DNA of 64,000 nucleotides from NCBI RefSeq assembly GCF_000003815.2, contig NC_049983.1, forward strand, positions 19,468,999-19,532,998, read 5' to 3'. Positions 1 through 64,000 of the stretch are shown piece after piece. Position numbers and translations under genes: made by a program. The notes below the pieces were generated by a model. That model saw only the letters and a program-made list of their open reading frames with translations, searched no databases and was not told where the DNA came from. How positions within the stretch are numbered: position 1 is the first letter of the stretch; the number at the start of each line of letters is the position of its first letter. Origin of the DNA: Branchiostoma floridae. Lineage: Eukaryota; Chordata; Leptocardii; Amphioxiformes; Branchiostomatidae.

Positions 1-330
1 TATACTAGTAGCCGTGTTGCCTGGCATGGCTACGTGCAGACACCGCTAAAATTAAAAAAAAAAAAAAACGCACGTAATGGGTCCGCATTGAGTGCCGAGT
101 CTGCCGGGGCGGAAATAAAGCCATATTAGCCGTGTTACCCCGGCCAGAACTCCGTGCAGACACGACTAAAATTGAAGAAACGCACGTAATGGGGCTGGAT
201 TGTCTTCATCCGGGGCGAGAAAATATAGCCGTGAATGCCCGGCCACGGCTACGTGCGGACACCGCTAAAATTGAAGAAGCGCACGTAATGGGCCTTTACC
301 TGGGGCGAGCGTGCAAAGATAGCGGAACGC
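1..330. repeat. GC-rich tandem repeat array, truncated by window edge
   Basis: About three diverged units, each beginning TAGCCGTG at 9, 127 and 226, with unit lengths near 118, 99 and about 100 bp. Each contains a block like ACCGCTAAAATT followed by GCACGTAATGGG. The array is richer in G+C than the DNA after it and probably continues upstream of the window. One unit is 99 bp, so an open frame runs through two units and repeats a short peptide motif. I take that as a by-product of the period, not as a gene. Confidence 0.8.
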
Positions 331-1512
331 GAGCAATGGCACGTTTCGTGTTGACCCTCGTGTGAAGAGAAACCTCACGTCGTGCTATTCCTCATATCAT
401 GGTCCCCTTATATACCTGTACCAGGAGCTGCCTAACTGATATTTTTTTTTAATAAGTCTTACAACATGCTTGGAAAATAGATGTTTCAATCTTTGCAACA
501 AAGTTGATGTGGACTACTTTATTAGTGTGTCAATGCCTACTAAGGATTTCTGTACACAGTCAATATCAAATGCTTTGTCTTTTAGTATTATCTAGTTAGT
601 ATATTCTTGCAATTGAACAAGACTTTTTGAATTCAAACAAATTGTGAAACAATGACTACCTTAACTTTAATTCCTTTGACAACAAGAATCACAATGTGAT
701 TTAATTTCTAAGATGATGATACCAAACTTGTTTTTTCTATAGCTTGATGTAACAGCAGTAGACAGCTGGGCCTCTACGTGGAAGGGATACAATTTGTCCT
801 TGTCAGCGGGTTTGTGAACATGATTGCACTTGGAAGAGAGATTGAACAGGGGGCCCGCCTGAGGTCAAGCGTGGCCTGTTCTTTGTGCAGTAGATAGGTC
901 AGGTGTCCACGTCTATTGTAGTGATAGATTAAGGCCAGGACCACAGAATCACAAGTCACGTTTGTTTTACATATGGCCTTTACAGTATAACTGTGGTTGC
1001 AAAGTCGTGATGTATATTCCACAGTGATATCATGGTTTCAAAGCATACATACATATATATAGGTATGATAGTTATACTTGATAATGAAAACTTTTGCTTG
1101 GATAAAGCAACCATTTCTAAGTTGTATGCCTACCAGAGCTGCACCAGAACCACTTTACCTTCTGATACATGTAAAAGTATACACTTTAGACTCAGAATAT
1201 CTTCTTAGTTTCAATATACTTGTGTATACATTGTTGCACACCTTTTTTTTTTTACATTTTTCAGCTACAGTATGCTAAATTCTTGAGCCTAACTCTGTAC
1301 GTGTAACAAAGTACCTGACTTTGAAAATTGATTACACAAAGTCAAGGACACCCTCAAAGCAATTAGAAAGTTTCACAGCCTTGAAAACTTAAAACCCCAA
1401 GTTGTCAGAGCTTACTGAAAATCATTGAATTACAATGAATTGCAACTACAGCTGTTGGTCTTGAACAATGATCATCAAGAAATAAAAAGACCCCAGGCTG
1501 CATGACGGATGC

Positions 1513-1571
1513 CTAAGACTTCTTGTTCTGTATGTCCTTGAGCCACGCAAGGTACTCATGATCCGCTTTTC
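1513..1571 (-). CDS. candidate 3'-terminal coding exon
   Basis: Read on the minus strand, a pyrimidine-rich acceptor (GATCTGTTTCCAG) is followed by 2 nt completing a codon and then KADHEYLAWLKDIQNKKS and a TAG stop at 1513-1515. About two thirds of the codons end in G or C. The 1-phase entry fits the donor phase of the candidate exon at 2705-2841, giving a charged C-terminal tail. No AATAAA was seen close downstream. I do not recognise a family. A chance short open stretch is the main alternative. Confidence 0.35.
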
Positions 1572-2704
1572 CTGGAAACAGATCACATTTGGCTTATTCT
1601 AGTTCAGTCTCTGACGTCATAAGTCCATAAAATGACAGCCTTAAGGATCGGTTGTGGTAGTTACCATCCGTCTCTCTGCAGGGATGGGGGCGTAGTCATC
1701 ATGAGGCTACAATTCAGCACACCTAGACGGGTATTGATATTGTATTTGTACCAACACTATTGTCCCACATGCTGCTTGATTGCAGTGGTACAGAAAGACT
1801 TAAGTTTATGTAGTATTGTGATCCATCAGTCATAATCCTGTTGATTTGTACTCTGTGGAAGATGGCTAATGTTGTTCACAATTGTCCAGAAGGTATTTAA
1901 GCTAAAACAACGTAAGGCATGTTGTAAGTCATCTGATTATCATCTTAGGCTCTCCTGTTGAATTCTGTTAAAGTGTTGGGGGGGAAATATGAAAGGTAAA
2001 TTTAGTTTTGACACAATTAATAATTGTGTCTTTAAATACCAAATTGGCTTACCTAAGTACCGGAATATGAATACCAGCAAAATACAAATCAACATTGTCT
2101 TTTCATATCAGCAAGCTTGAGGAATGCTTCAAATGCAAATTATAGCCCCAGGATCTCCATGGTCAGTCATCAGAGAAGTCATGAGGTCAAGACAAAGGTC
2201 AATACTTCCCTGTAATATGGAGCTAAATGAGAATAGAAAACTTGGTCTCGTCAATTTGGTTATAATGTTTTTTTGTTTTGAAGATTAGAGCTTAAGATTA
2301 ATGGTAACCAGAGGCTCAAGAAAATGCAGCTACAAAATATGATAAGATAACCTTGTGACATTTCTATTATATATATATCAAGTGTCATTCTTGTGGTATT
2401 GTTTTTTATCTTTGCTATTTTATTACGTCTATCAACTGGGATGGAATTAAGGTCTTTGCTGCTACTCCATAAAACAAGTTGACTTAAGTTGGGATAAGTT
2501 TTAGTAGCAATTATTCTGAAACATTATCTTGTGATAAGAAGATCAATAGCAGTAAAGCACAGAAGGAAAGTGCTTAGGTGGGATTTTGTATTATCTGCAG
2601 TTTGATTTAATCATACAGACATGTATAGTATAATGATTGTTCAGATACAGAATTTTGGCATTGTTCTGTCTGAATTCTTCAGAATTCTTCTTTTATCTTT
2701 TTAC

Positions 2705-2841
2705 TTGTCAGATGAATCTGCTCTAAGTATCCTCCTTTTTTATCCTTTTCTTTTTTATCTTTTATTTTCCTTGGAGCCTCTATAATATAAGTCTGCGTGG
2801 GCCCTTTCTCTCCCACTAATGCCACAATTTCCCCTGACTTC
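2705..2841 (-). CDS. candidate internal exon, lysine-rich segment
   Basis: On the minus strand the acceptor GCCAATTTTTCAG precedes a 137-nt segment that enters in phase 2 and leaves in phase 1 at the donor ACAA|GTAAAA. It encodes SGEIVALVGEKGPTQTYII and then a strongly basic stretch (about ten lysines in 20 residues). Entry and exit phases match the neighbouring candidates at 3088-3258 and 1513-1571. Function unknown. The lysine-rich part is A-rich at DNA level, so low-complexity chance reading is possible. Confidence 0.33.
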
Positions 2842-3087
2842 CTGAAAAATTGGCAAAATATGAAAAATCGATGGAGGTCAAGTCTGCGTGCCACGCCCTT
2901 GCTTCCAAAGATCATTAATCTTTCTTCCACTGAAAATTGTTGCGCAGGTGGTGGAATTGTTATTGACATTACTGTCAAACTTTATAACGAGATCTTGATG
3001 TGGACGTTTGTTTGGAGCACAGTTTGACACAAAGGGAGGAAGAATGGGGGCTCTCAGGGACATGCGAGGTGATTAAGGTCTCCTTAC

Positions 3088-3258
3088 TTGTAATGGTTTT
3101 GAGAAGTGGCATACATATTCATAAACCCCCAAGGCGTCCTCAAAATTGATGGATTACTTGCTGCAGTGAACTCTGATGACGCCAATAATACTGTTAGCCA
3201 TGCTTGAACGCAGGAGATGTTCCTCTTGTCATTTCTTTTCAAAAGGGAGGCTGCCTTG
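3088..3258 (-). CDS. candidate internal exon
   Basis: The minus strand has a T-rich acceptor (CTTGGAACTTTTTGAG), 171 nt open in one frame, and a strong donor CATTACAA|GTAAGG. The product includes KAASLLKRNDKRNISC and WGFMNMYATSQNHY. Phase is 2 in and 2 out, compatible with 3599-3636 upstream and 2705-2841 downstream. A CAG acceptor at 3250 would shorten the exon and change its phase. No domain recognised. Confidence 0.33.
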
Positions 3259-3598
3259 CTCAAAAAGTTCCAAGAATTAAACAAGGTTAGACATTCAAAA
3301 TTTGATATTAACTAGAATCTCACTGATGCTTAACTGAGAGTTGTAGTGTGATTTCTGATCACAATTCACAAACCGCTTTTGTTGGAATTTTGCCTGTGGC
3401 ATATTGTTATGAATAATATTTATACATTTCATAATTAACTTGGTCATTTAGTTTCATGAGCCCCAATAGACAATGGAACATTACATTGATTTAGGAGAAC
3501 CAATGTGTTTTCCAATAGAAATTTAAATACAGTATGTATTTTGAAAAATCAATGTATGATATGTGCTACTTTCAATCCAAAAGTTTCTTGTAACTTAC

Positions 3599-3636
3599 AA
3601 CACAGCACTGAAGAATGCTTCAGAACTTCTCAACAT
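3599..3636 (-). CDS. candidate short exon
   Basis: A 38-nt minus-strand segment lies between the acceptor GCAGCTGCTTTAG and the strong donor TGTT|GTAAGT. It reads MLRSSEAFFSAV plus two bases (phase 0 in, 2 out). The phase fits the next candidate at 3088-3258. Its small size makes it weak on its own. Upstream, a 66-nt segment at 4128-4193 beside the assembly gap also has a good acceptor but does not match in phase, so an exon could be lost in the gap. Confidence 0.25.
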
Positions 3637-4000
3637 CTAAAGCAGCTGCTGTAATCTACAGCATCTTTACTTCATAGGTCCCTGTACTGATTGATTGCAG
3701 ATGTGCAAAGTGTGGCTATTTTGCTTCATTGAGAGATGGACTTTCTTATATCTGGAATCAATGTAGGATATAGATTATGCTTATAAATGGCTCATCTGTG
3801 AACTTGATAACCATTGATTTTTACCACAAGCACTTCCTGTATTACGTTTTCAGGAAATTAGACTGCCACCTTATTGTAAAACATTATCAGGTTATATTCA
3901 AGACAGATCTGAGAGCACGTGATGATTTGCCTAATAAAAGTATGTTACCCAAATGGCACATGTTTATGTTTATGTGACATTTTGCAGTAGCATATGAGGA

Positions 4001-4100
4001 NNNNNNNNNNNNNNNNNNNNNNNNNNNNNNNNNNNNNNNNNNNNNNNNNNNNNNNNNNNNNNNNNNNNNNNNNNNNNNNNNNNNNNNNNNNNNNNNNNNN
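4001..4100. other. assembly gap (100 N)
   Basis: Exactly 100 undetermined bases, the usual placeholder for a gap of unknown size. Confidence 0.99.
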
Positions 4101-5894
4101 TGTATGTACAACTTCATGTATGTATACATGTTAGACCGATGTGGTGGGGATGAGGTGGCTGGAAGGTTTAACTCTAATTTTTCTTTATGTTTTCTGAATA
4201 AAGAAATATATTTTGGCTGGTGGATCAAATTTAACAACCCATTTACTGTCTTGAAGCATGGTTTTTACGACTTCAGCCATTTAATACATTATAATTGTAT
4301 CTAGGTATTACGTTGATTGTATCTAGGTATTACCTTATCCTGGGCATCTAAACTGTCTAGCAGAACTTTATCAAATGTTATTGATTAAAAGATTTCATCA
4401 TGCCCGGCATGACTGGCATCAAAGGCCAGTGAAGCAAGTCGATCATGCCAAGGTGATCATGCAAACTGTTGATACCACAGGCTAGTCTTAGGCAAACTGC
4501 AGCCAAAGGGTCTGCCAGGATTTTTGTCAAAATTTCAATAACAGGGGATCAATGCAACACATTTCATGAACCATCTGACCTGTCCTGATTTCTGTTAAAT
4601 GCCCTAATTCCTCTCTTATTCATATTTTTAATGTATGGGATGGTTTGGATGGAGTATCAGAGTTATATGTAATGTAAATAGTAATTTGCAATGGCTACAT
4701 GAATCATCACATCAATAATCATGATATTAGACTTTGCAAGGGTGACTTGCACACTGATTGTCTTGTTAACAGATGTTCTTTAATGTCTTTAAGGTCCAGC
4801 CCTTGCTTCACACAAGATTGACAGCTTAAACTTACATGCACATTTGTACCTCTCTTCTTTCTACACTAACCTTCATGTAGTACAAAAGCGCCACCAGCTG
4901 TTTTCGGTTGGTATTACAACTGCAGAAATTACTAATGAATTTCTGTGGTCGTTTTTTTATGTCGATAGGGATTTTCAGATAAAGACAGGGTAACATTGAA
5001 GTTTACATTTTAGAGCAACCAAACAATCACCATTTCCCCCAGCAAACACTATAGCAGTTTATGACCAGTAGAAAGCATTGTGAAGCCACATAAATGTTGT
5101 TGTATTGAAGCATTTATCAATCCTTAAATATGAAAGATGGAATTACTGTAGTTATAGTGCAGATACAATATGTTATCATACCAACAGTTGTTTTTTCTAC
5201 TTTAATTTGTGTGAATGAGAACAGCATGACAAACAATGAATAATAAATACAAAAGTGCAAAGGAAGACTTTCCCGAAAAAATGAATGAAAGCACCTTAAA
5301 CTTGAAATTATAAACTGCTGGTTAACTGATAGCACAACAGGTTCCTGTTGGAGGGTTGTAGTGCATAGGCATATCTTAGGTCTTTCAGCCAAGCAAGGCT
5401 TGTCATTTATTCCCGAAAATCTTAAGGGATAGTGATCCAAGAATATTGCCCCCTATCTCATGAGAAGTGAACTGCAGCCTTAAACAGAACGAGTCCCTAT
5501 CAAGCCCTGTGGAATTGGTTGAATTTCCTCCAACCTTCACCATACCTATTGGACTTAACATTTCCCAGTCAGGAATGCCACCTATCAAAATAGCCCTTAA
5601 CTGCAATCATTTTAGGCTCTTAGGCATAACAGTATCTTGAACACCCTTATGATACATGTACATGATCAGCTTATAAAGCAAGGAGCATATTTCATTGCCT
5701 TTTCAAGATTCAGACCCAATGACAACAGACCAAAAAAATAAAAAGTATAAATATTAATTGCATGATATGATACCATCTGCTGCAGTCAGGACTGGATTGT
5801 GTCTTTCAAACTATTCCACATGCTCTTGGCCTATGAAGTTCTCATATTTTTTTGCTTCATATCATTTCTTTGTTTTCTTTTCTTTTAGATAATA
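4101..5894. other. unassigned DNA; short direct repeat near 4286
   Basis: Contains a short direct duplication of ATTGTATCTAGGTATTAC (about 4286-4330) and no recognised element. Two overlapping minus-strand frames (5117-5440 and 5403-5606) are separated by a run of five C at 5449-5453. A one-base change there would fuse them, but neither shows a convincing pair of splice sites. Confidence 0.35.
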
Positions 5895-6221
5895 CAGGGT
5901 TTGAAATACTTTTTTTCTGCACAGGTGCAGGTAACATTGGAAATTGTAACTGTACCAGAAAAGTATTACCTGCAACACTCAGAATTTAAGAAGTATGGAT
6001 CATACTAAAATCTGTTCAGAAACCATTGCCATTATTTGTTTTTATACTTCATAGGTGCAGCCAGTCCAATGCAGCCAGTAAAAGTCCACATCATGAAACA
6101 TGTATGTGTAAACCCAGTACATGGACCAGTGCAGGTGAGGTGCAGGTAAACATCAGGAATGCCTGCACAGCTTTGATCTTACCTGCAGTAACCTGCATAT
6201 GCAGGTGGTATTTCAAGCCCT
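5895..6221. mobile_element. hAT-like non-autonomous element
   Basis: The 327-bp segment begins CAGGGTTTGAAATAC and ends with the inverted counterpart GTATTTCAAGCCCT. A CAGGG terminus is typical of the hAT superfamily. Inside both ends are copies of TGCAGGTAAC/GTTACCTGCA that extend the inverted similarity. No transposase reading frame is present, so it would need a partner in trans. I could not identify an exact 8-bp target duplication (left AGATAATA, right AGACATAA-like), so the superfamily call rests on the termini. Confidence 0.6.
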
Positions 6222-6740
6222 AAGACATAATTATGGTTGTGCCTTTTGTTGGTCTCCTTTTTTTCTATTCTCTGAATCCTATGTGAGCCACCTGTTCCCC
6301 GGGGATCTTTCTCCCATGGCCTAAAACTGTCTCGGAACTAAACATAACAAATGGCAAGAATCGTTCTCGTAAAACTGCCATTCTTTATGATTAGGAGCTG
6401 TTTCCTGTCAATAAAGGTACTAGTGGCCGAAAATCATTCAAATTTGGTGCTGTGTCCAGTTTGTAACTTACTTGAGCCATCAACACCATAAACATGTAAC
6501 TTTAACGTAAATGCTGTCACATTTGCTTCAGCTTAGATCACCATTATCTGCCTTAGTTTGTAACATCTACAGATATGGTTAGAGTCATGAAAAAAAATCA
6601 CATAATGGATCCATTAGACAAGTATTGTTATAGCTTCAATAGTTCAGGTATCCAAGAGTGAACTGATACTAAATGGGTAACGTTACCTTGTATATTTTCT
6701 AAAGATTAATACATTATTATCAAATCCCTATTCTTACTAT

Positions 6741-7310
6741 TCTTAATTGTTGTATTGTATTTTGCAATTTTGTTTTATGCAATTCAGAGAAAGCTATACT
6801 ATTGTTTTCTTTCTACTACTAATGAATATCTAAATTAACAATAGTATACATAAAGAGGTTTACATTGCAGATGAACATATTTGTCATATAGTGTAATTGC
6901 ATGCCTCATCTTGCAAAGCAAAAAACAAACAAATAATGTAATGGTAATGTTGGATGGAAGGAAATCCATGAAATAGAACTGTGTCATCTGCAGATGGGCA
7001 ATTGGCACTTATTACCAATTATAGATTTCCCTATTTGTAGAATCCTTATTGTAACTATGTTTTCTTAATTGTTGTATTTTGCAATTTTGTATTATGCAAT
7101 TTGGAGAAAGCAATACTATGTTTCTTCCCACCACGTAAGAATATCTGAATAAACAATCAAAGTATAAATAAAGAGGATTACATTGCAGGTGAATATTGTT
7201 GTCGTAAATTGCAAGCCACATCTTGCAAAGCAAAAGAAAAACCAGATTATGTAACAGTATTATTTGATGGAAGAAAATCCAAAAAATAGAACTGTGTCAT
7301 CTGCAGAGGT
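6741..7310. repeat. tandem duplication, ~0.3 kb unit, two copies
   Basis: Copy 1 (about 6741-6996) and copy 2 (about 7060-7310) share long blocks such as TTCTTAATTGTTGTATT, ATCTTGCAAAGCAAAA and AGAACTGTGTCATCTGCAGA in the same order. They are diverged by small indels, so the duplication is not very recent. No protein-coding meaning is evident. Confidence 0.85.
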
Positions 7311-7400
7311 GCAAATGTATGCCCAAATGAAAATGAATGTTCCAGACTCATATCTTTTGTTATGGTGTTCAATTGATTCAGCTAGAAATGAGTCTGCTAC

Positions 7401-7596
7401 CTACAATCAGTCGCTTCTGTTCTTGAATGTGCAGATCTCTGGAACACACCCATTCTCCACCATCATCAATTTTGTGGGTAGTGATTATTACAGCAGGCTC
7501 ATGTATCTCCCATTTACTAATTACAGCATCATTACTTGTAATCAGGGACAATATGTACCCGTGCTGCTGGCTGGTGATTAGGCTCCTCATGCCGAG
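7401..7596 (-). CDS. candidate internal exon, beta-strand-rich
   Basis: A 196-nt minus-strand segment is open in one frame and leaves at the donor TTGTAG|GTAGCA in phase 1. It reads for example GYILSLITSNDAVISKWEIH, a pattern of alternating hydrophobic residues ending in KWEI that resembles one blade of a beta-propeller. That resemblance is an impression, not a domain match. The acceptor (GATGACACCAG) lacks a good pyrimidine tract, and a plus-strand frame is also open across the region. Confidence 0.25.
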
Positions 7597-7897
7597 CTGG
7601 TGTCATCGTACTATCTACTCCTCAGCCAATCAGGGTGCAGAAGAGTTATCTTCCCTGGTGAGTATCTCAAAGTTGCCACATGTAAGTTTCTTTAATTAAT
7701 TTCTTTGTTTGCATTGCTTGTCTTGACATTGATTCATTGATAAGAACAAACGTTTTGAGCATATTCAGCTAGATTTCCAGGCAAATTGAAATTGAAATTT
7801 CCTTTTCAGTTTCCGTAATTATTTCATTCACTTTTGAGGCAAATTGCAAGTAAAATTGAATTTTATTAATGACAATTTTGACTGTGTTTTGACATAC

Positions 7898-8055
7898 TCT
7901 CATCACAGTACAAGGTAAAATATGATAGACCATGCAGGTGTGCCCTGGGCAAAGCACTAAGGAAGTACTCCCTACTGTGACCATCCCAGCAGCTAGAGTG
8001 GTGAATTGACCCCTATAAATACATAAACTAATAAACATCCCAGACTGTCTACACA
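7898..8055 (-). CDS. candidate internal exon, beta-strand-rich
   Basis: On the minus strand the excellent acceptor CCTGCCTTTGTTTCCAG is followed by 158 open nt to the donor ATGAGA|GTATGT. Phase is 1 in and 0 out, compatible with 11729-11762 upstream and 7401-7596 downstream. The product includes TLAAGMVTVGSTSLVLCPG. A second acceptor inside (TATGTATTTATAG) would shorten it. The last ~25 nt fall in the 330-bp repeat unit, which weakens the case. Confidence 0.25.
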
Positions 8056-8628
8056 CTGGAAACAAAGGCAGGGACAGATTAGCATAAAATACTGGTCAAA
8101 AATTCAAATATCTTTCTCTACTGGTTTTCAAGGAAACATTATCAAACCCTGCAGAATGATCCAGATAGTTGTAACAAAGTTACATAATCGAGGTCCTAAT
8201 AACAGCGACTTTCAAATATTGGGAAACCAACCTTGTGTTCAAATTGAAACTTTCAACTCTGCTTTGCCAACTTTGTATCAAAGTGTCTTTTCGTATCTAC
8301 AAAACATAATTGCAACTTGAAAATCTTCCTTATAACTGAATTAGCTCTGATATTTATCTGTCTAATATGGCTAATAATGTGGTGTCTATTTGTAAGTGTA
8401 CCAACAGGGGCTATGTAGACTGTACAATTGTAACTGTCAGTTATGTCTCAGAGTACCAGAGTAAGACAAGCCAGCATTTTCATTGCTTTATTTTCTGGGT
8501 TAGGTAAAGCTTTATGTATATTAATCATACTTCAATACCTAATGTAGTATCCTAGTATCAAAATTGATTTGAAATAAACTTGTGTTGGTCAGCGGTCTCA
8601 GCCAGTCTTCCCCGATGTGAACTCCACC

Positions 8629-8728
8629 NNNNNNNNNNNNNNNNNNNNNNNNNNNNNNNNNNNNNNNNNNNNNNNNNNNNNNNNNNNNNNNNNNNNNNNN
8701 NNNNNNNNNNNNNNNNNNNNNNNNNNNN
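8629..8728. other. assembly gap (100 N)
   Basis: A run of 100 N lying between copies of the 330-bp repeat, where assembly would be difficult. Confidence 0.99.
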
Positions 8729-9456
8729 GAGCTCTAGTAGTTTACGTTAGCCGAATTTATTGGGTGGTTTAATAGTACGGGGTTGGTCTTTAAAACACTG
8801 CTGGTGTCATCTGCACTATCTACTCCTCAGCCAATCAGAGCGCAGAAGAGTTGTCTTCCCTGTCATCTCAAAGTTACCACAAGTAACTTTCTTTAATTAA
8901 TTTCTTTGTTTGCATTGCTTGTCTTAGTATTGATAAGAACAGAGGTTTTAAGCATATTCAATTTGATTTCAAGGCATGAAATTGAGTTTTTCCTTTCAGT
9001 TTTCTTAATGATTTCATCCAGTTTTAAGGCAAATTGCATGGTAAAATTGAGTTTTCTTTGATGACAATTTTGACTGTGTTTTGACATTTTCATTCAGTAC
9101 AAGGTAAAATATGATTAACTTAAATTGCTGGTGTCATCGTACTATCTACTCCTCAGCCAATCAGCGCGCAGAAGAGTTGTCTTCCCTGTTGAGTATCTCA
9201 AAGTTAGCGCATGTATGTAACTTTCTTTAATTAATTTCTTTGTCTGCATTGCTTGTCTTGATATTGATAAGAACAGAGGTTTTAAGCATATTCATTTCGA
9301 TTTCAAGGCGAATTAAGGGGAATTGAGTTTTCCTTTTCAGTTACCTTAATGATTTCCTTAACTTGAAAGGCAAATTGCAAGTAAAATTGAGTTTTCTTTG
9401 TTGACAATTTTGACTGTGTTTTGACATTATCTCATTATGGTACAGGGTACAATATG

Positions 9457-11004
9457 TTGTTTATTGTTCTCCACCATATCTGATTATGATAACAAAATGC
9501 ACATTGACATTTTGGTACACCCTACTGTTTTGATAACAGTACCTTAAGCTTTGATCCCCTTTTTCCTCGTTACTGTAACAGTCACACAAAAACTATTGTA
9601 TCAATGCTGGCCAGTTTAAGTGTTTGATAAGCTTTTGGAAACTATGTGAATTAATAACTTTTTACCATTATACAATGTCTTGGGCTTGTGTGCTATCTTT
9701 TCCCTTGTAAAGGTGCTTTTAAAAGCAAGAGACAAGTGAAAAGTACTCCAACGTCACTTTCTTCCATAACCCTTAGACAATATGATGAAGTGTCCAAAGC
9801 AACTACAATTTACTGTCAGCATTTTCCTTCTGCTGACCCAATCTTGTTTCATCAAATTTGCTTCTATCCCATACACTTGAAAACGTATTGGTCATCCAAT
9901 GAAGCTGTCTATGAAAAATGGCATGTTCGACAAGTCAAGACTTCAGGAATATTGTAAGGATCAAGCCGCTTTTCTTTGTCAATTTGTGGTCAGTGTCAGA
10001 AATTTAAGAGCCATAAATATTAACCACATCTGTCTACTGCAGACTTGGGTTTGACTAACAATGGAGGAAACGTAATCTTAGTGCGCAAAACCCCATAACT
10101 GACCTACCATGAATATTGCAGGGGTTCTCCCACTCCCTAATCTCACAATATTGAAAGTAATATATCATCCCTGGAGCTCACAAACCCCTTTCATACTGTG
10201 TCAACAGTACGACATAACCTCTGACCCCTACATGACCAATCAAGATGAATGCGTCCAACTTGCGTCATAAATGAGATATCATGACTCCCTTTGTAAATCA
10301 TGGGTGGAATTTTACTTGCTTTGTAGTAGTAACATTGTTTGACCTATGACCCCGAAGTGACCAATCAAGTGGCACCTGGCGATGGGTTCATACCAGTTCG
10401 TAAATGAAGCGGTGTCGTAGGTCGCCGCTCTATGAACTGGGGGAGTGATAGGGTGCAAGATGATGTATTGTGAGGCGTGACCTTTGAACTCCCCAGTGAA
10501 CAATCATACTGGGATGGTGTTGTGAGTAGCAACTTGGGATGGCCAGTGCTATTCTGTGTTAGCTGTAAAACCAGTTTTGTAACATCCTGCGGTGGCGAGA
10601 TGCTGCATTATTCTTCAATGGTCAAGTAAAGTGTAGCATCTTATTGTAGAAGTTTAGTCCCTTTTATACACTGAATTCTTATGTTGCTATATTGGGTTTA
10701 TAAGGAGGACATTAAAAGAATGCATTCTTGGCTACCTTGAAAACTTACTGTCAGAGTAACAGTAATTTTGGTGTGTTTAATTTTGGGCATTTGTAAAGTA
10801 TTGGGGTTTTTAGATCTGCTATCTCTCTTTACTTTTCCTCAATATGATACACAGTGATATGAATTCAGTGGCTATTCTGCTCAACTGATCTTGACACAAA
10901 TGAAAGGCAGAATTCATTGTTCACAACATTTATGAGCCACTTGGAAAAAACAATAAACTAATTATCTAGGGCAGGTTTTTATACTTTTGATCATAGTGTT
11001 GTGT
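9457..11004. other. unassigned DNA outside the DR1 modules
   Basis: No element recognised. A plus-strand frame of 89 codons (9688-9957) has no supporting splice or domain evidence. Confidence 0.35.
10215..10505. promoter_or_regulatory. three direct modules with DR1-like sites
   Basis: DR1-type pairs of nuclear-receptor half-sites occur at 10215-10227 (TAACCTCTGACCC), 10340-10352 (TGACCTATGACCC) and 10478-10490 (TGACCTTTGAACT). Each is followed within about 10 bp by TGACCAATCA or a close variant. The spacing is about 125 and 138 bp. The third is the reverse complement of AGTTCAAAGGTCA, a classical DR1. Function is inference. A 63-codon minus-strand frame overlaps the last two modules. Confidence 0.4.
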
Positions 11005-11021
11005 CTGTCCTTGGTGCTGAA
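11005..11021 (-). promoter_or_regulatory. RE1/NRSE-like site 1
   Basis: The minus strand reads TTCAGCACCAAGGACAG, 16 of 17 identical to the vertebrate RE1 core; the single difference falls in the two-base spacer between half-sites. In vertebrates this element binds the zinc-finger repressor REST/NRSF. Confidence 0.6.
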
Positions 11022-11728
11022 AGTTGTGATCTTACAAGTCAGATGAAAATGTAAGATCAAAATGAGACAGGAACAATCAATAGAAGAATGTTGTATGGAG
11101 AGAACATGCTGACTACTAAGCTATAGTTAGCAATTGACATACTTAAAGTTAAATCAAGTTGAATCTAATTAGATACCAGTTATAAAATGAAAAAAAACCT
11201 AATAGTATATAACAGATATACTATCAGTATAGCTATCAGAAAAAAAAGTAATTGATGTACTATTTCATGCAGTTCCAAATTACTCTCTCCATTCATTTCT
11301 GTTGAATTGTTACATGAAATTGCATCTATCAGTATCTACTGATGTTAGACTGCTTTTCTGAAAAGAACCTTGAATTGTGTTTCTCTATTAGTGTATTCAT
11401 GTCAGTAAGGACCAGAAAGTATTGCTGTTGCCAGCAGTTGTTTGATGGATGTTTTACTGTCGTAGTAAATCTCTGCTCCTGGCAGGGACTAAACTGAAAA
11501 TGCTTTTATCTGTCACATAAAGTCTTCCCTAAATCCACTGCAAATTCATCTGCTTTCAAATTTTACAAGTCCTTTCACAGGTAAGCTTTCAGTATGAGAT
11601 TTGACAGCTATGTCTGTTAGAAGGATGACTGTGCTATCATGCAGTATCACAGAGATTGTGATGGAATGACGCATGAAACAGTGATGTCACCACATTTTGA
11701 CTCATCATCTTGAAGGCATAATACTTAC

Positions 11729-11762
11729 TCAATGTATCTTCAGAATGTGTAGGCAAAACATT
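11729..11762 (-). CDS. candidate micro-exon
   Basis: A 34-nt segment sits between the acceptor GATCTTAGTTCACAG and the strong donor ATTGA|GTAAGT on the minus strand. It reads NVLPTHSEDTL plus one base (phase 0 in, 1 out), which fits the candidate exons at 14965-15018 and 7898-8055. It is too short to stand alone. Confidence 0.2.
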
Positions 11763-12282
11763 CTGTGAACTAAGATCTTGTAGCATATGAAACGGGTTGT
11801 ATTTTGACCTAATGGAGCAAAGAATGAAATCTATGTTACTTTGTTCTCATCTGAGGTACAATAATGTGATAACTAGGTGCCCTAAAGGGCATAAGTGACA
11901 AGGAAAAATGACTGTTGCCTTGTAGGTTAGCTATCAGCGGTGAGTCGAATGGACTGAAAGAGACAGATGGGGCTTGGCAAGGGTAGGATTTGCTCTGACT
12001 CCAATCTCATGGAGCTTTATTCAAAATTTAAGAGTGGCACCATGTTTCCATGTGGGCAAGCACTTTGTATGCAATGCCTGAAGACAAACGGATGGTAAGG
12101 AAGACCATCTGTTTATCTTCATCATTGTGGCTGCTGTGAAACTTTCATGTGGTCTTGGCTCACAAGGGAGACAGGGAATGATGCATTGCTCTGCTCAATC
12201 TGGCATCATCATTCTGGAGATATAGGAAAATTTTACTGGAACTACTACCAGATTTTCTCAATTAAAGCATGCACCCCAATTA

Positions 12283-12392
12283 AAGTACCCACTGGACAGA
12301 GCCACATGGAAGCGCAGTGTGAAGACTATCTGATTGCTGCCTATCCCAGTAGCAGTATAATAAAAAATGGATACTACTGCTACTACTACTAA
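12283..12392 (+). mobile_element. 3' end of a dispersed retroelement with (TAC)n-type tail
   Basis: The segment ends in a TACTACTGCTACTACTACTA tail. It is the inverted counterpart of 34248-34374, sharing GTGTGAAGACTA, CCCAGTAGCAGTATAA-like sequence and the triplet tail. Two copies in opposite orientation with a simple-sequence tail indicate a retroposed LINE or SINE 3' end. No reverse transcriptase is encoded here. Confidence 0.6.
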
Positions 12393-13277
12393 TTTGGGGA
12401 AAGCTCCAGACAAATTTGCTTGAATGAAATGTAGAACAGAAAAACCTGAAAAGTATGCACCCCTTCCCCAATCTTGTTGTGAGATTCACATATTTTGCTT
12501 GCTATTGTACCATGCAGAGTATTTGATTATTGCTTGGTACAGATTTAATGCAAGCATCGCAAAGTTAGACAGGTAGGTAATTCCACCATCATAGTGAAAA
12601 ATTGGTTCCAAGGAATGAATTTCTGGTTGTGCATTTAGCTTTAAGTGATCCAAATAGTCCTCTTTTAGTTTGATGTTGCATTAAAGTTTATTTTGCACAC
12701 AATGTACAACTGCTGATAGTAGTTAATCCTTTTTTCTCTGAAGAATGCCAAAAGGGAAGAAATTAGATTCATGGCATATTCACATATATCCATCCACCTC
12801 TCAAGTCAGCTTGCTAATGGTTTATGGTCCATTTTACTTCTAAATGTTCAGCTCAGATTAGAGTCGATCTCACACACAGGTGATTTTATGCCTTCAGCCC
12901 TGTTACCTGTAATGGATACACTATCAATCTACATTTACACTTACTCCGCAAGAAATGCCACTTCTCACCAGTCCTTAAATCTTCCAGACAAAGGGAAATT
13001 AAAGTGCAAATTGGATGGTGTCTCCTGCTACCAATTCCATTCATCTCCATGACTTCTCTCCTCCCAAACTATCTGTCATTCCGAGCCAAGTCAGCAGGGG
13101 TCTTAAATTCACAGCTTTAAATGGCGCTGGAGCTATTCATCAGTTAGAAAGGAATTTGTGTCTTCTTATGGTCGTAATCAAGAAGACTGGTGGGAATACT
13201 GAGGAGGTTTGCTACCACAACACAAGACTGGTGATCTGCAGAGATTTCAGTTTGCATGTTGAGCTTTTCCCATTCAA

Positions 13278-13500
13278 TACAAGATACAAGATACAAGATA
13301 CAAGATGACTTTATTGGGTATCGCAGTGTTGCCACTGAATTTAAAACCAATTTACAATGTTTAAAAACCTCTGATTTGACAGGCGCACATCACATGTGAC
13401 TTAGCGATACTAACAACAATGCTTTACGTTTGCACTTAAAATGATAAGGGCAGACGATCAATAAAATAACTAACATATCAATAACTTACAAGAAAACAAC
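13278..13500 (-). mobile_element. retroelement 3' end with (TCTTGTA)n tail
   Basis: Read on the minus strand, AATAAAGTCATC is followed by about four copies of TTGTATC (plus strand ACAAGAT repeats, 13278-13306). A polyadenylation-like AATAAA followed by a short-period tail is typical of LINE or SINE 3' ends. The 5' limit is not visible; 13500 is arbitrary. Confidence 0.45.
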
Positions 13501-14964
13501 CATCCTGGAGTAACAAAGGGGGGAAATAACTTGTGTATTGTCTGTAGTAGTCCCATCCATAATATCAATATCTTCTCCAGTTGTCATTGATAAAGACCAT
13601 GACGGCATGGGAATGTATTTCTTATATCAAAGTTGCAGAAGACATGTCAAGCTAAATTTTATCGAACCATGTCTCATGAAAATTATCATACCTTTAAAGA
13701 TTTAACTTATAATACAAAGCCTGAGTTATCATCTTTCATACTGAAGCATTGTTTTAGACTGTACAGTTCCATAACTCATTCAACTGACAACTGGGTTACT
13801 TGCAGATTATTACCACTGTGATTCTTTTTCCATTCATTTTCATCAAACTGCACTTGGTGCCATTCTCCATCCTCTTAAGCACAAAATCTTTGCAGCCAGC
13901 ATCAAGAAACGGTTCATCTTAATATTTCATCTAATCTACAGGATATTGCCTTCTTGTAGTAGATAAAGGCATGAAATTAGGGGAAGCAGGATGTAAGTGA
14001 GAGCAATGTGGTATCATAATAGATGATCTTCAATGAAATGATGTGCTTGCATATGACTTCTGATGAAGACCAAGCCATTCAAAGAACAGGGGGTTTTGTT
14101 GAAAGTTTTTGAAAGTGATTCATAAGAGATCTGCACAAAACCACACATGCCTCAAAAAGTCAAATAGTGAGAAAACAAGATCAAGAATGGACATAAATTT
14201 CAAAACCAATTGAAAACATAATGTAACTTTTGCTACACACCATTTTTAGAAGCACATTTTATGTTGATCAAGAAGGAAAAAACTCTTAAAGAATTATGTT
14301 CAGAGTTTTCCATAAAATTATGAAACTCAGGAAATGTAGGAGTCTTAATACACTGCAAAGAAATTGCCCTTTGAAAGTTAGCAGGAGATTTTCTGACCTA
14401 TGGTGCATCTGTTCACACTACCTCATCAACACTGCCCTAGTCCCCAAAGTCTGCACTATAACAAATGGTACTTTTAAAGGATTAACTGAAAAGCCATGGA
14501 CCAAAGCTGACGTCCGGCATTCTTTTAGCTTCTGTGTCTGATTTAAGCCTGTAAATGCAGTGTACACTTTTTGTTACATCACCAGAAAATACTCTGTGGA
14601 ATGTAATAGCAAAGAAGAAAGCGAGGTTTGCAAATACTAATAGCAGTTTTGACAAGCTTTTTCCCCCCAGAAAGTGCTAGCTGTAAAAGTTCAGTATATT
14701 CACCAGTGTTGTCACTCAATTGTTAGACTGAAAAAATGGTTTCTTTTAGCTTGTAAAATCCATATACTATGATTAAGAGTGACACAACATTTGTGCTGAA
14801 ATCATTTTTAGCTCCATAATCACGTCATGTATATCCTCTGATTCACTTATCTCCAAATTGGTGAGAAGATAAGCAGGCATAGGTAGATAAGATCATAGCA
14901 CGGTAATGGTGATGCGAGAAATGGAGGATGTATCTGTATCATCACTGCACTCACTAACCCATAC

Positions 14965-15018
14965 CTCAGATTCAGTTGGATGACCTTTGGAAATGTCATC
15001 TTTTATGGGATTAAGTTC
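14965..15018 (-). CDS. candidate internal exon
   Basis: A 54-nt minus-strand segment (18 codons, phase 0 in and out) has the acceptor GGACTTCACTTCCAAG and a good donor CTGAG|GTATGG. It reads ELNPIKDDISKGHPTESE. It does not match the exit phase of the next candidate upstream (15716-15794), so a short exon would be missing between them if both are real. Confidence 0.25.
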
Positions 15019-15493
15019 CTTGGAAGTGAAGTCCCAGGAAGTGAATTACAGAGAAAATCAGAGGTCTCCGACCTCATTATTTGAAAAGCAGTCGCCTACT
15101 TTGAATACTTTTGAATTTGAAGAGGGTTTGTATGTATCATTGATTATGAACAATTGAGAAACAAATATAATGTTATCTATCTTTTTTTTAAATTATGATT
15201 CATTAACATAGTCATAGAGACAGTCGGTATGATAAAGAAGGAAGTTGGAAAATTATATTGGCAAGTGCAGGTACAGGGAGACGCACTCCATGCTTATCTG
15301 CTAGTAAGACACATTTTCTGTTATTACTGTGGCTGTCATTTTACGCACCTGAAGGCAAATGCACCCCATCCTCCTTTTACCGAATTCCTGGAACTGCCAC
15401 TGCATGTAACCATTTCTGTTAACTTTCTTGCCAGTAATTACTTAACTCAAGATAGAGACTACACAAATCACAAAACGTCATGTGTTTCAAAGT

Positions 15494-15560
15494 GTGTGTA
15501 GTCCAGTGGTTAGCAGCCTTGCCTCTGGAACTAGAGGCCTTGAGTTTTGCTCACCTAAGG
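15494..15560 (+). mobile_element. degenerate tRNA-derived SINE head
   Basis: TAGTCCAGTGGTTAGCAGCC resembles a Pol III A box context, followed by GCCTCTGGAACTAGAGGCC (anticodon-arm-like hairpin) and GAGTTTTGCTC in the place of a B box. The decayed B box argues for a dead SINE and against a working tRNA gene. The downstream body is not delimited. Confidence 0.45.
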
Positions 15561-15715
15561 GTTGCATTCTTTAGGACAAGATGTTAAGCTGTGGTCCACT
15601 GTTCATTCTGATTGTTGAAAAGAGCTAGGGGAATTTCTCCGGTACAGTGAAGCTGTAAATACTGTACATAGTGTCTATCCTCTCTGTCACAACCAGTGGA
15701 AGACTTGCTCCTTAC

Positions 15716-15794
15716 TGACCTAAAACTGGATCGAAATCACTTTTTTTCCATGAGCCCGTCAGATATTGACAAGGGGTGCATACACAGATCATTT
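15716..15794 (-). CDS. candidate internal exon
   Basis: On the minus strand the acceptor TAGTTCTACTTCTTGTCACCAG leads into 79 open nt ending at the donor GGTCA|GTAAGG. Product fragment: CTPCQYLTGSWKKSDFDPVL. Phase is 1 in and 2 out, and the entry phase fits 16855-16996. Unrecognised. Confidence 0.25.
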
Positions 15795-16854
15795 CTGGTG
15801 ACAAGAAGTAGAACTACGTCACGTGTACACATACGGCATGCAGTAGTCCCATTATCTCAACCCTGTTCATCAGTCTGACTGTTGAGTGGATGCCATTGAC
15901 CTTGTGCAGGACAACATAACTGTTATTCTTGGAGATGCTTATCTCAATGAATGCCCAGTAGAGTGTACTTCAAAGTCTGAATTAGGTCCTGCTGGATTGC
16001 CGCATTATGTGATTTTTTTCTTGAATAAAACAGCTGTCTTTCTTTGCACTGTTTCATCTTCAAGATATGAAAAGGAGTATTGGAAATACATGTACATTAT
16101 TTATGTCAAGGTTGTTTTGAAGTGCCATCATTCAAATGGCACTGAAATACAACATTTTCTGATTATATTCATCCATAATAAGTGTTATGCAATCAGCAAG
16201 GATGTTTGCAGATAATGTACACCCTTCTGATGCTAGTGACCATCAAACTACAAACCATGCTTTCAGTTCTTGATTCCTGCCGTTAGGTAACGTTAATCAA
16301 GTTAAATTCTGTTTGTGACATCATAGTGAACACAGCAGTCTATTTTGAACCTGGTACTAAATCTTGCAAAATCATTCTTCTAAGAAGCAAACAGTGCATA
16401 ATCAGAGAGAAAATTGCCAGTTTTCATAATTTTTGTATTCACTTGATGAAGTGAAATGTTATGCAGGAAACTTTGGTGGCACTTCAACTTTCACTGCTCA
16501 AACTTCATATGTGGCCTTCTTGCAAATCCAGTGCTACTTGGCACCTTTGAAATGCCAACTACCCACTGAATTAGCCTTTGTGGTTTGATAAATGTGAAGC
16601 TACCATAAAGCTAATGAAGATTAAGAGATATTCGAGAAGGTACAAGTATTGGTTTCTGAATGTACCACCGATAACATAAACTAGCATCCAGTCCCCCACC
16701 CCCAAGCATTAGCAAAAGTTCAACTAAAAAGTGACTGATTCTGATTTTCAGTTGCTAGTTGTGAGCTTGAGAGGCATACGTTTTGCAGTGCTGTTAGCAA
16801 TTCCATCTAGTGTTACTGTTAGCAATTCCACAAGGTGTTTGAATGAGAACTTAC

Positions 16855-16996
16855 ATGTAAGATCAACCACCATGGCATATGCTCTTTCATCAACCACATG
16901 CTCACAGAATAGATACCATATTATCGTGTGGACAGCCATTGCCAATAATGTCAGTCTCTCAGTCTCAGCGAGGTTAATGGACAAAATGTGTAGGCC
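16855..16996 (-). CDS. candidate internal exon
   Basis: A 142-nt minus-strand segment has one of the best border pairs in the window: acceptor CCAACTTTTTCTTTAG and donor TTACAT|GTAAGT. It reads for instance LAMAVHTIIWYLFCEHVVDE, a hydrophobic stretch that could be helical. Phase is 0 in and 1 out, joining 19497-19619 upstream and 15716-15794 downstream in frame. No family recognised. Chance cannot be excluded because codon bias is weak. Confidence 0.33.
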
Positions 16997-17370
16997 CTAA
17001 AGAAAAAGTTGGATGTTTTTCTGCATCAGTTATTGATAGTGCACAAATACTTGTGATAGTCTGCCGGTTTGAAGATGGCTGCTGTAGATTGCACACAGAA
17101 TTGGGTAGCTGCTGTCTATAAAAAAAAACATCAACAGTCAGAGCCTACTTTCTGTGTCTATATACATTTCCTACCTTTCCCTGTGTACCCAGTACAAATA
17201 TAGATGGTCCTACGTTATCTTTACCATGGAGTAAGCCTCCTGCTCTTTATACTGCCAATCATGTAGATCCCTGACAATACTTTCTGGGATAGGGAATGTG
17301 GAGCGGTATTCGTAAGATTCTTTTGACCCTGTTGTTGATGTAGACAAGATGTCTAGGTTTCATTCTTGTC

Positions 17371-17565
17371 ATTTTTCATGCTCAAACTGTCCACCCTTCT
17401 GAGCGCTCAGAGACGATGTCAGGATATCAGAGTACTGAATCGCACAATCTATCTCCTTTTGTTTGGTGCGGAATGGCATGTACATGTATGGGGTAATCTT
17501 AGGCTGCAGATCTGAAGAGGCGTGCATATCATCAAAAGATGGCGGCGACCTCTCAGCACAAAGGG
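17371..17565 (-). CDS. possible exon, unresolved
   Basis: A minus-strand frame of about 65 codons contains SFDDMHASSDLQPKITPYMY and ends in TGA. Codon choice (CTG, CAG, AAG, GAG frequent) looks more coding-like than most of the window and G+C is locally higher. The acceptor (TTGTTGGATGGCAG) is poor and the phase does not fit the flanking candidates. A plus-strand frame is open over part of it. Confidence 0.2.
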
Positions 17566-19291
17566 CTGCCATCCAACAAAATCCTATGTACCTTTAAAAG
17601 TCAGGTAATTGAATTATCGTCCTGAAGTTCAAAAAGACCAGCCAGATCCCAGCTCAGTAGCACTTGTATCTGCATGTGTAATATCTTTGGCACAATTTCC
17701 AAAAACCCCTTTCATGTACTGCACTCTTTGATTTGCCTTGACTTTAATTTTCTATAGGCCTATTTTGGATTACCAGTGGTGGACATCTCATCTTTGCAGT
17801 CATGAACAGCCTACTTATGACTTTGCTTACTTTTTATCGTAATCACTATTGTATCTTATTTGTGATGAAAGAAGAACAGAGTACCCATAGACTTTTAGTT
17901 GAAAGGAATATTTGATTGTAAAAGATTCCAGGATTAGTGTTTTAATACAAAACATTGTTAGGTTTTATCTTGTAGTGGTTTGCACCATCAAACACTGTTG
18001 CTACTGGCATGTGATAGTATGGTAAGAAAACAATAAGCTAAAGTACATGAAAATGACAGTTGCATAGTTTATCAAGACTGCAAGCATTAGGAACAAAGAA
18101 TTCTTCTTAGAATTCTTTCATCTTCCTTTGTTCCTAGTCACAGCTGGCACAGCCCTTACAGTTGGCCAAATTCTTAGTGACAATCCTGTTGCTTTAGAAG
18201 TGTGACCCATGGCACTCTTGTCTGTCCTGATGCTGTCAGAAAGGGATCATTACACATATACTGTTTCTAGTGCAGATCAGGAGGCTAGAATGATGTGCAG
18301 TTTAGGAAAAAGTGGATTCGCAGAAAAGAAATTTGCAACAAAACAGAGTCAGCTTACAGATATGACTTATTTAAATGTGCCAGATATTGTAATTCTCAAA
18401 GTGGACAGATAATGAAGGACAGCGTGAGGATCTTACCATGGTCAGTATTGGTTGGAGGAGGCCATTTATGTTGCAACACATAACAGAACAATTTTGTAAC
18501 AATAGACCTCTTATAGTGTCTGTGTGACTCTAGGAATTGTGTCAAAGAATAACAGGCACAGGTTGTCCTTGGCGCTGACTTAGCCATTATTGTGCTTGCT
18601 TTATTTCAAATTGAAAGCAGTCCTTCTGAATGTAGTCAGCACTTAACAACGTTCTGCATGGCTATCCTAATATTTCACAGTGAAGCATGACGCCATGAGC
18701 CCTTGATTAGTTTTCATTCTTACAGAGGACAGCATCAGTATGTCTTTGTGAAATTATACGTATCTGTATGTTGTTAATCTTGATAACATGCATGCAAATC
18801 TAATGCAGGTTTGCTCGGTTGTATATCAATTCCAGGCAATCATCGCATCTGTCCACCTGCATTCATGAAAACAATCTCTTATTCTGGGACACGGTTGTCT
18901 ACAGCTGGAAAACATATTAATGGAACACTTAATGTCATTAGACAAGAATACATAATGTGATTTTGTATGATTAGGCCAGTAACTCAACAAAGGGCTTTTC
19001 ATCAAACTAGTAACAGTGAATTTCCTCTAAATGGATTTTCTTTGGTCAAATTGCATTTGCAATGTTTAGTCCAACATATTTAATCTTGTGAATAGATTCT
19101 TCATCAATGAAATTGTCATATATACTGTGTAACACTGTAACAGTATGGCCATCTGTGAAATAACGGTTAGGCCATCTCAATTCAACTGTTTGGCTTTCAC
19201 AAACCATGATAGAGAAACTTTGAATTTACACACTTTTCTTTCAATGTAATTCCTGCCTATTGTAGGAATTGTGAAAAAGAACAAGTTGTGT

Positions 19292-19308
19292 CTCTCCTTG
19301 GTGCTGAA
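19292..19308 (-). promoter_or_regulatory. RE1/NRSE-like site 2
   Basis: The minus strand reads TTCAGCACCAAGGAGAG, 15 of 17 identical to the RE1 core. Both changes are at positions the degenerate RE1 consensus tolerates (spacer and the S position of RGMSAG). Confidence 0.5.
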
Positions 19309-19496
19309 TTTGTTGACATTGTCTTTGATCTTCATTTCTCACTAGAAAGTTCTCCTGTTAACCTTCTCCTTGCTGCCTACCTCCCTTACCAATGCAAATA
19401 TGGTGCCAAAAAGGCTACTTTGCCATCAAGAAGGTTAGATTGTTCAATCAATATCTTTTTCTGAGAATTTCAGTTCATAAATTGGGAAGTGTTTAC

Positions 19497-19619
19497 TTGT
19501 CCTGATGTTGTTAGCATTGATTGTGATGGAGGGTTGGTGCAGACCTTAGGGTTGGTAGGAAACAATGGGTTGTTTTGGCGCTGCCTCATCTTATTCCAGA
19601 AAGAGGTCTGTTCTTTCTC
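19497..19619 (-). CDS. candidate internal exon
   Basis: A 123-nt (41-codon) minus-strand segment starts and ends in phase 0. The acceptor is GGCTGTCTGCACAG and the donor GGACAA|GTAAAC. Product fragments: EKEQTSFWNKMRQRQNN and PSQSMLTTSGQ, polar and Q/N rich. It joins in phase with 21375-21431 and 16855-16996. Unrecognised. Confidence 0.33.
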
Positions 19620-21374
19620 CTGTGCAGACAGCCATCCCCTTCTATTCATCACAACCCATCATTCCTGTCAGGCAGCGAGTTCGTAAACACGGAAACCACT
19701 TGTGCCAAATCACCCAGCAAGTTGGCTTAAATCTACAGCAAAGCCAGCGCAGGCTATCCCCTGTGCTGTCCATTAGTGTTAATATTAACAGCACTTATAG
19801 GAGCTGTCCACTTTCTTTCTTAACTATTCAATCGTGGTATGAATATTCCATGTCCGTCGCTTGGGACCCGGCCTTTTGCACAACAGCTGTTGCGTAGAAG
19901 TTTACCTGCACCTGAGGGAAGGGAGCAAAAAAGTAATTAAATTTCTGTGTGTATGCAATATCATGTAGTGATTCAACCTTAGAAAATCTACTTGTTGTAA
20001 TTACACAGCTTAAATGTATTTTTCAAAGCATGGTTTTGTCTTTGAATATTAAGATATCCCTGAATGTTCTACCTTTAACATTACATGTCTACAGAAACCC
20101 TTTTTGTAATTATAGCTATCTTAAGATGCTTTGCCAAGCCTTGGTGTCTGTAATGTTTACAAGATTGCAGATTAGTAGGCATAGTCTTCACTCAGTTGAT
20201 TGCTGAAATTGGTGAGTATTATGTACATGTACTTTGCAGCTAAGAAAAGTCTGCAAAGTCACGTCAGGTATTTTTTTCTTTGGTATCTACTGCCAAAAGT
20301 GTCCCTAAAATGTTGCTTTGGTCATGTTGTGACTTTAAAACTTCAACCAAAGAAAAGTTGTAAATCGCTGACATTTACAACCATTCATTTACTAAGACTA
20401 CCTTTTGACAGACAAGCTCAACACGGTGCTAGTTTTCTGTTAATCATACACATTTGCCAAGTTTTCCAGACTTAAGCTGGCTTACGGCAGGGTGCGCTGT
20501 AATCCATGTGGAAAGTCTGGTATCCGGTTTGAGACTTGCTGAAGTGTGTCTTCATTTGTCTTCTTATCCTATCAGCCACCTGCACACTTGTAAGAGGGAC
20601 AAAAAAGGTGGGCTCTTAATCCCAATGCCCTAGTGTAACCAAGCCCCTTGCAGTTTTTCAGGTGCAATGGTTATTTGCTTTCGTGCAGGATAGGTTTGTT
20701 ATCTCAGTATAACTTAAATTTCAGCATATGGTTGACTAAACTAATATTTTTAACTATCCTGAGGATAACAGCAAATGAGAATATGCTGGGTTACCCTTGC
20801 CTGCAAGTTATGCATATCCTTCCAGAAGACAAATGTAATAGTTGTGCATTTCAATATAATATTGCCATATCTACAGGCATAGATATATCTTGATGGCACC
20901 ATCATCATTTCATCTCTGTGTTGCACTGTGGCGTCTCCAGAGGCAATATGTGCATGAGCAGAAAGTCTCCAGAGAGGCAGCGGGAATGGTAGTCATCCAT
21001 CATTTGCTGTCACCCTCCTCTAAAAATTGTAGGGACTGGGCTGTGCATTTGTACAAATGGCCTTAGGCAAAGCCCACCTTAGGAAACTGGGATGAGCGGA
21101 GTTAGTACTGTTGTGGTCGTGATGTGGCTTCTGAATTATGCATGGCTAAATGGATCGCTTTTGAAGTTATCAGACGGTACCTCCTGTGAAGTTACGTTCT
21201 TTTTATTTAGTCCAGTATATGTGGACACAGGCAGGTCAGTGACCTCTTAAAAGGCCAGTCTGCAAGCCAAATCAACGAAAGTTCTTGTACATTCTTCTTA
21301 TCATGAAAACAGAAAACAGTGACATAAGAAATACCAATACAATCATTATGATTATACCTGGGACAGATACATAC

Positions 21375-21431
21375 CGTGTAGCATGTATGTTCTTGCAGTA
21401 GCTTAATTAAATACTTCTCAGCATCTGTCAC
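21375..21431 (-). CDS. candidate internal exon
   Basis: A 57-nt (19-codon) minus-strand segment reads VTDAEKYLIKLLQEHTCYT with donor TACACG|GTATGT and acceptor CTTTTAAGTACAAAG. It is phase 0 on both sides and looks like an amphipathic helix. The acceptor is AAG with a modest pyrimidine tract. Confidence 0.28.
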
Positions 21432-22593
21432 CTTTGTACTTAAAAGGTTTTAAAGAATGAAATGCACAGCTTTTTAGTACTATTGGAATAGAAAAAATTG
21501 TTCCCAATATAAGATTTAGATGATTTGTTACATTGATAAAGATTTACATCTCTTTCAGTGCAAGTAAAGCAACTAAGAAATCCATATCCATGTAGCTACA
21601 CCCAAGTAATACCATGTCATATCAGCAACTACACATTTTCTTTGTAACTACATTAAGCAGTGAATGACTTAATGCAATTGCCACACGTATCAAAATGTAA
21701 CAAAGATGCTATCTCGACAAAATCAGTTGATTGATGTTTAATGTCTTCACTTTGAACTAATAATGAAGGTAGTTTAGACATTAATGAAGTAAAGTAAGAT
21801 ACGTTTCTCCCTGTTGGCATATTCTGTGGCTATATTTCATGTTCCTGTGGTTGGTAATGAGATGAAGTACACTACTATGATTCACAATCTTCTACTTCAA
21901 CATCCAATAAAACATACTAATTATTTGATATCAAGAATCGCTGGCCTATAAATTTACATTATGCCTCATTTTAACCTGATATCAACTCTTAATTCTTAAA
22001 AGATCGATGGGCATTAGCTGTTATAATACAGTTAACCAATAAACACTCCTTGTAGAATGTTCTGCTTCATCAATTTCAAATAAAATTCAATCACCCAAAC
22101 CTGCATCAATAAGGTTATAAGTTATATGTTAATGTATTTGGACTTAATGGATCAACATCATTGTATTGCAATAATGTGCAAAGGTTAGGATAACTGTGAT
22201 AAATTTACAATTAAAGAAAATTTAATGTGGAAATTATTGTATGTATGAAGGAGGTAAGATATTGTCAATCTAATGAACCCTGATTGAGAGGTGGATATAG
22301 CAGTGAGTTATGTAATGTGATGTGTATCACAGATATGCAGGCAGCGGATGAGCCATGAATTTAACTGATACTGAAGTTTATCTTGTGGAACTAGATTGAT
22401 GGACTGTCTAAACTTCTACTCACTAATCTGATATACCCCAGTTCATGCACAGTTAGTACTTTCTGACCCCAGGCTATTTAAGACGTACATCCCAAGTATC
22501 TTTGAAGCCTTTGTGAAGACAAAAGATAAAAGATTTTTGTATGTTAATTTTTGTGTTGAATGTTGTGAAAGCTCCTTTTATAATTTTATGCAG

Positions 22594-22613
22594 TCTTGTC
22601 TTGTCTTGTCTTG
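22594..22613. repeat. (TCTTG)4 microsatellite
   Basis: Four copies of TCTTG follow an A+T-rich stretch. This may be the tail of a retroelement on the plus strand, as at 13278, but no element body was recognised. Confidence 0.6.
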
Positions 22614-22661
22614 TATGTATTACATTGTCAAGAGTTTCACTTTTACCTGAATTTGGATAAA

Positions 22662-22862
22662 GCTGATTCACCTCCTTTATCCACAGGGTAAGGTATATCC
22701 AAAACAGGGTATCAATGGGATAGATGTTCGTTTCAAAATGTACTATTTTTGAAAATGTTGCAATTTGAAAATATCCATTGATTTGATATCCCTATGTAAT
22801 TGATAGCCTGTTTTTTTAAACAATGGATATAGGTTACCCCACGGATAAAGGTGAACTAGTGT
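22662..22862. mobile_element. family A palindromic MITE, copy A1
   Basis: About 200 bp forming one long imperfect hairpin. The right half carries the family hallmarks GGATATAGGTTACCCC and GATAAAGGTGAACTAGTGT; the left half is diverged (GCTGATTCACC, CCTTTATCC). The centre matches the family core TTTGAAAATGTTGCAATTTG. The right end is followed by TA. Confidence 0.85.
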
Positions 22863-22865
22863 TAC

Positions 22866-23201
22866 AACCCATGTAGTTGAAGATGAAGGAAGTGCTGCGT
22901 GATGGGCATTACCAGTCACAGGTGCCTCTCCAGCTAGACTCATGGTAAGATTCATCATTGGATACAAAGTCTTCACTGTAACATTATTGAATTTCTCCAG
23001 CAAGAATAATCCCCCACAACCCACTGCCAATTCTAGATAAGATCTGTGATCACCTACGCAGGTAATTGTACTGCCAATCCAAGGCTGCACAATGTGATAT
23101 CGTCCAACCAAGCAATTTTCCAGGCCATCCTGCCATTGGAGGTAATCCAGGGCTTGGGATGAAACACGATCAAACAGACTTTGGTCTTCTGTGGCCATTA
23201 T
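22866..23201 (-). CDS. candidate large exon abutting a MITE
   Basis: The longest open stretch in the window (112 codons before the MITE, 151 in all). It reads MATEDQSLFDRVSSQALDY and later HRSYLELAVGCGGLFLLEKF, with strand-like alternation. The acceptor (GGTTCAACCAG) is weak; the ATG at 23198 could instead be a start. On the minus strand the frame runs to GGGTT|GTAACA, where the GT is formed by a flanking G and the T of the TA beside MITE A1. A donor at ACTG|GTAATG, 45 nt earlier, is an alternative. An open frame of this length is expected about once by chance in 64 kb. Confidence 0.3.
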
Positions 23202-23288
23202 CTGGTTGAACCTGTTACGTTCATGTTACTGTCCTGTTTCAACTTTGTGATGGCTCGCAACATGTCGGCAACTAGAAAACATCCTTAC

Positions 23289-23415
23289 CCCCCAAATAAA
23301 TTCTCTCAGATATTCTGTATGTAGGTATTCCTCCTCTATAGATCTCCACATGTCCAACTTGCAACTGTTGGACACGACATTGCATATTTTTGCATTGCAT
23401 ATTCTGGTCAGCTGC
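23289..23415 (-). CDS. candidate internal exon
   Basis: A 127-nt minus-strand segment between the acceptor TTTGTGATCAATGGTTGTAG and the strong donor TGGGGG|GTAAGG. The frame compatible with the next candidate reads SIEEEYLHTEYLREFIWG at its end. A second frame is also open (HVEIYRGGIPTYRISERIYL), so the frame is not settled. Confidence 0.25.
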
Positions 23416-23496
23416 CTACAACCATTGATCACAAACAAAAGAAACGTAATATAATGCATATATATGGATCTCTAGCTATGTTAACTCATATCAGCA

Positions 23497-23697
23497 GTAA
23501 TTAACCATTATCCAACTGTCAATTGTGTTTAAAAAAAGACTGAGTGTAATTAGGGATGTCCATTAGATGGATGTTGGCTCCAAACTGCAATATTCTGATG
23601 AAGATATTTCAATTTGAAACCATTGTCTGTCAACCTGATACCATGTTTTTTGATATAACGGATATTGGTTACCCCACGGATAAAGGTGAACTAGCAT
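23497..23697. mobile_element. family A palindromic MITE, copy A2
   Basis: The right half is well preserved (GGATATTGGTTACCCCACGG, GGTGAACTAGCAT, then TA). The left half is strongly decayed but retains TTATCC and AAACTGCAATATTCTGATGA around the centre of symmetry. Confidence 0.75.
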
Positions 23698-25810
23698 TAC
23701 TTGCACACAAAAAATGGGTGGGTGCCACTATAGGAGTGTGTATCAAAACGTGTAAACTCCTAGATATAATCTTGTCATTTTCTACTTGGTACGAAATCCA
23801 CTGATTTTTTTCAAGTGCTTTTTTTTCCAACTGGTGCAACAAGAAGAAAAAATTGTATAGGTACACGGTACCATTACTCACCCCTAGATGCCATTATTGA
23901 ACTGCTACTTTACTCACATTTCTTTCCCTCTCATATCCTCAATTCTCCATTCCTTACATTTCTTAAGTTTCCCAAAATGATACTTCTCTTAGACAGCATC
24001 CCCTCTCGTTCCCTGTCCCTTTGTGTATTGCTTGGCTGACTTACAGCCAAAGGGATTACAGCATTACTCATGGAGAATATGAAGTTACACAAAGAAGGAT
24101 TGCTATTGTTAGGATGATTGCAGTTGGCCATAACTTTGGCATTAAACATCAATCATGACAAGCAGGAATTGCAATTTGGCAAATTCTCGTTTGGTACACC
24201 TGATTAGATTTTCGAGTATTCATTCATCATACTAGTTTCAGCACTTGTATGGAAAGCTTGGCAATCAGCATCTATCTACCACCACATTCAAAGACAAGAC
24301 GATATATTATGACCCTCGTTCTCAAATTTTCTTGCCATTTCAAGGCCGCCGGTCACTGTACAATCAAGCCAATGGGAGGAAAGATTGAATGCCATAGTAT
24401 TCATCATATCATATTGTCGTTTGTCACAAAACTTTGCACAAGTGGGACATTTAGTCCATACTTGAAGGTACCTGTCATTTTGGCTTTCTGAGCTGAAATT
24501 CAGCGATGTGCAGAATGGATTGGGATTTTATTCTAATCAGGAGGTAAATGTCTTTACTAGGACTTGAAAATACTATTTGCACAATACAGCTACTTTCATT
24601 GGACTCCTGGTAACTTTCTGCCTAACAATCAAGTCAGGATATTGTCTGGCAGTTTTTTACTTATCATTCACAGCTTCCCTAATCTTCACATTATCTCTAA
24701 AGTGTTATATGAGTCTTTACCTTGTCATTTGGGCTTGATTGATCCATATCTTAAAGATGATTGCTGATTTTGTGTTTAGTCAGTTTTTGGACTGGTGTCA
24801 ATTGTTGGTCCATGAATTGTGTCATTGGTCAATTTCAGGATCTATGGACCTGAGATTGACCAATCAGAAGTGCTGATGGCACAGGAGACAATTACATATC
24901 AACATTGAACCAGTTAAAGCTACTCCATTTTGAATGTCAGTAGAGGTTGAAGGTGTGATTTTCTCAAAGAAAATTCAAATGTGTTTGATTGCAGAGATGA
25001 ACATAGATTGAAATATGATCGTTTTATTGAACTTTTAAAGAGCAGACGTTCAGTTGACCTTTGATGTTATTGCACACTGTTCCTTTTCAGTTATTGTATT
25101 GCTTTGACACTTCATCCATGAATTAATGATGCCCATGTGACAGCTGTTCTGAATTAGTATTCAACACATACCAGCTATGTGTCAAGAATGGGGCAATATT
25201 TTGCACTGAACTGAAGAGCAAAGGCCAGGGCTATCATGAGGTGGTTCTGTCCGTCATGCAGCCCATGTCATGCACGTCACAACCAATCAGGTTTCTGCAT
25301 TGATTTTGTACCATTTGAACTTGACCTGCATCACTGTGATCATGTGTCGTTACAACAGTTATGACTTGGCAGAGGTAACCAATTTCCCAGCCCGTCAACC
25401 GTCAGAACTAATCTAGATTAAGTGCCAATCATCCGTAAGAGAGTCAAGCTGCAGCACTTGGGACCAGAGTTCTAGCCAGCATCCGTTCTTCCGTCCATTG
25501 ACGAAATTTTGCTACTCAGTACGGACAAATTTTTTGCCCTTTCCATCCTCTGTGATGGACAAAAATCACCATATTAAGACATTAATTGAACTAAGCTGAG
25601 TCTGCCAGCAAAATTGGCCCCTCAGAATAAAGAAAAAGCATTTCAGAGGGTCTTGATTTCAAAATTTGCCAGGGAGCATGCCCCCTGACCCCTCTAGGAT
25701 TGCCGCGCCTTCAATAGGATTTCAATTCAAAATCCAGGGGTCAGAAAAAAATTCAGGCTGGGTGGAACACTGCTTTGGCCAATCCTTGCTGTCTGTGAAA
25801 AACTGTCTAC

Positions 25811-27148
25811 CGCTAGATGGAAGACTTAGTTAAATTGCAGCATCCCTACAGATGTTTGACACCAAACCTTGCCTGATCAATAGTTATGAGGCCAGGAATA
25901 GATACTAAACTATACAAATGGGACCATTTCTGTGGCAATAGTGGATGGATGGTCACTCTAACATGCAAATCCGCATCCCGATGGTACACAAAGTTTTGCC
26001 TTCACGTAAAGTTCTCGGCGTGTCTGCGTGCTCCAAAATCCGTCCAATGCCCTACGAGTTGGTACGGAGGCGGTACTTACCACTTACGCATCCCAAAAGA
26101 TTGCCCACGTTTTGGCGCGTAGACAGCATGTATTTGCACGTACTGCGGGTTGCGCCCTTAGCTTTAGGTAAATTCCATCCCTACAGATGTTTGACACCAA
26201 ACCTTGCCTGATCAATAGTTATGAGGCCAGGAATAGATATAAATGGTACCATTTCTGTGGCAATAGTGGATGGATGGTCACTCTAACATGCTTATCAGTG
26301 GGGTCAACTGGTCATTTTTAGGATCAGCAAGGCCACGGTCGACCTTCTCCTTGCTCAGGTCAAAGTTAATGCGGTCAATCAAATAAATGAATTGCTCTCA
26401 ATATGACCTTAACAACTAGTGCCTGTAAAAGGAAAGCATTTAGATGTTTGTTCTACATAATTGGGTGTAACAACCAGACTACGTGCCAGTTGTGTATACG
26501 ACATGTCAGAGCGATAAGTCTGATCCACTCAAAGCGAGATGGATTTTTTTATAAGTGTGGTGGGTTCTTTATCATGCTCTGGGTGTGGCTTTCCCCAAAC
26601 ATGGCACTTTTAGCTTCATGTCTCATCTGAGAGGAAGACTTTTGAAAGACGCTAGATGGAAGACTTAGGTAAATTGCAGCATCCCTACAGATGTTTGACA
26701 CCAAACCTTGCCTGATCAATAGTTATGAGGCAAGGAATAGATATAAATGGGACCATTTCTGCGGCAATAGTGGATGGATGGTCACTCTAACATGCTTATC
26801 AGTGGGGTCAACTGGTCATTTTTAGGATCAGCAAGGCCACGGTCGACCTTCTCCTTGCTCAGGTCAAAGTTAATGCGGTCACTGAAATAAATGAATTGCT
26901 CTCAATATGACCTTAACAACTAGTGACTGTAAAAGGAAAGCATTTGATAGATGTTTGTTCTACATAATTGGTAGACCACTTTTGGGTGTAACAACCAGGC
27001 TGCGTGCAAGTTGTGTATACGATCCACTCAAAACGGGATGGACCACTGCTCTTGTTTGATAAGTGTGGTGGGTTCTTTATCATGCTCTGGGTGTGGCTTT
27101 CTTCAAACATGGGATGTCTAGCTTTCTGTACCATCTACGAGGATTTTC
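25811..27148. repeat. tandem duplication (~490-bp unit, two and a third copies) with a GC-rich insert
   Basis: Partial copy X (25811-25966), full copies Y (26165-26650) and Z (26651-27148) share GCTAGATGGAAGACTTAG, CCTACAGATGTTTGACACC, GATCAATAGTTATGAGG and ATGCTCTGGGTGTGGCTTTC. X breaks off at ACATGC and is followed by about 195 bp of GC-richer sequence absent from Y and Z. A fragment of the unit (GATCAATAGTTATGAGCCCA, about 30591-30625) lies 3.5 kb away, so the unit may derive from a dispersed repeat. Confidence 0.85.
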
Positions 27149-29800
27149 CCATTCAACTTATTAGTTATTTCATTTTTTTTGTAATTTGTAAGGTGCCTTG
27201 TCCAAGGACATTGAAGCCTGCTAGCAATTTAAACCCTTTAGATTCTTGGTCGAAAATCCTATATGCAAGACCAACTTGCCACACAAAAACATTGTGCAAG
27301 GCAAGTACTTTCTATATATGATAGTAAGCCACAGGAGAAGATGCATATTACCTTATACATGTATATATCACAGTTTCCTTTAAAAGGCAGAAATCTATTG
27401 CAGATATTGCTAGGGGCCTCATCTTCGGAAGAACTTAGATATCCCTAAAATCTTGTTCTGTCCGGGGAGAAAACCTTAAGGATGAGTCGTCTGTCATGTC
27501 TGACAAATAGATGACACCATGATCCATCCTGGACAGATTTAGTGTCCCCACGGCTTTATGAATGTTTCAAAAGGGGATTCTACCTTTTGAACTCAAGTTC
27601 TCTACAGTCAATCAACATCCACTAATGGTGTGAAGGGCAACCCCTTTGTGGCAACTTTCCTTCTATGAAGTCAAAAAGATTGTATCTAAGATTGATTGCT
27701 GTGGGTTGCAGTCATAAAGGGATTCCTTTGACAACATTTAACCAAATTCATGTAGGTTTCAGTGGATTGACGAAACTTTGCTAACTTTGCTGAGTTGTCA
27801 ACTTGCCAAAATCAGTCAACCTACAAGCAAGCAAACTTTGTAGCAGGACTTTATAACATGCATTGGCATAATACCGGCCGTAAGACTTACACCGGCCGAT
27901 CAAAAATAATGGAATTTAAAGAGATCTACACATGCAACAATAGTTATTTCTGAGGTGTGCACACTCCAGACATCTAGGTGTCCAATACATCATTTACAAA
28001 GCATCGATAACAATGCATTCGAAGACAACAAGGCCACAAGTTTTCAGTATCTTTTTCGGGGTAGGCAGCTCGTCGTGGGACGAACACACTGTCACATTCA
28101 TTGCCAGATTTGTAGATCATAATTACACATGCTCACGGCACAAGACAAACATGATTCAAGAACAATCTTTAATTTCTGTTGGTGACCTACAACTCATGTA
28201 AAAGTGCGAAGAACCATTGCATAATAGCCCGGATCTACGACTGAATGGGCAAAATTGAACGTACGCAGCCATTTTCCCGCCATTTTTATATCTACGCTAG
28301 CAGTGAAGTGTTACGTCATAGTGGTTGTGACAGACAGAAGTTAAATGAAAATTCTTGACAGTATACGTCCGTTTTCTCATGACATTTTGTATGCTCATGC
28401 AGGTTTATGTTTTATGCATTTACTAACAGAAAAGGAAGGAACATCAGAGGATGTATAAAGGTACATAGCGACAGTTAATTGTGCCATGTTTCTTCCGGCC
28501 GGTATTTTTACCCCCTCCCAACCACGCGCCCGTTCGCCGTGTAATTCTGCGGCGTGTTACAATTACAATACGCAGCGCTTTTAGCAGGACAAGAGTGGCA
28601 GAAAAGTTACACAGAAGAAGTGACAAGGGTAACCTATAACAGCAACATGTAACTGGAGAAAATGATGCGTTGACAATTTGTCAAATTAGTATGGCTAGAG
28701 AAATCGTCGTAAACGTACCGGTATTATGATAATAGATGTTAATTACTGCCCTATAAAATTGCTAAAGTTACAAAATTCCTTTTTTGTGTGTAAAGTTACC
28801 GATTCCTGTAAACAATCTAACTATTGACTGTGGACAATGTGTGAATACAGCACTGCCATATTTGATTTTGATATCAACATTTCTCAAGGTTGACCAACAG
28901 AAATCTTAAACTTTTTTGTGGCTTGCTGCACAGTAATCACAGTATGTGATTAATCATGGGGTTGTGGTTACCTGAGGTAAAATGACGAAACCAGTACAAG
29001 TGTTACTGAGGGTAAAGCTAATTACATGGAATGACAAAGCATGCTTTTCCCCCGTACGAACAGGGATTAACATTTGCATGGCAGCACTGATGTATCTGTA
29101 ACATTACAGACCAGCAGTTGCTTTCTTAATGTCCTAAGTAACGATGCTATCAATGACTCTGGGCTAGAAACACATCATTTTAAGTCTCATAATGACACGA
29201 CATCAGATTTTGTGTCAGTAGTTCTCCCTAATGGGTGTCAGATTTTGCCGAAGTTTCACACTTTAACAATTACCCCAGATTGAATGTCAGTAATCGCCAG
29301 GGAAACTAAATGTTAATGGGGGTATTATCCCAGCTAATAGGGACATAAGATACAAGATCTGTTGGCTTCATGGAGTAATAGAAGCAGCGGTGTAGGGCAC
29401 AATCTGATTAATGTGTATCGCAGCTGATCTTAATGCTACATTGAAGTGTCCTGGCTGCTGTTATGTTCTTCTTAATGTTGCCCTTTCCACTAATTCGTGC
29501 TTGCCTGAGATTCAGTTACCTTCAGCTATAGCATTGCTGCCCTTCCAAATGTGTATGGTCAGGGCAGACTGAAGCTGAACAGGTCTGGGTCTTAGGCTAT
29601 GACTTGATACTCGAATCAAGACCTTTTGACATTCCCACTAATCTATGGAAATGGCTTGCAATGGTGAGATAGACCTGGCAATGATGGCTAAGAATAGTTG
29701 GAGGTTGAAACTGTTTTAAGGGCCAAGGCACTGAAGCATGTATCTGTTTTTGTCGGTTGGCAGATTCTTGAGAAGGCAGAGAGTGCCAAACTATTGAAAT
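27149..29800. other. unassigned DNA
   Basis: No gene or element recognised. CpG-containing patches occur at 27877-27900 and 28495-28575, the latter with small plus/minus frames only. Confidence 0.35.
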
Positions 29801-30015
29801 GTAGATGGTTCACCTTTATCCGAGGGTAACCTATATTCGTTGTTTGTAAGAAAAAACATATTTAGGGATATGAGGTTGACAGACGGCGGTTTCAAATTGG
29901 AACATTTTGAAAATATTGCAAATTTGAAACCGCTGTCAGCAGACTAGTGTCATAAATGAGCTGTTTTTAAAGACAAAGCATAAAGGTCACCCAACGGATA
30001 AAGGTGAACTAGCGT
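29801..30015. mobile_element. family A palindromic MITE, copy A3
   Basis: A complete hairpin: GGTTCACCTTTATCCGAGG on the left, ACGGATAAAGGTGAACTAGC on the right, with central TTTTGAAAATATTGCAAA. Left terminal bases differ from the family, so the left boundary is approximate. TAGATGG occurs at both ends and could be coincidence or a target duplication. Confidence 0.85.
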
Positions 30016-33000
30016 TAGATGGTACATCAGAGTTCGGTGGGAAAAGATGATGAAGCCTGCTGAAGATTTAACAGTCATGGCATCACTCGCTGTTGAATGT
30101 CCATAGTTCAAAGATACATGTAGGCCATGGTTAGTGATCCAATGGTAGAGAACATGAGGTTCCAATGGCTGTTCTGTCTTTCTTTGGGATATTTTTGACC
30201 TTATTTTATATTTATCCATTTCATTGACGCTTTACTGGTACGTTCCAAGTTTCAAGCGTAATTTTGATGCAAAACATTTAACTACTTCATACTATTGTAA
30301 GTAAGTGTAATGAAACAAGGTTATGAGGGATGATTTTTGCAATGCCATGCTGCTTTGCTGGTTTTTTCCTAGAACAGACCTTTATGATTGTATGTTTTCC
30401 CACCCCACTGCATTCACGTACACTAATGTATATCTTGTATCATAAAAGCATGGCCCTGGACATAAACAATGACCTTCAGTCCACTGCCATGAATTCATGT
30501 TCACAACAACAATCCCACAAGGACCTCCCTACACTCTGAAAAATTTCCTTTGTCTGCGCTGCTTCACAGCTGACACACCGAATGCTGCCTGATCAATAGT
30601 TATGAGCCCAGGAATAGATATGCTGTGTAAAGCACTCAAACTTCAATGATGCAGGAAGAGGTATGATGACTCCCACGAGGGACCTTCCCCGTCCCATTAG
30701 TGGTGCAGTCCAATGTTTGGTATCCATCATACCTCAGATAAGGATGATGGCCTGTCAAGTTTTCAATATGCAGAGGAAACCAGTATCACTGGGGTTACCA
30801 CGGTAACAGTAGATGTCTCCCCGGAGACCGTGGCAAACCATTTTGTACCTTTTACGTGACCCGGCATCATAAATCAAGGGGAATGGTCACGGCTGATAGC
30901 AGGGTTTGGGTTTGGTCCCTTTTATGCTTTATGATATGGTTAGATCTGTTATTTGATGGCTTGCATCAAGTTTAAGAGCTCGTGAACAATGCAGGTTGTC
31001 TTATTAGTGGCAGTCAAAATAATGCCAGTGATTTACTTGATAGGGACAAATAGATTTTTCTCTTTTACGCTTCTTGAATTATTTAGTAAAAGAAATAGTG
31101 TAAGTGGCAAATAAACTTTGTCATGGAATGGATAATTTCAAAGGGACTTCTATGTGTCTCATTACACATGTGGAATGTATTGTGGGCCATGGTAAATCCC
31201 TGAGTACACATTTCTTAATAAAAAAGGACATATTCTATTCCCCAAACAATGAATGACAAATTGTTCTGATTGATCCTTCAACTCAAATGAAGTGTCTCAT
31301 CATGATTTTGCATCTTCAGAGGGTGATATTTCCTTCCAAGGGGCAAGGATTGTCAACTCGGGTCTTTTGTTTCGTGTTATTAACCATAGGATTACCTTTT
31401 TACGAGCCAGGTGGGGCTGAAGAAGTTGTTAAGTTGTCCCTTGGGCGATATTTAGGTTTGGAAGTCCAATATTGTGAAGCATTGTCACCTGAATGATCGT
31501 GTCATTATCAAATAGAGCATGTCAGCTGAAACCTGTTAGAAGTTATTCTAAATGTCGTGATGAATAATCTTTGAAATTTTAGCTGTAAATCACTATTTTT
31601 CAAACAAGAGGGGGGGAGCATTGGGTTTTATGCTCTAATCTACAAGTTCTGAACAAAAAGAAACATTTAGAAGACAATGGTATCTCAAAACATTGAGTTG
31701 GACTTTTTCATTGGAAAAGAAATCACCCGATTGATGTTCTCATGAGTGCATCTGCCAACAAGGAATGAAGATGTGGGCAGTTTGATGTGTTTTTCTTTGG
31801 AAATCTCCAGAGGCAAATGCATGAACTGTTGTTTGGGTGCAAAAGTGATCACAAAACATGCATGATGTCCAGCAATGTTAGAAACATGTAGGGAAAACCC
31901 TACCAGGCATTGTCTTCTGCATTCGGTGAGTCGGATGCAAGGTTTACCAATCGTAGGTAGAAAATCTTGTTTTGCATTATGCTGTCTTTTATGTCCTTGT
32001 CACATAACTGGAAAATTGATTGGCCGACGAGTCTGCAAACTCTAAAAGACATTTTCAGCAGTAATACGACCCATATTCTTTGTACTCATCACAGGATTTT
32101 TAGCAGTTGGTCCACGTTCACATGTCAATAAACCCTGTTCTATGTGATAGTATACATGTAGCTGAGAGTAGAGCATTTTTAGAAGAAAATTATGTTCAAC
32201 CCTCAGACAATTTTGAGATTTGACGACCTTCTTGGGATCAACAAATACAGCTGAACCTCGTCAACTGTGCGGCGGGGGCTTTAAGAATATCCCAAAATCT
32301 GTCAGAAGAATTTCTCACTATTACTGATTATACCATCCATTTTGACAAGCTAAGACCAGCTCAGACATTCTCTGTCTGTGTGTCCCAAGTATACCATTAC
32401 TACGATCCTTTGTCTTGTGGCATGCACAGTGCTTTGATGGTACAAAGAATCATAGACTTTTGAGGCAAGGCAAGGGTTCATGGAGATGGATAAAGTATTC
32501 ATAGCGTGACCTTTTACTAAGTGCAATCTTAGCAACATTTGTACAACTGAGGTAATGCTGCGAGTGTGTACTGCAGACCTTTGCAGCATTGTTGATGAGG
32601 CTGCAGATGACTTGAATCTGGTAATGAAAAAGTTAGTTTGAAGGTGTGAGGTCAGTTACTCCCTCTGCAGCTCTGTGCCAGTGAACCTGTAGCTTTGTGA
32701 TGGAAAAAGATGAAGTGTACCTTTGTGCAGCTCTGTGTAGTTCAGACTTCAGTGAACCTGCAGCTTTGTGCGGCACACAAGCAAAGTATGGTGTAAGAAA
32801 TCAGAGGACATTAGTTGAATACTCCCTTATGGAATGTGTCATGTCTACTTGCATGGCTGATTTATTGCTCATAGATATGCATTAGCAAAATCCAATGCAA
32901 CAGTTTGTGTGCTCAGCAGAGTTACAACAACTGTAGCAGGCAGGCCTGTCCAGTTGATATTAATGTATGACGATTGTGAGCAAGCTTTACTGGCAAGCCT

Positions 33001-34247
33001 ACTGATAGCAATCAATGAGTGTGACAGCTTCAAGTTTGTAACATCAGAAGTCTCCTATGCATTTAGAAAATACTTGATGATACTGTGAAACAATGACTCT
33101 TCATATTTGTACTTGCTGTATATTTCCATACAAAAACATCCTCTTATGTTCAGTAGTTGCTTATCTCAAATTGTAGCAGTCATGTTATAGCTTTTGTTCT
33201 CCATTGGTGCTTGACAATGTTGATGTTTCTTGTTACTCAGTTGTTCCATATCAACACGGAACAAATGTATGATAGTTGACTGGAATGAGTCTGTTTTCAG
33301 GCTCTCCTCCTTGCACACATTGGGACATTCTTGCAAGAAAGTAACAGTTGCAACAGATTATGCCTTAGTCTCTGATGGCCTTGCCACTAATTACCCAATT
33401 TCATTAAGAAAAGAAAAACTTTCCCATGATGAGGTAAGCTTCCTAAGTGCAGTAACATGGAAGACGTTGATACTCAGCATTGGTTATCCCTGATGGTTCT
33501 GGTCTCTGCCTGCCCACAGCAGCTTTCTACAGAAGGGATTACAGCTGTAAGGAACATCCTGTTATCTCCAGTTCCAGCCACATCCAGGTGAAAAACAACA
33601 TCAGAAGTAGCTTCATCAGTTCATGAAGGTTGGCCTCGAGGGTCACCCTCTGTTCCGAAATGACAGTTTCATTTACGGCGGGATTTTCTGGACATTGATT
33701 TTGCAGTAACAAACGCTGGAGGCAGGAACATTTTACAGTCCACCTTTGATAGACAGACTGTCTGTCTGTAAATTAAGCCTGCTAGAAAACCTGTTGTTGG
33801 AAGGAAATCGTACAGGAAAAATTGTAGTTAAGCTGCAACAAGGGCATTTATCAGAAAAAATCTAATGTATCGTGGTCTTGTGATTAACAACCCTTTCTTT
33901 TGTCATAAGGTTGGTGCTTCAGAATTCCATTCTACCTGTTGTTTTGAATCCTGAATCTATGCTACTGGTATGTCATTGGTACATATATGGTACTGTCACT
34001 TAAAATCATTGTAGCTCTAAGACTTGTACATGTTGTTTGAAGTGAACAGAACCTCATGCATGTTATATGGTCCTCATGAAGAGTGAGGATATGCCCCATT
34101 GTTTGACTCCAGCCCATCCATTCTTCAAACAAATTGTACTTATCTGCTCTAAGTACAGAATAGATGTCTTGTACTGTGAGATGATTTACTGTTTCATATG
34201 TGACTCAGGTGTTTTTGTTGTTGCTGCTGGGGACGGCACTTCTTTGT
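30016..34247. other. unassigned DNA apart from the palindrome pair
   Basis: A plus-strand segment at 33241-33433 has an acceptor (GTTTCTTGTTACTCAG), a donor (GATGAG|GTAAGC) and one open frame of 64 codons. A minus-strand frame at 32350-32589 is open in two overlapping frames. Neither is convincing. A small direct repeat (CAGCTCTGTG ... GTGAACCTG) lies at 32669-32770. Confidence 0.3.
30794..30828. promoter_or_regulatory. X-box-like palindrome beside a second perfect palindrome
   Basis: GTTACCACGGTAAC (30794-30807) fits the RFX X-box consensus GTNRCC-N(0-3)-RGYAAC with a 2-bp spacer. Eight bases on, GTCTCCCCGGAGAC (30815-30828) is an inverted repeat with a 2-bp centre. RFX factors regulate ciliary genes in animals; relevance here is inference. 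Confidence 0.45.
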
Positions 34248-34374
34248 TGAGTAGTAGTAGTAGTATATATCCATTATTTGTTTATACTGCTGCTGGGATC
34301 CCTGACACAGGTAGGCAGCAGTCGGCTAGTCTTCACACTGAGCTTCCATGCGGGTCTGACCAGTGGGTTCACCC
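34248..34374 (-). mobile_element. 3' end of the same retroelement family as 12283-12392
   Basis: AGTAGTAGTAGTAGTA followed by ATCCATTATTTGTTTATACT and TAGTCTTCACACTGAGCTTC matches the inverse of 12283-12392. On the minus strand the triplet repeat is the 3' tail. Coding-like downstream remnants were not identified. Confidence 0.6.
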
Positions 34375-35805
34375 CTGTTAGACCGCACACCTTGATGTCC
34401 CTCCTAACACATTCCATTCAGGATTTCCTTGGTCTACCACGACATCTGTTGAAACAGAAAGAAAATGTTTGGTGACAACCTTTTGTTTAGGACTCAAAAA
34501 ATTCCTTTTGCTTAGCCAAAGTCACCACCAGAGATTGCTTTACCTACTTTGATGATTCATATCTACAATGTACATGTAAAGAATACACAAATGTCTCCAA
34601 GAAAACATCAAATGCAACCCTATACATCTTGGAAATATGCTTGGATAGGCACCTGACCCTGTAGTATTTTGTCTTTCACTTGTTATAACCTGCATACGGT
34701 TCTGGGCCCCACCTAGAATGAGAACGCAGACTTCAAAGTGCAGTCCTCTTTATTCTTCCCTCTGGTGCTCATGTGAAAAATGTTGCAACACTGCCTGATC
34801 TAAGCTTGTACTTTATAGCATGTGGATGATTTGACATTAAATGCAATAGCCTTTGGGATCTGTGTTTCTCAGTATGGGCCATTTTACTGCCCCCGGGAGC
34901 ACCATCCATTTCCACAGTCGTCCTCGGTGAGCCTAGATTGATTGTCTTGACTCTCATACAAGACCATAAAGTTTGTACAACTCAATATCTTGGTAGTAAA
35001 CTTTGGAAGTGGAGCCCCTGCTAAATTGTGTGCTGCGTGGGGTGGGATGTGTGGTAGTCACACAGGGATTATCATAAATTCCTGTATGTGCACTTCAGTT
35101 CTGCATGCTGGCAAAAAGGCTTGTTAACTTTTGACACAAAATGGATGCATTTGTGAATGCACTTACTTCACATCAGCACATTTGCAGGGAAAGATCAATT
35201 TTACTTACACTGTATCGTACATACATTTTAAATCTGCCTTTTAATAAGATTTGCAACAAGATGATGTTGCAGTTTTGCATAAGCTGAAGTCAATCTAAGG
35301 TTGTTTAGACTTGCAGTTTGTACACAGTTGAGGGCTAAGAACATTTACTATTAACTCCCTCTATCTTGTTGATTCCGAATCATTTTTCATTGAAATGTAG
35401 GAAAGTACGAAAATTTCATTTTTATTACCCAAACCATATCATAAGATGTGATTGACTAGTAGTAAATCTCAAATGTTCTTCTTACTCACTGAAGCCATAC
35501 TCTTAAATCACGGAAAATCCTAAAAACTCAGTATTGAAGTAACTGCATCAAAACTCTACTGAGCATAGTTTTCCACCACCTAAGATGCACTAGAAGTTTA
35601 GAGTGACATTTTATAACCTAGTGATACCTGGCTTCAGTCTGTGCCGTTTAGATCCAATCTACTTAAGCATTTGTGTCATTCAGCTCATGTGAGACTTCTG
35701 TAAATGGGTCTGCAAGTCATTAAGCATCATCTTATCTTCAACGACGCCCCATCCTACCTGTTAGGAGTTAACGTTGAGCGTGATAGTTATATCATCTTGA
35801 TGTGT

Positions 35806-35942
35806 TTATCTTGCAGGCATGCTCTTAATGTGTTTATGTTCCAATCCCTCCTTTGAGCTAGCAGTTAAAGTTGATGATGCAGTTAGATGAAGCTTGAATC
35901 CTTCTGATGTTCCAGTGATATGAAGAGTTGAGCAGATAAGTC
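35806..35942 (-). CDS. candidate 3'-terminal exon of a second minus-strand series
   Basis: After the acceptor ATGATGAACAGCCAG (minus strand) 137 nt are open to a TAA stop at 35806. Product fragments: LICSTLHITGTSEGFKLHL and KEGLEHKHIKSMPAR. No GT occurs inside, so a terminal exon is the natural reading. Entry phase 1 fits 36110-36227. Unrecognised; S/T-rich. Confidence 0.25.
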
Positions 35943-36109
35943 CTGGCTGTTCATCATTTTCGGTTGTTGTGGCAAACATTAAGAAAAACGCCATCCTCGG
36001 AGTACCGTGGTAATGTGTCCCTTGCCGTGAGACCTGGATTGCCAAGTCCACGTCGTGCTACGGCTGTCTCCTTACGTTTGATGAATGGCGTCATTGCACC
36101 AGGTATTAC

Positions 36110-36227
36110 CATAATCCTGCCTGTAGGATGAGCCGAGATTGGTTCGATGGGAAGATGTCTTATCGCAATCCCCAGTGTCCATCCAAAATGTGCAATGCTC
36201 TCTGGCCATACCAGGGGACTCCCAAGC
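36110..36227 (-). CDS. candidate internal exon, cysteine-containing
   Basis: A 118-nt minus-strand segment between the acceptor CATCTTTTATTTCCCTGTGAG and the donor TTATG|GTAATA. It reads for example EHCTFWMDTGDCDKTSSH. Phase 0 in, 1 out, fits the flanking candidates. The region is GC-richer than its surroundings and also open on the plus strand, so strand is not certain. A stronger donor (GTAAGG) lies 33 nt further on. Confidence 0.27.
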
Positions 36228-36315
36228 CTCACAGGGAAATAAAAGATGTACTGTTTCTGCTCCGCCAAGTGTGTCCCTTCTCTTTGACAATTAAAGGGAA
36301 ACTTTACGATGGCAG

Positions 36316-38173
36316 TTAAACTTAAAAGGTTTGATCTCCAACCCAGTAAAAGTTATGACACAGCAGTCTATCAAAGACCAACACCTGATGATACAATGGT
36401 AATAAATTATTATGATAAAGTGCTGAGAAATTTAGATTAGCTTTTTTCAATCAATGTTAAGAAGGTAAATGTTGATACCCTTGTTGATTTAGCATTGGCC
36501 TGTCATTGGGTAAAATATGTATGTATCCATTACAGGCTTTGTCCTCCTAGCTGGTTCTCCTAGAAGATTGGTATAACTAAACTCTGAAGAAGTATGGGTA
36601 ATACATGTGTGTGTGTATACCTCAATTCCAGCGTCTTTCTACATGTAAGTTTGCCTTGACTTGTGTAGAACTGGTAATATGTTTTTCTTGTTTGTTTATG
36701 ACTTAAGTCTATCTGATTTCAAAGAAGTATCACAAAGCTGCAATGTATCCTTTGGTATCCAGTCCTTTCCAGATGTTTTGCAAATGCTACAATTGACATA
36801 CTAACCTTTTTATGACCTTTGTTCCTCTCCATTATCTTGGTTCAATCCAGACTGTCTCTAAAACTGTCTGCTACACTGACCGTGTTGCAACATTACTGTC
36901 TCTGTTTAGTCACTTGACTGATTGCAGTGTTTCTCTCTTATCCCTTTATCACTGCTGTAGCTTTGATACCAAAGCCTGTAAGTCTCTTAAGTGTCTATTA
37001 GGATATACTCCTGAACATCTCTGCTAAAGCCTTGCTGAGTTTATCACCACTAAAGCCTGTTTACTGCCTGAAGGTTACATTAATGTCTCGTCTTTATTAG
37101 CTCAGAGACAGCTTATTTTATGCCTTGCCATCCTATGATGCATTCGGCCCTGAACTCCGGCATGTAAATTTTGCCCTTGCAAAAAGTATTTCAGTTGGAA
37201 ACTAACTCCCAGAATACAAGATCAGTGTTTGTACTTTGAATGGTAGAGAGTCAGATATAACCTGACAAGAATGATGATCCAACTTGCAATATCTTTATGT
37301 ATTGTCAGACATTGTAAGCTGGAAGCAAGATAACTATAATGATACTATTTCTGTCACATTGATTTATGGAAAGTCAATATATACTCGTGTAATTTTGTTG
37401 ACCCTCAAACTAAAAAAACAGACAAAGTTGATGATACTATCAAACATACAATCAATCATTCCAGATATGTTGTTCTCTCTTGGCAGCAGACACACAGGTT
37501 TATTGAAAAAGTGAAACTGTTCTCCAACTCAGAAAAATTGAACTCCCTAGAATCGACTCAATTGATGTGATTCAGCTTTGTGACAAAATCGCTCTGGATT
37601 CTAAAGAATTAAGACAGACTTGGAGTAATTCATTCAAAACTTCTGCTGGTCCCAATTTTTTTTTAAGTTGTAGAGCAGTCTAATCATTTCCATAGTCTAA
37701 TTTACCATGTCAGAAAACTTTCATAATGACAAAGGTTTGCCATTTCTTTATGATACACGAAGGCCATCTGAAACAGAATTCATAAGCATTCCACCATTAG
37801 GTTATTCAGAAAGACCATCTTTCATCCCTACATTAAGAAATACAAGTCTATTTCTGTATCTGTATCTTTATATTTCTTGACATGACTCAAACTGTACATC
37901 AATGTAAAGTTTGACTATGTCTTGACTTTGTCTATAAAAGACCGTTTGGTAACTACTTTTGAATTGAGTTCTTTTGCACTCAGCCACATTTTGTGTCTTG
38001 CTTTTCGACCAACCACAAGGTCACAAGACGATTTGAAGGAATGAAATGTACATTGCCAACTACAAATGGCATTTGGAGTAGCATTTATTGCTATATGCAC
38101 AGATACTTTATGTGTAGTGGCAATTCCATTCTAGAAAGCTTTTAGTTTTATATGATACTTAAATTGCTACAGT
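36316..38173. other. unassigned; possible decayed coding relic
   Basis: Between about 36812 and 37670 the plus strand has several short protein-like stretches in shifting frames, interrupted by stops (for example FGPELRHVNFALAKSISVG and ELPRIDSIDVIQLCDKIALD). This could be a dead transposon or pseudogene, but no family was recognised. Confidence 0.25.
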
Positions 38174-38500
38174 TGCTGAGTGCACATTTAGGACCCTCCA
38201 CTTCTTGATCTTGCTTCAAGCAGTACTGCTTTAGTTCCTAGGTCCCTCTGGGTATTTTCCCTACATTTTTTTCTGTATCTTGCCCTGCAGTTATTGAAAG
38301 GAAACTTACCAAAGATTCTATATATTTGTAATTCAGTTATTTCATATGATGTGCTCAGTGCACATTTAGGACCCTCCACCTCTTGATCTTGCTTGAAGCA
38401 ATACTGCTTTAGTTCCTAGGTCCCATTGGGTACTTTCCCTACATTTTTTTCTGTGCTATGCCCTAGAGAAAGGAGACTTACCGAGGATTCTATGCCATTT
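38174..38500. repeat. tandem duplication, 178-bp unit, two copies
   Basis: Copies begin at 38174 and 38352. They share GTGCACATTTAGGACCCTCC, TTTAGTTCCTAGGTCCC and CCCTACATTTTTTTCTGT. Copy 2 is truncated near ATTCTATGCC. Confidence 0.9.
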
Positions 38501-38576
38501 GACCCTATTTGAAACAATTGTACTTCTTGGTCATTCCTTTGCTGAATATGCAAGAAAATACCAGTGGTCAACTTGA

Positions 38577-38593
38577 TTCAGCACCAAGGACAG
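38577..38593 (+). promoter_or_regulatory. RE1/NRSE-like site 3
   Basis: TTCAGCACCAAGGACAG, 16 of 17 identical to the RE1 core with the difference in the spacer. It lies 49 bp upstream of MITE A4. Confidence 0.6.
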
Positions 38594-38641
38594 GATTGCA
38601 GTAGCTGCATATTTTTGTAATTCAGTCATGATGTTGATGTA

Positions 38642-38856
38642 AGGCTAGTTTACCTTTATCCGTAGGGTAGCCTTTATCCGTTCTTTTTAAGAACAATGTA
38701 TTTACGGATATCAAGTCGACAGATGATGATTTCAAACTGCAATATTTTGAAAATAGCACAATTTGAAACTACCGTCCATTGAATTGATATCACCGGATAC
38801 CCTGTTTAGCAACACAACGGATATAGGTTGCCCTGCATAAAAAAGTGAACTAGCAT
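38642..38856. mobile_element. family A palindromic MITE, copy A4
   Basis: A complete hairpin flanked by TA on both sides (38640-38641 and 38857-38858). Ends read AGGCTAGTTTACCTTTATCC and GTGAACTAGCAT; core AATATTTTGAAAATAGCA. Confidence 0.9.
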
Positions 38857-38937
38857 TATCATATTTACAAGTAGGATGCAATAAATCATTAGAAACCAGC
38901 AGTAAACCTTTTTAAGATGCTATCACAACACACTTGT

Positions 38938-38954
38938 TTAAGCACCAAGGACAG
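38938..38954 (+). promoter_or_regulatory. RE1/NRSE-like site 4
   Basis: TTAAGCACCAAGGACAG, 15 of 17 identical to the RE1 core; one change in the spacer and one (C to A) in the left half-site, so weaker than site 3. Confidence 0.45.
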
Positions 38955-39234
38955 GGTGTTAAGCGGTGTGCAGAGGATCCATAAAGAAATTGAGATCTGT
39001 ACTGTTGATTGATTAATTTCACTGTGTCTTTTCACATATTTTTAAACAATTGGTATTTTACAGTATTCAGAATATTGTTATCTTTTAAAGAATCATTTAG
39101 TTTAACAAGTTTATTCCAATTTCAGTCACACTAACGTTTGTGTTACAACAAATGTAGAGTAGTAAGTTGAGCAAATTTATGCTGTTTACTGAAAAAAGGG
39201 AACATTCAGGTTCCTGTATGCTGCCTGAGAATAC

Positions 39235-39370
39235 CTGCACTCCTGTGGGGGTAATTTGATTAACCCTTTTCTTGGTTCTTTGGTCACCAATACAGATTTG
39301 GTGCAAAGCAACCACCTTAACAAGCTGAATGTTAAACATTGTATGATTGCATTCACCTGTTGCATCCTTA
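39235..39370 (-). CDS. candidate internal exon
   Basis: A 136-nt minus-strand segment with acceptor ATGTACCATCTACGCAG and good donor GTGCAG|GTATTC. It reads MFNIQLVKVVALHQICIGDQ and KKRVNQITPTGVQ. Phase 2 in, 0 out, fits 39871-40010 and 36110-36227. The acceptor tract is only moderately pyrimidine-rich. Confidence 0.27.
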
Positions 39371-39870
39371 CTGCGTAGATGGTACATATCCTATATCCTG
39401 TAGATGCCGATCTCTTTTACTTTTTCAGGGCATGTTTGCCATTGCTGGTTATTAGAAGCAAGGAACTCCATAAATCTGTATGGCTGTGGTATTGCACAGT
39501 ACGTAGCTCAGCATCATTGTTGCAAAGCTACTCTTTCAAATTTATACATTTGCAGATGATGAGCTCTGATAGCCAACTGCATAGACAGTCTATCACAAAC
39601 TTTGGACTCAGAAATCTCCAGCTATCTTGAACACATCTTATTACTATTACTCAGTCGCAAGCATTTCTTCAAGTTTTACTTTCAACTTTTACTAAACTGC
39701 TCCCATTAACCGTTAGCACTCCATTAATCATCAACCCCAGGAAAGCTCTCAATATTGCCACACAACAAGAAGCGGCCTTACCTTGCCTTGCACCCCATAA
39801 ATTCTTCTCTCTTGCTCTGACGGTTCATTTACTTTTGCCCTGCACCTAGTAATCATAATCCTATGCAAAC

Positions 39871-40010
39871 GGCGTGCACTCTTTTGTAGAACTTGTCATT
39901 TGCTCCATCGGCTGAATGGGGATGGAGACCAGGTAGTAACGTGGAACTGTGTGATAACATTGAATGTGTGATGAATGATGGGGATGTATTGTGCCCCGAA
40001 GGACATTCTG
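39871..40010 (-). CDS. candidate internal exon
   Basis: The minus strand has a very good acceptor (CTATGTATTCCATTCCACAG) and 140 open nt in one frame, reading PHHSSHIQCYHTVPRYYLVS and PIQPMEQMTSSTKECT. The exit (ACGCC|GTTTGC) is a weak donor. Phase 0 in, 2 out, compatible with both neighbours. A different frame is also open over part of the segment. Confidence 0.25.
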
Positions 40011-40519
40011 CTGTGGAATGGAATACATAGGTCAACTCGATAGAGAGGTTTGGTGGATATCAACTTTTTACCACCTTTCATGCAAAGTAAGAATAGATTT
40101 AAAAGAGTTCTTACATCGGGTACTTGATGAATGGCAAGAGGAAGGCATCTTTGTGTCAATTGTGAATGCAGCTGCTAAGAAAGAGAAGCGATGTATTTGA
40201 AGGATGTTTTCAAATGTTAGGACCTATTAATCATTAAAGTTTGGTATAGAATTTTCACGCAGCGTTTGTCTTGATCTTCCATTTGGATTAAAGCTATAGT
40301 TCATAGTCAGCACCAAAGTCTGTAGGTCTAAATATTATGATCATGGATCACTCTCCCTGCTCTGTTTCCAGCTAGTTCTTTTGACTTGAATATATGAAAT
40401 AGTAATAGCTTTTTTTTGCACATTCAGCCCTTATTGGGTATATGCATATGAATACAAAAATTAAGGTCATAATACAGTATACATGGTTTCCAGTACTAAT
40501 CTAAAATATGGCTTCTAAC

Positions 40520-40681
40520 TATTCTAATACATTTGTTTGGCTTCTTCTCGTTTCTTAGTAGTGTAAAAAATGTAGCTTGAGATGTGTTTGTACAATGTCT
40601 TTTCATGTCATAGATTAAAAGATGCAGTTTCTCTTCTGCAAAATTTTTAACTTTCCAACCACCTCTTTCATCTATAAGCAT
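40520..40681 (-). CDS. candidate internal exon
   Basis: A 162-nt (54-codon) minus-strand segment, phase 0 on both sides. Product fragments: GWKVKNFAEEKLHLLIYDMK and LLRNEKKPNKCIRI. The acceptor (TGTAACAGTACTAG) and donor (AGAATA|GTTAGA) are both mediocre. Basic and A-rich. Confidence 0.22.
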
Positions 40682-40811
40682 CTAGTACTGTTACATGATT
40701 GTGTATTATGAGGTAGTCATTCTGTACATGCTATGGTACAGGTCAGGACATCCATATATTGGTTGTGTTGTGTTTGACCCGGCGCAGCTATCGTCCCAAG
40801 CACCTTTATAC

Positions 40812-40885
40812 CTCCCGTCTCTTTAGGCAATCTTCTATTGATTCTGCTCCTAAACATGCTGTAATCTCTCTGTCAACTGTCACAG
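40812..40885 (-). CDS. candidate internal exon
   Basis: The minus strand has an excellent acceptor (TTGCTCCCTCTCCTCTGCAG) and a good donor (CGGGAG|GTATAA) around 74 open nt reading VTVDREITACLGAESIEDCL. Phase 1 in, 0 out, fits 40520-40681. It directly abuts the plus-strand candidate 40886-41020; both are unlikely to be real. Confidence 0.27.
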
Positions 40886-41020
40886 CTGCAGAGGAGAGGG
40901 AGCAAAGATGGCACAGAGTCATCTCAGATGGACCCGCGTATTGACAATGTGATGTGTCATGCACTACCTAGAGGACAGCTGTGGCAGGTCGAACGCTGTA
41001 TACAGCTCAAGGGCCCACAG
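40886..41020 (+). CDS. competing plus-strand candidate exon
   Basis: A 135-nt segment (45 codons, phase 0 both sides) follows the acceptor TCTCTGTCAACTGTCACAG and precedes the donor CCCACAG|GTAATG. It reads MDPRIDNVMCHALPRGQLW and QVERCIQLKGPQ. Its G+C is about 53%, clearly above the surroundings, and over half the codons end in G or C. No family recognised. The minus strand is also open in places here, so strand assignment is open. Confidence 0.28.
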
Positions 41021-41103
41021 GTAATGACTTACACTTACATGTATTTGGGTTTAAATGATCTTGAGGAAAGTGCATCCTGGTATTGCTAGCTTCTTATCAA
41101 ATA

Positions 41104-41309
41104 CTGTAAATGCAGAAACATCCGCGGTGGTTTAATGTTTGCGTTTTTCGTGGTGGCCGCTTCACCGCGAATTTAAAACCAACAAGAACATATTTTCATA
41201 GCAGTAAGAGACTACAGTGCATGGTGCTACCGCGAACTTAAAACCACTGCGAAAAGTCCTTTTTCCCTTTACCACGAAATTAAATCCCCGCAAACTAATG
41301 CATTTACAG
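41104..41309. mobile_element. family B MITE, copy B1
   Basis: 206 bp with ends CTGTAAATGCA and TGCATTTACAG, flanked by TA on both sides. Internal blocks CGCGGTGGTTTAATGTTTGC and CCACGAAATTAAATCCCCGC, with repeated inverted TTAAAACCA motifs, match copy B2. No coding capacity. Confidence 0.9.
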
Positions 41310-43695
41310 TAGGCAGAAGGATCTTACTTTGTTTAATTTCATGAAAGCATGTTGATTAGTACAGATGTGTAGAGTTTGATATGACAATCATTTTCTGTTC
41401 TGGGACCATCTTGGCATCTGGTCATCTTCATGAAGTACCTGTTACGTCTGAAAGGTGAAACCCCTTACACCTGTACTCCATTGTAAAAGCTCTTTCAGAA
41501 TATTACACAGAATGTCCATTGAAGTTTCCTATTATGATGGTATTATATTTAATACAATTTTAATGTTAACAGACGGATAAATGTCACTGAGTAGGTGACA
41601 GTTCTGTAGAAAGTATTCAGAATACAGAAGTTCCATTCATGTTGTGGATTATTAAAAATTCTTATGATAACCAGAAAGTTTCCTGCTATTTTGTCATGTT
41701 GACACCTGCAAGGTTAAACTAAAAGACAGATAAGAGCCCAGGGTACCGACCACACCCTCCCATAAATCACGTAGACCAGGGGCATTTGTCATTGTCAGAG
41801 CTGTATAAGGCAGTTGGGGTTTTTCTGACACCTTCATCACTTATGATGGTACATGCAGCTCTTGTCCTTTCATCATTTATGCAAAGATGACAGGAAGCCT
41901 ACAAGCTATGTATGCATCATGTTACAAACTCAAGATGGAAGCCATGCTGAAGATTTGCCTTGCTTGACACCATAATGTTTGTTGGAAAGGTGTGGAAGGT
42001 GTTTCTTAAACATCAACATCCCATCTCCTTGATTTGATTGAGGTTTCAGCTAATTAGGGTGTGAGCCAAAGGACTGCTTTCAAGTTTGTCTAAGAGGCAG
42101 GTCATCTTTAATGCTTTACGGTGCATGGGTAATCGTTATTTCACACCAGTATGTGTATCGGGCAGCACCCATCTGTGTTTCAGTGGCCCCGGGCCACACA
42201 AAGTTTTTGCAATCATTACAACTGGGGGCTAGTCCATTGATAGTGATATGTGTGTTCAAACTTCCATACTCTCACCCAAATGCAGAGTGCTAGACAGAGC
42301 AGTATGTACCATTTTTAAAGTCTTTGGTATGACTAGGACGGGGATCAAACTCACAACCTACCAAATGCAAGGTGAACACTCAACTGACTCGGCCATTGCC
42401 CTCAGTTTTTGCCAATTACGTGACAATTATTGTAGAAACTGTCACAGTAAGTTATGTCCTCAATCAGTGTTTAGAGGTTAAATACCAAAGGAGATCAGAT
42501 GCTTGAATTGATGCCAAGGTAAGTAACCTGAATGATAGCATCTGCAAAGGTTAGAATGCTCTTTCCTCATGCATGTAATCCCCAATCAGAGCAAGTGTCC
42601 ACTTCTCCCCTTAATAATGAATTAAGCGTTTTGTCTGTGTCACAGTGCTGAAACATTATCAGAGCGTGAGACAGCGCTATCGACATCTCCATCAGTCATG
42701 GCCAGGATCGCTCGTCCTGCAGACAAATTAATTCTCGCTTTCCTTCATAATTTCCTTATGAAGTTGCTTTTTTTACCACACTGGGCAAAATGAATGTGCT
42801 TTAGAGCTATTAATTACAGTCTTGAAATATGACCTGAATGCAACTATGACTTTGTGGGTTTTTTTTACAAACTTTCCAACTTACAAACTTTAATACTAAG
42901 AATTGATGGTTGCACATTGTTCAATGAAATGTTACTTTGAAACAAAAAGCATTGGATTTCAACATGAATAAGCTAGTTATCATAGTAGCATTATTGTGTG
43001 CTCCATCATATTTTCAGAACCTCAAGAATACAGCTAAGTATGAAATAGTTAAAGACAACCTTTACAAAGCTGAATCTTTTCAAGCTTAGAATTCATGTTG
43101 ATAGGAATGTACTGTAATATCCATAAAAGACCCTCCTTCTGCAATGTAGCTGGTACAAGTACGCAGATGAAGGTTAAAGCAAGTAATAAGATATGCCAAA
43201 TAGCAGTTAGTCGAGCTACTGGATATGATTTGTCTTCATCTCATTTGCATGACGATTCCTAGTTTTGGGCAAAAAAAAATGCTCAGATTCACTGACGCAA
43301 GGTAGTGGCAGCTACCTGTCTCACTGTTTCTAAAATCATATCCAGTTGCCTGAGTACTAGTAACTGCTATTTCAATTGGTGCAATGTTCATGTAATGGCA
43401 TGTAAAAGCCTTCTTCACCAGATATCCACCCTAATCACTTGCTTGGATTTGTTCCCTTTATCCTTGTTCCATTCAAAAGTTGAGAAACAAGTAACCAAAT
43501 TAATCTGATTTCAAGATATAGTCAACAGTCAATGGAGCGTATGTTTGTCTTATCTTAAGTCCCAGATGTGGTGTAATTATGTCCTTGACCTCAGTGTCTG
43601 TGTGCTGTTCTTTCACCTGTGCAGCCTTCATCCATCATTCCCCAGATAACTTCCGCTGTCGGGCTCCCATGCTTCATGATCAAGTTTCCCTTTAC
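41310..43695. other. unassigned DNA outside the SINE
   Basis: No further gene or element recognised. Confidence 0.35.
42120..42400 (-). mobile_element. tRNA-derived SINE
   Basis: On the minus strand TGGCCGAGTCAGTTGAGTG (A-box-like), CCTTGCATTTGGTAGG and GTGAGTTTGATCCC (B-box-like) form a tRNA-related head at about 42325-42395. A body follows with TGGACTAGCCCCCAGTTGTA and GATGGGTGCTGCCCGATACA. The head and body order is that of a Pol III SINE. The family is not identified with certainty and the 3' end is approximate. Confidence 0.6.
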
Positions 43696-43850
43696 TCCGC
43701 AGGTTGGGTCAAGTTGATCTATGGTTGGTACGGAGGCTGGCGGCTCGGTTGTCTCAGAACGTGTGTCTGAATCTTTCACGTGGTCTCCAACTGGCGCCGG
43801 CTGCCGTCTGTCCACCTGTGTCCCAGCTGTCAATCATGGGGGTATGGCAT
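43696..43850. other. GC-rich patch open on both strands, possible exon
   Basis: G+C is well above the surroundings. On the minus strand an acceptor-like GACACAG and a donor-like TGCGGA|GTAAAG bracket a frame reading VGDHVKDSDTRSETTEPPAS. On the plus strand a strong acceptor (AAGTTTCCCTTTACTCCGCAG) opens another frame. I cannot choose between an exon on either strand and a conserved non-coding segment. Confidence 0.25.
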
Positions 43851-43909
43851 CAATTATTATAATCAGTCACCTTAGTTACCCCGAAATGTGTGTCTTAAAG
43901 TGTGAAGTA

Positions 43910-44116
43910 CTGTAAATGCCATAATGTTTGCAGTGGTTTTATGTTCGCGGTTTTCGCGAGGCAGTCTTACTGTGAAATTAAAACCACAGCAAACATTTTT
44001 CCATTACAGAATGTGACTACATTGTATGGCACTACCGCAAACTTAAAACCACAGCGGACACTTCACTTTCCCGCTAACGCAAAATTACATCCCTGCAAAC
44101 TTAGATGCATTTACAG
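43910..44116. mobile_element. family B MITE, copy B2
   Basis: 207 bp, ends CTGTAAATGCC and GATGCATTTACAG, flanked by TA on both sides. Diverged from B1 but colinear (GTGGTTTTATGTTCGCGG, CGCAAACTTAAAACCACAGC). Confidence 0.9.
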
Positions 44117-44315
44117 TAATAGTGTGAGTTGGTGTTCAGTTTGTTTTAAAAATGTTAATACCAATTAAGTAAAATCACATCTTTGGTTTCATTTTATGAA
44201 TGAAGAGTGCTTTAGTGTTTTTCTACCACTGTCAAACAAACAAAAAGAAAAGGGAACATCAATGAGCACTTTAAGACTTCAAAGATAGATCTTAAAGCCT
44301 ACAAGTATTCCCCAG

Positions 44316-44354
44316 TGGACAGATATAGGTTACCCTGTGGATAAAGGTGAACTG
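44316..44354. mobile_element. family A MITE fragment, A5
   Basis: Only one terminal arm remains: AGATATAGGTTACCCTGTGG followed by ATAAAGGTGAACT. The opposite arm and core are absent. Confidence 0.7.
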
Positions 44355-44394
44355 GGGGAAAATTTATTTCATTATAGATTTTGAGAGTGTACAT

Positions 44395-45080
44395 AAATAC
44401 ACATAAAGACGTAATCACAATTAAAAGGCTTAAGATCTACTCTTCCATTCAACTAAACACAGCTACATTAGAAGCCAGCACAACGGATTAACGCAAACTT
44501 CAGTTAACTGCAGGGAATCCCCAAGTCCCAAGACTTATAAGGACTTTAAACGATGTCAATTGTATCTCTGTTATATACCTTGTCTGACCCTTGCCTCTTC
44601 CCTCATGACCTCAATGAAAAGTGGCTTGGGGGCCAATTTGAGCTTTCATGAATAAACAAAGGTGCAGTCTAGCTGGACAACTTTGCATTATTGCACCAGC
44701 CAGATAATTGTACAAAATACGCTGTCAAAATAAGCTGTGCAATTAACAGCTTCTACTGTACATCCCACAGCTTGGAGGAGGATGAGTAATCTTGGGCCCC
44801 ATCTTGAAAGACACGCTGTCCTTGGCCAATTTCTCCCTGACAGATTCTTGTTTTTTTTTCTGAAAGCAGGCAAAAATTAATCAGCATGCTGATGTCATCC
44901 ATGAAATTTACTTGCTGTGGCCTGAATACACATAAAGACATGTAAACATAAGAACACTTAATAAGATCTACACTTCCGTTAAACTACATAGTGCTACATC
45001 CCACAGGTTGGAGGATGATGAGTAATCTTGGGCCCCATCTTGAGAGACGCGCTGTCCTTGGCCTACTTCTCCCTGACAGA
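44395..45080. repeat. interrupted tandem duplication carrying an exon-like block
   Basis: Two blocks occur twice in the same order: ACACATAAAGAC...AAGATCTAC (about 44398 and 44931) and CATCCCACAG...CTCCCTGACAGAT (44761-44842 and 44998-45082). The first copy has about 290 bp extra between the blocks. Within the second block the minus strand shows a 75-nt segment (44762-44836 and 44998-45072) with acceptor ATCTGTCAG and exit GAT|GTA in both copies. It is open for 25 codons (GQGQRV.QDGAQDYSSSS) and phase 0 on both sides. The copies differ by about six substitutions with no clear excess of silent changes. Confidence 0.7.
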
Positions 45081-45132
45081 TGTGCAGTGGTCCGCACACC
45101 TGTGTTATGAGCCAATCACTGGGGTGAATCAG
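45080..45132 (+). CDS. competing plus-strand candidate exon
   Basis: 53 nt between the strong acceptor TACTTCTCCCTGACAG and the strong donor AATCAG|GTGAGT. The only open frame reads VQWSAHLCYEPITGVNQ (phase 1 in, 0 out). It starts exactly where the duplicated block at 44998-45080 ends, so the first copy of the block carries an orphan acceptor. Too short to be decisive, and the phase does not join 40886-41020. Confidence 0.25.
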
Positions 45133-45306
45133 GTGAGTACGCCACAGGTGGACAACTGTGTCCTACTGAGACGCATCAAATGTCAAAAGGTGGAGGTGTG
45201 AATTATGTGTAATGAGATCCCGGCAGATCTGCAAGCTCTAGTTTGATTCATTGACTTGACAGAAAAATGGAGGGATGAAAATTACTAGTAGTTAGGGCAA
45301 ACTGAA

Positions 45307-45563
45307 GTGTTTGGTAAGAAAGAATTAGGCACTTGAGGTGGGTTGTATTGGTTTCATAAAGGGGACAAAGCGGACTTTGCAAGTCTTAGAAATTAGAGTA
45401 ACATTTAGTGGAGTTACAACTGCATTTTTGGTTTTGGTGTTTGGTAAGAAAGAATTAGGCACTTGAGGTGGGTTGTATTGGTTTCATAAAGGGGACAAAG
45501 CGGACTTTGCAAGTCTTAGAAATTAGAGTAACATTAGTGGAAGTACAACTGCATTTTTGTGTT
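45307..45563. repeat. near-identical tandem duplication, 130-bp unit
   Basis: Units at 45307-45436 and 45437-45563 differ by only a few bases and small indels (for example CATTTAGTGGAG against CATTAGTGGAAG). The youngest-looking duplication in the window. Confidence 0.95.
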
Positions 45564-45884
45564 TTGGAATCAACATTTAATGCCTTTAATGATCCACCCA
45601 AACACCCACTCTGAGACTCCAGCACATGGTAAAACATATATTTGCTCTCAGCTCTCATTTTCTATTGATTTAGTCAAACCAAATATGGACACCAGCAGTA
45701 TAGGGAGCTCAATTCGGGGAAAATCCAAACTTTCTACTTGACTGAACACAATCAATCCCAGCCAGCCAGCAATGTTCTCCCCATCATGTGTGTCTTCTGT
45801 TCTAGAGATAATGTACTGAACAGTACAGCTTTAATCGAGTGGGCGGTACAGCTATTTGTGCTGAGGGTGGCCAGGCTATGTTCC

Positions 45885-45901
45885 CTGTCCGTGGTGCTGA
45901 A
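45885..45901 (-). promoter_or_regulatory. RE1/NRSE-like site 5 (exact core)
   Basis: The minus strand reads TTCAGCACCACGGACAG, identical to the 17-bp RE1 core, followed by GGAA. It lies 6 bp from a plus-strand donor-like TAG|GTGAGT and inside short frames open on both strands (45820-45907), so overlap with an exon is possible. Confidence 0.7.
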
Positions 45902-46199
45902 TTCTAGGTGAGTAATGGTCAATAATGTCTTAAATTGATTCTCAGCTATAGTCCCCTGGTTGAAGTACTTTGGTCACATGATCATCTGCCTGTTCCTCAC
46001 TGTGACTTGGCTGTACTGTAAGATCACTAACATTTCCTTTTATCATTGTGGTACCCATACATATAATGCCCGAAATGTGGTTCTTTATGTTATCTGTTAC
46101 TCTCCACAACTACAGTTTGCATTTTTTTTAAATCTATGCTGTGTCCACCACCTGATCATTGGCAGCTGAGCTCAACTGAATAACATTTTACAATACAGT

Positions 46200-46325
46200 A
46201 CACTGGCGAGTGGTGCTGAGGTGGGCATTTACTTTTCGTTTGAAGTTCTGTAAGTTTCTGGTATTTACAATGTCCTGTGGGAGGCAGTCCATAGCTTAAT
46301 GGTAGCAGGGAGAAAGGTTCTTTGC
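46200..46325 (-). pseudogene. LINE reverse-transcriptase C-terminus, frameshifted
   Basis: The minus strand encodes RTFLPATIKLW and, in another frame, CLPQDIVNTRNLQNFKRKV followed by NAHLS. This order (R-x-FLP-x-TI-x-LW ... LPxxIV ... FKxxVxxHL) is the usual C-terminal end of non-LTR retrotransposon ORF2 proteins in the CR1/L2/Jockey range. The frameshift and short length mark a dead fragment. Confidence 0.65.
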
Positions 46326-49009
46326 TAGAAGTGCTGATGATGTTCATAAACCATAATTTTTTAGCATTCTAATATTGAATGCTTAGCCAACTATTGGTAG
46401 GATATAACAGCACATAGCTTTCGCTCTTTGACCTTGGCTGCATCTGAAAGTTTCAATAAACATAGCCTTTGGCATGATAAAGGATGTGTTATTCCATTGG
46501 GGAGTGATAAACTTCATTGTTAAAACTGTATCTATGATCACACTTAACCACAGCTGTACCAGACTCCTTTGATCGTCCTTGCTCTGTCTAATTGGTAATC
46601 AGGCAGTTACCCATTCAAACAGTGATTTGTTTGACTGTTAAATGTTTACAATTATGCTGATTTACGAGTTGATCATGGTATACATTTTGATTGCCAAGAA
46701 TTGTGATTGATGCTCTTTAGATGCTGAAAAGTGCAAGGTGTGAAAGCTGTAAAATAGTTATTGTGTAAATGGGATAAAGGCATGTATTAAACTTGTTAGT
46801 ATTAAATGTGGGCAATGTCAGTAATAAAGCATGGAAGGTGGAGGGTAAATAAATAAAGTTTTTACTTCAATATTACAAAAAGTAGTTGGCAATACAAAGT
46901 GTTTTTCAGCATTTTATACAGAACTCTGACCATCTTCCCTGGGGGAAAGAAGTGCATTTTGAACCTTTTCAAGGTTTTGCAATTGCTCATACAAGGGTTT
47001 TATGATGAGTAAAAGAAGAAAATAAGTTATCGAATTGTATCAGACATTCTGCTGCAACCATGTATTATCACATCCATACTGTTAAACAACATAAAAACTT
47101 CTAACTGTGAGTTAAACATATTGCAAGCATTTTCCTGGACATGTACTCATTTGTAGTCCATGTAACTCAGCTGCAATGAAACAAGAAAGCAGAGCACCTC
47201 AGCAACACCATTTGAAACATCAAAGCAGACAAGAAAACTTCAAACTCTTAATTGAAGTGCTCGCAAAGCATGTAGTTTTCCTGTAGTCAGTGAAGATCAA
47301 TACTGAGGTCTCAGTAGCAAACAAGCCTCAAAGAAGTTTCGCAGTTTGTAATTCCAGTTGGAGAATCCTTGGACAGTAAAGTTGGCCGAGGATTTATTTT
47401 CTCCTGTCAGAAGGCCTGCCTCAAGCGACAAGATTCCTTCCCTTCGTATTGGAAATCAATCTCTGGTCAACCCGACGCTGGCAGCTGGTACTTAGATTGT
47501 GAGACTTTCCTGCCGCAGTGAAAATGTAGGTTTCTTCCTGCCATGTTTGATATACCTCCAGGGCATCATTAACTTTAATCTGCTGGAGCTTGCCTCCATT
47601 TTATGCCTGCTTTAACTGCCGCTATATGACTGCTATGCATGCTGCCCTTTTGTTTTTATGACCCCCTGTCTCCGTTTTACGACACGTGTGGATAATGGTT
47701 GTATCTAGTGTTGTATATCTTTGCCCTTATCCATCTCCACATTCTGCCCTTGTGTAATGTAACCAGTGACCTTGTAGCCTCTCTGCCTGCAGCTTTGCTT
47801 CACACCTGTTTTTCTTCAAAGAAAAGTTTGTAATTACTTGTTTACAAAAAACCTCACCAATAAAAACAAATAGATAAATCCCTAGATAACAGCTGACCTT
47901 TCTACTGTCTCTCATGACAAATTAAGTGTTTTATTGTTTTTGACACCTTTTCAATCCCTCCAACCACAGACATGCAGTTACATAGATAACAATCACAAAA
48001 CTATGGCAGTGTTTTTATGTTGATTTATGATAAAATTGTTTGAATTCAGTCCAGAAACTATTTACAGCACTGTTGACATTCAAATGTGCAAACTTAAACC
48101 TGCGTTGAATGCATTTTATTTACAAATGTACTGTTCCTTCAACAAAGGGAAATTTTAGCTGCTTTACTCATCATCATCATCCCGGCTTTACTAGCCATAC
48201 TATATGTTTCATTACAACCTGTCGAAAGTTGCATGATAAGTTGTAGCAAGTTTAATGCCCTGCTGTCCAGTATTGATGATGTTGAACCACACTGTACCCA
48301 TTTTACTGATGTGGTACTTTGTTTGAATTGATTTTAACATAACCGCAACTCGATGAAAGGAATTTCTGATTGATTGCTGTGCAGTTAGGGGAATATCTAT
48401 ATTGTACCTTCATGCAAAATGGTGTTGACCTCTTTGCAGAATGTGTATCATTGATTAAGCCCTTTTAGCAGTGCAATCTTTTGGTGCAACTATAGTGCTA
48501 GTAAATCTTTGCCTCCCACTTCTTTTAGATGTAATCATTAGTCACATGTGGACATATTCTAATAATGATACATCCTGTAAGTGCTATAAAAATTTCTTGT
48601 ATAGAAACTTTCCCTTACTGCATGGTTAATTTTTGCTCAGTGGCTTTCCAATACCTGTATTCATAATGAGGTTTTTGGACCATAATTTCTCTAATGGTTA
48701 TTTGCAATCTTGGAAAACAAGGCATAACATTCTTCTTAGTGTTTAGTAGGGGAAGTGATCTGAAGATCATAAGACACATGCATACAATTGATATTGATTT
48801 CAGTATTTTGCATTGTTTTTACCAAAATTTACAATTTCATAAGACCAGCATATTTTGATGAATTGAAGTATTTATAGGATTTGCTTATCGATGATCTGAA
48901 GGAAATATTGGGTCACGTCTAGCCTAATTGAATTGCGCTTATAGCGGCCAGTCCAAAATTTGAATGCAGGGAGGGGCCAGTCCCAGCCCTGAGCTGCAGA
49001 TTTTGCTTT
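46326..49009. other. unassigned DNA
   Basis: No gene or element recognised. A minus-strand frame at 47727-47915 has weak splice borders only. Confidence 0.35.
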
Positions 49010-49011
49010 TA

Positions 49012-49221
49012 CACTAGTACACCTTTATCAGTGTGGTAACCTATGTTCCTTGTACTTAAAAACAGGGTATTTATGGATATCATGTTACATGTTGTATATT
49101 TTGAAAATGTTGCCGTTTGAAACCACCGTCCGTCGACTTGATATCCCTAAGTACCAAGCATTTAAAGACAACGAGTTACACAGTCATGTAGGTTACCCCG
49201 CAGAATAAATTAAACTAGTGT
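49012..49221. mobile_element. family A palindromic MITE, copy A6
   Basis: Complete but diverged hairpin, left end CACTAGTACACCTTTATC, right end ACTAGTGT, flanked by TA at 49010-49011 and 49222-49223. The latter TA is shared with A7. Confidence 0.85.
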
Positions 49222-49223
49222 TA

Positions 49224-49436
49224 ACGCTAGTTCACCTTTATACGTTGGGTAACCTATATCCGTTGCTTTTAAACGTGGTATTTGGGGATATCACATCGAC
49301 AGACATTGGTTTGAAATTGCAATATTTTCAGTATATTGCAGCTTAAAACTACCACCCGTCAACTTGATGTGCCTAAATGCACTGTTTTGAAAAACAATGG
49401 ATATAGGTTACCCCGCGGATAAAGGTGAACTAGTGT
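49224..49436. mobile_element. family A palindromic MITE, copy A7
   Basis: The best-preserved member: ACGCTAGTTCACCTTTATAC at the left, GGATAAAGGTGAACTAGTGT at the right, TA on both sides. It abuts A6 through one TA. Confidence 0.92.
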
Positions 49437-51628
49437 TACATGTAGACTAGGTCATATCTCCTACAAAAGTGTACAAAAATGTAGGGCCGATGTCCTCCAC
49501 TGACTGTATTGATCTCACACCTTTCTTTATTGAAAAAGTAATGACATACAAGGAAGGAAGGAACTAAGCCTGGTATGTAATTAATAGCCTCCTTGGTAAT
49601 GGTTAATTATGTTCCACATCCCGTGACGACTCATCAGATTGATTGCCATAATTAGGAGTTTGATATTTCACATGTTTTCCAATGGTGAAAAGGTTTTCCA
49701 ATGGTGAAAAGGTTACTTTTACAGGTAAGTGCAAACTTGTGAGTCCTGCTATTGGAGCAAAGTTTGAAGTTACTCTTACTGTTGGCTTCAATCTCCCTTT
49801 TTTTGTATAAGTGAGTGGCGGTAAATCGCATTCACCAGCAGGTTTAGACGTCTGTAATAAACTGTGATGAAGTTTTGTGTGGTTTCATCATAAGAGTGCA
49901 CTTCTGGATATTACTCGGTAACACTACTTGACAATAGCGTCATTAATCATTCCTTCCCGACTCAAAACGGTGAAGCACTACTGATCAAAAGACTGCTGGT
50001 AGAATTTGTACACATTATTAACCTTTAAGGCACACCATCTGTTTACACATTGAATTTTCACACTCCAGTTTTCTTGCCAATCTGTCACTGTCATCGCCCC
50101 GTCTTGTCAGAATGCTTCTGTTTCATAAGATGGCGTCTTGGCAGGTTTGTCTTCTCCGGGGATTCTATGCAGGTGGTATAAAGTTCGGTGTTCTGAATCT
50201 CTGCGTAATGACACAAAATGGATTCCCTCGAGGAACTGCTGAACACATGACACAGTTTGATACAGAAGGAAACTTTGTGATCATTACAGAAGTTTTATCT
50301 CAAGGTCCCAGTCCCGTGCCGTGATCACTGTGTCATTTAGAGCGTACATTTTACCTCATTAGTGAGATTACTACTCGGGTAATTTGCGAGGCACACAAGC
50401 CGTTGATTACCCTTTATCAGCCTTGCCGCAGCTTCTATTGAGCAAGCGTGGACATTTATTTTTTGCAGTCGATACCTTTACAATTGTGTGGGGTGTTCCC
50501 TTTTTGACATTGATTGAAGTTTCCCTTGAAAGGGCTGTAAATCCTTGACTTTACATTAGGAGTTATCGAACAGAGTTTTGCGATAACGATGATAATAAGT
50601 TACCCAGTTAGAACATGTTCTGCTTTTTGGCACATCGCTGGGTAGTAAATATCCTTACATAATGGAGAAGTTCACACTCCCGTGCTTAAACATCTTGCAC
50701 GGAGACACCTCATTTGTGCCAGGTTGTTAATGACTCATTTTTGTAATAGAACCATAGATCTCCCCTTACAAAAACACATAGCGTGTAATAAAGGGAATCA
50801 ATTATGTCATTAGACCAGGAGTGCCTTATGGATGGGTGTCATTTCCCACAAAAAGGAAAGTTCAACCGCAAGTTGGAACGGTAGTAAAACGTAATGGCTT
50901 TTTCGCAAGATCAGTCTTCAACTGCCAATTTTTGTGAAATGTGGTTAAATCAATGCTAACCCGGGTGACACAGGTGCTGCACCTTTCAATATCCACGGGG
51001 TCACAAAACAATTTCGCCTAATGGACCCTGGAATTTGATAAAAGCTATTCTTACTCTGTACATCTTAGGGAATAGCTGATGATCATAGAACTATAATATG
51101 ACGGTAAGTATAGTGTTGCTTGTAGATTTGTCATCATTGACTCATTGTAGAATGGCTGAACTTAGGGAACTCTGATGCAGACTGCAATTGTTTTTTTTAA
51201 ATACTGGCCATTCAAATGTTACCTTGTTTTCATAGCAAACATTTAACAAGTAAATTCAAACATTCAAGTAAACATGTTTCTTGCAGCTAATGTATTTAAT
51301 AGGTAAATTACAATGTGTAAATCTTGGCTGTTCCAAATTTTTCCTACATCTAATCTAATTGCTAAATCATAGACAGGCAGACCAAAATCAATTATACCTC
51401 CCCATAAATAATTAGCCTACCACCTCTCAAATTAGTAGCCTCTTCCATTGACCCCTTGACCTGGAATGTCTGTTAATCAAGGTTTAGAAAATGAATAATT
51501 CTACCGCCTACTTCCTGTCATTTTTGCAACTCTGACTTTTAGCTCTTCACTTCTTGTCACTCATTGGTGAAACATGCCTAGCATATGGACAAACAGACTC
51601 ACCAAATGGCAAAAACAAACCCCTGGCA
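49437..51628. other. unassigned DNA
   Basis: Contains a 19-bp direct repeat TTTTCCAATGGTGAAAAGG twice in succession (49675-49712). 50330-50470 is unusually rich in TAAT/ATTA-type motifs, but nothing further can be supported. Confidence 0.35.
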
Positions 51629-51840
51629 AGGCAAGTTCACCTTTATCTGCTGGGTAATATATATCCGTTGTTTTGAAAAACAGAGTATTTATCAATATCG
51701 AATGCAAATTGATGGAAGGCATTTTAAAACTGCAGTATTTTCAAAATATTACAGTTTAAAACCATACTTGCATTCTCTTAATACTTTTCTTGAAAAACAA
51801 CGGATATAGGTTTCCCTGCAGATAAAGGTGAACTTAGCAT
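51629..51840. mobile_element. family A palindromic MITE, copy A8
   Basis: Complete hairpin with GCAAGTTCACCTTTATCTGC at the left, AGATAAAGGTGAACTTAGCAT at the right and TATTTTCAAAATATTACAG at the centre. TA follows on the right. Confidence 0.85.
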
Positions 51841-52514
51841 TACACATGAATGCAACTTACTATGCTCCACACAGTTGGCTACCTAATGTTACCCAAAGCT
51901 GGATATATCCCATAAATCTTGTCAGCCACCTCTTACCCACAAATGTATCCCATCATCCGGTTCCAGAAAAATGGAGGGAGGGGGTCAGGTCAAAAGCCAT
52001 CCGAAACTACTACCCGAAAACTTTAAAAGGCTATCAATAAATGAAGTTGCCTGGGTGTCCCTGATTCTCGGTTCCTATGTGATCTGTCATGATTTAGGAT
52101 CTTGCGGCTAGGGTACTGCAGATGCTGGATTTGTGCCTGTGCACAGCTTAGGTGAGCATGAATGATTGAAACGGCGGAATCAAGACTTTTCTGCTTGAGT
52201 AATCATCATAATTACTTGCGTGGAAGACTTCTCTTAGCCTTGTATGACACATCCTATGATTCATAGTCAACCAGGTGCATTTATATTGCAATGGTACTTT
52301 ATTCTGATGCTGAAGCAAATAGTGCATGTGGCAAGAAACTTCCTAGCACAAAAATGGACAGCTATAATGAATGTTTGTTGATCTACAAGTTAAATCTTTG
52401 AGGTATTGACTGGATTTTTCAGATGTTTTACAGGTTTACCACAAATTAGACATTCAACAAATCATACAAAGCCTTTCGAATTCCAGCAACAGATCACAGT
52501 GGAATGAGATAATG

Positions 52515-55500
52515 TAAACTTTTTTGGTAGCGGGAGCATGGTTTTGTCCCATATATGCAAATGAGCAGCATGCATACATTCACATGCTAATAAGTACGTG
52601 TAATTTAACATAAGCACTTTTTGTACATTTTGGTTCACACTGTACACTCCAGTACAGTTCTGTACACTCTTGTTCACTCTGTACTCTCCAGCTTCACTCT
52701 AGCGCACTCTTATACACTCTGGTACACTCTTATACACTCTAGTTCACTCTGTACACTTTGGTTCACTCTGTACTCTGCTTCCCTCTATTCACTCTAGCGC
52801 ACTCTCATACACCCTTATACACTCTGGTACACTCTAGTTCACTCTGTACACTTTGGTTCACTCTGTACTCTGCTTCCCTCTATTCACTCTAGCGCACTCT
52901 TATACACTCTTATACACTCTGGTACACTCTTATACACTCTAGTTCACTCTGTACACTTTGGTTCACTCTGTACTCTGCTTCCCTCTATTCACTCTAGCGC
53001 ACTCTTATACACTCTTATACACTCTGGTACACTCTTATACACTCTAGTTCACTCTGTACACTTTGGTTCACTCTGTACTCTGCTTCCCTCTATTCACTCT
53101 AGCGCACTCTCATACACTCTTATACACTCTGGTACACTCTAGTTCACTCAGACTGTACACTTTGGTTCACTCTGTACTCTGCTTCCCTCTATTCACTCTA
53201 TCGCACTCTTATACACTCTTATACACTCTGGTACACTCTAGTTCACTCTGTACACTTTGGTTCACTCTGTACTCTCTAGCTTCACTCTAGCGCACTCTTA
53301 TACACTCTTATACACTCTGGTACACTCTAGTTCACTCTGTACACTTTGGTTCACTCTGTACTCTGCTTCCCTCTATTCACTCTAGCGCACTCTTATACAC
53401 TCTTATACACTCTGGTACACTCTTATACACTCTAGTTCACTCTGTACACTTTGTTTCACTCTGTACTCTGAGCTTCACTCTAGCGCACTCTTATACACTC
53501 TGGTACACTCTTATACACTCTAGTTCACTCTGTACACTTTGGTTCACTCTGTACTCTGCTTCCCTCTATTCACTCTAGCGCACTCTTATACACTCTTATA
53601 CACTCTGGTACACTCTAGTTCACTCTGTACACTTTGGTTCACTCTGTACTCTGCTTCCCTCTATTCACTCTAGCGCACTCTTATACACTCTTATACACTC
53701 TTATACACTCAGGTACACTCTAGTTCACTCTGTACACTTTGGTTCACTCTGTACTCTGCTTCCCTCTATTCACTCTAGCGCACTCTCATACACTCTTATA
53801 CACTCTGGTACACTCTAGTTCACTCTGTACACTTTGGTTCACTCTGTACTCTGCTTCCCTCTATTCACTCTAGCGCACTCTTATACACTCTGGTACACTC
53901 TCCTACACTCTAGTTCACTCTGTACACTTTGGTTCACTCTGTACTCTCTAGTTCACTCTGTACCCTTTGGTTCAATCNNNNNNNNNNNNNNNNNNNNNNN
54001 NNNNNNNNNNNNNNNNNNNNNNNNNNNNNNNNNNNNNNNNNNNNNNNNNNNNNNNNNNNNNNNNNNNNNNNNNNNNNACACGCACGTAAGACGCTTTAAG
54101 AACTAGAGTGTATAAGAGTGTACCAGAGTGTATAAGAGTGCGCTAGAGTGACGCTGGAGAGTACAGAGTGAACCAAAGTGTACAGAGTGAACTAGAGTGT
54201 ATAAGAGTGTACCAGAGTGTATAAGAGTGAACCAGAGTGAACCAAAGAGTACAGAGTGAACTAGAGTGTACCAGAGTGTATAAGAGTGTATAAGAGTGCG
54301 CTAGAGTGAATAGAGGGAAGCAGAGTACAGAGTGAACCAAAGAGTACAGAGTGAACTAAGAGTGTACCAGAGTGTATAAGAGTGAACCAGAGTGAACCAA
54401 AGAGTACAGAGTGAACTAGAGTGTACCAGAGTGTATAAGAGTGTATAAGAGTGCGCTAGAGTGAATAGAGGGAAGCAGAGTACAGAGTGAACCAAAGAGT
54501 ACAGAGTGAACTAAGAGTGTACCAGAGTGTATAAGAGTGTATAAGAGTGCGCTAGAGTGAATAGAGGGAAGCAGAGTACAGAGTGAACCAAAGTGTACAG
54601 AGTGAACTAGAGTGTACCAGAGTGTATAAGAGTGTATAAGAGTGCGCTAGAGTGAAGCTGGAGAGTACAGAGTGAACCAAAGTGTACAGAGTGAACTAGA
54701 GTGTATAAGAGTGTACCAGAGTGTATAAGAGTGCGCTAGAGTGAAGCTAGAGAGTACAGAGTGAACCAAAGTGTACAGAGTGAACTAGAGTGTACCAGAG
54801 TGTATAAGAGTGTATAAGAGTGCGCTAGAGTGAATAGAGGGAAGCAGAGTACAGAGTGAACCAAAGTGTACAGAGTGAACTAGAGTGTACCAGAGTGTAT
54901 AAGAGTGTATGAGAGTGCGCTAGAGTGAATAGAGGGAAGCAGAGTACAGAGTGAACCAAAGTGTACTGAGTCTGAGTGAACTAGAGTGTACCAGAGTGTA
55001 TAAGAGTGTATGAGAGTGCGCTAGAGTGAATAGAGGGAAGCAGAGTACAGAGTGAACCAAAGTGTACAGAGTGAACTAGAGTGTATAAGAGTGTACCAGA
55101 GGGTATAAGAGTGCGCTAGAGTGAAGCTAGAGAGTACAGAGTGAACCAAAGTGTACAGAGTGAACTAGAGTGTACCAGAGTGTATAAGAGTGTATAAGAG
55201 TGCGCTAGAGTGAATAGAGGGAAGCAGAGTACAGAGTGAACCAATGTGTACAGAGTGAACTAGAGTGTACCAGAGTGTATAAGAGTGTATGAGAGTGCGC
55301 TAGAGTGAATAGAGGGAAGCAGAGTACAGAGTGAACCAAAGTGTACAGAGTGAACTAGAGTGTATAAGAGTGCACCAGAGTGTATAAGAGTGCGCTAGAG
55401 TGAAGCTGGAGAGTACAGAGTGAACAAGAGTGTACAGAACTGTATTGGAGTGTACAGTGTGAACCAAAATGTACAAAAAGTGCTTATGTTAAATTACACG

Positions 55501-55582
55501 TACTTATTAGCATGTGAATGTATACATGCTGCTCATTTGCATATATGGGACAAAACCATGCTCCCGTTACCACTTTTTTTTA
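52515..55582. repeat. ~3-kb inverted repeat with minisatellite arms (foldback-like)
   Basis: Left arm 52515-53977 and right arm 54078-55582 are reverse complements. The outer ~125 bp of each arm is unique sequence (GGTAGCGGGAGCATGG at the left; CCATGCTCCCGTTACC at the right) and is nearly identical between arms. The inner ~1.35 kb is built of 10-bp monomers (TTATACACTC, TGGTACACTC, TAGTTCACTC) organised into about 13 higher-order units of 90-105 bp per arm, each with one GCGCACTC block. Translations of the array are chance. The structure resembles a foldback transposon, but no target duplication was determined. Confidence 0.9.
53978..54077. other. assembly gap (100 N) at the palindrome centre
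   Basis: Undetermined bases exactly at the axis of the inverted repeat. The true loop or spacer is unknown. Confidence 0.99.
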
Positions 55583-57717
55583 ATGCTCAACTTTATTGTA
55601 TCTTCATTTTCCTTGTTTCTTTTCTGTTAAATTTCTTGTGTGATATTATTTAGTTCAATAGTGTACTAGATCCATTAATGCCATTATGATCATTTCTATT
55701 ACATCACTTACAGCTACTGACATGAACATTATGTAAGTTGTCTGCACAAGTTACTTCTGCCCATTAAACATTGCTCACGAAAGCTGAAACCTATTGTATA
55801 AAATTATATAGGTCATTGACTATGATATATAACAAGCAACAGGAATCAGACCTCATTAAGTTAATCATTTGTTATACAGATGATCTGAAAATTTATCTTT
55901 CTGTCAGATTTGTTTGCTGCGGGTGATTGTTGAGGGAGATGGAGAGAAAAAAATACTTTTTTTGAAGTTCATGTATGCCTCATTCTATATCGCAACAGAC
56001 TTTCTGGCACCTACATTTATAGCATGCTTTGAACCATTGATATGATTCTTCCTGTCTGCTATAAAAAGAACACAGTTAAAAGCAGACTGATGCAAAGGCT
56101 GTTACCAGATAAGGGACAGTCTGTTGTCTAAATCTATTTACTGACACTCTGACTGTTTCTGAACAGTCGTGATGAAATATGACTCAAGAAAACTGTTCTG
56201 ACACTCTGGCTATTAAAGGCCAGTCGATCTGTCTTCAAGGCCTTGTCACCAAGCAATTTTATTTTATAAGTAGAGACTGTGTAGTAAATGGTGACTTTTA
56301 ATGCTGTATTCTCTTAATCCCTTGTGACCGATTAAACCTTTCCGAAGGAAGCAAACCTGGCATGAGGCTAGGCTGTTGTTTTACGACAAAATGTCTATAT
56401 CCACTTAAAAATTTTGTATGTGTCTCATACATGTATTTCATGTACATATATCCCGCTTAAAACCATTTGGAGTTCACAGGAGGCAGAGGGTAAGTAGTAA
56501 CACCCTAATTGTTTTTAGAAGGGGATGTAGAATTTGTTTGACAGCTTGATAACCAATCAATGTAAGTTTGCTAGCCCTAATCTAAATTGATAGTCTTTGA
56601 AAATGACTCTCCAAAATATCAGGCTGAGTATGTGTAATGAGTGCTTCCTTCAGACAATGTCTGGCAAGATTTAAACAGTTGCAGCTCATTTGTAATTTCA
56701 CCCATAGACTTTGTTTTAAAGATGTAACTTTATAGAGTCTATACATGCATCACTGATATATGAAACTTTTTTTATCCAATTTTCAATGCAATTCTTTGAA
56801 GGAAAATCTATATTCAATCTGGCAATTTAAAGCACTATCCAATGTGTGCTGACATACAGCAGCAAATGCCAGTTATAGCATCATAAAGGTTTGATAAATG
56901 GTTTCCAAGAGGCACACAGTTTGGAAATATCTCTCTGAATTGTACCAAAATAACAATGTGTGGTATTCCTGACACCTGCAGTGTCTGCTGCAGCATGTGG
57001 TTATTAATTGTGGACAGGGATTGCCATCAGCTCGCTTTATTGACGTTTTTAAGCACCCAATTTATATGTGGAAATGGGATGTTAGAGTGGACCAATGGTA
57101 GGCAAGGGAGTAGCCTTTCTCATTGCCGTCAGCAGGAATTCCTGATCCCGATAGTAAACGTATTCACGAGTCAATTTCACTGCTTGATTGCAGATAAATC
57201 TCCACCTTTATTTCAAATGTGGAGCCCAGGTACGAATGAAAGACCACATGCAATTGGCTGAGTTCTTAGCTCTGTACTTTGCATGTTTTGCTCAGCCAAT
57301 GAGAGGGTGCGTTATAGCATGGTTTCTGGACCACTAGGTGTAGCAGAAGTCAATTTTCATGGGTGATAGCATTCCTGTCTAACTTGTTCAGTTTGACAGA
57401 TGAGTGGTCATCCACACAGCTTGGTGTCTTCGTTCTGTAATCCTTTCTTTACTGTGTTGTCTGGTGATGATCAATAACTGAGCTTTGCATCCATCTATTA
57501 ACCTATTTGCATTTAGGTAGGTATTCAATAATCTCTCTTTGACCAAATCATGTTGTGGCTTTGCAATGAAAAGGTTATCACGGGGATCACAGTGGACAGT
57601 AGGTTTATTAATGTTGTTATTCTTTGCAGCAAAGGTCAGAAACATTATTTATCTTAGTGCCTGATTCATCAGAAATAGAGCGTATCCAGACCAGGCTTCC
57701 AGAAATCCCTTAGGATA
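55583..57717. other. unassigned DNA
   Basis: No element recognised. A minus-strand frame at 57388-57645 has an acceptor-like CTGACCTTTGCTGCAAAG and a donor-like AACACA|GTAAAG bracketing about 57 codons (for example PRDNLFIAKPQHDLVKERLL), a weak exon candidate. Confidence 0.3.
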
Positions 57718-58083
57718 TAACCTTCTTACGCTCACTGCTTTGTGAGTGCATTAAAACATGAACCAGATGTTCCATTCTACCCTCGTATGTCCATGTAGGT
57801 TGGAGTGTTTGTTGTAGGCCAGTTTTATAGAGTAGAAGTGATGCACTTTGTACAGAACAATCAAGAGGAATGTTACAACCGTTGTTCTCTGATGGATAAG
57901 GACCTTCTTATGCTCACTGCTTTGCTATAAGTGCATTAAAACATGAACCAGATGTTCCATTCTAGCCTCGTATGTCCATGTAGGTTGCAGTGTTTGTTGT
58001 AGGCCATTTTTATAGAGTAGAAGTGATGCACTTTGTACAGAGCAATCAAGAGGAATGGTACGTTGTTCTCTGATAGATAAGAA
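57718..58083. repeat. tandem duplication, ~183-bp unit, two copies
   Basis: Both copies contain CTCACTGCTTTG, CATGAACCAGATGTTCCATT, CTCGTATGTCCATGTAGGTT and AGAAGTGATGCACTTTGTAC. Copy 2 starts near 57901. Confidence 0.92.
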
Positions 58084-58118
58084 TGGGACCCATCCATTGG
58101 TAATGTTGTAACCAAGTG

Positions 58119-58135
58119 TTCAGCACCACGGACAG
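58119..58135 (+). promoter_or_regulatory. RE1/NRSE-like site 6 (exact core)
   Basis: TTCAGCACCACGGACAG, identical to the 17-bp RE1 core. It lies about 35 bp after the 183-bp duplication and outside both of its copies. Confidence 0.7.
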
Positions 58136-59615
58136 ATGTTTATAATCTTCGTCAGACATTTAAAATCATTGCAAAAACATAAGTGTGTTTGTAGACAATC
58201 AAAAAATTCTTAATAGTTGATATTGCATAGGGGACAAAACTACCTTTCTAATATTGAAATTGTGTATCCATTCCCATACCATGTTTTAGGTGATGTGTAA
58301 TTATTCTGAATGAAAAAAGGAGCCACATACCATACCGTAAGTTAAGTCCGAACAAGCCCACAGCATATGCTATTAGCCTCTATCAGTGTGACATGTACCA
58401 GTGCAACCTTTTTGACAGCTGAATGCTTGATTGTTTCCTCACCGGCAGCATCACAGTTAATTCCATAACATCTTATCGTGCATATTTATGGAGATCAAGG
58501 TCAGACACATGACCCATCCCGAAAACTCATCTTCGCCGCCACATAAACAGAAGTGTGAACACAACGTTAAGTGTTACTGACATGAGATGACTTTGATATG
58601 GGGCATGCTCTGCGAATGTAATTGAGCGAGGAAGCTCGTAAACATATATTAAGCGAAGTCAACCCACTTCTCGCCTGTGATCCTATAGATAAAACAAAGG
58701 GCGCCCGTGTGTCAGAAAAGCTGATAGAAGCTCTCTGCTTGCAATAAATTTTATCTGCACTCTGTCCAGTGAGAAATGAGCAATCACCAATACATAAATT
58801 CTGAAATATTATCATTACACTACAGCAAGGGTAGATATACAGTCATATACCTTTGTGATAGCATTGATGTGGCCGTAAACTTACAACTGATGACATTTAT
58901 GTGACCAAAGATCACGGATCATATACAGCCGTTACACCACGGTACAGTAAATTGTGTGTTTTACTGCTTGACAGGACGCTATTAGTATGAAGAATCAGTA
59001 TGAGGGTTTGTCAGTTTACTCTATGACAACAATGCTACCACGATGAAGGTCATGTATTCCTCTGACATCTTTCTTTGTGTGGGCACCACAATTCTCTGCC
59101 TTTTATGGAAACTAAACTTAATTATACAAGGAAACCCACATGGCCAGTTCCTCATGGGAGCACTTAAACAGAGCTCAATAGTTGAGTGAGGATTTCCAGA
59201 AAACAAAGGGAGTTGTTACCACCCATAACCTGTCCATCCTGTGTTATATATTTGTGATGGATTGATATCTTGTGTGATAGTGATCTGTCAATATCTTGCT
59301 AAATCAGAGTGCTTCTGTGTACCTGGCTTTTGTTGGGGTGAATGGTTTTGACATGCATTCTATTTCCTGTAATTGTTGCTTCAAGGTATTGTAGTCAAGA
59401 CAATATGCATGTACATTGTTGCTGAATAAACCTTTGACAACTTTGGAAATGTAGTGTAGAAGAAAATGGCCTGCTGAAGCCAGGAAAAATCTTTAACATG
59501 ACATCTTCTCCTAAAAAATATAAGAAGTCTATACTAATGGTATTGTCCTTACTAATTTTGAGCACTGTGGGGGGGGGGGAGCATGCTCTATTGTTATCAG
59601 GGGTATATACTACTG
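58136..59615. other. unassigned DNA
   Basis: Two minus-strand frames (58567-58815 and 59021-59206) look mildly coding, but only one border of each is convincing. A run of G (59570-59579) lies just before the next element. Confidence 0.3.
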
Positions 59616-60025
59616 GACAGTTCAGATGGTAGTCATAACTTTTCCTCAAATAACATTGGGGTTTGGTGCAGTTTCAAATATGGTAATGTTAGTAATTGAA
59701 ATAAAGGGGACACAAAATGTGTCTCTCCAGACATTTTAAATGGAATAGCCCCAAGCAATGAAATATTCATTAGAATTTCAGGTATCTGTTTCTCTTATGT
59801 TGGTGCTTCTTGTATGCTTGCAGCTTTTGTCTGTCTGATCTCACAACTTTGGATGGGGGTTGTGAGATTCTCAGCTTATGTTATGTTACATGTATTGATG
59901 TACCTGCCAAATACACATCAAAGACAACACAACATAACAAGTCACAGTTCTCTCAGACATGACATACTGTACCAAACCCCAATTTCATTTGTGGAAAAGT
60001 TATGACTACCATTATCTAAACTGTC
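59616..60025. mobile_element. element with ~65-bp terminal inverted repeats
   Basis: GACAGTTCAGATGGTAGTC at the left and its counterpart ACTACCATTATCTAAACTGTC at the right start inverted repeats extending through AAGTTATGACTACC and CCAAACCCCAATTTCAT. The inside carries the first copy of a tandem repeat whose second copy lies to the right. The superfamily and target duplication are not resolved. Confidence 0.6.
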
Positions 60026-60615
60026 TCTAATGAAATATTCATTAGAATTCCAGGTGTCTGTTTCTCTATTTTTGGCCCTTCACTTGCAAACACATGTATG
60101 CTTGTAGCATGGGTCTGTCTGATCTTTGGAGAAGTGTTGTAAGATTTCTGGCTTTGTGTGATGTAGCCTGTATTGATGTGCCTGCCAAGTACACATCAAA
60201 GACAACACAACATAAGGCCACACCAATTTAATTTCTTGGTTCACGGATTCGCTCGCTCCTATTTTTTGGAAAAAAAAATAAAAATAAAAATTACCATTCA
60301 GCAAATTTTCACAATTACTGAAACCATTCACCAACTTTCTGGTGTAGCAAATTGGCCTTTATATTATAAGCTCCTTAAAGTGTGGGTACAGGTGCTGTTA
60401 CTGTACAATAATAGTGTTTTTGTACTTTTTTCAAGCTGAAAACTTTTTTTCTTCATGTTTTGGATTAGCCGTTACCTTTACCCCAACCATTTTACAATTT
60501 TTATTTTTATTTTTATTTCGCCGTTTCGCTCCATATTTTTTATGAAAAAATCCGTGAACCAAGAAATTAAATTGGTGTGGCCTAACGAGCTGTAGGTCTC
60601 TCAGACATGGCACCT
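59755..60615. repeat. tandem duplication, second copy split by a transposon
   Basis: Copy 1 (about 59755-59985) and copy 2 (60028-60215 plus 60583-60612) share GAAATATTCATTAGAATT, ACACATCAAAGACAACACAA and CTCTCAGACATG. Copy 2 is interrupted after CATAA by the element at 60216-60582. Confidence 0.8.
60216..60582. mobile_element. PIF/Harbinger-like MITE with TAA target duplication
   Basis: 367 bp with inverted termini GGCCACACCAATTTAATTTC and GAAATTAAATTGGTGTGGCC extending through TTGGTTCACGGAT. It is flanked by TAA on both sides, the 3-bp TWA duplication typical of PIF/Harbinger. The paralogous empty site CATAACAAG in copy 1 of the surrounding duplication confirms the borders. No transposase is encoded. 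Confidence 0.85.
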
Positions 60616-60692
60616 ACATTTACCTGAAAGGTCGGTTTAACAGTAATGGGGGTAGGAAGGGACAGATGCCAAAATATGGCCACTCACAAACA

Positions 60693-60766
60693 CGACCTTT
60701 GACCTCCACCTGTCCCCAGGGAGACCAAATGGCAGATTGCATCATCATAATGTTGACTTTTGACCT
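60693..60766. promoter_or_regulatory. pair of DR1-like sites
   Basis: CGACCTTTGACCT (60693-60705) and TGACTTTTGACCT (60754-60766) each resemble a direct repeat of the nuclear-receptor half-site with 1-bp spacing. Binding is inference. Confidence 0.35.
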
Positions 60767-61233
60767 TTATCAAAGTCTTGACTAGCAGACGGGTCTAGAC
60801 ACAGCAAAAAGAGAAACTTGGTTTTTACAGTTACTGTAAAAGCCGACCCAGTGTGACATTACTTAACAGATATGTTCCATGACATTAGACATGGCATATA
60901 TAAGTCTGACCATAGTCTGGATGAACCTTTGGAAATGGAAAGGCTCATTTTTTCATCTGCCATTCTTTAAAGACATGGGGTAGTGTCACTGAATGTTTTT
61001 GCTTGACAGCCAATTAAATGGATCTTTTAAAAGTTTCTGTTATACCTTGCTGTGCTGGGAAGAGTTTTCCTTCACGGCTAAGTCTTGAAATCTATAGAGG
61101 ATGAAATAAGATGACTTGAAGAGAAAATGTGGCACTTGTCCTTGATGCTAAAACTTTGCCAAAAATTGTGCTTATCTAACTGTATAACAAGGATTTTGCT
61201 TCATGTCTTGCTGAGAATAATCCATATCTGCCC

Positions 61234-61250
61234 CTGTCCTTGGTGCTGAA
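61234..61250 (-). promoter_or_regulatory. RE1/NRSE-like site 7
   Basis: The minus strand reads TTCAGCACCAAGGACAG followed by GGGGC, 16 of 17 identical to the RE1 core. A degenerate relative lies 82 bp away at 61136-61152. Confidence 0.6.
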
Positions 61251-64000
61251 ATAGTAGTAATTTCCTCCTAGTAAATGTATATCATAAAATACAGCAGAAG
61301 TCTTCCCTTTTAATTAGCTTGCCATTCTTCACCCATGTTCAACACCATTTGCAAGTGAAGTAACAAGAGATCAATGGCTTATCTACATCACCAGTCTTCT
61401 CTGTGCTATAAGCCCATCTTTGTCACAGGCTGGCCGATCTTTGAACAGTGCTTATTGTGCATTCATGGCACGCTCCTTAACACTGCCTAGCTTTCCGAGT
61501 CTTGTTTATACTGCACTTCTTTGTTGCTTGCTTGATCCTCTTTGTTGTTAAGAACATGTTAAGATCCTGCTTACGCCAAGACACAAGAGTGCACTTCCTT
61601 CCAAGTGTTCCTAAGAGACACTGTAGACGGGAACTTTTATGCCCTGGGCAAGTCAATACACCCGCAAGGATTTGCACTGAGCACATAGGTTAAACCATTT
61701 TACACCCATTATCAGTACTTAACTTGCTCATTTTATGTGCCTTACACGCAACAGTGGTGTCATAAATGAGGAGATTTACATGGGGATGCCATTTAGTCCG
61801 ACCATGGGGACTCCAGTGCGCAGGTCCAGACCAATTTCCCGTGGCGTGTGTCGATGGATTTGCTGGGTCACCATAGTTTACTTACAGGAATCAATACTTT
61901 ATTGTGCTTCAGCCGTGGCGGGGACCTCGTGACCGCTCAGTGTACAATCAGTAGCCATATTTCTGCCCACCGGGTCCCAGTGGCCACATTACCCCCCTTG
62001 CTAATGGGCGAGTGGTGATGGCTTATGGTCACATTACGGCCAAATTCTGTAATGGTTGCAATCTGTAAGGGTCTGGTCCTTTTGATTTATGCTGGGCTCT
62101 TTCAGTGGGTTTTTAGGGTGGGCCCAAAGGGGCTATAGTGTTGCATTTAGGTTTACAAATAACACTAGAGCCAGGTCATTTTCTGTCATATATGTTGGGC
62201 AATTGTTACTAACCGTACAGCTATAAAAATATCACTTTCCACTCAGACAACCACAAGCAACCAGGTCCGCAGATACCATCACACTTAGTCATCGTTCGCT
62301 GTGATCCATAGATGTTTGTAAATTCAATATCCCATATCGTGTTATGCATATTATTTTGTGAGAGTTGCTCGGCCACTCATGTGACTCATAGATAAACACT
62401 GTGCAGCTGGCTATAGCATTGCACAGATCAGGTTGAAGCACCTAACTTCCTGGCTGAAAGATGTCTTGTATGGATCTCTACTTTCAAACTTAGATGAAAG
62501 AAAAAAATGAGGCCGTGGTTTGGAGAGAAATATGGTTCCTCGTCTTAAATCAGTCAGAAGCACATTTACTTCTGTGTCACAAAGCCTCTGATAAGCCAAA
62601 CAAAGCCCCTCCCTGGGCTGCGCTTGCCTCACTGACATTTCTCTTCCTCATTTCAGGCTTTCAAGACCAGACTAATGCTACCTATCTGGTACTATCGTCA
62701 CCTTACCTTGTGTCCCACAACTTTCCTTGGTGTGGATGTGATAATGAAGCTAACACATAGCTGGGCTTAGGAGGTGTTTGGACTGGATACAGTTAATGGA
62801 TGCACGGATAAAAGACTCCTTTTTTTCCACCAGGAAACATGCCCAACAATTTCATTTCCAAGGTTGGTAAAGCTGTGGTTCTATAGATTTGCTGTGGGTT
62901 TTGTGAAATGAAAGATGGCTGCTGACTGTTGATTTGTCAACAGTGCAAATAGATGGAGAATGTCAGATTACTTCATACTAAAATAATCATAATTTTAAAG
63001 ATAAAGATCTTGGTAAGTGTGAAAGAACCTCTTTTGCTTATGTCTACTTCAAGGTTAGAGGTTATATCATAAAGTGAAAGGGGAAACGCTATTTAGGCTA
63101 ACATTTTCCGCAGTATTTGTCACCTAATCCATTCTTGATTTGTGGTTATTACAAAATGAAGGACCAATAGCCAGATATCTGACACATGCTAATTTTTGTA
63201 TACTTTGCATCAACATATGAGATGTAAATGCAAACTAACTATGTATCATCATCCAGTACCCTCCCATGAGCAGGTGTTGGAAGAAACTTGATACAAGAAA
63301 AGTTTTGGAGACCATTTATCACACGAGCATTCCTGCACTAGACATGCCAGCTCAGCAGATTGGAGCTTTGACCTACAAAATATGCTAAATAATTGGATTT
63401 ACATATCAGAATCATGCATTTCTACGAAACCCTGTCCTTGTAAAACAATATGTACATGTGACCAACGATTAACAGTGTTCTGTATCTTCTGTAATGAACA
63501 TGGAAATAGACAAAACGCATGTTTTATTTTTCAGCTCTGTTGGAATGTGCTACTGATTTGGGTCTAACCTTGAGTTGAACCCACCCCACTGATTCCCAGG
63601 GATAGATATGCAGTAATAAAAACTCCGTTTTGACAGATTTATGACGCCATTACACTCCCTGGGTGGAAGTTTTATCAGTGCAGTAATTCTCCTGTGATAA
63701 GTCTGCATGCTTTTTAGGAAAATGCCCCCAGGACAGCTGTACCTTTTCATGTCGTACTTAGCATAATGCAAGGTTGATGCAGCTTCGGTATTCTGGGTTA
63801 TGTTGCATGTTATCTTAAAGTTTTGCACATTTTTGTTTCACACCCATTCGTACATTTAACGTTAGTGTGTTCATAAAGAAATTAACACTTTTAATCATAA
63901 TGACAATGAAAGCAGGTTTACGTCGACGGTTCAGTCCATGACCGTCTCGCAGGTTGCGATTTGCAATTTTACGACTTTACCACGACATAACCGTCTCTCA
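61251..64000. other. unassigned DNA
   Basis: No element recognised. GC-richer stretch at 61790-62010. Minus-strand frames at 62411-62638 (with a good acceptor, TTTGTTTGGCTTATCAG) and 63550-63828 are weak exon candidates only. Confidence 0.3.

Follow-up and report, generated by a model that had tools for sequence, protein, structure and literature searches.

Tail-less RE1/NRSE-like 17-mers are abundant throughout the lancelet genome, are associated with tandem duplication, and coexist with a probable REST ortholog

The window, a stretch of 64,000 nucleotides of Branchiostoma floridae DNA, contains exactly seven matches with at most three mismatches to the 17-mer TTCAGCACCACGGACAG, while 100 dinucleotide shuffles gave a mean of 0.11 and a maximum of 1. 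All seven had been listed at the positions given in Table 1 by the first-pass annotation, which had been made from the letters of the window. Its description of them was also accurate: two sites are exact (45885 and 58119), and three differ in the spacer alone (11005, 38577, and 61234). According to TRF, 0/7 sites lie inside a tandem array, and decayed partial copies on the same strand were detected near two of them. Sites 11005 and 19292 have the flank ACACAAC on the motif strand in common. This similarity, previously noticed as GTTGTGT, is real and comprises a match of 24 bp at 95.8%.

Table 1. RE1-core sites, their decayed copies, and adjacent repeats in the window
Feature	Position	Strand	Remarks
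RE1-core site TTCAGCACCAAGGACAG	11005..11021	-	Differs at spacer position 11 alone
Decayed partial copy	18563..18579	-	Oriented like site 19292, at a distance of 729 bp; 3 mismatches with a free spacer
RE1-core site	19292..19308	-	Besides spacer position 11, one further change beyond the spacer (GGAGAG)
RE1-core site TTCAGCACCAAGGACAG	38577..38593	+	Differs at spacer position 11 alone
MITE-like element	between sites 38577 and 38938		
RE1-core site	38938..38954	+	Besides spacer position 11, one further change beyond the spacer (TTAAG); oriented like site 38577
RE1-core site TTCAGCACCACGGACAG	45885..45901	-	Exact
185-bp tandem duplication	57720..58081		Immediately upstream of site 58119
RE1-core site TTCAGCACCACGGACAG	58119..58135	+	Exact
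Decayed partial copy	61136..61152	-	Oriented like site 61234, at a distance of 98 bp; 3 mismatches with a free spacer
RE1-core site TTCAGCACCAAGGACAG	61234..61250	-	Differs at spacer position 11 alone

A Pfam scan of 278 window ORFs (stop-to-stop, at least 55 aa, after removal of low-complexity ORFs, those containing N, and those inside the large minisatellite) revealed no convincing domain, and no neuronal gene was recognized among them. Four weak single matches with E values of 0.001 to 0.008 were judged to be due to chance. Known RNA families were not found in the window. The genes that were recognized lie outside it and encode LRR-Ig membrane proteins, a P450, and a carboxylesterase. On the mitochondrial contig, COX1 has GTG as its start codon and lacks AGR codons. 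Conserved residues fit a reading of AAA as Lys and of ATA as Met, and these features agree with a cephalochordate source. The GFP family would be expected in Branchiostoma; a search for it found no match, but its controls found none either.

The first-pass annotation regarded the sites as RE1/NRSE-like. The vertebrate RE1/NRSE matrix JASPAR MA0138.2 is 21 bp long (PMC11025195), and the words in the window would represent its 9+2+6 core minus the CGCC end. As in vertebrate RE1, they consist of the left half TTCAGCACC (exact in 6/7 sites, with one change in the remaining one), a 2-bp spacer (7/7), and the right half GGACAG (6/7). The CGCC tail, in contrast, is present in 0/7 sites, and the nine full 21-mers with this tail in the whole genome correspond to the chance level. 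The designation thus holds for both halves and their spacing, but not for the tail. Furthermore, when TTCAGCACC-GGACAG pairings at distances of 0 to 44 bp were collected from 264 kb, 9 of the 10 were spaced by exactly 2 bp. Within the spacer, position 11 is variable, like the spacer of vertebrate RE1, whereas position 10 deviates from the vertebrate element in its preference for A (28/34 singleton sites). In zebrafish, 16-bp cores without the tail functioned as silencer elements (PMC3531662).

Genome-wide, TTCAGCACCANGGACAG has 7,150 exact matches in 513 Mb, and its reversed control has 0. Up to two mismatches from the A form of TTCAGCACCANGGACAG were found at 20,139 places (control, 78), which corresponds to 1 per 25.5 kb. 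The definition published for zebrafish yielded 19,050 sites in the lancelet genome (control, 81), compared to 1,102 RE1 sites in the zebrafish genome under this definition (PMC3531662). This is 17 times the zebrafish count and about 48 times the density. The reversed-pattern controls, together with the shuffles of the window, speak against an artifact of chance or base composition, the probability of which we consider negligible. The density of the 17-mer characterizes the genome as a whole, and approximately 20,000 sites are far beyond the needs of a neuron-specific regulon.

The idea that the locus harbors a special dense cluster mostly dissolved in this comparison, since seven sites were seen where 2.5 were expected from the genome-wide rate (P = 0.0145). 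What remained is a local excess: the independent exact loci in the window number 5 versus 0.31 expected from the rate along the initial 9.42 Mb of contig C1 (P = 1.7e-5), and because of this larger excess the local peak still stands. A region of approximately 153 kb that comprises the window and its surroundings holds 22 sites. The window is therefore a mild local peak and no unique cluster.

Transposable elements have partly spread the RE1 sites of vertebrates (PMC4499139), and the lancelet sites might likewise be fossils of one mobile element, their number reflecting old transposition. However, among the matches listed per window site, those covering the core were only 18 to 33 bp long, and the sites had no common flank beyond about 16 bases. 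Additionally, 33 isolated sites showed no significant flank bias in columns -150 to +150 other than an A at -12 (23/33 sites; Bonferroni-corrected P = 0.003), making an origin from a single mobile element highly unlikely. In a scan of the window for 17-mers with at least five places (tandem arrays masked, low-complexity words excluded), nearly all listed runs could be assigned to these sites or to a single MITE-like element with its vicinity. A further run, at 26242, lies in a local duplication. Since the seven sites have no longer DNA in common, one transposon family was rejected as their source, in line with the first-pass annotation, to which no such spread was apparent. For the window, the single-element reading is largely refuted.

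Tandem duplication left clearer traces. Among the first 100 exact places listed, 65 are located in 9 arrays, and minisatellite amplification thus makes up much of the count; the numerous copies inside such arrays distinguish the lancelet sites from vertebrate RE1. On contig C1, tandem head-to-tail copies were found at 9/44 loci, and a 43-bp unit is recurrent in 5 of the 9 usable arrays. Within 300 bp of isolated sites, seven partial copies with up to three mismatches have the same orientation as the site (6/25 loci) and none the opposite one. Tandem copies accompany 5/25 anchors, compared to 85/2,914 random words (P = 8e-4). Between neighboring loci, orientation agreed in 11 cases versus 1 at distances of 5 to 25 kb in one list, and in 7 versus 4 at 1 to 25 kb in a denser list. 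Short local tandem arrays with units of 10 to 160 bp, called mirages, are documented in amphioxus at the Adh3 and globin genes (PMC3087553). The arrays described here resemble them in type and animal group, but one 17-mer recurs across arrays of different units and periods, and mirages, in contrast to the 17-mer arrays, are described at exon-intron boundaries (PMC3087553).

These traces and the documented mirages would also be compatible with a neutral minisatellite word, i.e., a duplication-prone core without a protein reader, the match of which to RE1 is coincidental or ancestral. We consider this unlikely: neutral decay of copies would not be expected to keep the 17-mer at isolated sites while their flanks lack a common signal, it is implausible that 15 specified RE1 positions would be matched by chance at the correct spacing, and the genome contains a REST-like gene whose contact residues match (see below). 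The substitution rate in the core was below that in the rest of the unit in 8/9 usable arrays, a test in which units were cut at the core and ascertainment favors the core; array L053 showed the opposite trend, its core rate being not lower. The core was the single most conserved stretch in just 1/9 arrays. The sample comprised 15 loci treated as arrays or small groups, 6 of which had too few regular units. Selection on the core may be reflected in these rates.

REST is the nerve-gene silencer protein of vertebrates. A REST-like exon is located within C4:20317640-20318020(-) and continues into the adjoining stretch. It shows 57% identity to fingers 3 to 6 of human REST over 107 aa without gaps; of the eight clustered fingers of REST, numbers 3 to 6 and a part of finger 7 could be read before Ns cut the latter, and neither fingers 1, 2, and 8 nor the N-terminus were seen. 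Of the DNA-contact residues of fingers 4 to 6, 10/12 are identical to those of human REST, while control finger triples reached at most 4/12 (66 triples from 8 loci). The contacts of fingers 5 and 6 are all identical. Finger 4 retains 2/4, and yet CAG is retained in the sites. In addition, the start of finger 7 (ADRS) is identical to vertebrate REST, and fingers 3 and 4 are similarly joined without a TGEKP linker. Finger 3 differs most, with 1/4 contacts kept and the helix key KFLK in place of the human SYHK.

A candidate for the single C-terminal finger that ends vertebrate REST was detected at C4:20253606(+) with an E value of 1.7e-4 (next match, 0.5) and is directly followed by a stop codon. 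Unlike in vertebrate REST, however, the assembly places this finger and the exon on opposite strands, 64 kb apart, and we can therefore only infer that they belong to one gene.

Overall similarity separated the C4 exon less clearly from other zinc-finger genes. Its bit score over fingers 3 to 7 was 141, versus 134 and 133 for two poly-zinc-finger genes. A query with REST fingers 2 to 5 ranked a C5 zinc-finger gene first, the C4 exon second, and a C19 zinc-finger gene third; with fingers 5 to 8, the best match (48%) was in poly-zinc-finger genes. PF24540, the Pfam model of a REST-like finger, was unspecific, as two other zinc-finger genes outscored C4, and when the C4 exon was compared with PDB, the best 60 of 97 matches included CTCF, ZNF568, and others, but no REST. 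The C5 and C19 genes were rejected as REST, being without its contact residues. The search for a REST/NRSF ortholog, suggested by the first-pass annotation, led to the C4 gene, which is probably this ortholog, judging from contact residues that fit the motif.

The reader of the 17-mers could instead be a different poly-zinc-finger protein that shares the RE1 core, for example one silencing minisatellites. There is no shortage of such genes: matches were numerous on C158, C16, C200, C323, and C10, in all at least 262 with the query of fingers 5 to 8 and at least 294 with that of fingers 2 to 5, and poly-zinc-finger genes in other animals often target repeats. Nevertheless, among the small part of the zinc-finger genes that was read, no control triple approached the contacts of the C4 gene, and we regard a different reader as quite improbable.

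We rather favor, with some confidence, the explanation that the approximately 20,000 sites are tail-less RE1 elements that are read by lancelet REST and were multiplied by local tandem duplication. Lancelet REST would dock on the 17-mer with fingers 4 to 8, its C-terminal finger would recruit CoREST-type repressors, and nearby chromatin would be silenced or partitioned. Finger 3 is the predicted reader of positions 18 to 20; that it keeps just 1/4 of the human contacts would explain why the tail is unselected. Local tandem duplication would be the main source of new sites and would generate direct repeats and minisatellites; the flanks would subsequently decay, with the core retained.

More tentatively, cephalochordate REST may be a genome-wide chromatin organizer, instead of a switch for neuronal genes that has about a thousand sites, and may act on approximately 20,000 tail-less RE1s that spread as minisatellites under selection for the core. 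Vertebrates would later have pruned the sites and gained the CGCC contact through a change in finger 3, or lancelets would have lost it. This broader scenario is doubtful. No report of REST or RE1 elements in amphioxus was found among the top-ranked literature matches, in which subscription journals are thinly covered, and the terms "REST" and "NRSF" are absent from the main text of the main paper on lancelet regulation (PMC6292497).

If the favored explanation is true, the REST-RE1 pair is older than the vertebrates, and the lancelet holds RE1 elements at a density far exceeding that of zebrafish, in a shortened form consistent with a change in a single finger. It would then become testable how a central silencer of nerve genes originated, and the lancelet would provide a clear case of a transcription factor site multiplying as a minisatellite.

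Direct inspection found all seven RE1/NRSE-like 17-mers that the first-pass annotation had listed in the window; two are exact, three are changed at spacer position 11 alone, and two carry one additional change. No further site with up to three mismatches was present in the window, and a dinucleotide-type expectation obtained by shuffling was 0.11 sites versus the seven seen. When all 17-nt words of the window were scanned (tandem arrays masked, low-complexity words excluded), nearly all runs of words with at least five places fell in or around a MITE-like element or came from the seven sites. In BLAST searches with about 300 bp around each site, core-covering matches spanned 18 to 33 bp among the up to 14 matches listed for each site. 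At 38577 and 38938, most of the matches listed were to the neighboring MITE-like element. We conclude from these matches and the word scan that the 17-mer itself is essentially all that the seven sites have in common. The MITE-like element (GGATATAGGTTACCC...GGATAAAGGTGAACT) is dispersed, with one copy lying between 38577 and 38938.

Features in and around the window and the REST candidate (window coordinates unless a contig is named)
Feature	Position	Strand	Remark
RE1-like site	11005	-	
RE1-like site	19292	-	
RE1-like site	38577	+	
RE1-like site	38938	+	
RE1-like site	45885	-	
RE1-like site	58119	+	
RE1-like site	61234	-	
MITE-like element	22813, 23648, 29966, 38807, 44309, 49387, 51790		also inverted copies
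Repeat families D5, D6, D13, D19	25811-27143		60-266 bp copies, tandem and dispersed
Two large GTACACTCTG/complement arrays	52623-55435		10-bp word, 95-bp higher order
Gap	53978-54077		100 N
LRR-Ig membrane protein gene	84-86 kb upstream		
LRR and Ig exons, a P450, a carboxylesterase	82-100 kb downstream of window end		
REST finger candidate	C4:20317685-20317990	-	

The window corresponds to C5:19468999-19532998. The genome searched comprised 513,431,437 bases in 431 contigs; PMC7269912 gives 489 Mb of contigs and 19 chromosomal scaffolds for the published assembly of the Florida lancelet, Branchiostoma floridae. Exact TTCAGCACCANGGACAG occurred 7,150 times and its reversed control 0 times. 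With up to two mismatches, TTCAGCACCAAGGACAG occurred 20,139 times (control, 78), or once per 25.5 kb, so that 2.5 sites are expected in the window (P = 0.0145 for seven). The cluster had been taken as unusual; the abundance is instead genome-wide, and what stands locally is that the window is a mild peak of this remarkable feature. Under the site definition applied to zebrafish, TCAGCACCNNGGACAG with one mismatch, we counted 19,050 sites (control, 81), whereas PMC3531662 gives 1,102 for zebrafish, 17-fold fewer and, when genome size is taken into account, about 48-fold fewer per Mb.

In the first 9.42 Mb of contig C1, the 100 exact places listed formed 44 loci, one per 214 kb, and 65 of the places sat in 9 arrays. 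At this rate, 0.31 exact loci are expected in the window versus the 5 found (P = 1.7e-5). With two mismatches and spacer position 11 free, the 264 kb around the window held 22 sites, from -78 kb to +75 kb in window coordinates, and its last 89 kb held none. Neighboring exact loci on C1 spaced 5 to 25 kb apart were alike in orientation 11 to 1; agreement was weaker (7 to 4) in a denser list spaced 1 to 25 kb.

Among 33 isolated sites (26 on C1, with array loci L053 and L057 left out, and 7 in the window), the C1 sites were picked by exact match, which fixes the core columns and leaves the flanks free; no information extended past the 17-mer except for a weak preference at position 18 and an A at -12 (23/33; Bonferroni, 0.003), which is perhaps a further protein contact. 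Spacer position 10 was A in 28 of 34 singletons with the spacer left free. In the 264 kb, TTCAGCACC occurred 16 times versus about 1.4 expected, and nine of its ten pairings with GGACAG at 0 to 44 bp were at exactly 2 bp. The full 21-mer with the vertebrate CGCC tail occurred only 9 times in the genome; by our own arithmetic, a random tail on the 7,150 exact sites would give 12 to 28, so the count is about at random-tail level. As described in PMC3531662, tail-less 16-bp cores worked as silencer elements in zebrafish, and the tail is therefore dispensable there.

Array units measured 24 to 56 bp, most commonly 43, with one core each; longer decayed arrays with units of about 125, 178 and 556 bp lie beside the window. 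Around 25 isolated sites, partial copies (up to three mismatches, within 300 bp) numbered seven on the same strand, in six loci, and none on the opposite strand, the random level being 0.018 per anchor; at up to five mismatches, the contrast was weaker (12 versus 3). Tandem copies were commoner than at random words (5/25 anchors versus 85/2,914; P = 8e-4). Substitution rates were analyzed in 15 loci (arrays or small groups), 9 with enough regular units. The core rate was below that of the rest of the unit in eight and above it in L053, and the core was the single most conserved stretch only in L063. Since the arrays were located through exact cores, the test leans toward the core, and these rates offer weak evidence of selection on it.

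No convincing protein domain was recognized in the window. The GTACACTCTG arrays form a near-perfect inverted repeat flanking the gap, possibly an assembly effect. On the mitochondrial contig, COX1 starts with GTG and contains no AGR codons; AAA and ATA fit Lys and Met at conserved places. These traits, like the genome size, point to a probable B. floridae origin. The GFP family, expected in that species, had no match, although the controls of that search had none either.

Queries with human REST fingers pointed to a candidate on contig C4. It ranked second with fingers 2-5 (51%), behind a zinc-finger gene on C5 (42%), and reads as fingers 3-6, an intron, and the start of finger 7 before Ns. 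Its identity to human REST was 57% over 107 gapless residues, versus 39-44% for other zinc-finger genes; in longer alignments, two of these scored 134 and 133 bits versus its 141. Contact residues (-1, 2, 3, 6) of fingers 4-6 agreed with human at 10 of 12 positions; among 66 triples taken as controls from eight zinc-finger loci, those on C5 and C19 among them, none exceeded 4. A query with the human C-terminal finger had its best match (E = 1.7e-4; next, 0.5) 64 kb away on the opposite strand, followed by a stop codon, as in REST. That a top-three match of one query lies so near the top match of another within 513 Mb argues for one locus; an orientation error at the gap is a possible cause of the opposite strands. 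The C4 gene is a probable REST. Dense poly-zinc-finger clusters occur on contigs C158, C16, C200, C323 and C10 (at least 262 and at least 294 matches in two finger searches).

By the finger code, REST fingers 4 (R..N) and 8 (K..N) each read the AG of a CAG, finger 5 (Q..H..R) reads GGA, and finger 7 (D..N) reads the AC of CAC; finger 6 showed no clear fit. These assignments would place fingers 8 to 4 above positions 3-17 and finger 3 above 18-20, where the tail starts. Lancelet fingers 5 and 6 are unchanged from human and finger 4 retains its two AG-reading residues; finger 3 retains one of four contact residues. This pattern fits the tail-less 17-mer. The RE1 reading of the seven sites is partly supported, and the probable REST gene gives it firmer ground than the first-pass annotation could know. 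On this reading, lancelet REST would bind the 17-mers, recruit CoREST, and silence.
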